Source of the DNA: Galerina marginata
Lineage: Eukaryota > Basidiomycota > Agaricomycetes > Agaricales > Galerinaceae
Assembly (NCBI GenBank): GCA_023014335.1
Contig: JAECYW010000009.1
Location: 2,728,001 to 2,792,000, forward strand
Direction: 5' to 3'
Length of the DNA: 64,000 bases
Shown here: piece after piece, positions 1 through 64,000 of the stretch
How positions within the stretch are numbered: position 1 is the first letter of the stretch
How the letters are laid out: every line of letters begins with the position of its first letter
The notes under the pieces: model-generated
What the model was told of the DNA's origin: nothing
Databases searched by the model: none
What the model saw: only the letters and a program-made list of their open reading frames with translations
Made by a program: the position numbers and the translations under genes

Positions 1-887
1 CCAAACACTCGCCACCATGCCACCCAACCAGCTAATAGAAGTGTTAGCGCAAATGAAAGTAATGCCTACGGTCTCCTCTGCACTCGAACATCGTTAATCA
101 AATCCACAGGCCTTTGTCATTACTCACCCCGATCAAGCCCGAATGTTGCTTGTCAAACATCCTCAACTGTCTTATGCCCTCTTCCAAGCGCTCTTGTTGA
201 ACAAAATTGTTGACTCAACCATCCTAGAACGCATGTTAGCCTCTTCTCGCGGACCTTCCGCTGTCCCTGTTGCGCCGCCAGTAGCGCCACAAATGGCACC
301 ACCACCTATGGCAAATCGTCCCCCTCTGTCTGCTTTGCCTCCGCATCTACAACATCACGTTCCTCCCACTCAGTACCCCCCACAGATGCCTCCGTTTCCC
401 CCGCAGGGACTGCAGCACCCGCAACCTATGCAAGCGATGCAACTGCCTATGTCTATGTCTACACCTCCGCCGTCCGCCATGTTTGCGCACCACCAGCCCC
501 ATCTGGCCCCGCAAGCGGCCCCAATGCCTACTCAGGCGCCTTTCTACCGACCGCCCCCACCTCCCGCCCCAGTTCAAGCCCATCTTCCTCCAGTCGCGCC
601 ACAACAACCAGCGCCAGCACCACCAAAACCTGCTGCTCCTGAAATCAGTGAAACCCAACGGGTAATCAATCACTTTTTCTCGATTCTCAGCACAATTTCT
701 GATGGATTTCACCTAGACCATGTTGATGCAAGTACTAAGTCTTACACAAGAACAAATTGACGCTCTCGCAGAAACAGAGCGGTCGGCTATTATGCAACTA
801 GTAAGTCCCGACTCTTATTTACGTTGACCGAAACCTAATTCGGCTACACAGCGAACTCGGTTCATGGGTACTCTGGGCAGTACATAA
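1..887 (+). CDS. Cleavage stimulation factor subunit 2-like (CSTF2/RNA15), 3' part
   Basis: The gene enters from the left edge. Visible exons are 1-70, 110-661, 717-800 and 852-887 (TAA 885-887), with GT-AG introns of 39, 55 and 51 bp, and all junctions keep frame. The first visible codons and exon 2 form the CSTF2 hinge (MPPNQLIEVLAQMKV, then AFVITHPDQARMLLVKHPQL), which in the family binds CSTF3/RNA14. A long Pro/Gln/Ala/Met-rich linker follows. The last two exons encode the conserved C-terminal three-helix module (MQVLSLTQEQIDAL, AIMQL) that in the family contacts PC4/Pcf11-type partners. The N-terminal RRM lies outside the window. Family role: recognition of GU/U-rich elements in pre-mRNA 3'-end processing in the nucleus. 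Exon 2 stays open past 661, but that gives an unrelated tail, so the intron at 662-716 is preferred. Confidence 0.88.
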
Positions 888-1251
888 ACGAGAAGGTTTA
901 CATCCTCCTCTTTGTTTCTCAACTCTGCGCGTGGATGCATTCCAATGGGACACATACTATACCTTACAACAGTCAAAATTACCCTACACACGATATGATT
1001 TGCATTCGACCCATGTTTTATACAACTCACATTCATATGTACATATATGTAACTTTATTTTTGTCTTCCTGTGCCATACAAAATTGAAATTTCAAACCTG
1101 ACTGTAAAGCTCGTGCATCCCAGATACAAATTTATTGCGTGAAGAAGGTCCTCAAAACACTCTAGTGTTGATTTCATGTTGTTTTGACCAAGCTCAAGGG
1201 TCAGAATGTATTTTCGTGTCATATTACGTAAACCTTCCTTTCTGTTTCTGT
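888..1251. other. Intergenic: CSTF2-like 3' region / ThrRS 5' region
   Basis: AT-rich spacer between two genes on the same strand. It should hold the first gene's 3'UTR and the second gene's promoter and leader. The frame leading into the ThrRS start is already open from 1135. I see no separate gene. Confidence 0.6.
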
Positions 1252-4200
1252 ATGCTTGCTCTGACTCGAATTCATCCGGTCCTCCTTCGAATAAAGCCTC
1301 TCAGATTATCATACTGCCACGTATTACTGCCCTCCTTTTCTTATCGCAGCATACAGTCGACCAAGGCTGTGACAAGAGCTCTGGCAATGGCCCATCCCAC
1401 CTCCTCCTCTTCGCATCCGGCACAGATCCCGGCGTTGGACAGCCCGCACGCAGATGCTGAGAAGAAACCGAAAGATAAAAAAGCAAAAGCTGCGGCAACT
1501 GCATCTGGACACCCACTAGAAGTGAGATCGCGGTGGCACAGTCTTACCAATGGATCTCTTGCTGAACGATCGCCAGCTGCAACCCCCTCCAAAATTTTTC
1601 GATCACCGCCTCAAAATCTTCAATGAACTGAAGGCAGAGTACGATGCTTTTGTTGCAGGTATAAAGCATATTGGGGATCGTATTCTGCGCGTTTATTTAC
1701 AAATATCCCCTCCTAGGTCAACCTAGAGAAGAAATCATCGTCACGATGCCCGATGGCTCTGAACGAAAGGCAAAAAGCTGGGAGACGAGTCCTATGGATG
1801 TTGCGAAAGAGGTCTCGAAAAGTCTTTCCGAACGTATTGTCATCGCGAAGGTATACTGCCTTTATTTCTTTGCCCCTGCCCATTGTTCACAAGTATAGGT
1901 CGACGGTAATTTGTGGGATCTAGAACGACCTCTCGAAAAGTCGTGTAAACTTGAGTTATTGGACTTTGAACACCCTGAGGGTATGTGTAACTTTCCAGTT
2001 AGTCCATGCACGACCGTAACCCTTTCTTTTCAGGTAAGAAGGTCTTTTGGCATTCTTCGGCCCATGTGCTAGGCGAAGCAGCGGAACGTCATTACGGATG
2101 TCACCTCTGCCTCGGACCTCCTACGGACGATGGATTCTTCTACGAAATGGCCATTGAAGACCGGTATGTGCCAGTAAGCAGCGAAATTGTGGAAATACTG
2201 AAAGTACACTAGACCAGTCACCAATGCTGATTATCCAGCTCTCGAGAAAGTCTCCGAAAGCGCGATCAAGGACAAACAAAAATTCGAGAGGCTGGTAGTA
2301 TCGAAAGAAAAGCTTCTAGAGATGTTCAACGCAAGTCCTTAACTATTTCCGTTTTGTATAAATTCTTACGAGATGTTACAGTATAACAAGTACAAGAAGT
2401 ATCTCATCGAGACCAAGGTTCCCGATGGAACGTCCACCACTGTCTATCGCTGTGGTCCTATGGTCGATCTGTGCGTCGGCCCTCATATCCCCCATACTGG
2501 CAAGATCAAGGCATTCATGGTCACGAAGGTCTGTCGTAGTTGTACCAACAATTACTTTTCTGACAACATGAAAAGAACTCTGCTTCATATTTCCTCGGAG
2601 ATTCAAACAACGACTCTCTTCAACGTATCTACGGGATATCATTCCCTGACAAGAAACAATTGGCTGATTACAAAGTCTTCCTTGCTGAAGCCGCTAAACG
2701 TGATCACCGCAAGATCGGCAAAGATCAGGAACTTTTCTTCTTCAACGATTTGAGTCCCGGAAGTTGTTTCTTCCTTCCTCACGGAACGCGGATATACAAC
2801 TCTCTCGTCGAGCTTATGAGGGTTTGTCCTGCGATTGTACCGTCGTCCCTACCTGTCTGACCGACTCTTTATAGGAAGAATATTTCAAGCGAGGCTATCA
2901 GGAAGGTGCAATTTTTCCTTTATCCCAAGTAATATTACACAGATTAACCTTTCTACCTAGTCATCTCGCCGAACATGTATAACAGCAAGCTCTGGGAAAC
3001 CTCCGGGCATTGGCAAAATTACAAAGACGATATGTTCGTTCTTGATGTCGAGAAGGAAAAATGGGCCCTCAAGCCCATGAACTGCCCCGGTCATTGCTTA
3101 ATCTTTGACTCCCGGGATCGTAGCTACAAGGAACTGCCCATCCGCATGGCAGAGTTCGGGATCATACACCGGAACGAGGCCAGCGGTGCGTTGACCGGGT
3201 TGACGCGTGTACGGAGATTCGTTCAAGATGATACCCATGTTTTCTGTATGCCATCGCAAGTGTGTCTAAAACTGTTTTTCAAGTTCCTTATCGCTCCGAT
3301 GGGCTGATCCGTGTTCTTTTAACAGCTCGAGGACGAGATCAGCGCGTTGTTTGACTTCATGCAGCACATTTATGGTCTATTCGGATTCGAGTTCCATCTC
3401 GAGCTGTCTACGCGTCCAGACAACTATCTTGGCGAGATTGCGACCTGGAACGTCGCTGAAGATGTGCGTGCCTGCTATCCTTCAAATGTAACAACACTAA
3501 TGATCCTATTTCGCCCGTAGCAACTCACGCAAGCTCTGAATAAACACTATCCAGGAAAGTGGGAGCTCAACCCCGGCGATGGTGCTTTCTATGGACCCAA
3601 GATCGATATCACCATCCGTGACGCGCTCCATCGCTCTTTCCAATGCGCCACCATCCAACTGGACTTCCAACTACCTGAACGCTTCAATCTGAGATACCGC
3701 TCCTCGGACGAGTCTGTGATGCCCAGACCAGTCATCATACATCGTGCTATCCTTGGAAGTCTTGAGCGCTTCATCGCTATCATTACGGAACACTTTGCTG
3801 GCAAATGGTATATTTTTGTTCTGAACGTCAATGTAACACTTTTTTTGACCCGACCTCTCTCTCGCCAGGCCGTTCTGGGTATCTCCTCGGCAAGTCCTGG
3901 TGATTCCAGTAGCTGCCCCATACGTTGGTCCTAATTCCTGATATCTATAATATGCTGTGTCTGACAGTTGTATCTCAACAGAAAGACTACGCAGCGGAAG
4001 TCACAGGCCGCCTGAGCTCGCTTGGGCTCTTCGCTGACGTCGACAACGGCGAAAACACGCTACCCAAGAAAATCAGGAACGGCGAGATCGCGCAGTACAA
4101 CTTCATCTTGGGTAAGCCTCTTCTTCGCATCCCTTGTGCCGTGTGTGGCTGTGTAGCTAATTCGATATGATGCGCAGTCGTTGGGCAAGAGGAGCTCGAT

Positions 4201-4335
4201 GCCCGCTCTGTCAACGTACGCAATCGAGACGACATCGGCACGAAATCGAAGGGCGAGATGATCGCGCTGGACACTGTTGTACAGCAACTCGTGGCATTGA
4301 AGAAGTCGCGCAGCCTGCAGAACAAACTCGTGTAA
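1252..4335 (+). CDS. Threonyl-tRNA synthetase, 15 exons, possibly dual-targeted
   Basis: This class II synthetase charges tRNA-Thr. From the ATG at 1387 the exons are 1387-1521, 1577-1658, 1717-1850, 1899-1980, 2034-2163, 2213-2330, 2382-2528, 2576-2821, 2875-2905, 2961-3259, 3326-3463, 3521-3807, 3869-3923, 3982-4111 and 4178-4335. They sum to 2,172 nt (723 aa), near the usual length of the fungal cytosolic enzyme. Domains in order: Lys/Ala-rich N-extension; TGS ([16 protein letters not shown]); editing/SAD domain with HSSAH near residue 150 and [12 protein letters not shown]; catalytic core with MNCPGHC (about 407), HRNEASG (about 437) and motif 3 GSLERF (about 593); C-terminal anticodon-binding domain. 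An in-frame ATG at 1252 adds 45 Arg-rich residues without acidic residues, like a mitochondrial presequence. The intron 2331-2381 has a GC-AG boundary. Identification is firm; use of the upstream start is inference. Confidence 0.95.
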
Positions 4336-4785
4336 TACTACCAATCTAGACACTTGCGTCATTTATTCCTCCTTTTATCACTTTGGCCAGGCAAACACTG
4401 GTAGTTGGGTGTACTACGTGGATGTTTTAAATTGGTTTCGCCAGCAGTGTCGCAGGCCAAATATCGTGGTGCGTTCGACCTGAGTACGACCGCTCAGCGG
4501 TCCCCGACTGTTACTTAATACTGTCCAATTGCATCGAGATGGCGCAGATAAATTGAAACCCGTCAGGGAGCAAGGGCATTCCTGAAAGTATCTCGTCCTC
4601 TGGTATGGAAAAATGTATTTCCACGACGTCGCGCACGGCGTGGTGAAGGGGTTTACAGATATCCACTCCGCATACGGTTTTCACCCAGTTAATGGCTGTG
4701 GTTTAGATTTGGCCTAAACCCCGGATTGTTAACCTCCAACTTCAAATTTGCCGAATCAAGCGGCCGGGTACACTGCTGAAAGTGG
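4336..4785. other. Convergent intergenic region
   Basis: This stretch lies between the stop codons of the ThrRS gene (+) and the F-box-like remnant (-). It should contain both 3'UTRs. No further gene is seen. Confidence 0.6.
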
Positions 4786-6324
4786 TCAAATTGTAAATGT
4801 GATCTCGACTTGAGGTGGTGTCTCCTTTGAGAAAGATGGAAATAAGCGGTGGATCTTCTTTTTGACCATCTGTAAATGCTTTTCTGCCAATGTTGGGTCC
4901 AGAGGTCGACTGTCCGAGCGGTACATGAACGACAGGTTGAGATGGACGGTCTCCAGATTGGGGAACCTGGTACCAGAGAGCGCATTACCGACAGTCTTCC
5001 ACCCGGAACGAGGCCAAAAGTGCTTCTTTTCGCTTTCAGGGGTCGAAACATACCATTGAATGGTGAAAATAAGCTTGCGTATGGAGCTCGGGGTAAACGC
5101 TTCATTCATGTTGAAGATTTTCAACTTTGACAATGGCAAAATTCCAGCATTGCGGGGTCCACCTCCGAGCTGACCACCGAGTTCGAGGGTTTCCAGCCCC
5201 TCCAATAACCCGAAGTCGGCCTGTCGTGGCAGGAAATATGAAGAGTCTAGGAAGGGGTGGTCGAGGGGTGGATAAGATATATTAGCAATGGCAATAATAG
5301 AAAAAGTAGAAAACTCACTCTCGTGATGTATACCAACGACAGAAAGAAAACGCAACGAAGGCAAAGGTTGTAGGAGCTCCCATACATGTGGATGATGGTT
5401 TGGAGAGAGATGGAGTGACTGAAGGCAAGACAAATCAAAATATGTAGATTCGAAACTCCAAACTGTCGACATTAGACTGGACCGCCTTGTCAAAGACAGA
5501 CGTTCCAGAACCGGTCCCGTAAGCTTTTGTTTTCCCTGCGATGAAGAAGAGGGCGTCGATGAAATTATGTTTCGATCGTCTAGTGTGACTCCCTCCAAGG
5601 AAAGTGACTTTATGTTTGCATAGTTTAAGATCACTTCAGTTGGCAAAGCGTTGATATGACGGATGTTGAGGTCCGTCACAGATGAAAATTGTAATAGAGC
5701 ACGCTTGACGTCCTTGTCCAACGATTCCCATAAATAACATCTTGTATCTGGAATGGATACGAGAAGTTTCTTGACATTTAAGCGACGACTTGAAAGCAAG
5801 TGAAGCAGAATAGGAGCCAAGGCCGATTCCAATGTCTCTTGAAAGTTGAAACCAGCAATTGTTTCCGATAAATGGATAACCAGTGACCTTATGTGCGAGG
5901 CTAAGAGGGGCTGGCCAGGAAGAGCATGGCATGGATCCTGAACGAGAAGCTGCAGAAACTTTTCGAGTTTCTTCCTTCGCGGTGGGTACCCCGGGTCTCG
6001 CGAAAAGAATGCGAACTCCCCATCGTCTTCGACGAGGTGCAGTTCGGCGAAACGGTGTTTTCGGGCAGGCGAAAGAAACGACCACGAAGTCAATGCGCAG
6101 GCTTTTAATGCAGTTTTACGCCGTTCGTTATCGTCCTCCCCGGTGGCCAGAGCCTCGATCGGATACCTGGTGGACTCCCCGCCGTTCAAGGAAGGTTGGC
6201 AAATGAGCCAAAACAAAGGTCGGCCGGTCAGTTTTCTGAGGTCGCCACGCAAAATTTGCACGTGAACCCTCACCTGGAGTTGACCTTCGCGGAAGATGTA
6301 ACTGATTACAGACCCCAAGTTCAT
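4786..6324 (-). pseudogene. F-box-like gene, 3' part, severed by giant element and fused to its end
   Basis: The open frame is 512 codons, but only codons from about 56 on (6159 downwards) belong to the host gene. They read IEALATGEDDNERR, then a KACALTSWSFLSPARKH segment typical of Agaricomycete F-box-like proteins, then a long irregular leucine-rich region (LESALAPILLHLLSSRR, VLERLSLTRR, LETLELGG). The first 55 codons (MNLGSVISYIFREGQLQ...) come from the terminal inverted repeat of the inserted element. The same sequence is encoded outward at the other end of the element (35683 onward). The genuine start, LPQELIELII, sits at 35848-35897. Before the insertion the protein would have been about 471 aa. 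Family members are presumed SCF adaptors, but most are uncharacterised. Whether the chimeric frame is expressed is unknown. Confidence 0.8.
6152..6159. repeat. Left copy of 8-bp target-site duplication (GCCTCGAT)
   Basis: It is identical to 35848-35855. Joining the flanks at this octamer restores the F-box-like reading frame (ATA ATC GAG GCT CTG on the minus strand). Confidence 0.78.
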
Positions 6325-8596
6325 TGAAGAGTTGCCCTCTGTAATTCATTACATTAAAAATGTATATTAGCAGTGTAATACATTACTGAGTAACCCATTA
6401 TGCTTCCCAGCTGAGTGACACCTATAATCAATTACTCAGTAACCCATTATGTTTCTCACCTTGACCACACCCATAATTGATTACTCAGTAATTTATTATG
6501 GGTCATACCCAAGCCATGCCTGCACCTAGGCCACACCCATAATTAATTACTCAGTAACCCATTATGCCTTTTACCTGAGCCATATCTGTAATTAATTACT
6601 CAGTAATCCATTATGCTTCCCACCCAAGCCATACCCATAATACATTACTCAGTAACAAATTATGCTTTTCACCTGAGCCATTCCTGCACCTCTCACCCAG
6701 GCCACACCCATAATTAATTACTCAGTAACCCATTATGCTTCCCACCAGAGCCATACCTGACATCCTGTAATTAATTATTCAGTAACTCATTATGCTTTTC
6801 ACCTGAGCCATGGCTGTAATTAATTACTCAGTAACCCATTATGCCTTCCACCTGGACCATGCCTGTAATTAATTACTCAGTAACCCATTATGCTTCTTAC
6901 CTGGACCATGCCTGTAATTGATTACTCAGTAACCTATTATGCTTCTCACCAGAGCCAAACCTGTAATTGATTCCTCAGTAACCCATTATGCTTCTCACCA
7001 GAACCATGCCTGTAATTAATTACTCAGTAACCCATTATGCTTCTCACCAGAGCCATACCTGTAATTAGTTACTCAGTAATTTATTACTGGACTTAATTGA
7101 GCTATACCTATGCCTCTGGGTCCCACCTCAGCCAAACCTGTAATTGATTACTCAGTAACCCATTATGCTTCTCACCAGAGCCATGCCTGTAATTAATTAC
7201 TCAGTAACCTATTATGCTTCTCACCTAGGCCACACCCATAATTAATTACTCAGTAACCCATTATGCTTCCCACCAGAGCCATACTGTACGTAATCAGGTA
7301 CCCGGACACCCTGGGTACTCGGACATTTATTTTCTACAGAGTCGAGTTCTGGTCAATTGAGAATAAAATTGGTATTTCTAGGTAGTGTTTACAAATGTCT
7401 ATGTAACTGCACTATTATACTTTGAGAATAACAGTTTGAGAATGGGGGAAAGTCAATTGCAGAGTCGTCCGACAGCTATCAGGGTCAATTTCTTAAAATA
7501 GAACAGGCTACGGCAAGACATCTGTGTGTCCGAGGAGCGCAAACTCGTACGCATTGTAAAATAAAAGCATCCAGCCTCGAACGGTAGGGAGAGGCTATAA
7601 ATTCATCCACAAATAAAGGCACTAAGAAGTCCTGACTATGAAATATTTGATATATGCGACACACCATTAGAAATCATTTAAGTTCTGGAGTTTCGGCGAG
7701 ATTGTGTGCGCTGAGATCTGAAAATTCCAATCTTCCCGGCTTTTTTCTGTTGGAAATTTTGATAATATATTGCAGCATAATACTAGGTATTTTTGAGAAT
7801 TTATCTACCCTCCTATCTCGCTTGAGGCGCACGTTTAAGGCTTTAGTCCGAAAAATCCAAACATTCAGAGAAGAGATTTTTTAAATTTAAGCTCTAAAAG
7901 ATTCGAATTAAAAAAATAACAACAATTCTCTATTAAATCGCCTCTGTATATTGCAAAAAAATTTGTGTACATCAGATGAGAACTGACCGAGATACAAAGA
8001 GATTATTCTCGACCACCTTGAAATAGTGCATTTCCTATTACAGATCACGATCTTAAAACGTAATGAGCCGAATAGCATCAATACATAAATGTATTAGTTC
8101 AGGGTGTCCGAGTACCCGATAGGTCAGCTCACTCTTGACTCTGCCAAACAAAATATTCGTAGGAAAGTAAATACACTTTCAAAAAATCCCAATTTTTGCA
8201 CAAGAATTGTAGACATGCAAGAAAGTGTATTGCAAAAAAAACCAGACAATTTTATGAGATATCGTGCGAGCAGTAGGTAAATCGGTCTTAAGTGTCCGAG
8301 TACCCGATAATCAACAGTACCTGTAATTAATTACTCAGTAATCCATTATGCTTTTCACCTAAGCCATGCCTGTAATTAATTCCTCAGTAACCTATTATGC
8401 TTTCTACCACAGCTATACCCATAATAAATTACTGAGTGATCTATTACCCTTCCCACCTAGGCCACACCCAGAATTATTTACTCAGTAACCTGTTATACTT
8501 CCCACCTCGGCCACACCTATAATTAATTACTCAGTAATTTATTATGTGCTTTACACCAGAGCCTCACCCATAATTTATCACTCAGTAACATTCTCT
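6160..8596. repeat. Left terminal inverted repeat made of a TTACTCAGTAA minisatellite
   Basis: The end has a unique part (6160-6345, matching 35662-35847 inverted). An array of diverged units of about 45-50 bp follows, with core AATTAATTACTCAGTAACCC then ATTATGCTTCTCACC. Each unit contains the near-palindrome TTACTCAGTAA. The order of variant units, such as CCAGCTGAGTGACACC and the TTTATTACTGGACTT unit, matches the right array read in reverse, so this is one inverted repeat rather than two independent arrays. It is interrupted at 7289-8316 by another element and continues in a more diverged form to about 8596. Confidence 0.85.
7289..8316. mobile_element. Nested non-autonomous element inside left terminal repeat
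   Basis: About 1.03 kb of AT-rich, unrelated sequence interrupts the minisatellite between a GTA at 7286-7288 and one at 8317-8319. Its ends are imperfect inverted repeats: AATCAGGTACCCGGACAC on the left and, reversed, TATCGGGTACTCGGACAC on the right. A third copy of this terminus lies internally near 8100-8121. No coding capacity is visible. The right arm of the giant element lacks it at the corresponding place. Confidence 0.6.
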
Positions 8597-9052
8597 AGGC
8601 ATTGGCATAGGTAGCCCTGGGGTATTCCAGGGCTACCTACCCCAGCAAACCCATACCCACTGTCAAGGCTACAGGTTTTTTGGTGGGTACAGGTAAGGGT
8701 TCAGGTGGGTATGGTGGGTACAGAAACCCATGTAGATAGACTTGATGGGTCACTGGTAATTCTCATACTGTACACACTAGATAGTACTTCTCTTAATTAT
8801 ATGCATCTAAAATTGTGTAAATCAAAGGAATATCATCTGAAATATGTTCATTTATCAGTTTTAAGTTAAAGTCCCACCATTTTCCCATCTATCTAGCTCC
8901 AGGCCACCTTTCCACCGAAGATTTTCTTACCAGAGGCATTTTAAAAAGTGCCTCTGGTAAGAAAATCTTCGTGCAGAACTCATGTTGGCGCCAATTAAGC
9001 GCCCAGTTCAACCTCAGCACATGACCTGTCAACCCGCATCATGGGTACATGT
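8597..9052. other. Non-coding segment with GGGTA-rich repeats and hairpins
   Basis: This holds a small inverted repeat (GGTAGCCCTGG / CCAGGGCTACC near 8610-8637), irregular GGGTA/GGGTACAGG repeats at about 8690-8740, and the long perfect hairpin at 8916-8971. No gene is seen. Confidence 0.5.
8916..8971. repeat. Perfect 23-bp inverted repeat (hairpin, 10-nt loop)
   Basis: Arms 8916-8938 and 8949-8971 are exact reverse complements (CGAAGATTTTCTTACCAGAG...). The loop is 8939-8948. It could be the collapsed ends of a tiny transposon or a structural signal. Confidence 0.85.
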
Positions 9053-9670
9053 CACTGGACGCAAAAGCACATTTTGAGTGACGAAAAAGGTGTTTTTCAA
9101 CCACTTAAAAATAATGACTTTATTGCGAACCATAAACTGTGCAAGCAGTTATAAATTGTAATTTAATTTAATAATGCTTTTTACGGATCGATCTTTTGGA
9201 TCAACCAATCAACGTCAGTTGACAGGCAACATATCATTTGAATTATCTAATTTTTGGACTTAATTTATTGAGCATTTTCAAGACCTGATAAATTCGCTTG
9301 GAGGATTCATATGTCCTTCATCCAAAATCTGTCTTGGAATTTTGTATAGAGTATTTTCTGTTTCCAGAGGGAAAAAACTAATTGTAACTTATTATTTCTC
9401 TTTCCATAATATTTTGGCTTTTTCTGTCTATTCTCAGGGATGGAGAAAGAACTCCTAAACTTACCTCAATTCAACGAGAAGTATTCAAGGTCCAGAAAAC
9501 AATGTTCATAAATCCAAAAGACAATAATCAACGTAAACTCTTTCCATCACTTTTCAGATACCAAGGGATAAAAACAAAAATTGGACCTTTCAGAATAAAA
9601 AAAATGTTTAGCAGGTACTGGTCCTGTACTTGTTAAGTACTTGGCCGGGCCCTGGCGAAAGGAATTAAAG
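9053..9670. repeat. Inner long inverted repeat, left copy
   Basis: Diverged inverted copy of 31355-31984. Shared blocks include CACTGGACGCAAAAGCACAT, the AATAATGACTTTATTGCGAA block and TTCATAAATCCAAAAGACAA near the centre. It is clearly more diverged than the outer terminal repeats, hence probably older. Only relic sequence is seen. Confidence 0.75.
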
Positions 9671-10499
9671 GGAATTATTTAAACTCGCGACCAGTCAGTT
9701 CGCGAATCGCAGCTCACTGCATTACGTGCGGGTGTGACGGCCAATGCTTCGCAGGACTCTAAAGTCCAAGTTTACAAAGAGTGCAAAAACCCATACTACT
9801 AGTAGGAAATATCTCCGGACATCTACGTGAGATACTTGGAAAACAAAACTCGGTAGGATTTCATTGAGGCGTGTGAGTTGGGCATGATAACTGACCTCGT
9901 TTCGGACCCTCGGATTATACAATTCGGACTCTGAAACTGAGTGATGATCGATGATCCGTAACAATTCGATTCACGTGTTCTGACGATTTTAATTTGTTAG
10001 ATCTATAGTTAGATACGACGGCGTCAGTTTTTTTTATTTTTGGCGCCTAGTGTAACTTTAGAATGACAGGCATAATAGTCGTTGATGGTATGAGTGATGA
10101 CAGAATAACTGTAGCATTAGATTCCGTGTCTAATGCCACCAGGAATTTAACGGCTTCATTTTCGATTCTCTTGAGTTAGTAAAATCGACGACTGATGATT
10201 TGTTTTCTGCAGACTTGGTAATACTGTTAGTATTATATTCCGTGTCTGACGCCGCCAGGAATTCATCGGCCTCGATTTCAATTCTCTTGAGTGAGTGAAC
10301 CCGACTACTGAGAGTTTGATTCTGCAGAGTTGGCATTCACATCTTGGAGAATTTTTGATCCTTTTCAATCCTTCGATTCTTTCAGTTGATTAGAGGAGGC
10401 GTCAAACCCTCGATTACATCAACGTAAATAGAGCACAAAATATACGGCTATCGTTCGCCCAAGAACTACATATTTAATTGTCCGAATCCCCGAACACCG
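9671..10499. other. Non-coding segment with a short tandem duplication
   Basis: No convincing gene. Two head-to-tail diverged copies of a unit of about 113-118 bp lie at roughly 10107-10340 (shared blocks ATTCCGTGTCT, CCAGGAATT, GATTCTCTTGAGT). The minus strand stays open through both (68 codons, 10130-10336), giving a repeated Ser/Glu-rich peptide that I do not consider a proven gene. Confidence 0.45.
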
Positions 10500-10881
10500 C
10501 TAAAGCTTCTCTTTGTTGCACTGGGCGCAGTATTTGCTAAGCGATATCAGGGAGTGTTGAACATTAAGTTAAGAGATAAAGACTCACTGAAGGGGGATCG
10601 TGTTACCAATTTCGACGTGCACTTGAACTCCGGCAACACGGACAGTATGGCCTATGACTGTCTGGAATGCGATGTATTAGTCAAGTGTCGAAGACATACG
10701 AACTAAAACTCACCGGCTTTCCCTTGAGTATTATCCACGCGACGTCCTTGTATCGCGCAAGCCTCTTCACGGTCCTCCCATTTACCCTATACTTCACGAA
10801 GCACGGTGCGTGATGACAGAGTCGCGGGAAGTTTGCGACGCGGTTGGCGAGAGCCCGAGTGATTTTTGGGTTACCGGACAT
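10500..10881 (-). CDS. Small three-exon gene, 92 aa, unknown function
   Basis: I do not recognise the protein. Exons on the minus strand are 10714-10881, 10588-10661 and 10500-10536 (279 nt), with GT-AG introns of 52 and 51 bp that start GTGAGT. The N-terminus is MSGNPKITRALANRVANFP, followed by a basic segment with LCHHAPC. The second exon encodes a beta-like stretch (VRVAGVQVHVEIGNTIPL) and the third a short tail ending YCAQCNKEKL with a CxxC pair, which could bind a metal. Support for reality: a degenerate second copy at 18890-19253 keeps the same exon layout and the same 5' flanking sequence. It lies in the giant element and may be cargo. Confidence 0.6.
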
Positions 10882-11890
10882 TCTAGTCGTTGAAGTTCAA
10901 GGTAAAGGAAGGTACTACATAAGAGTAGAAATGTCAACTTACTTTGTTGTGTTTGAGGCTCCGAAGGATTAGAGCAAGCGCGATGGATGGTTGTGGTGAA
11001 GTGCAAGGTGTGAGTGAGAAGAGCGTTACGATGAGGTTACGATTTATAAGTCACGAATAAGCGTCGATGGTCGCGGGAGTGGGTGGGTTATTTTTAGAAT
11101 GAAGTCATTCGCGATAGACGCTGGTTGTAGGTGGCGGTGCAAAAATCAATGTTATAAACGCTCGGCAATTTGAGTGTACGGATGATATCCTGGACAACGC
11201 GGCCTTGATGACAAGCGATCAGTGATTATTTCAAGTTATGGCTTCATCAACTCCATCTACAGGTCAGTCCACTTCATCTAATTCATCGCCAGAAGAATTC
11301 TCGTCATCTACTAAAGTACTAATGGATGCCGCTACAGAACCACCAGTCAAGGAAATCTGAAATGAACCAAAGGCCGGCTGTGTTAGTTGACCTAACATGC
11401 TGTGATGCATGTAGTTTGAAAGTTGGAACGTTGATTGTGTGGGTTGTGTCGGATGAGGGCCCTAGAGAACAGAGAGGTCTGTTTTCTGCCTTTTTCTTGT
11501 GGTAACTGACTCGTCTCTAACGTTATCCTCATTTCTTTCGGCACCAAGAAGTTATGAGAGCTTGCTTTTAGTCTGAACTGGCACCGCACTCGCAATTGTC
11601 CAGATATGTTGCTCCGGTAGGATGGCCTCTGCGGTGATAACAGGATATGGGAAGTCGCGCGCCTTCACTCCACGCCGCCAGCTGTCAAGCTCGTCCATTG
11701 TTTTGACATTCGGTTTTTATACTTGACGCCGACAGGTACCGCTTTGAACAAAATTCAAGAGACCCTCGTCTGCTGCTTCTTGATCAATAGCTGGACAAGC
11801 ACGCAGAAGAACAGCGTCATGTTTCCCAGTTACGGACCCCCGACGACTACGGTGTACAATCCCGTAGTCGCGCTTAGCCTTCGACGTTTC
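10882..11890. other. Mostly non-coding; conserved leader of the 92-aa gene, one short frame
   Basis: 10930-11150 is the 5' flank of the 92-aa gene and is conserved upstream of its decayed copy (about 19262-19440). A short + frame at 11238-11366 (42 codons, Ser/Thr-rich, with a possible donor after ACAG at 11262) could be a first exon, but nothing downstream supports it. Confidence 0.4.
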
Positions 11891-12099
11891 CTAGTCTGGT
11901 GAGTTCGGTTTTTTAGCTTCTTTCCCTTTGTTTTTGCTGATTATTCTTCTCCCGTGCTCATCAAGGATAGTTGTGTAGGCCGAAGGTTCTGCCAGTAGGA
12001 TAGCAAGGCCAACATGTCCAGCTGCTCGTGCCGCTCTACCAGCTCTTTGGACCCAGGAAGAAATTGAGCTCGGTAGGTTTTCCACTGAACCACCAGATC
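11891..12099 (-). pseudogene. RecQ-type helicase C-terminal remnant
   Basis: The minus strand encodes SSISSWVQRAGRAARAAG, then LAILLAEPSAYTTIL. The QRAGRAAR core is helicase motif VI, and the following hydrophobic block plus PSAY is typical of fungal RecQ-like helicases. Just upstream, in another frame, DLVVQW (12082-12099) matches the preceding conserved strand, so there is a frameshift between the two halves. Motifs I-V are not visible nearby. It is therefore a fragment of an SF2 helicase gene, such as those often found in fungal mobile DNA. Confidence 0.65.
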
Positions 12100-13848
12100 T
12101 TCGGTGATTTTCAATTCAATCAGCTCTTTTGATCCCCGCCTACCCCTTTGCCTTTCGCTCGATCCCAGAGGTCAGCATTGAAATATAGACCATATTAATC
12201 CCGAGATGCGAATGAATGAGTCAATTATGGTCATAACGAGCGAATCTTTGTTATTTTGAAGAATCGAACAAGGAACTGAAGCACAAAACTCTCTCCCAAT
12301 CCATACAATTTCCGACCGGTGAGTGATAGCCTCGTTATGAGTCCTATTTATAGGACGAGTTCTTTTACCGTCTGAACCCACCAAAATTTTGGCCAGACTA
12401 ATGATCACTTAGCCGGCAAACCCCGGTACCTATTTTTAGACAACCTTCTATTTCCGTTGTCACCGGCCTTCCCTTTCCTCACTTTCATCAGCGTCGCTTG
12501 CCTTTACCTCATTGACATGGCTGCCCAGTCACACCACCACTTTGAATAGCGGCAATGGCGCAACCTCACCACCGTGACGACCGCTCTTACCAGACATGTA
12601 CGGGCTTTGACTTGGTTCACAGTGAATTACCCATTTGTTTTTGTTCATCTTCTTGGTTTTTGACCAATTTCCATGCAGCATGAACATATGCCGCAGCTTG
12701 GAGGACATAAATGATGATTGCAAGTCGGGCATGGGTGGGTGACAGGCTGAAGTTCGGATGGGTGAAAACTAGGTGAGTAACCGTTCAATGACGGTGCGAA
12801 GTAATACTCAAGTTTTTCTAGCGTTCGGTTCAATTTAACGGCTGCGGCCCTGGCATAATCAACGAAGGCAGTTTGAATCCCCAAGTCGGCAGGCAAAGAG
12901 AAAGAGTAGGGCTGGGCACGCAGTTCGACAACGGCACATTGAGTGAGGTATATCCGTCCTTAAGCCTCTAAACGTCGGCGCCGCGGAAAGCTTATTCCTC
13001 CACTTCTTGTCCCGTCCATTTCAGGTTGACTCGGCTGCAGACCCTGGACACAGCTCGTCAAATGAGGGGTGCAGTTACGCCGTAGTCGAAGTCTGGTACA
13101 TATTTCTCTCCATCCTCTCCTTTGCCATGCCGCAGCTTGAGAATGTAGGTGGCAGCAATCGCTAGTTGGGAGTCAAGGACTTGGGTGAGCGGGCGACGGC
13201 GGGAGATTGAATGCTGAGGTTGAAATGTTGAAGTTCGGACCTTGTGGATGGCTGAAAATGAAGTGAGTAAGTGTTCAATGGTATGAACTATTTACTCAGC
13301 TGGTCGTTTCGAAGGGCTTCCAGGTCTGAAAAGATGATGGGAGGAAGGAAGGCATGTTGAAATCAAGAAACGAACGCAAAGTTCAAAGGCAAATCAAATG
13401 TCCGATTCCAAAAGGCACGTGCTTGCGCAAAACAATGAACTTGGCAAAAGTTTTTCAAATGCAACCAAGATAACGTAGGTGAAACGACGGACTTGGGTTG
13501 GACTTGGGTAAAATTAAACTGAGATTCATGCAAGGTGAAAGAAGAAATTTGGAAAATGACGATGTTAACAGAACTTAACAGATCTGAAAGCACGGAAGGA
13601 GATATCGCTTAGGAAATACCGAGAACAACCAACCTGAGCGGAACTGAACAACCGGCATTCTCACTGGGCGCGCGTGCGTACGTTAAACGTTGAGTACGTT
13701 GAGGCCTAGGTTAACTTTGAGGAACGAGCCCTATTTATATCCTTGGGTCCAGAATTTTGTCACGCTATAAGAAACGAGTGGCTGATCCATAACTGATTGC
13801 AAACTTACAAGAGCTGACTTCGCAAAGTAAGTTGTCACTTTGCCCATA
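12100..13848. other. No recognisable gene; a diverged duplication
   Basis: Segments near 12685-12800 and 13128-13300 share ATGCCGCAGCTTG, TGAAGTTCGGA and GTGAGTAA...GTTCAATG in the same order, suggesting an old tandem duplication. On the minus strand near 12690-12760 a Cys-rich peptide (HPCPTCNHHLCPPSCGICSCC) is open, but no gene model could be built around it. Confidence 0.35.
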
Positions 13849-14139
13849 CTAATTACAACTTATTTTCGCAAATAAGCAATTTAGGTTTTTCCTGATGCCG
13901 AAAGGGAAGGTAATTTTGCTGGCACCTGGAGTCGTATCCCCGATTGCGCTGGTGGCTATAATTTGGAACTTTCTGTCGGCGTATCTGGCAACCAGAGCGT
14001 CTGCAAAAGCTCGTATTTCTAGCGCCTTTTGGAGGTTGAAAGACTGGTCGCCAACTTTTGCTGTCTTCCCGTGAGGCTCCACGTATATCGCGAGGGAGGG
14101 CCAAGTTATCGGTCGCTGGCAGCCGGCGGAAAGAGCCAT
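13849..14139 (-). CDS. Short hypothetical frame, 96 aa, uncertain
   Basis: Minus-strand open frame with amino-acid composition like a real protein (KALEIRAFADALVARYADRK, then a Gly/Thr loop and ITFPFGIR). I do not recognise a family. It may be one exon of a larger gene, since no intron structure or paralogue could be established. An overlapping frame ending at 14161 is its likely shadow. Confidence 0.3.
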   Translation of the reverse strand: MALSAGCQRPITWPSLAIYVEPHGKTAKVGDQSFNLQKALEIRAFADALVARYADRKFQIIATSAIGDTTPGASKITFPFGIRKNLNCLFAKISCN

Positions 14140-14684
14140 CTGGAACTTCGTCCTCGCCCACGATGTGTACTTAGTCCTGGATGAAATTGGCGCGCCAGTT
14201 CTTGAGGTATAACGGGTAAATTTTTCTAATCACATTTTGACGTGAACATATTTGCAGCAACTTTTTCTTATGTTCTCAGAGCAATCACTGCAATGAGCGG
14301 CTGGTAAATTGTACGGAATCTGATAAGCGCCGCTGTTCTCGTCTCAAGCACCGACTTTACCGACTTCATGTGATAGGCGCCGTGTACCGCATTGCTTTCC
14401 GAACGCAGGCACTCCTCCCGTGGTCATCTTACTGGGAGGCATTTTTAGTAAGCCGACGGCCATTTTTATCACTTCCCCTTTGCGTCGATGTTTCGCATTG
14501 TTTACCTCGTCCGACAGTTACTTCCCCCCAACTTTTCGTCATTCTAATCTCTTATAGCTTATTACATAAAATCTCGCACATCAAATACAGGAAACACGAG
14601 AATTCAAAGTGTAAGTGTCGAAAGCATAATTGGATGGTCCTAGCAATCGTGCCCAAGGAAACGGTACTCGAGTAAGCTAATGCT
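14140..14684. other. No gene seen
   Basis: Spacer inside the giant element. Only short frames without exon signals or recognisable motifs are present. Confidence 0.4.
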
Positions 14685-15356
14685 CTAAGCCTGATTCTTT
14701 GCTCTTGTTGAGGTATATTTGAGATATCTCCTCAGGAATTCAAGCGTTACCCAATCATTATCGTATTTTGATAATACGGGGTACTTCTCAGAAGCCTTGT
14801 TTCCAGTTAGGAATAGGTTGGCCCAACGAGTAGTCCCACACACCTGCTTTCTTAATATTTGCAATCTGCCTTCTTGCTGGCCTTTTAACGGCAAGGAGAC
14901 ATCCAGCTTGTCCTTTGCAAGAGCGTGGATTGATGCCTATATCAGGATCCTGAGTTCCATTTCTGAAATTGCTGAAATGCTGCCTACCCGTATGGCAATG
15001 AAATCCTCGTTTGTCCATTGAAGGATAGAATGCAAGCTGCCTTTGTTTGCGTTGGTGGGCCTGACAATAGTTTGGCTGGGCAAAGCTACAGGGCGGGCCC
15101 GGATTAGCCGGTAATGGTTGGTAACAGGAGGATGAGGCAATATTTGGGTCGCGGTTGCCCGATCAGCAGAATAAAAATTGGGAGTTTGGGCGGTGTAAGG
15201 CAAGGATGATCTGTGAGAATACCGAGCTATGTACGGTAGTTCTCCGTGCATAGTGAGGCAATTTAGGTTCTTCTTCAAGGCGGACCAACGTATTGTAGCC
15301 CTATCGGTATTCTTTGAATAGGGGATTTTTGGCATGGTGATAAATAAGTAGGGCAT
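14685..15356 (-). CDS. Two-exon hypothetical protein, 198 aa
   Basis: Exon 1 (14988-15356, minus) and exon 2 (14685-14912) are joined across a 75-bp GT-AG intron in phase 0, giving 597 nt ending TAG. The first 100 residues are Ser/Thr/Pro/Arg-rich. A compact, charged domain spans the junction: ILQWTNEDFIAIRDKLDV, LPLKGQQEGRLQILRKQ, RWANLFL, YPVLSKYDNDWVTLEFLRRY and LKYTSTRAKNQA. The smooth continuation of sequence character across the splice site supports the model. I do not recognise the family; the domain looks helical and could be regulatory or DNA-binding. It sits in the giant element and could be cargo or an element-encoded accessory protein. Confidence 0.6.
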
Positions 15357-15979
15357 GAACTCCTTGCCTTTAAATATAAGCGATATATTTCTACCGGGAG
15401 TAATCCTGTCATACAGACAATTGCGAAAGACTGGGGATGAGAAATTAGATTGCTGAACAATAAGAATCCGCTTTTGTCTAAAGAAGAAAGTGGGGTGCTC
15501 GGCAGTGCAGGAAGCGAGAGTTCATCTCGTAATTTGCACAAGATTCGTCACGGGAAAGAAAGTGTGAGACGCTTTTACCAGCAATTGTGGAACCCATTAG
15601 GTAAGGTTCTTTGACGTGAAAGAACCCCTCCAAGGGGGACTTTGACGCCGGTCTCTTCTCCCTAATGTCCTTATTATAGTGCGGATGTCGTGAAGTATCG
15701 AAGTCCCACTTTAAGATATTTTACAGAGCCAAGACGGCCGTTTCAACCAAATGAACGTTCCCACTTATTGTTAATTCATTTACTTTCACCCCGATTAGAA
15801 GGTATTTGCCTAAGATTTGTCGCTGGAGAGAAAGTGCGAGGCGATCAGAGGTCATAAGCGTTGGCATTGTTATTTCGCCGTTGTCCGTCGACTCCAAGAA
15901 TGGTGATTTGATGTAGAACCTGGATCTCAGATCTCAGATTTAATTTGAACAATACATAGTACTTTTATTTGATTCGCAA
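15357..15979. other. No gene seen
   Basis: Spacer inside the giant element. It includes the probable leader of the 198-aa gene. No motif or repeat stands out. Confidence 0.4.
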
Positions 15980-16027
15980 GATGGGGCCTTTGTCATTCCC
16001 GTCACTCCTATTCGCCCTTAGTATTAC

Positions 16028-16550
16028 ATGCCCACTCAATCTTACAGTGTCGATACTGTATACCCGCTGCCAAAAAACATCGACACCACGCACTGCAGGA
16101 CCATATTTAGTTGCGAAGAGGGGGACACTTGTGGATCTGAGTTACCCAGCATCGACGAGAGGTCATCTAATCGTGAGTTACGACGAAGCTCAAAGCAGCT
16201 AATGTCCAATTAGATTCCGTACAGGACTTGAATACTGTGAGGGTCTCATTCTTAAACCAAGGGGCCAGGTAGGGTCTCCCGGAAGAGGAGGTTACAACCT
16301 TCAAGCCGTGTTAGCATGGGATTCCGCCACATACCGTGTAGTCCAGGTGATTGTTCTTCTCAACGGCAATGGAGCACATATTTACTGACCTGAACCTGTT
16401 CACAGAAATTTATCCAGGATCGCATCAGATATTACATCGAGCAACGATCGTTGCTCAGAGGTTTGACAATAACTAAACAGCCCCCAAAAGTGATAGCAAT
16501 GATCCAAGATGAAGTAATAAGCGTTGTTCATCCCATGTTCTGAACTGACA
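16028..16550 (+). CDS. Probable multi-exon gene, structure unresolved
   Basis: The start MPTQSYSVDTVYPLPKNID continues through CRTIFSCEEGDTCGSELP to ELPSIDERSSN. At 16173 a GTGAGT donor and at 16213 an AG acceptor let the frame continue as HSVQDLNTVRVSFLNQGA. Downstream, a GTGATT...CACAG intron (16349-16405) would join LAWDSATYRVVQ to KFIQDRIRYYIEQRSLLRG, ending HPMF-stop. The middle junction near 16270-16306 is ambiguous because two frames are possible. No family is recognised. The three donor/acceptor pairs with sensible peptides make a real or recently dead gene likely. Confidence 0.35.
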
Positions 16551-17501
16551 AATCCATAAGGCAAGACAGAAGTTCGAAATACTGTCCAGATATGATCAAA
16601 ATTGGCCCAGCCGAGATATAATCGCCACGTTTTTAGGGAATGCTGCTTCCAGAAGGGCAACGTAGACACTAAAACCTACCGTAAAATGCAACATGAATGT
16701 CATCAAGGTCCTGATCTCGCGACTTACTTCGACGATTGTCGTGTTGGCTATCTGTATCTTAGGAGTTGAATTACCAAGCCTCCATATTTATTACCTGATA
16801 AGCCAACAAGATCCATACCGAGATGCCTCGAGTGTGCAGCGGTTGGCCGTCCCTGCTCAGTGTGCTGGTGCTTCTTATCGCGCAAAACTCGGCCCTTCGC
16901 CGCAGCCTTCCACTACAGAGCTTCCAATAATTATAAATTTGGAAGGTTTGAAAGACTATATCCCTTCAAGGCGGTAGTACCTGCGACAGAGAAATTTTGG
17001 GGTGGATTAGACCACTTGTAGGCTCTATGGCCAGCGGTTAATGATTCTGCATTTGCAAAATTGAAGACGAACGTCAATTTAATTGGTTCTGCTAATTTCT
17101 CACCCATTTGTTACGCGGCAGCGACTTATTTGAGAGACCAAAGCCTCCGTATCTGGCGCTCGATTATCCCACATGGCTTGGTGTCTGTCCGCTTTGGGCT
17201 TCTAAATTGGGAAGGCTCTCGGTTAATTTTTGATCTCCCGATCTTCGGGTGCCTGATCGATGTACCAAAGTGGGCATTTCCAAAGAAGAAAGTTTAGTGA
17301 GCTGGGCGTAAGTCAAATTTAGAGCATTCGAGCCATCGGGTTCTACTCCTCATGTACCGTACTATTTCGCTCAATCCGTCCAGGGGTGTGGCCCGGGACA
17401 CGGTGGACGAATTGAACGAAATAGTACTGTAGGCTCAAAATCACAATTGCTCATTTGCACATAAGTAAACGGGTTTTCCGTTTCTAACGTCCAAAGCAAC
17501 C
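16551..17501. other. Short frames only
   Basis: A + frame at 16693-16977 begins with about 35 hydrophobic residues, and another lies at 17061-17297. Neither has supporting splice signals or a recognisable motif. Confidence 0.3.
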
Positions 17502-18176
17502 ATGCCTCGCCGGAATGTAAAGCACGTTCGTTTCGCCGACCAAAATACGTTTTATTCGCCACCTCAAGTCAATATACTGCCCCCCACGTTCTCTACTACG
17601 ACTGCGCCTGCCTTTCTAAGACCTGGTAAGTTCCATATCTCTGTTTTTTTGTCATACGGGGTAGATTCTAATACTTTATCCTCAGCAAACCGCGGCCATA
17701 TCTTGTTACACCGCTTCCTCACAAAATCCGCTGTTGCATGGAATTTGATAGACGGCCCGTCAGCGATTACTGGGTGCTCCGGACTCATTATCGACCGCGC
17801 AATCTTTGAGCCAGCGACCAACCCTCCTAGAAGCTCTATGACCATCACATCTCCATATCTACCCTGGACGATAAGAGTTCACGCGACAAACAGCCTGTAC
17901 ATTACCGTGGATAATGTTTTCCAAGCTGTGTATCGCTCTCTTCGTATGAACATCACCATTTCGGAATTCAATATGTTAACCGCAGAAGACCGATGGCGGG
18001 CAGCACGCGCGTACCAGTGGCGTTATAGGAGACACCGCAGCAGGAGAGATTACAATGAAGAGAAGTATGGTGGAATGAAACGCGTTGACCTCCTCATGGG
18101 ACACACTCGCTTCCTTGGCATCTCAAAGATTTGCTGTCGCTCGGACGCATGGCAGCTCAACGTTACCTGGCAGTGA
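17502..18176 (+). CDS. DUF6699-domain protein, 204 aa
   Basis: Two exons, 17502-17625 and 17686-18176, flank a 60-bp GTAAGT...CTCAG intron and total 615 nt. The N-terminus MPRRNVKHVRFADQN is a common basic lead-in of basidiomycete DUF6699 proteins. The domain covers roughly residues 55-203: AVAWNLIDGPSA, ITSPYLPWTIRVHA, VDNVFQAVYRSLR, RAARAYQWRYRRH, GMKRVDLLMGHTRFLGI, and a Trp-containing last strand (DAWQLNVTWQ). The family is widespread in Agaricomycetes with no known function. The gene is intact and lies inside the giant element on the + strand. Confidence 0.8.
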   Translation: MPRRNVKHVRFADQNTFYSPPQVNILPPTFSTTTAPAFLRPGKFHISVFLSYGVDSNTLSSANRGHILLHRFLTKSAVAWNLIDGPSAITGCSGLIIDRAIFEPATNPPRSSMTITSPYLPWTIRVHATNSLYITVDNVFQAVYRSLRMNITISEFNMLTAEDRWRAARAYQWRYRRHRSRRDYNEEKYGGMKRVDLLMGHTRFLGISKICCRSDAWQLNVTWQ

Positions 18177-18889
18177 ACCGGCCTAATACCACTTTGCATC
18201 ATTTAGGCATTGCGATACAATTTTACTGTTGTCGGATGTAGCAACCATGATTTAGCTCTCGAATTAGCTGTTTTTATTTGAACGTCCTGTTTTGCAACCT
18301 TATCTTCGAGATTCAACACTTTCAAGGCGAATCCGGAATGTACCTAACGTAAAATTGAGATGCTAGCTAATGAAGTCTGAGTTTGTTTTTTGAGTCTCTG
18401 AGATCATGTCTTGTTTTCTCCCAGATAGTTGTCCTCGACACTGATGCCGACTAGGGTCATCTCGGAGAAGATTTTCCGATGTGGAGAAAATCTTGTCGAA
18501 ACTAAATGAGCGCCTGTTGTCCCGCAGACCTAATTACAGTTATTACATCGCTTGAAAACTTTTACTGTTTCTCACCCATTCGATCTTTACTTACTCCGAT
18601 TGTCTTCTACTTTGGATTCCTTTCGCCATTTGAACATTGAATAAAGCACTCGCTTTACAAATTCAGGATTCGAGACTTCTGTAGTCGATTCTGTCAGGCT
18701 AATGATAAATTTATTCTCGCTTAATTTGGAAGGTGAGGCCTTTGACCTTGAGAAGTGGAACGCTGCAAGAGGGATTGTCGTAAATTTTCAGGCGCCATAC
18801 TACGTAGTGTAAAATATTAACTTTATCACCCAAGAACTACAAAAGTACATATCTCAATCCTCCGAATCTCTGAACACTGCTAAAGTTCC
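18177..18889. other. No gene seen
   Basis: AT-rich spacer downstream of the DUF6699 gene. It contains a loose inverted repeat around 18468-18498 (AGATTTTCC / GGAGAAAATCT). Confidence 0.4.
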
Positions 18890-19253
18890 TTTCTTCCGCA
18901 CTGAGGGCAAGCCTAGCTAAAAGATTTTGGTGAGAGTTGAACATTATGATAAGAGGTAAAAAATCACCGAAGGGGGTTGTGTTCCCAATCTCGATATGCA
19001 CACGAACGCCGGCAACCATCACGGTGTGTCCAATCTCGGTCTGGAATCCGAGTTATTATTCGTCAAATGTAGGAGCCATACGAGGCTAAAACTCACAGGC
19101 TGCTCGTCAGGTAAGACTCACACAACACCCTTGTATCGCGCAAGGCCTGTCGTTGAGTTTGGAGATCACCAGGCACCGCGCGCGACGGCAGAGTCGCGGG
19201 AAGTTCGCGACTCGGTTGGCAAGAGCTGCAGTGATCGTTGGGTTCGCGGACAT
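18890..19253 (-). pseudogene. Degenerate second copy of the 92-aa gene
   Basis: It is collinear with 10500-10881, including start (MSANPTITAALANRVANFP), intron 1 donor GTGAGTTTT, exon 2 (VAGVRVHIEIGNTTPF) and exon 3. One extra C in exon 1 (AGGCCTTGCG versus AGGCTTGCG) shifts the frame to an early stop, and exon 3 has lost its CxxC frame. The 5' flank (about 19262-19440) is also conserved. This is a direct duplication about 8.4 kb from the intact copy. Confidence 0.65.
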
Positions 19254-19650
19254 TCTATTAAATGAGTGCGAGTGGTGGTTGTGTTGAAGTGCAAGGTGTG
19301 AGTGAGAAGAGCGTTACGATGAGGACGATTTATTAGTCACGAACCAGCGTCGTAGTCGTGGGAGTGGGTGCGTTATTTTTGGATCGAAGTAATTCACGAT
19401 AGACGCTGGTTGTAGGTGGCAGTGCAGAGTTAAGGCCATACATGAACGCAGCCTCCGAATCACGTGTTTGGCAGGCAGTGAGTTGACGGGCGTCTATTTT
19501 ATTAAATCCGCAATTGGCACAGCTCAACGCGAACATGTGACGTCGAGAAGAATGAATCATCTTCAAAGTCTCGCGGCAATTTCTGTCACAACACCACTCC
19601 CTGCTTCCACCTCAACTGTCGTTGTCTAAACTCCTTCTTTTACCCCCGCA

Positions 19651-20054
19651 ATGAGACTCATCGTCAAAGTGTTTGCAAGCATCAGAGGTGAGTGTCGTAA
19701 TTCCGCTGCATCTCATTCAGACTCTCGGTATACTGACTCAGAGGGGTTCGTAGGTTATATCAAAAGAATCCTCAGACACATTCTTCCGAGTCTCTGCGAG
19801 TGGGCTGGAGGTACGAGTTCCGACTTCTAAACGATTTTTCACTGACAAATCAACCTTGCAGTGCCTCTTACCGTAACTCGCGGGCAAGACGTCGTGGCCA
19901 TCCATTCGCAGTTCACTGTCGTCAAAGGCGACGCGTACATCGAAAATTTTACCCCTCAAACGGAGCATGCGTTGGCAGGTGAGTGTTTTTGACAATCTAT
20001 TTCTCTTTTTCAATATCTTGCTTCAGGACCGCACATTCCATGGACCGAAGACGG
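19651..20054 (+). pseudogene. Small gene, 5' part, split by Ty3/gypsy insertion
   Basis: Exons 19651-19687, 19742-19810, 19862-19978 and 20027-20054 are separated by short GT-AG introns. The peptide begins MRLIVKVFASIREGFVGYIK and continues LPLTVTRGQDVVAIHSQFTV-like with PLTVTRGQDVV and HIPWTED. The retrotransposon starts at 20055. Coding continues at 29465 with GQGNIVVFGGVHWQVNGN and ends at 29603. Joined without the element the frame is exactly 390 nt (129 aa). I do not recognise the family; the Gly/Val-rich C-terminus alternates like a beta structure. The exon break is caused directly by the insertion. Confidence 0.6.
20051..20054. repeat. 4-bp target-site duplication of the Ty3/gypsy element (left)
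   Basis: ACGG directly before the 5' LTR, repeated at 29461-29464 directly after the 3' LTR. Confidence 0.75.
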
Positions 20055-21390
20055 TGTGGTAGGGATTGACAATCCACTCGTCGATCTCCACTTTTAGTGT
20101 TGTGGGAACGTAGATTAGCTCAATATACCTTTTGTTTCATTTTCGCATTTCACGTCTTGAACACGATTATTTTCACTTTCTATTCAATTTCTAGGTAACT
20201 ACCTATCCTACCTTCAATTCTGTCCATGCGACGAGTGCGACATTCAACTGCGCCGGCGACAAATCAAGCCAAGTACAAAATCACACGCGATCGGCGGGAG
20301 CCGAATGCGATCACTTACCGAATTTGGCCTTAACGGAGTCAATTTGGAATACGCCTCTGCTAGCACGCGCTTCGTATAACTCGCGCTATGCTCCCTCCTC
20401 TCTCCCGCAAAAATTCAACAAGATTCAACATCATTCCCTCGACATACACACGAAGTTTCGAAGGATTATCGGCACTGGTTCACGCTATGTTTCATTTCCG
20501 CTCTTCTAACTTGTTTTTCTGATTACAAAAATTCTTATCTCGATTTATCAGCTGGATTCTTATTTCAAATTCAAGTATTCCATTCCATCGGACCCGGTCT
20601 GCGAAACCCGAAGGAGAGACAAGTCCTCGCGCTCCCATACGACGAATTTCGGCTGCAAACACCGTCGGGGTCCGGTGTGCTGTCTGGTCAACAGCTTTTC
20701 ATCATCCTTGCGCCTTTATTCCTCGTTTCAACGTCACCAGGTCGATGCGCCAATCGGGAGGAGTCTCTCCGGAGGATTAGTAGGCTTGGTACGATCCTTT
20801 TTCGTCATTTTATCGCATGGACTCTTAGGTACAATCACCACACATTCCTATTTTTATTCATTCACCATTATGTTTTACCTTCTCTTCCACATTTCCACCT
20901 TGCCAAGACTCGTAGAATTATCACTATTGGTTCGTTTCGTTTCTATGGCGGTCCGAGTGACGTGAGAGCACGCGTGCACTCGGGAAAATTCGTTTGTATT
21001 CATGTTATATTAGTTTCGGGACGCCCCCATCGAATGGCACCTCTTTCTTGGACTCAGAATCTTCGTATACATTGAGAAAACGAGCCGCGAAGTCCTCAAA
21101 CTTCAAGATATTGGTCAAACGATTTCTATTTACCTCAAATCCTGATTCGCAAAGTTAAGTTTCTCTTGTTTCTCGTGGATCTTTTGACTACGCGAAGTAT
21201 AGGAACTCCTCCTACTCTATCATTCACCCCTCTTTTGCACTGCACTCGCTTGTGCATCCCGGATTCATCTTTCGAGCTGAGTACTTATTTCCTCGATTTA
21301 TTTCACATTTATCTACTTTATCTATCTATTTCTATCTAGGCTTCTCTCGACCTTTCTTCTCCCCACCAGAGAACGCATTTCTCCACCACA
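20055..21390 (+). repeat. 5' LTR
   Basis: 1,336 bp, TG...CA ends, same as 28125-29460 at a constant offset of 8,070. Open frames inside it (e.g. 20677-21075) occur identically in both LTRs and look fortuitous. Confidence 0.95.
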
Positions 21391-21470
21391 GTGGTGACCG
21401 AGACAGGGGGAAAGGTTTTCCGACAGTTAGCCTTCTCCATTCGAACCAGAGCTGAGTTTTTCTATATTTT

Positions 21471-23864
21471 ATGTCCACTACCACTTCCCAAATGCCTCCC
21501 GCGCCTCCGCAAACGAGTCTCTTGCTCCAACCCATGCCGATCCCAAGGACGGTAGGAGCACCGCTGTTTGACGGCCGGTATGTAAACGAGTTCGTCTTGG
21601 TTATCGAGCGCCTCGGTGCGATCGCGGGATTGAGTACGAAGCAGTTACCTGGATATGTACTTCAGTACTGCACTGAGGATGTTAAAAAGGTCATTCGATG
21701 GAGCGAGGAGTTGGAATCCGAAGACTGGGCAAATGTTAAGGCCTTTCTTAAGGATCTTTATGGTTCTAGCGATGAGCCGCCGACTGTTTCTATGGATGAC
21801 TTCCGCGATTTCATCAAAGAGTCAAAATCTCGTCGTGAATTTACTAAACGAAAAGATGTTGACAGATACCATCAAAGCTACCTTGCGATTGCAGGACAGC
21901 TTAAGAAGAAAGGTGAGATTACAGAGAACGAGATGAAACTGAAGTTTTTAGCAGGATTACCTGCCACTACTCGCGCGTTTGTTACTTCCCGCTTACCGGA
22001 CGAAAACAAGGACATCACCAAGCCACCATCTATCTCGGAAATTATCAAGATCATTTGCAAACGCTTCGACCCTAAAAATATCGAGTCTTATGGATACGAT
22101 TCGGACGACGAGGACGAAACACCTTCTAACGATGGGCCCCACATTACTATTCTTCCATCTACTATTATTAACGAACCTCCTAAAATTCCTACAGCTACAA
22201 GCAAGTCCTCAAAAGCGAAGAGTGACATCGACGCGCTAGCTCAACAGCTACAACAACTATCCATTAGTCAAGCGCAGATCGTCAGCGCATTATCTGGGCT
22301 AAGTGCTAGACCTTCTTCGAGTACGAATAACTCTGACAAGAAATGTTTTATGTGCGGTAAGGCAGGCGAACACCGACTACACCCTCGATTCTGCCCCGAA
22401 ACCGTCAAACTACTCGAACAAGGACTTATCGTGTTCCTCAACGATCGCCAAAGGTACGCTTTACCCGATGGTTCTGATTTACCTATAGTTCCCTACTTGC
22501 CGGGAGGCATTGCGCAATACCTTCGCGAGAAGGCAGGATCCAAAGTTGGTCAAGGTAATGCTAACACGTCTATAGCTTCACTTTACATCTCCGGCAGTCA
22601 AGCGATTCAAGGCAATATCATCGGAATAACATCCGACGAGTATAACGACCTCGTTTCTAACGCCGTAACTCGAACTGGAAAGGATACAGCATCGCGTATG
22701 GACCCGTACAAGAGACCTGAGACACCTAAGTCAAAAGATAAGTCGCCTATTCCACCCGCTATATTGAAGAATGTAACTACACCAGCACCGCAGACTTCGG
22801 CGCCTAAACAAGCGCCCAACGCGCCGACTCAACCTACTCAGCCACAGCCTTCGATAACGACCGCTCCAACGACTCCAAATATCCCTCAACCACCGCCTAT
22901 CAACACACGCGAAGGCTGGAAAGAAGGCCGTAGCGGAAACAAAGATATTTCGATGAAGGACGGAACTTCCGAAACTAAGAAAGGTACGCCGCAATATCAT
23001 TTTACATCTGACATACAAGAGCAGGTTTCACTTGAGGCGATTCAAAACACTATCCTTGACCAGAAGATTACGATTTCGCTTCGAGAAATCATTGGTATCT
23101 CCCCCGCACTTCAAAAGAAATTCATGGACAGTACGAAAACTCGTCGCGAGTACGCTACGAAGACAGGTGAGTACGATCTCTATACCCCGCAAGCTGAAGA
23201 AATTCTTTCGCAGAGTCCATCCGAACGCACTGTCGAGACACGGAAGGTATTATACATTCCAGATCTCGATGAATTCCAAACTTTCATGGTCCGTCATTCG
23301 AACGCGGTACAACTCCGATCAACAAAGATGTTAGCCATGACTACTGGCACATTCAAAGCTAAGCTCGCTAATACTGAAGTTAAATTTATGCTCGATACTG
23401 GTTCTGAATTAAATTTGATTCCAGAGCGCTTACTCTCAATTCCTGGCATGGCGTTGGACTTCGAAGGTTCGCGCTGGGCACTTAAAGGCGTTAACGGTTC
23501 ACCTGTTGGACTCCGTGGTTGCTGCATGGACGTCGAGATGAGTATTGGAAGCCACCGATTTGACCATCACTTCTTCGTTTCTCGCGAGGACATGAAAGGG
23601 CATGATGTCATTCTCGGACAGCCCTGGATCCAGTGGTACGCAGCGCGAATCGATTACAACCGAGATGGCATCATGAGGATGATGATTTGGCAAGATGGAG
23701 ATAGGTCTAATCCTCCAACTCTTCAATTACAACTGACCGTTCCAGATGATCCGCGAAATGTTACGTCCTTTAAAGGACATTCTCACCAGGTGCGTTTCGA
23801 AGAACCGACTCACAATTTTAGTGCATCCATCGAGGAAGTCTCCGACGAAGGGGATTTTCAATGA
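21471..23864 (+). CDS. Gag-protease polyprotein of Ty3/gypsy element, 797 aa
   Basis: ORF1 of the retroelement. The N-terminal 200 residues are a Gag capsid-like helical region (DGRYVNEFVLVIERLGAI; YHQSYLAIAGQLKKKGEI). A zinc knuckle at about 291-307 reads CFMCGKAGEHRLHPRFC, spaced CX2CX5HX6C rather than the standard CX2CX4HX4C. A Pro/Thr/Gln-rich linker follows. Near residue 638 is the aspartic protease motif MLDTGSELNLIP, with a second protease block DVILGQPWI near 720. Having protease at the end of ORF1 and not at the start of pol is notable. The stop TGA (23862-23864) overlaps the ATG of ORF2 as ATGA. Confidence 0.92.
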   Translation: MSTTTSQMPPAPPQTSLLLQPMPIPRTVGAPLFDGRYVNEFVLVIERLGAIAGLSTKQLPGYVLQYCTEDVKKVIRWSEELESEDWANVKAFLKDLYGSSDEPPTVSMDDFRDFIKESKSRREFTKRKDVDRYHQSYLAIAGQLKKKGEITENEMKLKFLAGLPATTRAFVTSRLPDENKDITKPPSISEIIKIICKRFDPKNIESYGYDSDDEDETPSNDGPHITILPSTIINEPPKIPTATSKSSKAKSDIDALAQQLQQLSISQAQIVSALSGLSARPSSSTNNSDKKCFMCGKAGEHRLHPRFCPETVKLLEQGLIVFLNDRQRYALPDGSDLPIVPYLPGGIAQYLREKAGSKVGQGNANTSIASLYISGSQAIQGNIIGITSDEYNDLVSNAVTRTGKDTASRMDPYKRPETPKSKDKSPIPPAILKNVTTPAPQTSAPKQAPNAPTQPTQPQPSITTAPTTPNIPQPPPINTREGWKEGRSGNKDISMKDGTSETKKGTPQYHFTSDIQEQVSLEAIQNTILDQKITISLREIIGISPALQKKFMDSTKTRREYATKTGEYDLYTPQAEEILSQSPSERTVETRKVLYIPDLDEFQTFMVRHSNAVQLRSTKMLAMTTGTFKAKLANTEVKFMLDTGSELNLIPERLLSIPGMALDFEGSRWALKGVNGSPVGLRGCCMDVEMSIGSHRFDHHFFVSREDMKGHDVILGQPWIQWYAARIDYNRDGIMRMMIWQDGDRSNPPTLQLQLTVPDDPRNVTSFKGHSHQVRFEEPTHNFSASIEEVSDEGDFQ

Positions 23865-26800
23865 AGGGTACAGTCCCTCGCTCCCAACCTGTGCCTCAAG
23901 CAACTCTGGGGCGCTCTATTCAAGCAATGATCGGTAATCCCGCCTTCTTCGAACATGATTCACTAATTTCTGCTTTTCCACCTCCACAGTATGATCATTA
24001 TCTTCGTTACGCAGCCGCGGCGTCGCCGTCTTTCAACCCAATTATTACTCCGTGGACTATCCGCGCTTTTTCCTCTAATTATTCTGACCGCAAATTTAAT
24101 ACTAACCTATCTATGAAGAAGAAATACAAGCCAGTAGATCGAAAAGTACGTCCTGTACCCACCTATATGCCTAACCCCGTCGCACAGGAGTTCAAACCGA
24201 TCCCTTTACCACCAATTCCGATACTACCCACCCACCCACCATCTCGGAAGGATTTCGTTCCAACTGAGCGCTTAACTCAAGACCGATTACAGAGCCTATT
24301 AAACACTATCCCTGAGCATTTCCTTTCGTCCGAAGAGATTGATTTGATTGCTTACGTCGTTATTAACAGACAGAATGCGTTCGCTTTCACATTTGCGGAG
24401 AAAGGTACGTTTAAACGAGAATATTATCCTGACTACGAGATCCCTACTATCGAGCATACACCATGGCAAAAACCGCCAATCCGAGTGCCAAAAGCACTAG
24501 AGCCAATCGTCAGAGCCGAGCTACGAGAACAACGACAAGCAGGACGATTTGAAGACACTACTTCAAGTTACCGAGCCGCCTTATTCGCAGTAATGAAAAA
24601 GGACGGTAAAAAGGTGCGTCTTGTCGTCGATTTACAAGATTTAAATGCTGTAACCATTCGGGATGCATCACTGCCTCCACAAATCGAAGACTTTGCAGAA
24701 GGATTTGTCGGACACGCTATCTATGGAGCACTTGACCTCTATGCCGGTTATGATGCCCGTATTTTAGCCGTTAAGTCGCGCCCGCTAACCGCTTTTCATT
24801 CTATTGAAGGGCCCCAACAACAATGTACGTTACCTATGGGTTTTACTAACGCTTCGCAGGAATTTCAGAGGTGTTCATCGCATGCTGTTGCTCCCGAGAT
24901 CCCGAAATCTATTGGTATTTTTATAGACGACGGTGGAGTCAAAGGACCCAAATCTACTTACAACAACGAGCCAATTCCGGAGAACATTAATATCAGAAGG
25001 TTCGTTTATGAGTACGCTACTACTTTGGACCGAATACTGGCACGTTTTATTGCAGCTGGTATTACCGCGTCAGGTTTAAAGACCACTCTTGCGACCCCGA
25101 CTCTTAACATTGTCGGATCCGTCGTTTCAATCGAGGGATGGCATCTCGAGCAAGGCCTTGTCACGAAGATCACTAACTGGCCACCTCCTACTAATGTTTC
25201 TCAGGTTCGAGGATTCTTAGGAACAATGGGATGCGGTAGAAAATGGATCAAAGGATTCGCAATGATCGCTAAGCCTTTAACTTCACTCACAAAAATTTCG
25301 GATACTGATTTTGAGTTCACGCAAGAAGCTATGGCCGCTATGGACCGTCTCAAATACCTCGCAACCACCGCACCTGTCTTAATTTCGATTGACTACGAAC
25401 AAGCTAAGTTAATTACTCAGTTACCGCGGGCATCTGACGAAGGACTTGTTATTGTCGCAGTTGATGCCGCAGCACTATTTGGAGCTGGCTGGGTCGTCTA
25501 TCAAGTTCGCGAGAACGAGAAGAAACCCGTCATTTATGGATCCTGCACCTACAATGACCGCGAAAACCGTTATTCACAGCCCAAGGCGGAATTATATGGC
25601 GTGTTTCGAGCATTTAAACAGCTTCGCCATCGCATATGGGGAATCCGATTCTCTTTAGAACACGACGCTAAGTTTCTTGCTGAAATGATTCGAACACCTG
25701 ACTTACCAAATGCTCCAATGACTCGTTGGATCTCATATCTCCAATTATTCGATTTCGAATTGCGCCATGTCAAGGCCGATAATCACAAGGCACCCGATGG
25801 ACTTTCTAGGCGCCCACATGCAGATCACGATTCGGATGATGACGACGCCGAAGAATTTCTAGATCGGTTCATCGGATCTACGGAACGCGAAGTTATATAT
25901 ACCCCGAGCCAGGTGAAGTCCCAACTTTCATCCCTCCTCGAGATGTGTCTTGCTGCCGGTCGTCTATTCCAGCTATCCTATATCACGCAGGCGCAAAATG
26001 TCAACCCTCACGAGCCCGACCGATTATTTATTTCGCACTTGTCCTCATCCGAACCTCACGACGATGTCTATACTCCTTGCTCAAGAAAGGAGTCTCCGAA
26101 AAATTTATTAGATGAGTCTATGCTTCGCAATGCGTCCCCATTCACCTATATAGGTCGCGAGTTTTATCACCGCAACACTCCATTTGAAGTTGTCGATTAT
26201 CATTGCGACTTAGGCAACGAAACTGTGGCGCTACCTATCACGTACTACATCCCGAAGTACATGGGAAGTTTTCGAGGTGCGTACAATCAATTTTATCTTG
26301 CCAATGGACATATGGGCGGATTACTCGAGCCCTATGATAATCATGCGAGGCATGATGCGATTCAATGCCCCGAGATGGACGATTTAGATGGAATACGAGA
26401 GGCGATTACTTGCATTGGTCACGCTTATGGCACCAAGGATTCGGATGGAGAGCACTATTGGATGGAAATATGCGAATATTTAAAGACTAACACCCTTCCT
26501 GATCGTCTTGAGCACGACGAAAAGGAGAGGAAAGCATTTCTTCGTCGTTGCGAGCGCTTTTTCTGGCACGACGAGCGCTTATGGACGCGTCCAAAGAAAG
26601 ATTCACTTCCCCGATTGGTTATTACTGACTTATCTAGACGTCAAGAGCTTCTCCGACTCGCGCATGATCAATGTGGACATCGAGGCCGCGATCCGACGTA
26701 CAAGCACCTTCAAGAACGCTACTTTTGGCCAAACATGTACGATTCAGTTGCTTATTTTGTTCGCTCATGTGTTCCGTGTCAGCTTTACTCAAAAGCGAAG

Positions 26801-28033
26801 CCCATCATCCCGTTAAACCCATCATGGATGCTCTCTATACTTCGTCATTTCCATCTCGACACCATTCATATGAATGAAGGACACGGAGGTATGTCTTACA
26901 TGGTCACTGCTACTGACGGAATTACAGGTTGGCCTGAAGCTCGAGCACTTCGAAACATGGAAGCTGCCGGGGTCGCTAAATTTATTTACGAAGATCTCAT
27001 CTGTCGCTTTTCGTGCATTCCATACATTACTGTCGACCACGGTAAGGAGTTCAAAGGTGTTGCTAAACTTCTTTTCGAGCAGTACGGCGTCCACGTTATC
27101 TTTTCAAGCGAGTACCACCCGCAAGGAAATGGAGTCAGCGAGCGCCAACACCAGCAAATCGTTAACGGCGTTATCAAATGTGCGAGCCAAGATAAGCGCC
27201 GATGGCCTCTTTACCTTCACGCTGTTTTGCTTGCTATTTGCGTTACCACCTCTCGGACAACTGGATATTCACCCTATTATCTCGTTTACGGTATCTTTCC
27301 TATCTTTTCTTTTGATCTCGACGATGCGACGTGGCAGACGCTTGACTGGCACGAAGTTACTGACACCCTTTCGCTTATCGCAATCCGAGCCCAACAGATC
27401 GCGCGCCGCGACGAAATTGCAACCCAAGCTTACCAACGAGCTCGTTTATCTCGCCAACGCGCTATCGACGACTTCAACAAGCGTTATCCCGGTCATTTCT
27501 CCTTCCACGACTTCCAGGAGGGTATGTGGGTGCTCCGACACGAAACATGGCTCGACGGTCAGAAGGGCAACAAAGAACTATGGCGATGGTCCGGTCCATA
27601 CATTATTCACGAGAAGAAGGAGAATAACAGCTACGTACTCCGCGAGATTGACGGAACCGTTATGCGTGGAACCATTACCGCTCACCGGCTCAAATTATTT
27701 TATTATAGATCCGACAACGAGCTTCTCGTTACCAAGCCAGCACCACGAACGCGTGCACCAAGGAACGACACAGCCACTTGGTTCAACGACGACCTCATCT
27801 TCCCGACATGGGAGGACACGATCATTCGCGAGCGCATCGATCCGACTGAACTCGGCGAGGAAACTCACGCTACTATCCGCGCAGGTGAACACTATGTTTT
27901 GTTGCTGTACCCGACGCTTTATGGCGACACGTTCAACCTCGAAAGCTACGACGATGCACTTTGGGACTGGAATTATAGCCCTACGATCTCACGGCGTCAA
28001 TTTAAGCGCTTGGAGCGACAGCTGAGTAATTGA
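23861..28033 (+). CDS. Pol polyprotein (RT-RNase H-integrase), 1,390 aa
   Basis: ORF2 of the retroelement. The reverse transcriptase has LDLYAGYD and catalytic FIDDG near residue 353, in place of the common Y-V/I-DD. RNase H follows (VIVAVDAAALFGAGWVVYQ; KAELYGVFRAF). The integrase has an HHCC zinc finger near 934 (HDQCGH...CVPCQ), a DDE core (TATDGITGW near 1018, TVDHGKEF, then YHPQGNGVSERQ), and a C-terminal GPY/F-type module (WSGPYIIHEKKENNSYVL near 1243). No chromodomain is obvious after it. The frame is uninterrupted, so the element may be active. Its ATG overlaps the ORF1 stop, consistent with coupled reinitiation or a frameshift. Confidence 0.95.
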   Translation: MKGTVPRSQPVPQATLGRSIQAMIGNPAFFEHDSLISAFPPPQYDHYLRYAAAASPSFNPIITPWTIRAFSSNYSDRKFNTNLSMKKKYKPVDRKVRPVPTYMPNPVAQEFKPIPLPPIPILPTHPPSRKDFVPTERLTQDRLQSLLNTIPEHFLSSEEIDLIAYVVINRQNAFAFTFAEKGTFKREYYPDYEIPTIEHTPWQKPPIRVPKALEPIVRAELREQRQAGRFEDTTSSYRAALFAVMKKDGKKVRLVVDLQDLNAVTIRDASLPPQIEDFAEGFVGHAIYGALDLYAGYDARILAVKSRPLTAFHSIEGPQQQCTLPMGFTNASQEFQRCSSHAVAPEIPKSIGIFIDDGGVKGPKSTYNNEPIPENINIRRFVYEYATTLDRILARFIAAGITASGLKTTLATPTLNIVGSVVSIEGWHLEQGLVTKITNWPPPTNVSQVRGFLGTMGCGRKWIKGFAMIAKPLTSLTKISDTDFEFTQEAMAAMDRLKYLATTAPVLISIDYEQAKLITQLPRASDEGLVIVAVDAAALFGAGWVVYQVRENEKKPVIYGSCTYNDRENRYSQPKAELYGVFRAFKQLRHRIWGIRFSLEHDAKFLAEMIRTPDLPNAPMTRWISYLQLFDFELRHVKADNHKAPDGLSRRPHADHDSDDDDAEEFLDRFIGSTEREVIYTPSQVKSQLSSLLEMCLAAGRLFQLSYITQAQNVNPHEPDRLFISHLSSSEPHDDVYTPCSRKESPKNLLDESMLRNASPFTYIGREFYHRNTPFEVVDYHCDLGNETVALPITYYIPKYMGSFRGAYNQFYLANGHMGGLLEPYDNHARHDAIQCPEMDDLDGIREAITCIGHAYGTKDSDGEHYWMEICEYLKTNTLPDRLEHDEKERKAFLRRCERFFWHDERLWTRPKKDSLPRLVITDLSRRQELLRLAHDQCGHRGRDPTYKHLQERYFWPNMYDSVAYFVRSCVPCQLYSKAKPIIPLNPSWMLSILRHFHLDTIHMNEGHGGMSYMVTATDGITGWPEARALRNMEAAGVAKFIYEDLICRFSCIPYITVDHGKEFKGVAKLLFEQYGVHVIFSSEYHPQGNGVSERQHQQIVNGVIKCASQDKRRWPLYLHAVLLAICVTTSRTTGYSPYYLVYGIFPIFSFDLDDATWQTLDWHEVTDTLSLIAIRAQQIARRDEIATQAYQRARLSRQRAIDDFNKRYPGHFSFHDFQEGMWVLRHETWLDGQKGNKELWRWSGPYIIHEKKENNSYVLREIDGTVMRGTITAHRLKLFYYRSDNELLVTKPAPRTRAPRNDTATWFNDDLIFPTWEDTIIRERIDPTELGEETHATIRAGEHYVLLLYPTLYGDTFNLESYDDALWDWNYSPTISRRQFKRLERQLSN

Positions 28034-28124
28034 TTAATTTTATTTCATCCCTACTTCCGTTTCAATCCCTACTTCCCTTTTTCTTTTCTATTGATGTTGG
28101 GGGCAACATCTACATCCCCGGCAC

Positions 28125-29460
28125 TGTGGTAGGGATTGACAATCCACTCGTCGATCTCCACTTTTAGTGTTGTGGGAACGTAGATTAGCTCAATATACCT
28201 TTTGTTTCATTTTCGCATTTCACGTCTTGAACACGATTATTTTCACTTTCTATTCAATTTCTAGGTAACTACCTATCCTACCTTCAATTCTGTCCATGCG
28301 ACGAGTGCGACATTCAACTGCGCCGGCGACAAATCAAGCCAAGTACAAAATCACACGCGATCGGCGGGAGCCGAATGCGATCACTTACCGAATTTGGCCT
28401 TAACGGAGTCAATTTGGAATACGCCTCTGCTAGCACGCGCTTCGTATAACTCGCGCTATGCTCCCTCCTCTCTCCCGCAAAAATTCAACAAGATTCAACA
28501 TCATTCCCTCGACATACACACGAAGTTTCGAAGGATTATCGGCACTGGTTCACGCTATGTTTCATTTCCGCTCTTCTAACTTGTTTTTCTGATTACAAAA
28601 ATTCTTATCTCGATTTATCAGCTGGATTCTTATTTCAAATTCAAGTATTCCATTCCATCGGACCCGGTCTGCGAAACCCGAAGGAGAGACAAGTCCTCGC
28701 GCTCCCATACGACGAATTTCGGCTGCAAACACCGTCGGGGTCCGGTGTGCTGTCTGGTCAACAGCTTTTCATCATCCTTGCGCCTTTATTCCTCGTTTCA
28801 ACGTCACCAGGTCGATGCGCCAATCGGGAGGAGTCTCTCCGGAGGATTAGTAGGCTTGGTACGATCCTTTTTCGTCATTTTATCGCATGGACTCTTAGGT
28901 ACAATCACCACACATTCCTATTTTTATTCATTCACCATTATGTTTTACCTTCTCTTCCACATTTCCACCTTGCCAAGACTCGTAGAATTATCACTATTGG
29001 TTCGTTTCGTTTCTATGGCGGTCCGAGTGACGTGAGAGCACGCGTGCACTCGGGAAAATTCGTTTGTATTCATGTTATATTAGTTTCGGGACGCCCCCAT
29101 CGAATGGCACCTCTTTCTTGGACTCAGAATCTTCGTATACATTGAGAAAACGAGCCGCGAAGTCCTCAAACTTCAAGATATTGGTCAAACGATTTCTATT
29201 TACCTCAAATCCTGATTCGCAAAGTTAAGTTTCTCTTGTTTCTCGTGGATCTTTTGACTACGCGAAGTATAGGAACTCCTCCTACTCTATCATTCACCCC
29301 TCTTTTGCACTGCACTCGCTTGTGCATCCCGGATTCATCTTTCGAGCTGAGTACTTATTTCCTCGATTTATTTCACATTTATCTACTTTATCTATCTATT
29401 TCTATCTAGGCTTCTCTCGACCTTTCTTCTCCCCACCAGAGAACGCATTTCTCCACCACA
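28125..29460 (+). repeat. 3' LTR
   Basis: Matches the 5' LTR over 1,336 bp without a difference in the stretches compared. The 91 bp between pol and this LTR contain a weak purine tract (TTGGGGG near 28098). Confidence 0.95.
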
Positions 29461-29464
29461 ACGG

Positions 29465-29603
29465 GCAAGGCAACATTGTCGTGTTCGGAGGCGTTCACTG
29501 GCAAGTAAATGGAAATGTATACGTTGGAGGTAATGTGTTTTTTGGACTTTTGATGTTACAAACTAACAGATATTCTTTGAAACTGTATTTCACCTGCATC
29601 TGA
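29465..29603 (+). pseudogene. Small gene, 3' part, downstream of Ty3/gypsy insertion
   Basis: Continues the frame broken at 20054 after the second ACGG (29461-29464): GQGNIVVFGGVHWQVNGN, then VYVGGNVFFGLLML and a stop at 29601-29603. A possible donor (GGAG/GTAATG near 29530) means the natural 3' end could differ. Confidence 0.55.
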
Positions 29604-30369
29604 TAAATCTTTGTCTTCGAAAAAATGTCAACTATTATTACATGAAATGAATATATTTGATATAAACACAGACAACTGCTGTTAAATCTACGTGAGATGA
29701 CTGCAGCGCTGGCTAGGAAAGTTTAGATACGTTGAAGTGAATGTTATCATGAGTCACATTATTGTCGGTCGTTTATCATACAAACCTGCGTCTTCTGAAT
29801 CGAATTACGGCCGACTTGTGCGGTTTGAGTTTTCAATGAGTCGATACATGTTGCGTAGTCGCATCACGACACGCATTTACGCGCGTGCTATTTTCGGCGC
29901 ATGCGACGCATTCCATGATTTTGTCTGAGGTGACCCTGGATAGGATGTTGGGCCAGATCAAAGTGTTTGGAAGCTGCTTATGAGAAAATTGTGCTTAAAC
30001 AGGATTTATCCTGATTAGGCACTTTTGATGTTTCCGATAATCTTCCAGCGCTTCTGCTCAGTTCCGGAATGAGTTGCGCAATATTTTCGCCTTAATTGCT
30101 GGATTTTCTTCTAAAATGTTATGTACTTCTAAGAATTCCATCGCCTTGCGAGCGTAGAGAAGGTTTATGTCGGCAGCTTGTTCTTAGCGGTCAGGCTTTA
30201 AATCGGATAGAGGTCTTCGAGTAATGCTACATCAGACATAGAGACATTACTTAGATACGTTCAACATCCGCCTCTCTCGGACCTCTTTTTTTACCTACCG
30301 ATATTCTCCTTCAAGATATGGTATCATTGGATGCTGATATCTTGCGTGCCATTGGCAAAAGAAGCGGTT
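29604..30369. other. No gene seen
   Basis: AT-rich spacer in the giant element with only short frames and no repeats noted. Confidence 0.4.
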
Positions 30370-30715
30370 AAAGTGACCCTCAGTCGCTCCAAAAGTTTTA
30401 TGTACGGATGACAAATAATGTGTTGGTGGAATTTTTCCCCACTAAGAAGGTCTGGTCCTCTCAGATGGAAATACATCTGAAGACATGTCGGTTCATAAGT
30501 CGTAAGTCTTTGATATAACCTGACGTTTCTTAACGCTAACACAGAATAGACGCAAAAAGACTGTGTCGAAAATCATTTTAGACACCGAAGCGGAAGAAAG
30601 GTGACGTTTGCGATGCCATACTGATCACAAATTGGTCGCTAATTTTCATGACAGTGACGGGGATTCTGACGTTGATCTGAACGAATACGATTTGGAAGAT
30701 GGTTTTATGTGAGCA
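30370..30715 (+). pseudogene. Gene remnant with acidic exon, unknown
   Basis: Three consecutive exon-like pieces lie on the + strand: LQKFYVRMTNNVLVEFFPTK leading into KVWSSQMEIHLKTCRFI (to about 30497); RRKKTVSKIILDTEAEE (from about 30548); and, after a GTGACG...GACAG intron, SDGDSDVDLNEYDLEDGFM (to about 30710, followed by GTGAGC). The basic-then-acidic arrangement resembles nuclear or chromatin proteins, but I do not recognise a family, and no start or downstream exons were found. Confidence 0.35.
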
Positions 30716-31354
30716 TATCTTGGATCTCCTCACCGGTTGCATTAACGTGTAAATACATAGTGACGAGGCAGTCGGTGGACGAGGTCGAAATTACTTTCCA
30801 TAATCAGTCTCACAAGACAGCAACAGTTTCCTGTAAGGGTCGAGTACATGCCGCGCGCAGCGTTGGCCCGCATAGCCAGTCGTTCGTATTGGGACTCTAT
30901 CAGCTCAAGTCGCGCATCGCATACCGCATTCAGATTCCAGCAACTTACATTGAGACCCATTCAAAAAGTTGCCTTCGCTCAGCGTCTCCTCAGTCCCTCC
31001 TGGCGCTCCTCGGCCTCGTCCATCTGAATAGAGCGACGACTTCGGAGCGCCACTGAGTGGCTATTTCCAAATGGTTGTCGAAGAGTCACGCTTAGCAAAA
31101 TATACTCGGGATTGAGTTGATCGACTTTTTCCTTCTCATCGGTGGCTTCAATTGTTCTTGCCCACTGGCCCAGTGCGTAGTGCCTGCGGTTAGACTTAGC
31201 GTGCAGCACGGAGGAGTCGGGCGGATACATAATTATGTAGATAGGAGACCGGCATGCCCGTGCGTCTTGTAGCACGATAATCCATTGATTTCAAAAAAAA
31301 AAAAGTTCATTAAGAGATCACTTCAAGATCACCAAATAATGCCTACGCAACTTT
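30716..31354. other. No gene seen
   Basis: Spacer. The + frame 30709-31056 has no motif or supporting splice pattern. Confidence 0.4.
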
Positions 31355-31984
31355 TTGATCCTTTGCCCTCCTTTTGCCAAGGCGAAGAACGCCTGAGTAC
31401 CCAACAGGTACAAGACCAGTACCTGTTAACTATTTTTTTGAATTCGAAAGGTTCAATTTCTCTTTTTACTCCTTGGCACCTGAGAAGTGATGGAAACAGT
31501 TTATTTTGCCTATTGTCTTTCGGATTTACAAACATTGTTTTCGGGATATTGAATATTTTGCGTTAAATTGAGGTAAATTTAATAATGCTTTGCCAACGCC
31601 TAAGAATAAACAAAAAAAGCTGAAATATTATGGAAGGCGAAATAATAAGTCACGAATAGTTTTCTCCCTCTGGAAAGAGGAAATACTCTAAACAAAATCT
31701 CAAGAAAGATTTTGGATAAAGGACACACGAATCCTACAAACAAATTTAGCAGGTCAGGGAAATTCCAAATAAATTTAGTCCAAAAAATATGTAATTCAAA
31801 TTACTTGTTGTCTGTCAAATGATGCGGACTGGCTGATCCCAAGGATCCATCAGTAAAAAGTGTTATTAAATTAAATTACAATATATAACTGCTTGAACAG
31901 TTTATGGTTCGCAATAAAGTCATTATTTTTAAATGGTTGAAAAACACCTTTTTCGTCGCTCAAAATGTGCTTTTGCGTCCAGTG
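31355..31984. repeat. Inner long inverted repeat, right copy
   Basis: Diverged reverse complement of 9053-9670, ending at TTTTGCGTCCAGTG. See the left copy for shared blocks. Confidence 0.75.
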
Positions 31985-33366
31985 TGTTTCTGTTACCTGT
32001 AGGGTACAAAATTGCCTACCCATACCCATACCCATACCCATACCTGACAAAACCCGCACCCTAACCCACACAGGTCATCATACCTGTGACAATGCCTATG
32101 ATGATCTGCCTTAGTGTTGGATGGCTTTGGTTCAAGTTGATGATCACATGGATTTCATGTATGCAGCATGCTGCTTTTTGAGCCTTTCACAATTCTTACA
32201 AAGAATTAGCTAGTTTATTCTTGATATACCACATCCAAATACTTACTTTTGTCGATATTGCTGCTGCTTTTCAGCCCCTGATCCTTTGGACAATGCAGAC
32301 AGCTTCCTACAGGGTACAAAGTGATTCATGTTGGTGATGGTTGATGACCAGTTAGCCGCCGGGTAGACCGTAGCAGCACCTTTGAAATGGTATCTGAATG
32401 ACTTAGAGAAAACCAGACCAATAAGTATAATTGAGAAAATTCAATCTATTCCAATCTCTATATAACATAATGTTCAAGGACTGACAAACTTCGCGATGTA
32501 ATGATAAATTGCCATTGTAGGCACGATGCTCCCGCAGCATTGTTTGATCAGGCGAGCTGAGCGTGGTGGATTCAATTGTGGTGCTCCTCACAGCATCGTT
32601 CATGTCGGCGATCACAGTTGCGGGTGTGCCAAGTCGTCCGAGTCGCTCCTGTGGCGTCGTTCATGTTGGCGGTTGAGTCGCAGATGCAGTCGGCATTGAT
32701 CACTGTGTTGGCTGGCGGTCAAATCGTTCATGCTGGCGGCCAAGTCTAGTCGCGGTCGTCCAAGTCGCTCCCGCAGTGTCATTCAAGCAAGCGGTCAAGT
32801 TGTCCCAAGTTGTCTGAGGCGCTCCCGCGGCAACCTTAATTTTGTTCCGAGTTGTCCGGGTCGCAGTTGCAGGTTCCAAGTGGCTTGCAATGCTGCCGCA
32901 GCATCGTACATGTTGGCGGTGAGTCGCAGTCGCAGGTTTCAAGTGGATTGCGATGTCCCATGGCGTCGTACATGTAGCAGTGTCGTTGTTACTGCTGTGG
33001 GCACCGTTTGTATTGCTGGTTCTCGCCATCGTATTGCCTTCACTCGTGTTTCGGTCAGGCGGGCTGAGGATGGACATGTCAATTCTTGATGTGCCGGCTC
33101 CTGCGGCGTCTTTCTCGTCTTCGTGTACCGTAATTGTTGGGCAGCCGGGTAACCTGTGCGAGTAGAACGTGTCAGCTTGGAGGAGAGGCAAGTGGTACGT
33201 ACCCGGGATTTTCTTGACTTGCTATTCTGATACCCCATCGACCTTCCCAAGTCACTCCTCGCATCCTGATCAACCATGCCCTAGTGTAGGCTCAACATTG
33301 TTGAAGTCTTCGAGACTTGGAAGTCGGAGCGGCGAGGTTGACGGGTTTGTGGTGGTGGCTGGCAAG
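31985..33366. repeat. Non-coding repeat-rich segment
   Basis: Contains (TACCCA)n at 32017-32044. Between about 32560 and 33010 there are irregular repeats of GTCATTCAAG/TCGTTCATGTTGGCGG and AAGTCGCTCCCGC-like motifs, which keep several frames open on both strands. No credible gene is seen. Confidence 0.5.
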
Positions 33367-33458
33367 ATGTTGGTGACATGTTGGTGACGAGTTGGTGACG
33401 AGTTGGTGACGGTCATCACCAACTCGTCACCAACTCGTCACCAACATGTCACCAACAT
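33367..33458. repeat. 92-bp near-perfect palindrome (43-bp arms, 6-nt centre)
   Basis: Arms 33367-33409 and 33416-33458 are exact reverse complements made of TTGGTGACGAG/TTGGTGACATG units. The centre is CGGTCA. Confidence 0.92.
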
Positions 33459-33918
33459 TTTTGGGCAGTCTGACCGCCGTCGAGCATACGAAGCGCCTTT
33501 GCCCTCTGCTCAAACGCCGTGCTCGCTACGTTCACGCCGTCGCAGAGATGCTGACTGCCAAGGTGAGCAGCGCACTCAATCTTCCGATGGCCGGTGCACT
33601 GATATCAACGGCCAATCGAGTAGGTCTCAGATAACCCACCTGCACCTATATCAACTGCTTTCCTCACCTCCGACTCCTAATCTATGCCTTTGTGAGTACC
33701 TGCCAATATTGTCTTGTTGTTGTCTTCTTTGTAATGGGGGAGAGTGCAGGTTATAATGACAAGGGCCAGGTATGCGCTCGTATATCCATTCGCCCTTGTG
33801 TATCACTCATGTGGGCTGTACTCAGCACAGTTCTTTCAGCCCCGCCTTGGTGGGTGTTTAGCCCGGCCCCTACCTGAGGTCCTTTGTGCCGCACCATTCG
33901 CTTTACCCTGGCGTTTAT

Positions 33919-34600
33919 CATTGGCCCTACCCGCGGCCGATGATTCATTGTATTCTTACTCACCGTTGGCCCTACCCGCGGCTGATGGTGCAGCTCATTG
34001 TCGTCGTACCCGCGGCTGACAGCAGGCATATTTTTGCTCATCGTTGGCCCTACCCGCGGCCGATGATTCATTGTATTCTTACTCACCATTGGCCCTACCC
34101 GCGGCTGATGGTGCAGCTCATTGTCGTCGTACCCGCGGCTGACAGCAGGCGTATTTTTGCTCATTGTTGGCCCTACCCGCGGCCGATGATTCATTGTATT
34201 CTTACTCACCATTGGCCCTACCCGTGGCTGATGGTGCAGCTCCTTGTCGTCGTACCCGCGGCTGACAGCGGGTGTATTTTTGCTCATCGTTGGCCCTACC
34301 CGCGGCCGATGATTCATTGTATTCTTACTCACCATTGGCCCTACCCGCGGCTGATGGTGCAGCTCCTTGTCGTTGTACCCGCAGCTGACAGTGGGCGTAT
34401 TTTTGCTCATCGTTGGCCCTACCCGCGGCCGATGATTCATTGTATCCTTACTCACCATTGGCCCTACCCAAGGCTGATAGTACAGCTCGTTGTTGTCCTA
34501 CCTGTGGCTGGCAGCGGGTGTATTTTTGCTCATCATTGGCCCTACCTGCGGCTGATAGTGCAGCTCTTGTCATTGCCACACCCGCTTGGCACCTGCGGTG
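33919..34600. repeat. 123-bp minisatellite, about 5.5 copies
   Basis: Copies begin near 33919, 34042, 34165, 34288 and 34411 with TTGGCCCTACCCGCGGCCGA. Each holds a second, diverged half (TTGGCCCTACCCGCGGCTGA). Because 123 is divisible by 3, long frames stay open on both strands (33886-34665 +, 33751-34458 -). They are probably a consequence of the period rather than genes. Confidence 0.85.
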
Positions 34601-34639
34601 AGTTACTAGTGTTGAATTACAGGCTTGGGACAGGATTGA

Positions 34640-35847
34640 ATCAATTAATAATTATTGGTTACTGAGTAATTGATTACAGCTATGGCTCTAGTGAGAAGCA
34701 TAATGGGTTACTGAGTAATGTATTATGGGTATGGCTTGGGTGAGAAGCATAATGGGTTACTGAGTAATTAATTACAGGTATGGCTCTGGTAAGAAGCATA
34801 ATAGGTTACTGAGTAATTAATTACAGGCATGGCTCCGGTGAGCAGCATAATGGGTTACTGAGTAATCAATTACAGGTTTGGCTGAGGTGGGAGGCATAGA
34901 CATAGCTCAATTAAGTCCAGTAATAAATTACTGAGTAATTAATTACAGGTATGGCTCTGGTGAGAAGCATAATGGGTTACTGAGTAATTAATTACAGGCA
35001 TGGCTCTGGTGAGAAGCATAATGGGTTACTGAGTAATCAATTACAGGCATGGTCCAGGTAAGAAGCATAATGGGTTACTGAGTAATTAATTACAGGCATG
35101 GCGCAGGTGAAAAGCATAATGGGTTACTGAGTAATTAATTACAGGCATGGTCCAGGTGGAAGGCATAATGGGTTACTGAGTAATTAATTACAGCCATGGC
35201 TCAGGTGAAAAGCATAATGAGTTACTGAATAATTAATTACAGGATGTCAGGTATGGCTCTGGTGGGAAGCATAATGGGTTACTGAGTAATTAATTATGGG
35301 TGTGGCCTGGGTGAGAGGTGCAGGAATGGCTCAGGTGAAAAGCATAATTTGTTACTGAGTAATGTATTATGGGTATGGCTTGGGTGGGAAGCATAATGGA
35401 TTACTGAGTAATTAATTACAGATATGGCTCAGGTAAAAGGCATAATGGGTTACTGAGTAATTAATTATGGGTGTGGCCTAGGTGCAGGCATGGCTTGGGT
35501 ATGACCCATAATAAATTACTGAGTAATCAATTATGGGTGTGGTCAAGGTGAGAAACATAATGGGTTACTGAGTAATTGATTATAGGTGTCACTCAGCTGG
35601 GAAGCATAATGGGTTACTCAGTAATGTATTACACTGCTAATATACATTTTTAATGTAATGAATTACAGAGGGCAACTCTTCAATGAACTTGGGGTCTGTA
35701 ATCAGTTACATCTTCCGCGAAGGTCAACTCCAGGTGAAGGTTCACGTGCAGATTTTGCGTGGCGACCTCAGAAAACTGACCGGCCGACCTTTGTTTTGGC
35801 TCATTTGCCAACCTTCCTTGAACGGCGGGGAGTCTGCGTGCTGTCCC
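34640..35847. repeat. Right terminal inverted repeat made of a TTACTGAGTAA minisatellite
   Basis: Reverse-complement counterpart of 6160-7288, with the same order of variant units and the same unique end (35662-35847). From 35683 it encodes outward the same MNLGSVISYIFREGQLQ peptide that now heads the truncated F-box-like frame on the left. Confidence 0.85.
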
Positions 35848-35855
35848 GCCTCGAT
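35848..35855. repeat. Right copy of 8-bp target-site duplication (GCCTCGAT)
   Basis: Identical to 6152-6159. It lies within the codons for IIEA of the severed gene. Confidence 0.78.
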
Positions 35856-35897
35856 TATGAGCTCAATTAGTTCTTGAGGAAGTGTGGAAGTCGTCAT
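35848..35897 (-). pseudogene. F-box-like gene, 5' end severed by giant element
   Basis: The minus strand from the ATG at 35895-35897 reads MTTSTLPQELIELIIEA and then runs into the element (GQHADSPPF) and stops inside it. LPQELIELII is the canonical opening of Agaricomycete F-box-like proteins. The remaining codons are at 4786-6159. The 8-bp duplication is at 35848-35855. Confidence 0.78.
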
Positions 35898-36515
35898 CCA
35901 AGCCACTGGAACTAATGGTGCCGCTGAGCGCGAGCGCCGAGTTTTTAGAAACGAACTTACAAGAAATGGGAGTAGACTCGTAAATTTATGAAGAGTTGAG
36001 GAAAAGTGGTCGACAGAAATGTTCTGTCGCATGAGCGGGCAAGCCGGTTGGGAAACACTTACCTAATCAGGCGTGCTATCGCCCAGTGCCCACTGTCCTT
36101 CCTCATCTCTCACTTCCTTTGCCAACCTCAGAATTGTTTGGTTAATCCCCGCTCCGTAAAAGTGTCCCGTTTCTAATTAGTTTTACTGTTTACCTAGTGG
36201 ACGACACAGCAGGCCGATGACACTCTGATGATGCCGCACGCTCCCTCAGTTCCTTCCTCGGATGTGAGCCGGCTTATCTATTTGATCCATGCCAAGAAAC
36301 GCACTGGTCACCGAATTCACCAACGGAGTAAGTACTTTCGACGGAGTAACATCATTCACACGACGAATGTATATAGTACAGATTGGATACGACTGTCGAA
36401 CACTCGAATATAGTCAGTTATATGTGAGCATGATTCCACGAAACCTGCAACAATTTTCCATTAATTAGAGAAACAAAGGAAAATAGGGAACTCGCCGTAA
36501 AATTGCCTGACCAGC
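35898..36515. other. Upstream region of severed F-box-like gene
   Basis: Likely holds the former promoter and leader (minus strand). No other gene is seen. Confidence 0.45.
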
Positions 36516-38300
36516 TTATCGGACATAAATTATTTGAGGTGGGGCTGGGGCGACCTCTTCTGACAATCCATAGAAGTTACCGGTCCACTCTCCGGGATAC
36601 CGCTCATAACAAAGGTGTCCACGAATCCGTTTCTTAACGAGCAGGAGCAATACAATCTTTCCCGACGAGTATCCGAGAACGGCCAACCTAAATCCTTGGT
36701 ACATATCTTCGTCGGCCGGTATTTTGTCCCAGCAAGTCTCCAGCTTATAACGAGTGTCGCTCGTACGTGCCTTGAGCCAGTCCAACGACTGCTCTTTGCT
36801 GTATAGCGATACCGCAATTCGCAAACCATGGTTCGTAAGCGTGAAAGCCGGATCTGGGGAGGGGGCATCGGATGTCTCCAATATGTCCGCGTCAATCTGT
36901 CGGTAATCGTACTTTGAAGCACTTGGGTTCGTTTGCGAGCATGGACGAGACCGAGGCTGGTTTACCGGTCCACAAAAAGAGACTCCGGTCATTCGAACGC
37001 TCCATAATGGCCTGCTGAAGTCTGTGGAAAGCTCTCGACCCCTCGCCGTAAGCGATGGTCATGCTGACGTCGAATATACCAAGGAGACAGTACGCCATGT
37101 CTTCAACTCGCGTAGTCTGTCTCTCCGAAGCCCAGTCTAGTCGCTGCCTAATGTTGTTCAAACCAGGCTCGAAGTAAAGTAAATCGTTTGTCGGGACCTT
37201 GGTAATCTCCGAAAGCCAATCCACGATTGATTTGCCTTCGTGAGCTTTATTACCCTTCTTGCGACCCCTAATGACCTTCTTGATAGGCTGGTCGGACTTG
37301 TCGTTCGCCGTTGTCGTACACTCTTTCCATTCGGAAGTGTAGAACTTGAGCGTGGGTGGAGCTAGTAGCTCCTGAAGCGTCCAGCCCCTAGTGAACCATG
37401 GATCGTGCTTTTTATCGCTTGGCCAGACAATCGTATCCGCAAGATGGATGATGCAAATTCCAGAATTTTGGTACCAGCGAAACATCGACCGAATAGCTTC
37501 GTCGAGCTCGGCGCTGCTGGTCTTGTCGATGCAGCAAGTATCGATCCAGGCCAAGCTACACTCGTAGGAATTCTGTGCCAGCGCGCAAAAATTTATCAAT
37601 TTGACGAGGCCAGTGGAGTGGGGGATATGAGGCAAGAGTTCGATGAGTTGGGAGAGGAGAGGGGTGCCCTGCGCCGATGACGCCTGATCATCACTTAGCT
37701 CGAGTAGTTTGTCGATGGTTTGGCTGCTCGTAAGCTGAGCCTTGGAGTGGGTCTTGATAAAGGAAGGGATGGCGCCTTCCGTTATTCGGCGAAGTTTGAT
37801 TATGTCTTGAAAAGGCATCTCGTCTTTGGACCACCGATGCGACAGGATTGCAAATTTAGCACTTTCTTTCAAGACGGCAGACAGGTAAGCCTCTGGGTTA
37901 ATTTCAGGTTTATCCCACTCTGATTCTGGTCTATAGCGCTTGAATTCGTTTATGTTCTCCAAGACCCACTCATCCAATCGAGGCTCCACAATTTGACGGA
38001 TGTCGTCGGGTCCAATGAGCCGCATGCTCGGAAGTGATATCAGGCGTCTTGGGACTTCGTTTTGCAAGAATTTTGTGGTGAGTATGAACCGGTCTGTAAC
38101 AAGTCAAAAACGTTCTGAATATTTTAGGATTTTTGTACTACCTCGTATCGTGTCTGGATTATGAGTCGTTGTGAGCAAACGTGAACACTTGACCGATGAC
38201 TTTGATTCTCACACCACCCATCCAGCGTAAACTCGTTCCCGTCTTCTTTTGCGATCAAACGGCTGATTTTCCTTTGCAGCTCAGTCTCGGCTTCATAAGT
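36516..38300 (-). pseudogene. HET-domain gene, subfamily A, frameshifted
   Basis: Exons on the minus strand: about 38213-38300 (TYEAETELQRKISRL, ending FTLDGWY), a 12-nt micro-exon 38143-38154 (TIR), and 36516-38093. HET motifs: AILSHRW, LAWIDTCCIDKTSSAELDE, then FTRGWTLQELLAPP. These are the usual three blocks of the heterokaryon-incompatibility domain. Near 36911-36917 the frame breaks right after PKCFK. The C-terminal continuation YDYRQIDAD...IIYVR runs in another frame and aligns with the intact paralogue at 61184-63022. No in-frame ATG was found in the visible first exon, so an upstream exon is missing or the gene is dead. HET proteins trigger cell death after non-self fusion in ascomycetes; the role in basidiomycetes is unproven. 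Confidence 0.8.
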
Positions 38301-40266
38301 CTTTGTGCTGGAATCAGTATCGCGCTAAGCTTCAGTTTAGGTCACAAACCCTATTGTGACTGGGAGCTTTCCCAAATGTTTCCCTGTAATATTTGGATTA
38401 GATCTCGAGCAGCGTATAAGTTTATGTGGCTCACTCTTCGTTCATTGCCTGGACAAATCTCTCGGTTCCAATTCTAAACATGGTTCGACGCGCTAGGGAG
38501 GATAGTAATTCGGGTGGTGAAGGGGTTCAGAGTATAAAGAACGGCGGTGCTGGAGCAGCTCTCGATTTGGGAGCCTGAATTCTGCATCTAACTCAGACCA
38601 AGCCCAGGTCCTAAAGTACGGTTGGGTATAAGTAGCCTAACCAGCAATTCTCGAAAGATTGGGAAACGGGAGGCAGATCTCGGGCAAAGCACCATGCCGA
38701 TGGTATTTCCAGGCGACCGACCAGTAAAAACCTACTAAACATACCTTCGATGGGAAAATATAACTAAAATACCTCAGCGATCCGTTGACACTCCACTGCT
38801 GAAGGCAGTTACGGCCTCACTGGCAACTCTGTGATATTTCCTCCGCTTCTGAATAAAATAGTGGAACCTAGGTGCGACCGGAACTCGGTGAGCACAGTCA
38901 GCATCGATCATCTGGCCTTCTCAGGCTGTCGTTCTCATTCCTACCTGATTTTTAGCCGCCCGCCTCCGCGTCTATATATGGGTGGGCCTCTCTCTCAATA
39001 AGCTTACAGCTTGTTCAATCCATTTTTAAATCCATGAGATAGTCCGCGGATCTGAGCTCTTACGTCGACAGCGGTGCTGATTTGGTGATTCTGAGTTAGT
39101 ACGTTTCCAAATGTATATCATACATGTATATATCACCTGACGCCATGGGCGCCAATACCTTATACGGATGGTGTCAACTGACAGGTCTTTCCAGGTCACG
39201 ATGTGCTCGTTTCTTGCGCAAGCCTTCGGATCTGACAGCACTCCGAGTTCTTGTCATCGTGATTCCTGTAACTCTGGAGGTTTCTGCCCACGCCTTCCAC
39301 TCTTAGCGCTGAGACTCCGTACTCGAACGGTTAATCTCACACCTGTGCGAACTTCGGCTATATATTGCTTCTATAGGCATTTGCTCCCCATAATCAGCCT
39401 CTTGGTATGTTCTTGTGCCGAGTACGATTTTATCTTGGACTGAATGTGTGAATCCCCGGTCTTGCGGTCATGGGTTATACTATTTCACATTGAAAACAGA
39501 CGGTATAGGGAAAGTCGGATGGCACTTGGAAATTCCTTCATACAAATCTAAATTGGCACTTTGTACTACCATTAACAATCCTGACATGAAGACTCAAAAA
39601 ACTACGAGCCTCTCTGCTTACTTACTTATGTCCACCTCCGGGTCGTTCATGTGCTTTGGGGTATACATCTGCAGTTTTGGCTACTCAAACACTTTTCTGT
39701 CCTCTAAACACTTCTCTAGGATGTGTCCTGCGCGGCGTTCTCGAATCAAGATGGCCAATTTTGGTCGTCCTGTGTCGTGGGGAATTGTACAGTCTCGGTA
39801 AGTTTTTTTTCTAGTATCCTCTCAAATGTCCTCTCAAATGTCTCCCCAAAACAAGGCTATACACGTGTAAATAGGGGTGGCTTCGATTCAAGCGCCGCTC
39901 CGGCCCGTGGGCGTCTAAATTTAGGTGGGAAACAGACTGTCTACCCCAAGTCTACCCATGTTCGGGATAATGCATGGACCTCGGAGAGTTGAATTTATCA
40001 TTGATTCTTGACAGCAGCGGGGGAAAGGGGTAATATCTACTGCAGCCTAAGCATTGGAAAATACTGTACATAGAGCCATTACCCCCCTTCACACCAATTG
40101 ACAAAGACCTCTCAGTGAAATCAGTGGCTTATAGCTAACCGATTGAACAGAGAGTTCATGATCATGCGCCGTACATTAGCAGTGATTCTTATCTATCAGA
40201 TAACGAGAGTTGATAAAACTATAACTATTCGAGAGAATCCTTGAATATTTCTTTGTCGTTCAGTAT
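38301..40266. other. Gene-poor spacer, about 2 kb
   Basis: Only short frames (for example 39415-39801 +, 39168-39443 +) without exon signals or known motifs. I see no RNA gene or repeat. Confidence 0.45.
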
Positions 40267-41247
40267 TCAAAGTTCGTGATTATCATTAAGCTCTAGTTGT
40301 TCCTGAGACTCTCGTTCCCTCTTTTTCTCCTTACGTAGCCCTTTATAACTCTTCTGCAGCTCCTCGATCGTGCTGATGAGCGGGAGGAGGACCAAAAAGA
40401 CAGCAAGCAACTGCCCAAAGGTCCACTGCGACTCACCGGGCTGCACCAAGCCTTTGCTCCGCTTAATCAACACCTCCGTACTAGCAATGAGGAGGATTTC
40501 CACGCCCACCGCCGAAGGGAGCAATATGGGCCATATCAGCTTGATCAATGGCTCCCAGTCCATGGCGAGTGAATTCGAGGGTGACTCGGGTCTGGGCGGG
40601 GCACGACGCGCCTGACGGCGCAAGTAGTATTACATAAAAAGGATGCCTATGGGCGGAAGCGCCGCTGTTATTGCGCCGTCCCAGTAGAGGACGAGCGCTG
40701 CGTTCCGGAGCCTATGGTTCGTCACGGGGATGTTGTACCCGAAGACGAGGACGAACGTCCATGGAGTGCATTCCGGTTGGCTCCCGAACGTTTTTACGTC
40801 GTTCCAAACCCATATCCCGAGCCCCGCGACGGCTGTGTAGTGCACCGAAAGAGCAAGTACCTCCAAGTGAAACTTCCGGAAGACCCTCTTGGACTCTTTG
40901 TACCACCCCAACAGCGACGACCCCGGCTTGATGTTGAGCCCATAAAGCGCGACCTCGCTCGGTATGAAGGCGATCCAGCTAAGCGCAAGCACGATGTTCG
41001 CATGGTACACGCTGAGCCCGTACGTCCTAGCCTGAATGACGGCGGAGACAAGCAGCGCGGAGGCGGTGAGCTCGTTGGTAATGATGATGTTATTGATGGC
41101 GACCTTTTCTTCCATCGTGATCTTGCCATCCACGGCGAAGATGACGAGGGAAATGAGGCTGAGGATGGCTTGGGCGTAGATAGAGATGCGCACGCCGATG
41201 CCGGAGATGTCAGGGTTGGGCTGGATACATGCTATTGGGGAGGACAT
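40267..41247 (-). pseudogene. Multi-membrane protein gene with one in-frame stop
   Basis: The frame starts MSSPIACIQPNPDISGIGVR at 41247 and runs with hydrophobic segments (YAQAILSLISLVIFAV; IVLALSWIAFIPSEVALYGL; FHLEVLALSVHYTAVAGLGI; WTFVLVFGYNIPV) to GILFM. A TAA follows at 40630-40632, then YYLRRQARRAPP in the same frame, another membrane block (LIWPILLPSAVGVEILLIA; FGQLLAVFLVLLPLI) and a stop at 40267. The two halves make one protein of a common Agaricomycete hypothetical family, of about 325 aa. The only exclusion would be a 22-bp intron, which is too short and breaks frame, so a nonsense mutation, sequencing error or readthrough is more likely. Confidence 0.65.
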
Positions 41248-42822
41248 GGCGGTAGGTGCAACTGCATTATGGGTTACGGAGAAGATTTTAAGGCGACGAT
41301 TATCTGTGCGTCAGCTATGTTCGTTTTTTTCCCATAGCGCGTCATAGATAAATAAAAGTAGAATGCCATGTACTATGTAGCACTATACAGCACTACTAGG
41401 ATCATCAAAACTCCCACCCACGTGAAACGTGAGAGGAGGCCTTCAATTCGACGTTCTCCTGCAGTGGTATAATTAGCATATAGGGGTTATGGTGGGGGGG
41501 AGACTCACATTCAAAAAAGCGTACACAAGAACTCTTACTCTGAATCTGAAGGGTGTCCTTTTGATTTCTTCTTTCCCACTCCCGTTGTGCCTCAGCCATC
41601 TGCTCGGTAAAGATATCTGTCATGTGAGAAGAGAAGCGCAGGCCCAGCATACCTTGCAGCCAATGGTGGATATGGGTGGTAACACCTCAACAGCTGATAA
41701 CGCAGCATCAGCGGCGAAGATGTGAGGAATAAGCGACAGGTGCAGGGGTGAACAGTAATTGCGTAGACAAGTCGGGATGTGGTCGCTGTGGTCGCATGAG
41801 TGCAAAGCTTGTCTGAAGAGGAACTGGTGGTGGTGGTACATTCCGTTGAACAATAAAGCTCGACGTCTAAAGTCTTGATTGGAAGGTCCCGGCATAGGCA
41901 GCAAAGGTGATTGTAGCTAGCCGCAGCGCCATAGATCACAGGTCGTGGACGTAAAGGGATTCCCTTCCTAGCACTAGAAAAAAATGATGTTTTAAGTCGT
42001 CGACGATCATTGCAAACACGAATGAAGTTCGCCTTTGCTTACCAACGACCCGGTTTAGCGTCCTCGACCGTGAGGACTTCCCGGTATTCAAACTGACGGT
42101 TACAGGTAATGCAGATGAACGCTAAAATTCTCCCGACATCCTTGTCTATCAAAGAAAAAAGGTGGTGAGGAGAGATAAAGTGGCGGCTTAGAAAGATGTG
42201 TTGGTATCTGTCAAGCAAGGCTTCAGATATTGGAAGCAGACAGCGAGGAAAGAGTCCTACCAAGAAAGAATCAGAATGGATAGCATATACGATGTTGGAC
42301 GCACAGAAAGGTGCTAGACGACGGGTGAAGCGATGTCGGTGTCAGTTGAAGATGCGAAGAGTCCGCCCGGGCGACGAGCGGTGCGAATTCCGGAGCTCTT
42401 CATCCCATTAAGGCAGGACCGACTATAAATAGCATTTCCTTGACCCTCAAACCAGAAAACTATTTTGGACTACTCTACTGGCGAAATGGATTTCACCCGT
42501 GAGTAGGTGGTACCAGTTCTGTGCTGTTTCTGATCTTTGGCATTCTGCATTCTAATTGTCATTATCCAGATCTAGATACGCAAATCCTATATGTCAACAC
42601 CAAGCCTTGAAATAGCACTGACGTCTGCTTTAGACTACTTACTGTGTCTAACGGCTGGAACACGCGCCAGCGTCCAGTCCATCCACTAGCATCTTGAAGA
42701 TTCTTGATAAATACCTCTCAGTAACCTCTTATCGATCACAAATCGTGCAATTCACTTCCAATCTGCCTCGCGCAGCACCCAACACGTTTGCAAATCTGTC
42801 ACGACCATATTCGTCATTCAAC
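41248..42822. other. Region with a possible small minus-strand gene, unresolved
   Basis: On the minus strand exon-like pieces occur: KDVGRILAFICITCNRQFEY and REVLTVEDAKPGRW (about 42044-42140), ending at a GTAAGC donor, and WLQDIFTEQMAEAQREWERR (about 41560-41640) after a TGACAG acceptor. The exons between are ambiguous. On the + strand, 42486-42498 plus 42572 onward could encode a 17-residue peptide, MDFTHLDTQILYVNTKP. Neither is a confident gene. Confidence 0.3.
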
Positions 42823-45189
42823 ATGCCAATATCCGAGAGGAGACTTCCAGCAGGAGAGAATCCACTGGACTGGGAGTCCGATTCCGATAACGACGAAGAA
42901 CCTGTCAAAGTGCTTCCGTTATTGCCAGTTCCGCCTTCGGTAGCCAAGCCCAACGACAACCTTTGCGACACATGCAAGGCACTTGAACTCACTCCCAGTC
43001 GATTTGCCGTCCTCCCCGATGATGATGGTGCGAAGAAAAACAAGACCAGTGAGGACAATATCAAGCTGGGGTTCGTCAAAGACGTCAAGGAACGATCCCA
43101 TACCTGTCCATTATGTCGCTTAGTTCTCAAAGCGCTTGCCCATGGCGACCTCCCGGAGGTTGAGGATGGAGAACCTATCCAGGTTACGATGAGCTGGAAA
43201 ATCGATGGTCCAAAGCAGGACCGCCGCAAATCAGCGTTCAACCGCGTTCGTTGCCTTCGGCCACACGCAGAGCCAAAGCCCCGCAGCACCTCAAAGGGTC
43301 TGCCAATGATGAATATATCACCAGAAATCACGCTGCTCGCCAATGACACTCCTACGACTTCGGGGTCACTATTCACTCGGGTGATCGGGGACCAAATTGA
43401 CTTTAGTATGGTACGGAACTGGCTCGCAATATGCAACACTACACACGACGATTTCTGCGACCACTCGGAAATGCTCTTTCACGACGTCAACGACCCAGCA
43501 ACCGAAATTTCAACCTTCCGCCTCATCGACCTCGTGGATAATTGTGTCGTACATGCCCCGTACCACTCCAAATATGTGGCATTGAGCTATGTGTGGGGAA
43601 AAATTGACATTTCGACCGTCCTCCGGCTGCTCAAATCGAACCTAGCGGACTTGGAGACACCAGGATCACTCCTCCAAGAAAAATATTATGAGAGAATTCC
43701 CGTCACAATTCGTGATGCTATACAAGTGGTCAGGGAACTACATCTACGATATCTATGGACCGACAGCTTGTGTATAATCCAGGACGACGATGGCGAACAG
43801 GGAAGTAAATACGATGCGATGGCAAAGATGGACTTCATTTATGGTGCAGCATATTTAACAATCGTCGCTGCAACTGGAAACGATGCCAACACTGGCCTCC
43901 CTGGGGTACGCCCAGGCACCCGAGGAGTACCGCAGTCTATAGAGGAAATCGCACCAGGATTTAGACTCGTATTCAGATCTAGGCATCAAGAATGTATTCC
44001 TGACTCTCTTTACTCGTCTCGAGGATGGACGTGAGTGATAAAGCTCCCGCCACAATCATGGTAGCTCACGTTATATTTTTTTAGCTACCAAGAACAAATG
44101 TTTTCCGCCCGAAAACTTACATTCATTGGAGGACAAGTTATGTACAGCTGTCGGAGAACGGATGGATGGCGCGAGGATGTAGTTACCGAGGATCAACACC
44201 ATGAAAACCATAGTCTTTTTACAGATTCTGATTCAGAACATAAAGCCCGGGACGATATAGGACGATTTGAAAGACTTATTTCGGCCTACTCAGGTCGCTC
44301 GCTCACTTTCCAATCTGACATATACAATGCCTTCGCGGGGATGGCTCACTACTTCAAAACTAATCTGGGAGCGAATCTGTGCCATGGGATTCCAGACAAG
44401 TTTTTCGATTGGTTCCTTCTCTGGAAACCACTGGACTCTCAGACTCGCCGTAAAGACGCCCCGAGCTGGTCGTGGTCAGGCTGGCAAGGCGCATCATCGA
44501 CAAATATCTCATCATGGCTTGGTCGCAGCATCATTAGAAGTCGGTACGCGCTGCGAACAAGCACGTGGATAATCTGGTACCAGAGGCAGGCGCACGACTC
44601 CACAGAATGCGTCCTAGTTTGGACACCCAAGTCAGATCCGGCTTCTCCTCCCCGCAGTCCAAGAAATTTCTACGGCAGTCAGATCGAAGACGACCGCTTT
44701 TCGTTTGATTGTACGGTGACGGTTCCAACGCCTATGACACTGACGAGCGCACCTACATATATCAAGGACTCCTATCATCCTAATCCTGGATCAGGATTCC
44801 TACAGTTCTGGACTGTATCCGCCATGTTTCGCATCGCAAAGCCAACCTTCAAAAATAAGGATCCGAAGCCGACAAATGGGTACCCTCGCGTCGGAATTTT
44901 CGGAGAAAAGGCTCGTGAAGTAGGCTTCATCTTTATCCATCCACGATGGCGCAAGAAACACGTCCCGGGCATCCATGAATTCATTCTCATATGCGAAGGC
45001 GGAGACAAAGCAAAGAAAGGTCATAAGGGTGACGACGACGACAAGCAGCCAGAATGGAGATATATGGTTATGCTGATTGAATGGCATGATGGCTGGGCCG
45101 AGCGTGTGGCACTGGGCTGGATCAAGAGACGATTTTTGAAGCATGCGTTAAATGGTGGACCGGTGTGGAAGGAAATTATTTTGGGTTAG
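42823..45189 (+). CDS. HET-domain protein, subfamily B, 770 aa
   Basis: Exons 42823-44030 and 44085-45189 flank a 54-bp GTGAGT...TTTAG intron (2,313 nt). An in-frame ATG at 42694 would add 43 residues, but MPISER at 42823 aligns better with the paralogue's start. A Cys-rich N-terminal block (LCDTCKALELTP; HTCPLCRLVLKAL) may bind a metal. HET motifs: VALSYVWG near residue 252, YLWTDSLCIIQDD near 310, SRGWTYQE near 398 spanning the intron. The C-terminal half (WFLLWKPLDSQ; APSWSWSGWQG; FLQFWTVSA) matches the downstream half typical of basidiomycete HET proteins. The gene faces its paralogue at 45595-48060 tail to tail. Confidence 0.88.
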
Positions 45190-45594
45190 GACCTGGAAGT
45201 TCGGACATTTGAACTCAACGTACTTCTCGTTCATCTCGCATGCCTTCAGTGTCAAAAAAAATTGGACAGGACGTACAAACGAACTCAAATATCTGTTTCT
45301 GTTTCTTTGTCTATTCTGAATTATTTGCCCATTCAGAACAGCCAAGGTTGTGTCGCCTCCAACTCACGTGTAGGGATGGGGCTATAACATTGCAGGTCCA
45401 GGTACGAGTGTAGATGACCTGCCTGGAGAGGGTTAGACGGCACTCGCAGAAATGTCACGAAAACGTAGAAATTGCTTAGTCGAAGGAGGTAACACCAATC
45501 AGAGAGGCAGTAATTTACAATTCGAGTAACTTGACAACAATATAGATCGTTTCATTTCACGCCCTCGATGGTGCCAAGCAAAGACTGTCCGTGC
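45190..45594. other. Convergent intergenic region between HET paralogues
   Basis: 405 bp between the two stop codons. No gene or inverted-repeat spacer was recognised. Confidence 0.5.
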
Positions 45595-47821
45595 CTAACC
45601 CAAAATAATTTCCTTCCACACTGGACCTGGCTGGAATGCCTGCTTCAGGTCATCCTTCCCGATTGACCCAACAGCGACGCGCTCGGCCCACTCGCCATGC
45701 CATTCAATCAGCATCACTTTGTATCTCCACCCATCGTCATCATCGGATCTGCCGTCCTCAGCCCTAGTATCGCGTCCCTCGCACAAAAGGAGAAATTCGT
45801 AGCTTTTTGGAACAGATTTTATACCACCCCAGTCCGGATTAACGGTCATCGTACCGAGCTCGCGACCGTTACGACCGAAGATACCAAGGAAAACACGACC
45901 CCTGAGAGGCGGGCCACCGGTGTATTGACTGGTTGGTTGACCAACTTTGAAAGTCGCAGAAACGGTCCAAAACTGTAGGAAACCCGAACCAGGAGCCGGG
46001 TTGAAGCTGTCTTTGATGTACTCTGGTGCCTTGGTCAAAGTGCGGGATGTTGGAAGTGTCCGAGAACAGTCAAACGAAAAGCGCTTCTGGATTTTGCCAC
46101 CGTAGAAGTTGCTTTGACCGGAAGAAGATGACGAATGTTTCCAGACCTTAACACATTCGGTGGAATTATGCGCTTTGCGTTGGTACCAAATAATCCAAGT
46201 ACGTTTCCGCTGTGCCTTGCGCACATTTTTTATGCTCCTCTCGTACCAGTTCCATATGTTTGGAAACGACTGGCCAGTCCAGCCCGCCCACGACCAACTC
46301 GGCGTAATATCCCGGCGTTTTTGAGGGTCGATCGGTGTCCAGAGAAGGAACCAGTCGAAATAAGCATCGGGAATTCCATGGCACAGATTGACCTTCAGTG
46401 CCGTTTTGAAATAACGCGTCATCCCCGCAAATGCGTTGTAAAGGTCTTTAGGGTAGGTGAGGGAGAGACCAGAGTACGCTTGGATCAGTCCTTCAAATTT
46501 CCCAATATCATCGTCGTCGCGACTGACAGATGAATTACCAATGCTCGGTCGGCCCTCGGAAAGCCGGTCTTCGCGCCATTGGTCGACCTGCATGCAATGG
46601 TAAACGACTTGGCCACCGATAAACAGCAGACTACGCCTCGTAAAAAGCCGTTCTTGATAACTACGTTTGGGTAAGACAATAAGTTCGAATGAATATAAAA
46701 GTGATACTGACGTCCAAGCCCTGGTGTAGTAAGCGACGCTCTGTACGTAGTCGTGGTGCTTTGCCCTGTAGGCAAGTCTGAGCCCTGGAGTAATTTGCTC
46801 TACAGGCTGGGGTAGCTTCCGGGTACCTGGTCGCAATCCAGGAAGACCGGAATGAGCATCGACTCCAGAGGCAGCCATGAGGGTCAAATACGCTGCGCCG
46901 TAAACGACGTCCATCTTCGCGATCGCGTCCATCTTGCTTCCTCCATCACCTACATCGTCCTGGATGATACAGAGACTGTCGGTCCAAAGATATTGTAGAT
47001 GCAATTCCCTGACTACTTCCATTGCATCACGAATTGTCATAGGAATGCGGTTATAATTGTTGGGTTTGATGAGTGACCCAGGTTTCTCCAGTTCCGCTAT
47101 GTTGGCCTTGAGTGTCCTCAAGATTGTCGCCGGGTCTACCGGCCCCCAAACGTAGCTTAACGCGACATATTGGCAATTATGCGGGGCAGATACGACGCAA
47201 TTGTTGACAACATCGATTAGACGAAAAGACGGGATTTCTGCCGCTGGGTCTTCGACTTCGTAATTAAGCAGTTGGGACTGGTTGCAAAGCGGCCCATGCC
47301 ACTGCTTGCACATCAGGAGCCAGTTTCGCACCATAGCAAAATCGATTTTGTCACCGATCGGGCGGATACAAAACTCTTGTGAATGGGTAGGAGCGTCATT
47401 GGCCAGCAGGGTGATTTCAGGAAATAAGTTGACATGGGCGTCGACGGGTTGACCTCCTTCCCTCCGTACACTCGGTCTCAGTAGGCGAATTTGAGGCGTG
47501 TGTTCCCATCCATTGGGATCGAGTTTGGGCCCATCCGTGTCCCAGCTTATGGTGATAGAGACTGGTTCTCCATGTTCAGATGTTGGGACGTTGGTGCCGA
47601 CGGCAGCGAGAATAAGCCTACAAAATGGGCAGTACGACTTCTTCTTGATATCCTGTACGAGGCCGAGTTGAATTTCGGCGTCGTCAGGTTGATCTCGTTT
47701 GCGGCCGACGATAAATTGTTTTGGAGTCAAATGGAGGGCTTGGCAAATGTTGCAAAGTCTGTCGTTAGGTTTAACTAGAGACTTGGGAATTGGAAGTAGA
47801 GGCGGAATCATAATGTCCTGT

Positions 47822-47874
<53 letters not shown>

Positions 47875-48060
47875 TTCGTCGGAGGCCTCTTCCTCGTCTG
47901 AATCTTCTTGCTCGTCTTCTTGCTCGTCCGAGTCTTCTTGCTCGTCTGAGTCCTCTTGCTCATCCGAATCCTTCTGCTCGTCCGAATCCTCTTGGTCATC
48001 TGAGCCTTGGGATCCATCGTCGTCGGATTCAGTCTCCCAGTCGTCATCCAGAGCCGGCAT
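45595..48060 (-). CDS. HET-domain protein, subfamily B, 804 aa, acidic N-terminus
   Basis: The frame is open throughout, but a 51-bp in-frame GT-AG intron (46661-46711) is inferred from the paralogue: excising it joins YTRAWT to YQERLFTRRS, the same splice position as in 42823-45189. About 95 N-terminal residues are almost pure Asp/Glu/Ser/Gln (SDEQEDSDEQ repeats, then a DE run). The Cys block LCNICQALHLTP and SYCPFCRLIL follows, then HET motifs VALSYVWG, YLWTDSLCIIQDDV and TRAWTYQE, and the shared C-terminal half ending GPVWKEIILG, identical to the ending of its partner. It is a probable allorecognition-type gene. The acidic run, generated by a GTCCTC-type repeat, is far longer than in the partner. 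Confidence 0.88.
47819..47885. repeat. Hexanucleotide microsatellite (CCTCGT)n in coding sequence
   Basis: About ten copies of TCGTCC encode an Asp-Glu run on the minus strand. The opposite strand reads as poly-Ser. Confidence 0.9.
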
Positions 48061-48885
48061 AATGCAGATAGTTAAGGTTTTAAGTCAAGCGCTGCTATGC
48101 GAGCTTTAGCGAGTTCTTGGATCTGAGAAATCAAGGGCAGAGGTAGTTACCTACTAGGTATAAATACCTCCACGGGTTGTCGTTCATTTTGCCTCCGCGT
48201 CTATTGCCCAAGGTTTCCAAGTTTGAATCTTTAGTGGTTGGTGGAAATTGAAGGAGCCTGTCGCCGAAATAAGGAAAGCTAGCAGAGCGGCATCCCACAG
48301 TCGTTGAAACCCGTGTATCGTATATTGATCTGAAAACCTATACGGAGGATTAATTACACTTCATTGGTCCGATGGGAAAGATTTACGCACTTTTGTCATT
48401 TGCAAGACAGCCGGTTTGGAATTTCGCCGGAAGATATATCGGGGTGACATTGAGCCACCACCTGACTACTTTGAAGAGAACCTCCAAAACGAATGTTGGA
48501 GAAGGGCAATAAGTCGACCTTCCTTCGGTGACAGGTGATCTCCGAGCCGTTAATCCAGCACTCCACACGGTGAATAAGACATGACCTGTTCAGGAACCAC
48601 AAGGTAGAAATCGCATCAAAACAACTGCGAAATTAGATACGACATTGGAGACTTAATGAACAATTACCACGTACCAATGGTGATTGCAGCCTCAAATACT
48701 ATAGACTGCAACCTGCACTTCGTAAAGAGACACGTAGCTGAGTTTGAGAAGGCAGCTGCCCGAAAGTCCCTTGTAACGTAGAATCATCGTAGATGACCTG
48801 GCGAGCCACCTTGACAATTGGGGCATGGCCGGCATATCTTGATTCTTGAACAAAGCAATGAGGACATCTCGCCCACTGGGGTCAA
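48061..48885. other. No gene seen
   Basis: Upstream region of the HET gene (-). Only short frames. Confidence 0.4.
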
Positions 48886-49500
48886 AGTTCGCCGAACCGG
48901 TTCGACGAACCTCGAACGCCGAACCTCGAACCTGGTTACTTAAGACACCTCCGGCAAAATTTCCTGTAAGTTCGGGGCCCACTTCCATATATACTAGTAG
49001 TGCCACTGGCGGGACCGGTCAGTGGCCAACGTCTTTTGGCTGGAATGGTTGAACTCTGGCACTCACAACCATCTTGAATCTTCCAAAAATACATTTAAGC
49101 AGTAAGCAGTACAGGCTCCCGACGCCCGCCTGCCCCATCAATTCTTAGCGGCATGGCCCTTCGTTGGCGCAGGATGCACAGTTAGTAAGTAACTCCCGAG
49201 AAGTTATTAAGTAGCAGACTTGCGCTTTTGTCCAGATAGACCATTGAGTAACATTGATTTAAATGGCGTCGGAATGCATACAAAAAGGTCGTAAGGCCAG
49301 AGATAGACTGCGAGACAGCGAGGGAGCATACTCAGTAGGAGGAGGCGCGTCCGCAATAGGCCAAGGCCACGGACCAAGCGGGCCCGGCGCACCTAAATAA
49401 ATCACACGACTATGGAGGACCGGAGGTTCGCCTTGGGTTCGCCATCTGACGAGGGTTCGAGGTTCGTGGTTCGAGGTTAGCGTTCTTGGTTCGGCGAACT
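48886..49500. mobile_element. Candidate MITE-like element, about 615 bp
   Basis: Both ends begin AGTTCGCCGAACC read inward and are rich in GAACCTCGAAC repeats (48886-48945 and, inverted, 49430-49500). There is no coding capacity. No clear target duplication was found. Confidence 0.45.
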
Positions 49501-50530
49501 ATTCTCCCAGAGGATGAGACTTTCTGAAAGCAATGGGCTGGGTTCTCAGTTACAGTTGAACCGTGCGAACGTTTGGGATCGAACATCCCGAACGGATCAA
49601 CTGTAGTCGATCGATGGTGATCCGAGATTCGGTCGAAAAAATGTAAACCTCATTTTTTTCTGATTTGAGCGTTTCCGTGGGTCTATGGCGCTAGTGGATA
49701 CTCGAACTCAAGTATAGACGCATCCTGGCCTTTTTCAAGTTTCAACTTCCACGCCTTGACCCGGGTCAATATCTATCTAGATAGACGCGATATCAGATAA
49801 ACCAATTTTGAAAGATGGGATTGATTCGAACGATCTGCTGGCTGATGTTCACCGAATAAAGTCTGGCGACGTGCTGATTGGTAGCATTGAGGTCAGCCGA
49901 CAGGAATTGATACAGGAAGCCAAAAGGAAACCAATCTTGGATCACGATAGCTTATTTAGACGATCGCCCACTGATTTCCCATGGCGACATAAATACGGTC
50001 CTCTAAGTAAAAAGAAACTTGAAAGCAACTTGAAAGCAAACTCGCCGAAACATCGACGATTCGAATATCATATTTCCCAGCACATAGGAAATGGGGATTG
50101 GGAAACCCGCGATTCAGGTTGTGAAACATGGAAATGAGGCAATTTGGTCTTTTTTTTTGAGGGGAGCGGAAGCAGGCGGGGAAGGAAAGGTTGGGCTTTC
50201 GACGAAGGGCCATTCCATGTCCTACATGATATTATGGATTTATGTGAACAGGATGCAATGCCAATAATAGGTACAAGTTCAGTGGAAAAGGCCAAAGATC
50301 GATGGAGGAGGGTACCTATTTTACTGCACCAGGTCATGCTACGCTCGATTCCAGGTATTAAGAAGGGACGTTTATGATGGTTTATAACTCTCGGTGGCCA
50401 CTTCGAGATGTACGCACTCCTAGGACTCAGAAATTCTTGCCAAGGGGAACAACAAAATCTGTTGCAGCATAAGTCAGTGGTTTTATCCCGATATCTTGAG
50501 CAATGTATGTTCACTCACTGTAATCCACGG
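49501..50530. other. Short frames only
   Basis: An imperfect inverted repeat around ACAGTTGA/TCAACTGT lies at about 49551-49607. The + frame 49808-50137 and its neighbours lack splice support and motifs, so they are not called. Confidence 0.35.
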
Positions 50531-51512
50531 CTAGATGAATTGTAAAAGTGAATCGTTCGGCGCCTTGAGCCAGAACACAACAAACAACAACGTACCACCT
50601 CTTTCAGCTACTCTTCCATCATCATCCCTTCTTTCAGCCTGATAATAGAAACCGCCGTCTAAAAGCATGGAATGGCGGGGAGTAATTATCACGGAGATAT
50701 CTGCCAGCTCGGTGCCCTTACCAGGAGTGCTATGTAACTCGCCATCGGTCCACAATATTTCCCCTTCAAACAATCTCGACAGGTATCCTGAGATGCCGTA
50801 CCAGTCTAAGTATCCAGGTGAGGAAAGATTGGAAAACACAAGCCGTAAACGACACTCACCAGACGAACTTGTAGGTTGAATTCTCGTCGTAAAGCCAGGA
50901 TCAGGCTCAGCAGGGTCGTCATCATCATCATCACTCAGCCCGCCACTGCGACTGTCGATTTCGCTGTCTCTTTTGTCGCTCCTCCAGTCATAGTCTTTAA
51001 GGTCGCTTTCACTTTCGTTGTCCTCGTCTAGATTGGCCCTAAATTGCTTGCTACCGTCGTCGAAGATATTGCTGTGATAGTTTGTCTTGATAACAAGCAC
51101 TATGGGACGGGACTTCTTCTTTCCGATGTTGGAAATGTCCACAATATCACCGTCGGCCAAAGGATCACTTGAGTCGTCAGGATATAAGTCAGCGTACTCG
51201 CCCGAGGCTGCGATACCTGGGATAGAAGCCGCGAGTTTAAAAGTACGACATAAAGCCTCTTTGATATCCAACGCCGGTATAAACGTGGTCTGTTTCCAAG
51301 TATCGAGGGGGATCCATCCCAGATTCGGATCGCCACTATCGCCTGCGTTGAGGGGGCTGGTCGCATAATCGATTTCATACCCGTCGGTGGGATTGTGCTC
51401 CCTGACCTTAACCCAAACTACAAGCTGCCTTGTTAGCTGTCATCTAGGCGTCGATCGGCGGTGTCTTACGGCCAGCAATAGTCGGTGCTCGAGGATTTGC
51501 GTCGCGATCCAT
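50531..51512 (-). CDS. Acidic hypothetical protein, about 270 aa
   Basis: Exon 1 is 51470-51512 (MDRDANPRAPTIAG). A 52-bp intron leads to exon 2 starting at 51417 (LWVKVREHNPTDGYEIDY...). Inside, an in-frame 54-bp GTGAGT...TTAG intron (joining PTSSS to DWYGISGYL) is likely. Near the 3' end a 32-bp GTACGT...CAAG stretch may also be spliced, which would change the last residues to ERFTFTIHLAVDYSE and move the stop slightly downstream. The middle has a long Asp/Glu/Ser tract (SDKRDSEID; LSDDDDDDPAEPDP). I do not recognise the family. Confidence 0.5.
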
Positions 51513-52417
51513 GAATCAGTTTGTTGGAGGTACAATGACTTAGTCAGTTTTGTGTGTCGTTGGCTTGCTGTGATTTAGTGAATTGTATCCCAGTTGAAGG
51601 TCTACTTTAGGACGGCTGTGTTTTTTCAGCCATCCAAGTAAGTGAGGCGTTTCTGTCAGAGGGCACGAGTTCATTAATTAAACGTTCATGTTTCAATCGT
51701 GCCCGAGATTCTCCCGGATTTTCTTCGTCACTAGTACTGTGGTCGACGCGACGCAACGCGTCTGGCGCGTAGGTGCTGGGTTGAGCTGAATGGTCTTCCG
51801 CATGATTATATTCTGTTCAAAATCCGTGATTTTTGTTGGGACAACTCACCTCAAGCTTGGTTGTTGTATTCAAGTTGCCAATATTTATCAGCCTTCCGGG
51901 AACGTGACGGACTCATCTAAAGCAATTTTCGACACCTGAGAACATGACAGAACTGAAGCATCGCTATCTATAGCGAATTAACAGTGCTCCAGTGGGATCC
52001 ACTATTGATGATGAGAGTAAGAATGACGGAGTGCGAGAAAAGTGAGTGAATCGCCATTGGGCATCGTCTCGGGATCTTCCGCAGGCAGGCTGAGGAATTA
52101 TTGGATCTGTGGGCCATGGTTAGAACAGAACGAACTCCTTTCGTGGAATTAGTTTACGGAGTACTAAAACGAAACGAGAATTAATATTAAGACATTCTTA
52201 GTGCCTGGTATCATTTTCAGATGATCGCTAAACACTACTTCGACTGGCTAATGACCCTTGAATCCTTCCCTTAACAAGTTCTGCTCAGGAAAAGGCTCAA
52301 GTCGAGATTGTATTGGAAACTCGTTTTCAAGACTCCCTTGCAGTCGAGTAAGATTAAAAGACTAAATGGCGAGGTCAATAAAGACACTCACCTGCCTGAA
52401 CAGACTTTAATTATCCA
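51513..52417. other. No gene seen
   Basis: Spacer between the acidic hypothetical gene and the HET gene's 3' end. No repeats noted. Confidence 0.4.
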
Positions 52418-54282
52418 TTATTTTAAGAAGATTATTTCTGGCTTTCCAGGCTTCCTAGCCGCGTCGTACAGAGCACAGGGCTGCCACTTCGTATACCTTT
52501 CGTAGTACACATGGTCACGGAACTGGCGAACAAACAACAGCATGTGGATTGGGCGACCAGAGGCAGAGTACCCTAGCACAGCCAACCTGCATTGTTTTTG
52601 CGTTTCTCTGTCAAACCTATCTAGCTGGTCGCTACTTTGGTAGTCAGGCAGGCTATCTAGCCAGATCGCCGTGTAGTCCTTGCTGTATAACGACACCGGA
52701 ATGCGCAGCCCATGATTTGTGAGCGTGTAGGTTGGTTCAAGGTGGGATTCATCCATGTCTCTGTGGACTACCTGGTCATCCGAATGGCCGCGTCGAGACT
52801 TGAAGCATTCCGGGCCATTGGCGAGCATGGATGAATAAGGCGACGGCCGTCCAGCCCACAAGAAAAGGTTGCGATCATTTGAGCGTTCCATGATGGCCGC
52901 TTGAAGGCGGTAGAAAGCAACCTCCCCCTCTCCATAGGCAATTGGCATGCTGACATTGAATAGACCTAGGAGGCAATAAGCCATATCTTCGATACGTGTA
53001 GTGGCTCTTTGGGATGCCCAAGACAGTCGCAGTTTGACGTCTTCCAGTCCAGGCTCGAAATTGAGCAACTCTGTCGTAGGGATCGAGGTGATCACAGAAA
53101 GAATGTCGACCATCGTTTTGTTTCCGTACAAGTGAACCAGGCCGCGGGCCTGACTAACGGATGCGACCAATTGGTTCGACTTGTCGTTGGATGCTGTGGT
53201 ACATGGCTTCCACTTGGATCCGTAGAATTTGACTATGTGGGGTGCTAAGAGTTCCTGGAGTGTCCAACCTCTCGAGAACCATGGGTCGTGACTGGACAGA
53301 TCGAATGAATCAGGGGAAGGAGGGGGCCACGACTTGGTTGATCCAAGATGGACAATGCAGATGCTGGAGTTACGATACCAGCGAAACATGGAGCGAATAG
53401 ATTCATCGAGTTCTGCGCTGCTGGTCTTATCGATGCAGCAGGTGTCGATCCAAGCCAATTCGCACTTGTGCTGCTCGAAGGCGAGGTCGCAGAATTTGAT
53501 TAGCTTGACAAGCCCGGCGCATTCAGATATGTGTGGGCATAGGTCCATGAGACGATGAAGCATTGTTGGTCCGTCATCGGATGGAGGTGTACTTCCTCCG
53601 CTCAACTCAACTAGTTTGTTGATGACTTCTGTGCTCGTTGATTGAGGGGATCGTTTACTCCACTGCTGGATGAAATTCGTTACAGCCTCCGGAGCGACAA
53701 GGGAAAGCTTGCATATGTCTTGAAAACTGAGTTCATCATCCGACCAACGGTGGGACAGGATAGCAAAGGCAGTATTCTTTTTCAAGAATGCTTCCATAAA
53801 GCCCTCCGGATTGTTGTTGTTCAGCTCTTCAATATTTTCCAAGATTCCTCTGTCCAATGCCGGCCGCACAATTTTCCCGACGTCCTCGATAGTGGCGAGC
53901 TGCATGGAAGGAAGTCTTATCGTGCGCTTTGGAAGCCATGCCTGCAAAAATCTAGCGGTGAAGGTGTAGCGAGCTACGCTACATGTCAGGACCAATATTA
54001 GAGGGTTCAGGACTGGACTATACCTTGTATAATCCCTGAAGCGAATTCAATAAGTCGATCGATTAGCCGGATGTTTAAATAGGGGAGGCAATACTTACGA
54101 GCATATCCAAGGTGAAACTGGCGTCATATCAGTGACTTAGCCTTACCAATGAAGGCGATTCAACCTACTTTGAAGGAATCCTATAAAGTCAGTCATTAAT
54201 CGGTCATTCAATTCCTCGAAGTATAGAATTTGAGACTCACAGCGATTCGAAGTCTAATTTTCTTCTGAACCTCGTTTTCAGC
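52418..54282 (-). CDS. HET-domain protein, subfamily A, at least 546 aa, with micro-exons
   Basis: Exons on the minus strand: 54241-54282 (AENEVQKKIRLRIA), 54169-54180 (DSFK), 54099-54117 (19 nt, FHLGYA), 54024-54035 (12 nt, RIIQ) and 52418-53973, in frame throughout (1,641 nt). The true start lies in an exon upstream of 54283 that I could not fix; an alternative start inside the window (ATG at 54127) is possible. HET motifs: AILSHRWSDDELSFQDI, LAWIDTCCIDKTSSAELDE, FSRGWTLQELLAPH. A conserved second half includes EDMAYCLLGLFNVSMPIAYG and TNHGLRIPVSLYSKD. The frame is intact. It is paralogous to 61184-63022 and to the frameshifted copy at 36516. Confidence 0.83.
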
Positions 54283-55133
54283 CTGGATAATACATTGTCA
54301 TAAACCACCAGCCCCACATGCTTGGTGAATGACAAACCATTGCCTTTCAAAGTCGGCGAAAACGCGATGGAGAACCTGAACCCAAAGCGGATCCTAATAT
54401 GTATAAATAATCCGATAGGATGTTCGTCTGCTGGCCCGAGGTGGTTCAAAGTATGCTTTTTAATCTGACTTGTAGAAGCATTTGTAACTGCTTAGAGGAC
54501 TTCGTGAAGGCAAGGATGATAGGCGCTTAAAGTCGACGGTGACGAGTCAATAGCTGCACCAGGTGACAAGAAGCAACGGAGCTGTTCAACGGCCGTCCGC
54601 CTTCTGGATTGACTGCGGAGAATCGTGAATGTCGAATCTAATTTTGGCGCAATTTGGGGGTGAGGCGTGTCTTCCATTGCCTGGGTTTCGGGCTATGTGA
54701 GCCATTCCAGGTAATTTACGATCGCTTGATATAACTCGACAGGTTATCTGAACCCATCACAAAGCAATCAGTGATGATTGCGGAGGCAGGTATTTAGGTT
54801 TGCATGTCTGATAAACGTTTGTCCGCTGATATGGCAGGCGAACTAGTATATTGATGCCGTGAAGGATGAAGGTGACTGAACGCCGTCAGGTGTACCCTCG
54901 AAAGAGGGTACGTGTGACGAACAATAGCGATATTCAGGGAAATGTTTTGGCAGGGTTGGGAGAAATAGAAATGGATGGTATTGCGGTTATATGGCTACAT
55001 GAAGAGTGGTCGGAAAAGTCGTGCAATTTCAGTCAATGAGTCCAGGCAGGTTCTAGTGAAACCTGAAGATACATCAGATATTTGAAGTCCTAAAGATTCG
55101 AACAAAAGAGACATACAGGACAGAATATCAAAT
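54283..55133. other. Upstream region of HET gene; no further gene seen
   Basis: Should contain the missing first exon and promoter of the HET gene (-). Minus frames at 54237-54449 and 54492-54677 are shadows or chance. Confidence 0.4.
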
Positions 55134-56594
55134 TCATTTTTCGTGAGATGAGAACCAAGAAATGCGTCTCCTGCTCGATTTCGTTTCAATGCCTGAGTAT
55201 AGTCCGTCAGATATTATTGAGAGATGAAAATGGGAAGATCGCATACTTTCTTTCGTTCGGCTTTCGATCTGCATCAATTTGTAATATTTCTTGTAGGTGA
55301 CTCCGGCATCGTTCAAGAGCGTTTTGAGGAGGCTTTTTTGATCACTTCGCAGGCCCGAAAGTTTAGGTCCTTCGACGGCATTGTCGAAGTACTTTGGAGT
55401 TTGTTTGGCTTGCAGAACGTCCATGACGACTTCTCTCCAAGCCTGCCAAACTGTGGTATTGTTGGGAAGCAAGTACTTCAAGAGGCGTTCAGGATCGAAA
55501 TCGCCATATTCTGGGTTGGATGCCAATTCCTCTGGAGAGCGGTGTAGGGCGAGGCATGTGAAGAGTGTCGCCATGGTCCGGCTGGGAAGCTTATACTTTT
55601 TGATATCCATCTTGACGGATTGTGCCAATACGTCCATTTGTATCGCTTCTTTATCTATAGACGCGAGTGCACAATTGTTGACCCATGCAATTGCGAATGA
55701 CGTCAAAAACATCAACTGTCCCGGAAGACTTCCTTGAGGAATGAGGAAGAGCTGAGTTATGAACTGGAGGAAATATAACATTGAACAAACGCCAATTATG
55801 TGGTATTTCGGGGATCCTATCAATTTCAAGTGAAATTTCCCCTTTGTGATGGCGTTAACGTTCGCTTCCGTACCACGCACAACGATGATTTCTTCTCCAA
55901 CCAGTACCCCATCGCCAGGCGGAGATCCAGGTGCGGGCGTGAAAACACTTTGGAGGGAGAGGTCACCGAAGCCGATGATAATTGATGATATTCCTCCAAT
56001 CACGGTGCCGAGGAGAATGGCGGCGAAGCAAACCTTGTCATCGAATAGAATGAGACTAAAGACGGTGCATGCAATGCTGCTAATCATGGTGAAGTATGAC
56101 AGCAGCAAGTGCAACAAGGAACTTGGTGCGGATAGTTTGTCGAGGTTTTCGACTGATCTTACGTCGATGATGGTGACGCTAGTAGCTTTTGTGATTCGAT
56201 GTCCTTCGTCTCTGAGATCCAATCCATTTAGTGATTTCACATACTCCGCGAGCAAATAACCGGTGTGCCCTGTTGTAATTTCCGTCCCGGACAATACGCC
56301 TAGGTACTTGGGCCCTTTCTTCCCATCCATACCAAAAGCGGTGGCTGGGTCCTGAGTAGTTCCGGGAAAGAGCCCTCTCCAAAACCGAGAATTGGCCATT
56401 CGTCCGAAGGACTTTGCGACGGCGTACGTTCCTGGAGAGTTATACCACCCTCGCCACTTCCTTCCTTTGTAAAGATGGAGGGTCGCCATTGCTTGGATGA
56501 CTTCATCGCCACCGAAAAAACCGGCAATGCTGAAGATGTCAAGCGTGAAGCTGGAGTTCTGAAGAGGGGGAGGGATGAGGGGTAGGGGAGCCAT
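55134..56594 (-). CDS. Multi-membrane hypothetical protein, 468 aa
   Basis: Exons 55247-56594 and 55134-55192 are joined over an in-frame 54-bp intron (GTATGC...ACTCAG). The N-terminal soluble part has SIAGFFGGDEVIQAMATLHL, RKWRGWYNSPGTYAVAKSFG and GKKGPKYLGVLSGTE. At least four hydrophobic segments follow (about residues 165-240 and 270-315: YFTMISSIACTVFSLILF; FAAILLGTVIGGISSIIIGF; LFLIPQGSLPGQLMFLTSFA), between which lies a soluble block (SPPGDGVLVGEEIIVVRGTE). The cytosolic-like C-terminus has LLPNNTTVWQAWREVVM. This is an uncharacterised Agaricomycete membrane family; the paralogue is at 57612-58889. Confidence 0.75.
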   Translation of the reverse strand: MAPLPLIPPPLQNSSFTLDIFSIAGFFGGDEVIQAMATLHLYKGRKWRGWYNSPGTYAVAKSFGRMANSRFWRGLFPGTTQDPATAFGMDGKKGPKYLGVLSGTEITTGHTGYLLAEYVKSLNGLDLRDEGHRITKATSVTIIDVRSVENLDKLSAPSSLLHLLLSYFTMISSIACTVFSLILFDDKVCFAAILLGTVIGGISSIIIGFGDLSLQSVFTPAPGSPPGDGVLVGEEIIVVRGTEANVNAITKGKFHLKLIGSPKYHIIGVCSMLYFLQFITQLFLIPQGSLPGQLMFLTSFAIAWVNNCALASIDKEAIQMDVLAQSVKMDIKKYKLPSRTMATLFTCLALHRSPEELASNPEYGDFDPERLLKYLLPNNTTVWQAWREVVMDVLQAKQTPKYFDNAVEGPKLSGLRSDQKSLLKTLLNDAGVTYKKYYKLMQIESRTKESMRSSHFHLSIISDGLYSGIETKSSRRRISWFSSHEK

Positions 56595-57099
56595 GATGGG
56601 TTGGCGATGGTAAGTGGGACAAAGGTAAAGGAGGTCGAGGCAGCGTTAAGCTCCACATATGACAGGTCGTTCTCGCTGCGTGATATAGAAGACGAGGGAC
56701 TTAGTAAGTAAGCATAACGTTTGCAGGGCTGCCGCACATACCCAATGCTGATAACACGCTACCTGCTGCGAGATCATGAGTCAAGGAACAAGACAAAGGA
56801 ATTAAAACATACCACAGCCATGAGTTTACAGAAATGAACTCGTTTTGTTGTGGTCACGGTCGAGGCTCAGGATGACTGTGGAAAAGCCGGGTCACCCGGG
56901 CTCGGGGTTTATATCTAAGAAAAGAACGGAATTCTTCCCCAGAAATCTTTGGTAGTTTTGGGACGAAGGTGGTTTTCATGATGTACGAGGCCGGTTGGAA
57001 GGAAGGAGGGAAGGATGATATCACCGGGGAGGTCCCATTAAGAAACGACCTATGAATCACGGAAGCAAAAAAGACTCGGTTACAAAAGGAAAGCTATTG
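56595..57099. other. Upstream region, no gene seen
   Basis: Promoter/leader region of the membrane-protein gene (-). Short frames only. Confidence 0.4.
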
Positions 57100-57489
57100 C
57101 AGTCATCCACTGGCAAATGTTACACTGAAACTTAAAAATCAAAATGATAAATTTCAGCCTCACTCTTTCCCAATAAAAACAGCATGATAATTCTTTATAA
57201 ATCGAACACTTCCTTTGTTAGAAAATTCAGGTGATCTTATCCACTTCTCGCAACATTATTCCCCGAGCATTGATGTAACACTGGGCGGTGTCAATGAGCC
57301 AATTTGAGCAATTTTGCACTCGCCATTCCTCAGTCAAATCTTATTGATTATCTCTGAAATTTCACAAGGTCAGAGGGAATACATACAGCTCACAGGAAAA
57401 ATTTATTTCATCAAAAAATTTGCATTTTTGGGCTGAGTTATGAAAGTGTAACACTCAGTGGTTGTGTAAAATTTGCCGGTGGATGACTG
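57100..57489. mobile_element. Candidate MITE, 390 bp
   Basis: AT-rich, with inverted ends CAGTCATCCACTGGCAAA... and (reversed) CAGTCATCCACCGGCAAA..., about 26 bp with few mismatches. CAGT-type ends resemble pogo/Fot1-like elements, but no clear TA duplication was found. Confidence 0.6.
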
Positions 57490-57611
57490 TACAGTAATTA
57501 TTCAATTGTATAGTACAAATTGTTCTCGTTGTTTTTATACAATCGCAAGTTATTACAATTGGTTTTCGAAGATCATCGCCACACCATGTGTCGTACATAC
57601 ATCCAAATCAC
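57490..57611. other. 3' flank of membrane-protein gene
   Basis: AT-rich, probably 3'UTR and spacer. Confidence 0.4.
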
Positions 57612-58889
57612 CTATTTGAATTCCTTCGCCGCAAGGTAACCAATACTTGCCTGGTCGATCATATCATTTAGCAAGCCTTTCTCGCTGTTTTCCAAGTCGT
57701 CCTTCTTCTCAGATTTACCCTCTAAGAAGTCCTTTGGATCTTCATTTTGCTGGATGCCCTCCACAATTGTCTCTTTGATAACCTTCCAAACGCGTGTGTT
57801 GTTTGGAATTAACTCATCGAGGAAGGCTCTGGGATCCCCGGGCTTGAGGACACATGTTGCGAAAACAACGAGTGCCGTCCATTTGGGGAATTGTCGAGTT
57901 TTGATGTCGCCGTGTCTAAGTTTGAGGACACCAGCGAGGGTCTTTGTCTGCAGTTCTTCTTTGTCGATCGAAGCCAGATAGGCGTTGAATAGCCAGGAAA
58001 CTCCGAGGGAGGATAGGAACATGATCTGCCCAAAGAGTTTGCCTTGTGGGACAAGGAAGAGTTGGAGGAGGAACTGTGTCGTAAGGGCCACCGAGCTGTA
58101 ACCTATGTCGTGGTATTTTGATTCGCTCTTGTATTCCAAGTAGTAGCTGCCCCTTGTGATGCTGCTCACAAGTTTCTCGCTTCCTTTCACCAGAATGACG
58201 TGGCCCTGCTGGAGGAAGAGACCGTCTCCGGGAGGGGAGTGTGGTGAAGAGTTTGGGTGACTGAGCTTGAGAACTCCTGATCCAATTACGAAGCAGGATA
58301 TCCCGTTGGAGAAGACACCCAGCAAAATCATCGCGAAGCAGTACCAATCTCCAAAAACTGCACACATTACGGACGCCGCAATGCTGTAGGCGATGGGAAT
58401 GATCGCAATGGGATCGAACTTTGTAAAATACGCGGCTGGAAGGGCGGGATAACCTTTGAATTCCTCGAAATCTCCCAGCTCGACGATTGTGATGAGCGAC
58501 AGTGGCGGCCCCGTGTTGTTGGGGATTTGTTTACTCGAGATATCCTTGCAATGATTTGCGAATAAATACGCGAGGTGGCCCGTTGCAGCTAGACGGGTCC
58601 CAGAGAATGCTGCCACATATCGCGGCCCTACTTTCCCGTCCAATTCGAGCATCGTTGTAGGATCGACATTTACTCCAGGGTAGAGTCCATCCCAAACCCT
58701 TGATCTGGCGAGTACTCCATACTTCTTCGCCACAAAGTAGGATCCTGGAGAGTTGTACCAACCGAGCCATCGTCGGCCACGAACGAGGTGGACGCTGGAC
58801 ATGGCCGCAAAGGATTCTTCCCCACCGAAAAACCCGGCTATTCCGGACACGTCCAAGCTAAAGGTGGAGTTTTCAAGAGGGATTTTCAT
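57612..58889 (-). CDS. Multi-membrane hypothetical protein, 425 aa, single exon
   Basis: Tandem paralogue of 55134-56594 in the same orientation. Shared landmarks: DVSGIAGFFGGEESFAAMSS, WLGWYNSPGSYFVAKKYG, KVGPRYVAAFSGTR, SPPGDGLFLQQGHVILVKGS, LFLVPQGKLFGQIMFLSSLG, LIPNNTRVWKVIKE. Several transmembrane segments lie at about residues 165-215 and 260-310. The C-terminus is Lys/Glu-rich and shorter than in the paralogue. The start MKIPLENSTFSL matches the paralogue's LQNSSFTLDIF region. Function unknown. Confidence 0.75.
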   Translation of the reverse strand: MKIPLENSTFSLDVSGIAGFFGGEESFAAMSSVHLVRGRRWLGWYNSPGSYFVAKKYGVLARSRVWDGLYPGVNVDPTTMLELDGKVGPRYVAAFSGTRLAATGHLAYLFANHCKDISSKQIPNNTGPPLSLITIVELGDFEEFKGYPALPAAYFTKFDPIAIIPIAYSIAASVMCAVFGDWYCFAMILLGVFSNGISCFVIGSGVLKLSHPNSSPHSPPGDGLFLQQGHVILVKGSEKLVSSITRGSYYLEYKSESKYHDIGYSSVALTTQFLLQLFLVPQGKLFGQIMFLSSLGVSWLFNAYLASIDKEELQTKTLAGVLKLRHGDIKTRQFPKWTALVVFATCVLKPGDPRAFLDELIPNNTRVWKVIKETIVEGIQQNEDPKDFLEGKSEKKDDLENSEKGLLNDMIDQASIGYLAAKEFK

Positions 58890-61183
58890 CGTTCAGGTAC
58901 GGAAGAAGAGGCTTGGGGGACAAAGTTGTGAACAATACGAACACCGCTGAAGCTGGGAATAACTGGGGATTGATCTAATGGACGAGAACAAATGGATTAC
59001 AATACTTACAATTCAAATCCTAGCCAGCCCCGTAAAGCCAACGTTTTGCGGTGAAAGCGTTAAAGTGTCGTGAACGACGTGTGCTATATCGCAGCCGGAT
59101 GAACTTGGGGTTTGCAAATGCATAGAGGTTGAGCCTACCGTTTTCGATCGAAAGGCAGCGTCGACTTCAAGTTCTCGAGCGAATGGATGCAGCTATAAGG
59201 AGCTTGTGAGGCAGTGACCATGAAACCTCTCGTTAAATTGCCTAGGTGTGTTCATCCCGGAGAAGGTTCGATGACAAGTGACAGGCTGAGGCATGCCTGA
59301 GGGGGCCTGAAGGTTTGCCTCAATTTGGTGGGAATGTTATCAAACCGTGATTACCCCGGCCCGGAAGATGGGAACTGGGGTCCATTGTTGGTCAGACATA
59401 CGGTGAAAACATAACGCCGGGCGTCTATGAGTCTTCTGTAGAAAAACCAGTGCAGAAACATGTGGAATTGGAGCTATTGGACAGATGTCATTCCAGAAGA
59501 ACTCGGACTCGGAAGAACCAGATACGAACATTGGAAACTATTCATATCCCACCCAGCGTGCGATGTCGTGTTTCGAGGGAGGCAAATGCTTGATATAGAA
59601 AGCTCAGAGGTGGTGCCAGGCCAATTCAAGCGCCGCGACCGGCGTCTAAAATACGGTGGAAGCCCGTTCCCTCATGATCTAACCTCGAGGCACTATCGTA
59701 AATTGAATCCATTATCCATTCCTGACAGTTGTGAGAATGGATGATAAAAGTTTATTGAGAGCGTATTGAGAGCGAACGGCGAATCAGAATCGGTCAAGAA
59801 TCGGCGTCATAAGACCGACCTACGAAAGACTTACCGGAAGGTGACCTGTGCCCTCTTCGGGCAAGGTAAAAAAGACTAGTCATAATCAAAAGTATTTAGT
59901 GAAGCACGACTCAGCGGATGCATGGTGAGGTTGGTGCGATGGGAGTCGAAACACAGCGATGAAGAAAGCAGTGCGCAAGGCAGATTCAAATATAAATACT
60001 AGGGCTCGGGAGTTGCCGAACAAGATTCTTCAATTCAACACCGTCATGTTCGCATTTTTTACTGACTTGCAATTCCCTTCAAAGTACACGAACCAAATGG
60101 CTCTCGCAACATCTGAGCTCCCTGAGTCCGCGGTTGACACGACTGGACGGTTGTTGACGCTCTCTGTTCAGTAATCACAACGCATCACAGTCCGACACGA
60201 TTTGGAAAAAGGAATGGATTACATGGTGAACATTCCATTGGGTCCGCAATGAGTGGGTAAGCTTGTATATCTTCAACGTAATTCTGCTGACTTACCTATG
60301 CCCAGAGTGCGGCTATTTTCCTGTTTCTCCGAATCGGTAAACCTTCCCAAGTTGCAGATGATAACAGGCAATGTTATCGTGTCAGTCTGGTCGTGTCCCT
60401 CATTAGTTCCCGACCCCTGCTCTGACCGTGTTTCTTATCCAATGAGATCTGGAACGTTTCTGGAACAATTCTCTCCACTTCACCCGCTGTCAAATCCGGC
60501 CTCGTGTCCTGGACTCCTCTGATAAAAACGCTCCAATACGAAGCCTTTTAATTTTGGCTGTATATTTATGTTATGACTCGATGTCCTATCATGGCCATGC
60601 TCTTCCCTCTGGCTCAGTTAAGACTGAATCGGCATAATGTTGAAGTTATGACGGTTAAACAGGTCAACCATAGAAGTTGATTGTTTGTTAAGGTGGTCAG
60701 CCTTGCATACGTCTGTTCCAACGTCCTCGAACCACCCCTTTCTCTTTACGTCGGCATCCCATGGGAAGAAAATCAAAATCAAAGGCCAGCAAGGAAGAGC
60801 CCTCCTCTGTCCCTGTAGCAGAGTCTCCGTGCGTGCAGAGAATCTAGTCAAGGAAACGGCCCGCTGACCTGCAACAGTCCTAGCGATGTGCAAAAATCTT
60901 CCAGTTCACCGATTACTCTGAAGTGTGTATTGCTCATTGTTGCTTTCTATGCCACTGATATATGGATTTTATAGAGAAATAATCTCGGGAAGCCACTCTA
61001 CAAGAGGGAGCCATCTCTTGGCGATCGAGTCCCTCGGGGGGGATACGTATGTCTCTGTTCATGTCTAAACTTCCAAATTCGTAGATCTTACCGAACGTAA
61101 TCTAGCAAAAAATTTGGTAGAGCCCCTAGCTATGCCCAAGTACGTGATCCAATCGAGTAATGCGAACAAATCTGATCTTCTAC
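58890..61183. other. Gene-poor spacer, about 2.3 kb
   Basis: Short frames (59460-59744 +, 60253-60522 +) have no recognised motifs or splice structure. The last part should include the promoter of the HET gene at 61184. Confidence 0.45.
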
Positions 61184-63022
61184 ATGAAGACGTTCGAGAC
61201 CGAGAGTGACGTGCAAGGAAAGATACGCAAATTACTTGCACAGAATTGGCAGGATGTGAGTCGCAAATTCACCTTGTCTCATTACTTGCCTTACTTATAT
61301 GTTGTCAGTTTGAATTGAATTCGTGGTGTGAGTTCGCACGAACGTGAATGTTATTGATGCTCATTGGATGCTAAACCCCAATTCAGACACACTCCGAGGT
61401 ATTGATGCACACCAAATTTCATTATGATATGTCTGATTTGCCCTATAGACCGTTATGTACACACCACAAGTTTCTTGCAGAATGAGTTCCCAAGACGCAT
61501 AATATCCCTGCCCACAATGGAGCTCATCGGAACGGACGTCGTCCGCAGACGCGTGGAGCCTAAAGTGGATAGGTGGATCATTGATCATATCAAGGACTTC
61601 CGACAATTCCGACCTGAAATAGGTGCTAAAACTCTGCTGAAGAACTTCCTGAAAGAAAGCACTAAGTTTGCTATTCTATCTCATCGGTGGTCCAACGACG
61701 AGATGTCTTTCCAGGATGTAATCAAACTTGCCCGGATAAATCAACAAGGCATTGATTCCTTCATCCGAGAGCAGGAGCGCGACAGGACCCAGTACACTAG
61801 CTCCGAAGCTATCGATAAATTGGTCGAGTTAAGCATGGGGAAAAGTCGATCGCCACAGGAACCCCCCCTCCTTTCCCAGCTCACGGCTTTCCTGCCTCAC
61901 ATCAAACAGTGCACAGGCCTCGTCAAGTTGATCAAATTTTGCGATTTGGCACACAATTCACACAAGCTTGATCTCGTCTGGATCGATACTTGCTGTATCG
62001 ACAAAACGAGTAGCGCAGAACTCGACGAAGCCATCCGGTCAATGTTTCGCTGGTATCGAGGTTCCGCCATATGCATCATCCATCTTGCAGAGACCGAGAC
62101 GAAGGAATGGCCGGGATCTCTATTGACGCCCGATCCATGGTTCAGCAGGGGCTGGACTCTTCAGGAGCTACTGGCGCCGCCCAAAGTCAAGTTCTACAGT
62201 TCCAGTTGGGATGAATGCACGACGGTACCAAACGATAAGTCTGACCAACTCCTCACATCGGTCATTCGGGATCCTCGTCGGTCAAGTTACAGTGGCCTTG
62301 AAGGCAAGTCCATAGTCGACTGGCTTTCGGAGGTCACCAAAGTCCCAGCAAACGATTTGATCCATTTCGAGCCAGGTTTGGGCAATCTTAGGCAACGGCT
62401 GTCCTGGTCATCAACGAGATCGACAACGCGAGTTGAAGATATGGCCTACTGCCTTGTCGGTATCTTCAACATTAATTTATCGATCGCCTATGGGGAGGGA
62501 GAATCGTCGTTCTATCGATTTCAGCAAGCCATCATGGAGCGTTCAAACGATCGCAACATCTTTCAGTGGTCTGGTACTCCATCGGAATCATCTTCCATGC
62601 TCGCGAGCGAACCCAAGTGCTTCGATCCTAGTTATTATCGGCTTATCGATGCAGACACAGCCGAATCACCTACCCTCTCACCCTTGGACCCGACTTTCAT
62701 GCTTACGAACAACGGATTGCGAATTACCATGTCACTATACAGTAAAGAGTCGTCGTTGGACTGGCTGAACAGGCGGATGCGGGATCCTCAGTATCCTACT
62801 AGAACCTGGGACAGTATAAAGCAAGCAAATCCAACGACCCAGCAAGCAGTTAGATTGGCCGTTCTCGGGTATTCTGCTGGAGATCCTGTGCGCTTGATAC
62901 TGATAGAACAACGAGTTCAAGGTCACCTTTGTTATCTCAGATACCCGGCAGATCCTAAGGATAGCTATGGATTGCTGACGGATGAAACATTGGCGAAACC
63001 CGAACTAATTTATATACGATGA
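61184..63022 (+). CDS. HET-domain protein, subfamily A, 558 aa, with micro-exons
   Basis: Exons 61184-61255 (MKTFETESDVQGKIRKLLAQ...), 61309-61327 (19 nt, FELNSWY), 61387-61398 (12 nt, TLR) and 61449-63022 sum to 1,677 nt. All introns are GT-AG of 50-59 bp. The two micro-exons have the same sizes and phases as those at 54099-54117 and 54024-54035, supporting the model. HET motifs: AILSHRWSNDEMSFQDV near residue 108, LVWIDTCCIDKTSSAELDE near 210, FSRGWTLQELLAPP near 267. The second half has EDMAYCLVGIFNINLSIAYG, LTNNGLRITMSLYSKE and VRLAVLGYSAGDP. It is intact and is the best reference for the frameshifted copy at 36516-38300. A further upstream exon cannot be excluded. Confidence 0.85.
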
Positions 63023-63389
63023 GGTTGTACAGTTAGGCTCGTCGATCTTCCCATTCGCACTTCCCTTAATTTCTCTCCATTCCGCTCTACTTGTCGCTAT
63101 GTTGCCATTCCAGCTTGTACCTAAATCCGACTTATCAGACGTACAGTCACATGGAACTCTTTGTATATAAACAATCGTTTTTTTTTGGTTGGTCTGTTTC
63201 AAATCGCTGCGTACCTGCTGGTCAGCAGCATCTGGTGCCGCACGTCACTAAGCAAATTCCTTCCCATTAGTTCAATCCGTATTGATTCTCCATCCAGTTC
63301 AGTCGTTACTGGAAATTTTGAGGGCATTCGGTACTGCTTCCGACCTGCCAATTCGGTAAGGCGAGTTTCTTCTAGATACAGTATACTGA
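63023..63389. other. 3' flank of HET gene, no gene seen
   Basis: Probably 3'UTR and spacer. Confidence 0.4.
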
Positions 63390-63843
63390 CGTTCCTTGGG
63401 ACACTGACGTTCCTTGGGACAAACGCAAATTTTGAGCCCAAATTTTGCTGATACGCTTTCATATTTTGCAAGTCTATAGATATAGTATAGACACATGTTC
63501 GGGTAAAATTTCGAGCCAATCGAAGCAATCCTCCCTCCTCTGGATTGAAAACAAGTAGAAATTTGGGCCGTTTTTACCGTAAAACTTTTCTCTCACGCCA
63601 TTTAAGTCACTTCGGGCAACTATTTCGTAGTAATTTTGATATGTATATGTAGCCACGGTTTTTACCTTTAAAATGCACTTGGAATGGTATAATTCTGATG
63701 AGATTTGCCCCCAGAACTGACGCCTTTTGCGCAAGTGTGACAGATTTGGAGGGACAAATGCCGGTCCGCATGGTTGCGTGACATTTTGATGTGCGGGGAC
63801 AGTTGTGAAATTGGCTGAGTCACACTGTCCCAAGGAACGTCAA
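63390..63843. mobile_element. Candidate MITE-like element
   Basis: The left end has two tandem 18-bp copies of ACTGACGTTCCTTGGGAC (63386-63421). The right end (63828-63843) carries the inverse, TGTCCCAAGGAACGTC. The interior is AT-rich and non-coding, and I see no clear target duplication. Confidence 0.45.
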
Positions 63844-64000
63844 ACGTGACATTGACCTATGCATACTAATTGACCTAGCACCACCGTTTGCTCACATTTC
63901 GCCATAAAATTCGACCGATGTATACACAATAGTAAGCTAATTTAGTGACCATAATTTTTTTTGCGCGAGATTCATTAAACGCCCCGGAATAAAATGTTGT

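Follow-up and report, generated by a model that had tools for sequence, protein, structure and literature searches.

What has split the F-box-like gene in the window, a 64-kb stretch of the Galerina marginata genome: one large transposon with cargo genes, or several elements lying one within another? The octamer GCCTCGAT is present at both borders of the insertion, as the preliminary description of this locus had claimed. It occurs five times in the window when both strands are counted, so that it is the placement of the octamer alone that is informative. Joined through a single octamer, the flanks form one open frame of 471 residues. Its alignment to a Galerina marginata protein that is not interrupted shows no gap where the flanks meet, with 83% for the initial 225 residues and 81% for the complete query. 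The claimed continuity of the frame after removal of the insert and one octamer is thus exact, the intact-gene search that had been proposed yielded an uninterrupted homologue, and an F-box-like gene was indeed broken by a transposon that made an 8-bp duplication.

The ends of the insertion carry long inverted repeats, again as described earlier, of 944 nt at 98% identity. A genome search with the outer end recovered five inverted pairs including the window copy, all having the same two ends and each flanked by its own perfect 8-bp duplication. It is these five pairs, with their common ends and individual duplications, that decide that the insertion is real. The inverted repeat begins only at nucleotide 14: the 13 nt outermost at one end do not match the other end in inverted orientation, and this is alike in all five copies. 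The four siblings measure 5.4–7.8 kb, and every one of them is uninterrupted at the place where the window copy holds positions 9053–31984. The insertion is real but is a three-level nest, not one 29.7-kb transposon. A single giant transposon of a new type, with cargo genes, would account for an 8-bp duplication that encloses the full 29.7 kb, but the siblings have the same ends with nothing inserted between them at that place, and the inner part is bounded by separate ends and a separate 3-bp duplication and has relatives at other places in the genome. The alignments of the four siblings rule this reading out, and we give it virtually no credence.

The outer element proper is about 6.75 kb long and has no detectable transposase; the earlier remark that none is visible holds for it, and the proposed check for copies holding one found none in any of the five. 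These copies could be non-autonomous. Their 8-bp duplications (5/5) and inverted repeats resemble those of the KDZ (Kyakuja-Dileera-Zisupton) group, in which, in the excerpts cited, Zisupton/Dileera and fungal KDZ1 make 8-bp target duplications (PMC12730594, PMC12810828), and the genome holds 135 KDZ matches (PF18758) from which a transposase might be supplied in trans. However, none of the 135 lies within the five copies, which differ from KDZ elements in having no transposase and in an inverted repeat that runs from nucleotide 14 on, and no further sequence bearing both outer ends was found in the genome. Duplications of 8 bp are usual for hAT elements as well in the excerpted account (PMC12730594). 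That a KDZ transposase encoded in this genome mobilises the outer element, and not hAT or some other enzyme that makes 8-bp duplications, has in our view slightly less than an even chance. A genome-wide search for Plavaka transposases placed none in the outer copies. Two sites considered as autonomous partners, C12:3333170 and C21:31327, match 20 of 21 bp of the outer right end and then abut the end of another repeat, and were rejected; C41:2998193, which resembles the outer right end with three mismatches, has no similarity to the outer copies and was likewise set aside.

The inner element is 22.9 kb long, has ends of the form CACTG...CAGTG and inverted repeats of 589 nt, and is flanked by the 3-bp duplication TGT. 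It matches the two ends of an element of 83.4 kb on a different contig, C23, at 99.8–99.9% identity over 4,269, 6,734 and 2,524 bp. That element contains a tnp2 transposase gene in a central 69.9 kb that is absent from the window copy. The window copy would thus have kept both ends of its relative and lost the middle with the transposase gene. Having no transposase gene of its own, it would rely on one supplied in trans, as does maize dSpm. A relative on C39 also has no tnp2, and both it and the window copy would then be non-autonomous. The converse, that the window copy is the original smaller state and that C23 gained 69.9 kb by insertion, would agree with the window copy being sound as an element and having both ends; yet the 69.9-kb stretch has no duplication at its two edges and contains genes common to other giants, tnp2 among them, and we regard such a gain as very unlikely. 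Within the inner element lies a Gypsy-type retrotransposon whose two LTRs, of 1,336 bp each, show no mismatch between them. The DUF6699 gene and small genes earlier taken as cargo are not carried by the element that made the 8-bp duplication; they do exist as genes of the inner 22.9-kb element. A helicase remnant reported with them was not recovered, as no helicase match was obtained among 15 inner-element frames run against Pfam. The coordinates of all features are collected in Table 1.

Table 1. Features of the nested insertion in the window
Feature	Position	Strand	Basis
F-box-like gene, remainder, including one 8-bp copy	4786..6159	-	Galerina marginata uninterrupted homologue
8-bp target duplication GCCTCGAT, left copy	6152..6159	.	
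Outer element, left part	6160..9052	.	sibling comparison
Outer element ends, CGGATACC / GGGACAGC			
Outer inverted repeat, left arm, with 49-bp repeat array	6173..7116	+	
3-bp duplication TGT, left copy	9050..9052	.	
Inner element, internally deleted relative of CACTA-type C23:3074051-3157438 (83.4 kb)	9053..31984	.	
Inner inverted repeat, left arm, starts CACTGGACGC	9053..9641	+	
Junction lacking C23:3083305-3153170 (~69.9 kb, with tnp2)	13320..13321	.	
Shared gene g3, frame; matches C5, C40 via C5 homology, same gene in C23	14940..15521	-	
Shared gene g5, stretch; matches C5, C40, same in C23	16230..16463	+	
DUF6699 gene; common to C5 (46%) and C23	17469..18176	+	
LTR retrotransposon (Gypsy order) inside inner element; 4-bp duplication ACGG	20055..29460	+	
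Inner inverted repeat, right arm, ends GCGTCCAGTG	31396..31984	-	
Outer element, right part; first 3 bases are the second TGT copy	31985..35847	.	sibling comparison
3-bp duplication TGT, right copy	31985..31987	.	
Outer inverted repeat, right arm, with 49-bp repeat array	34891..35834	-	
8-bp target duplication GCCTCGAT, right copy	35848..35855	.	
F-box-like gene, 5' end, including other 8-bp copy; ATG 35895-35897	35848..35897	-	flank join

The order of events would be that a transposase-less DNA transposon of about 6.75 kb entered the F-box-like gene with an 8-bp duplication, and that a descendant of some giant transposon of the CACTA type (tnp2) then entered the outer element with a 3-bp duplication; the Gypsy-type retrotransposon is nested in the inner element. 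We hold this account as a whole, a nest of these three elements in the F-box-like gene with giant relatives of the middle one elsewhere, to be highly probable.

A census of the inner ends across the genome found 18 motifs, against none in a reversed control, and these gave seven complete pairs spanning 21–229 kb. All seven begin with CACT[A/G]G and end in its complement, and all have matching 3-bp duplications (TTA, AGT, TAA, TCA, TTA, CCA, TGT). The inverted repeats of these CACTA-type elements are about 0.6–2.1 kb long, some of the values being lower bounds. Within five of the seven pairs lies a closely related tnp2 (PF02992) above the Pfam cut-off of 28.6 bits, scoring 39.5 bits in C23 and 40.6 bits in C5; the holders are two elements of 74–75 kb, one of 83 kb, one of 40 kb and one spanning 229 kb. 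Relatives of tnp2 at 73–77% all lie between or beside inner-type ends; four more distant ones, at 62–64%, are located at C31:42019, C34:1763962, C40:3102016 and C23:1315696. A relative of the C23 tnp2 was found neither in viral contigs nor in plasmids. The elements that hold tnp2 have the appearance of multi-gene CACTA transposons of giant size. The proposal of a giant 29.7-kb DNA transposon of possibly undescribed type fails for the window; the idea of a giant holds instead for the inner element's relatives outside it, which their ends, 3-bp duplications and tnp2 domain assign to CACTA.

Gene content is known from four giants of 40–83 kb, wholly for C5 and partly for C23, C40 and C1. The four have non-transposase genes in common at about 35–67% protein identity (a control was run alongside), including DUF6699 and an F-box-like protein whose F-box match is below the Pfam cut-off; C5 and C23 agree in the order of DUF6699, tnp2, g7 and the F-box-like gene. 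One frame of C1 is weakly similar to gyrase-B/TOP2, below Pfam cut-offs. It might be argued that the giants are ordinary CACTA elements that were small when they inserted and grew later as nested insertions and additional DNA accumulated, in which case nothing but the ends and tnp2 ever moved. The Plavaka matches within the C13 span (877283–878427) and in the C8 part of a split element (1791217, and 1804291 below the cut-off), the only pairs in which the genome-wide search placed any, and a KDZ fragment in the part of that element on C5 indicate that later insertions do contribute to size. The window copy was itself enlarged by a retrotransposon, and a 5-kb sample of the C39 element held only tandem repeat and no shared gene. 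Swelling alone, however, does not fit the genes held in common and the gene order of C5 and C23, nor the 0 of 24 C5 frames (23 of the 56 frames of at least 115 codons, plus one of 91) in which a domain of another transposon was found, and we think this explanation unlikely. A CACTA transposon fused with a large DNA virus, similar to Teratorn, would suit the size and multi-gene content, and the gyrase-like frame of C1 could be read in the same way; but no viral gene was found among the selected giant-element frames run against Pfam, nor is the C23 tnp2 related to anything in the viral contigs, which makes such a fusion extremely improbable. We think it probable that mushrooms have giant gene-carrying transposons of a class of their own, built on a CACTA tnp2 in place of a tyrosine recombinase: elements of about 40–230 kb with long inverted repeats and 3-bp duplications, holding old shared genes (DUF6699, F-box-like and others) besides copy-specific ones, each moving as a whole and giving rise to deletion derivatives like the one in the window. 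Units of 40–83 kb would each have moved as one piece by tnp2-driven cut-and-paste.

Among the giant gene-carrying transposons of fungi, Starships are the best known; they have a tyrosine recombinase (captain) and, to our knowledge, no long inverted repeats, 3-bp duplications or tnp2. The giants resemble them in size, multi-gene content and fungal host, but differ in having all three of these features, and no tyrosine recombinase domain was found among 50 selected giant-element frames run against Pfam. Starships in the basidiomycete Tremella are given as 42–606 kb in the excerpted source (PMC13066641). Polintons/Mavericks and Teratorn, the latter a piggyBac element joined to a herpesvirus, are likewise large DNA elements that carry multiple genes and have terminal repeats in the portion of the source cited (PMC6431247), but the searched frames of the giants had no polymerase, capsid or herpesvirus gene. 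The closest likeness is to CACTA/EnSpm elements (tnp2, Transposase_21). This superfamily includes maize Spm/dSpm (PMC2613891, excerpt), and target duplications in the CACTA clade are 2–5 bp, usually 2–3 (PMC12730594, excerpt). The inner element and the giants share with it CACT-type inverted ends, 3-bp duplications, a tnp2 above the cut-off in five of the seven pairs and transposase-less, internally deleted derivatives. They differ in their further shared genes, in inverted repeats of roughly 0.6–2.1 kb and in a length of 40–229 kb, against at most 20.5 kb, that of soybean Tgmt*, in the literature compared, which was represented by excerpts (PMC2613891). Searches of one limited collection of literature showed no CACTA lineage of such size.

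If the giants are what they appear to be, the units that a tnp2/CACTA transposase can move reach several times the size of the CACTA elements in the literature compared, and mushrooms gain another route for the movement of gene blocks. The 83-kb and 23-kb copies, 99.8–99.9% identical where shared, would provide a natural pair of full-length element and derivative with which to study how a giant shrinks. For annotation, the locus illustrates that an apparent 30-kb cargo element can be a nest, which sibling comparison resolves. Among the tnp2 genes themselves, a DUF4218 match that follows tnp2 is below the Pfam cut-off, and the tnp2 match of C40 contains one stop codon, a second tnp2 fragment also being present there.

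The 29.7-kb insertion that splits an F-box-like gene in the window is, as judged by comparison with related copies, a nest of elements. Self-comparison of the window placed two 944-nt inverted repeats, 98% identical, immediately inside the two copies of the octamer GCCTCGAT, which had been proposed to be an 8-bp duplication with the gene halves on either side. In agreement with this proposal, the minus strand of the right flank codes for MTTSTLPQELIELIIEA, its continuation lies in the left flank, and joining the flanks with a single octamer gave an open frame of 471 residues. The intact gene, which was to be sought elsewhere, was found as an uninterrupted Galerina marginata protein that matches the joined frame at 81% identity, covers the query entirely and aligns with no gap across the junction. 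This protein represents the empty site at the protein level, in a relative and not in another strain; the kinship of the host with Galerina is judged from protein matches. A genome search with the left flank (4500-6151) gave no second match, so that no DNA-level paralogue was seen as a possible donor of one half. A HET-domain (heterokaryon incompatibility) frame adjoins the split gene (36892-38103, minus strand; PF06985, 32 bits, cut-off 22.5).

The preliminary description also called for other copies of the outer ends. When the 69.3-Mb genome was searched, the outer left end gave ten matches forming five inverted pairs, whose outermost bases are the same in all five (CGGATACCTGGTGGACTCCC ... 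GGGAGTCTGCGTGCTGTCCC), each pair having a perfect 8-bp duplication of its own (GCCTCGAT, GTTGTTTG, TATACTTT, CGAACTTC, AACAATTC). The four siblings of the window copy are 5,352 to 7,837 bp long. The two ends do not mirror each other in their first 13 nt; the inverted repeat runs from nt 14 for 1.1-1.3 kb at 85-99% identity, and both arms of the window copy hold an array of a 49-bp repeat. The longest frame of the family (267 aa) is located in the repeats. Because a Pfam search of ten frames returned no match, and none of the 135 matches of a genome-wide KDZ search lies inside a copy, the family is taken as non-autonomous. An 8-bp duplication is compatible with both KDZ and hAT, according to passages of PMC12730594 and PMC12810828. 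In one sibling (C12:1714980-1720331; L012:981-6332) the interior has, with respect to the asymmetric ends, the opposite orientation to that in sibling L009, an arrangement that recombination between the long inverted repeats would produce. At C12:3333170 (L014:571-591) and C21:31327 (L015:628-648), a match to 20 of the last 21 bases of the outer right end abuts the end of another repeat (GACTCGAGCAATGCC...), and the left flank is common to both sites (98.5% over 800 bp); these near-matches are perhaps the trace of an older outer-type element.

The alignments of all four siblings with the window stop at 9048 and resume at 31997, and the siblings have a few bases at most in between. The inner element has 589-nt inverted repeats of 83% identity and is flanked by TGT on each side; without it, the outer element measures 6,753 bp, inside the siblings' size range. 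A single 29.7-kb transposon with cargo genes, as first described, is therefore abandoned, since the siblings lack 9053-31984 and the inner element has its own ends and duplication. Frames of the retrotransposon within it match protease, RNase H and integrase families, with RNase H preceding integrase as in Gypsy elements. Several direct repeats (73-92%; 10455-11141, 18826-19426), spaced about 8.3-8.4 kb apart, lie in the inner element and occur in C23 too.

The inner element itself appears to be a cut-down giant of the CACTA type. Its first 301 bp have 13 genome matches, which group into six inverted pairs plus an unpaired end. One pair bounds an 83,388-bp element on another contig (C23:3074051-3157438), which shares with the window stretches of 4,269 bp (99.9%), 6,734 bp (99.8%) and 2,524 bp (99.8%). 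About 69.9 kb of it (C23:3083305-3153170) is absent from the window copy, which has the retrotransposon beyond the C23 content. The absent part contains a tnp2 frame (PF02992, 39.5 bits, cut-off 28.6) and genes common to other giants. Gain of this part by C23 would be the alternative, but its edges in C23 show no duplication; from this and the common genes inside it, loss from the window copy is inferred.

Features of the nested insertion, paired inner-type ends and genes shared among the giants
Feature	Location	Length or identity	Remarks
Octamer GCCTCGAT, left copy	6152-6159		Outside left inverted repeat
Octamer GCCTCGAT, right copy	35848-35855		Outside right inverted repeat
Inner element	9053-31984	22,932 bp	Starts CACTGGACGC, ends GCGTCCAGTG
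Retrotransposon inside inner element	20055-29460		Two 1,336-bp LTRs, no mismatch; ACGG duplication
Pair of ends	C1	74,463 bp	Duplication TTA
Pair of ends	C13	229,405 bp	Duplication AGT
Pair of ends	C23	83,388 bp	Duplication TAA
Pair of ends	C39	21,124 bp	Duplication TCA
Pair of ends	C40	75,397 bp	Duplication TTA
Pair of ends	C5	39,726 bp	Duplication CCA
Pair of ends	Window	22,932 bp	Duplication TGT
DUF6699	C5, C23, window		
g3 and g5	C5, C23, C40, window		
g4	C5, C23, C40, C1	53-67%	
Coiled-coil-like gene	C5, C40, C1		Pfam matches all below cut-off
g7	C5, C23, C40		
F-box-like gene	C5, C23	48-49%	Pfam F-box match below cut-off

A 34-letter pattern of the inner-type ends, allowed up to 3 mismatches on both strands, found 18 ends (9 per strand; reversed-pattern control, 0), which form seven complete pairs, all with matching 3-bp duplications, and four other ends. 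Over the stretches compared, the inverted repeats are 99.2-100% identical in C1, C13, C39, C40 and C5, and 83% identical in each of C23 and the window copy. The ends C8:1752901 and C5:23072, both TCA-flanked and with repeats 99.3% identical over 409 nt, probably belong to one element cut by contig ends, which would be 91.9 kb or longer should the contigs adjoin; for C13:33390 and C40:426877 no partner occurs among the 18 ends.

The 72 genome matches to PF02992 include one in each of the C1, C5, C13, C23 and C40 pairs and one more adjoining the C5:23072 end, with none in the C39 or window element. The closest relatives of the C23 protein (C5:6388, 77%; C13, 77%; C40, 76%; C1, 75%; C5:2122658, 73%) all lie between or beside these ends, followed by four at 62-64%, three at 53-55% and a fall to about 35%. 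Pairwise identity among four tnp2 proteins is 74-80%. The C40 match carries one TAG, and a second C40 fragment lies at 1625486. At least 50 relatives are present among the best 8000 protein-database candidates scored, most without a name and one from Coprinellus aureogranulatus.

Frames of at least 40 codons were compared between elements, using C5 whole and C23, C40, C1 and C13 in part. The order DUF6699, tnp2, g7, F-box-like gene is identical in C5 and C23, and the position or strand of g3, g4 and g5 varies between them. With the C23/window pair excluded, matches of more than 50 bits to another element were given by 226 of 2007 frames. As a control, the 2007 frames were compared with 138 kb of other DNA, where 7 matched at the same E-value, 5 of these exceeding 50 bits, all at a single repeat; these are counts of frames and not of genes, as frames overlap and the transposase and end repeats are included. 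A Pfam search of 24 C5 frames (23 of the 56 with at least 115 codons, plus one of 91) returned only tnp2 and DUF6699 above cut-off. Two G. marginata proteins match the giants' F-box-like gene at 52-53%. A MYND-like frame, below the Pfam cut-off, occurs in C23 only, and a gyrase-B/TOP2-like ATPase frame of 319 codons in C1 only (L043:4856-5812); the latter, below Pfam cut-offs, may be a captured piece of a host gene or something else.

Passages in the sources term EnSpm/CACTA families of 16-20 kb significantly enlarged (PMC6431247) and give 16.5 kb for a Chenopodium element (PMC8978399), 20.5 kb for a soybean element (PMC2613891) and 7.2 kb for a Cryptococcus element belonging to that wider group (PMC12810828). 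The giant elements reported from a basidiomycete are Starships (PMC13066641), and no giant CACTA lineage was found in the portions of the literature searched.

From established CACTA behaviour, tnp2 would cut at the element ends, with a 3-bp stagger on insertion. Copies that have lost internal sequence but keep both ends move only when transposase is supplied in trans, as PMC2613891 describes for Spm/dSpm. The window copy, with both ends kept and the middle missing, fits that description. The common genes and outer duplications suggest that the 40-83 kb units move whole. Against this stand Plavaka matches within the C13 span, insertions in the element cut by contig ends (a Plavaka match on its C8 side, a KDZ fragment on its C5 side) and a C39 sample (L052, C39:2866000-2871000, 5 kb) that is tandem repeat alone, which show that later insertions and repeats also enlarge elements; the 229-kb C13 span in particular may be inflated. 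The 21-kb C39 element is without tnp2, and identical frames are repeated along its tandem array in the 5-kb sample.
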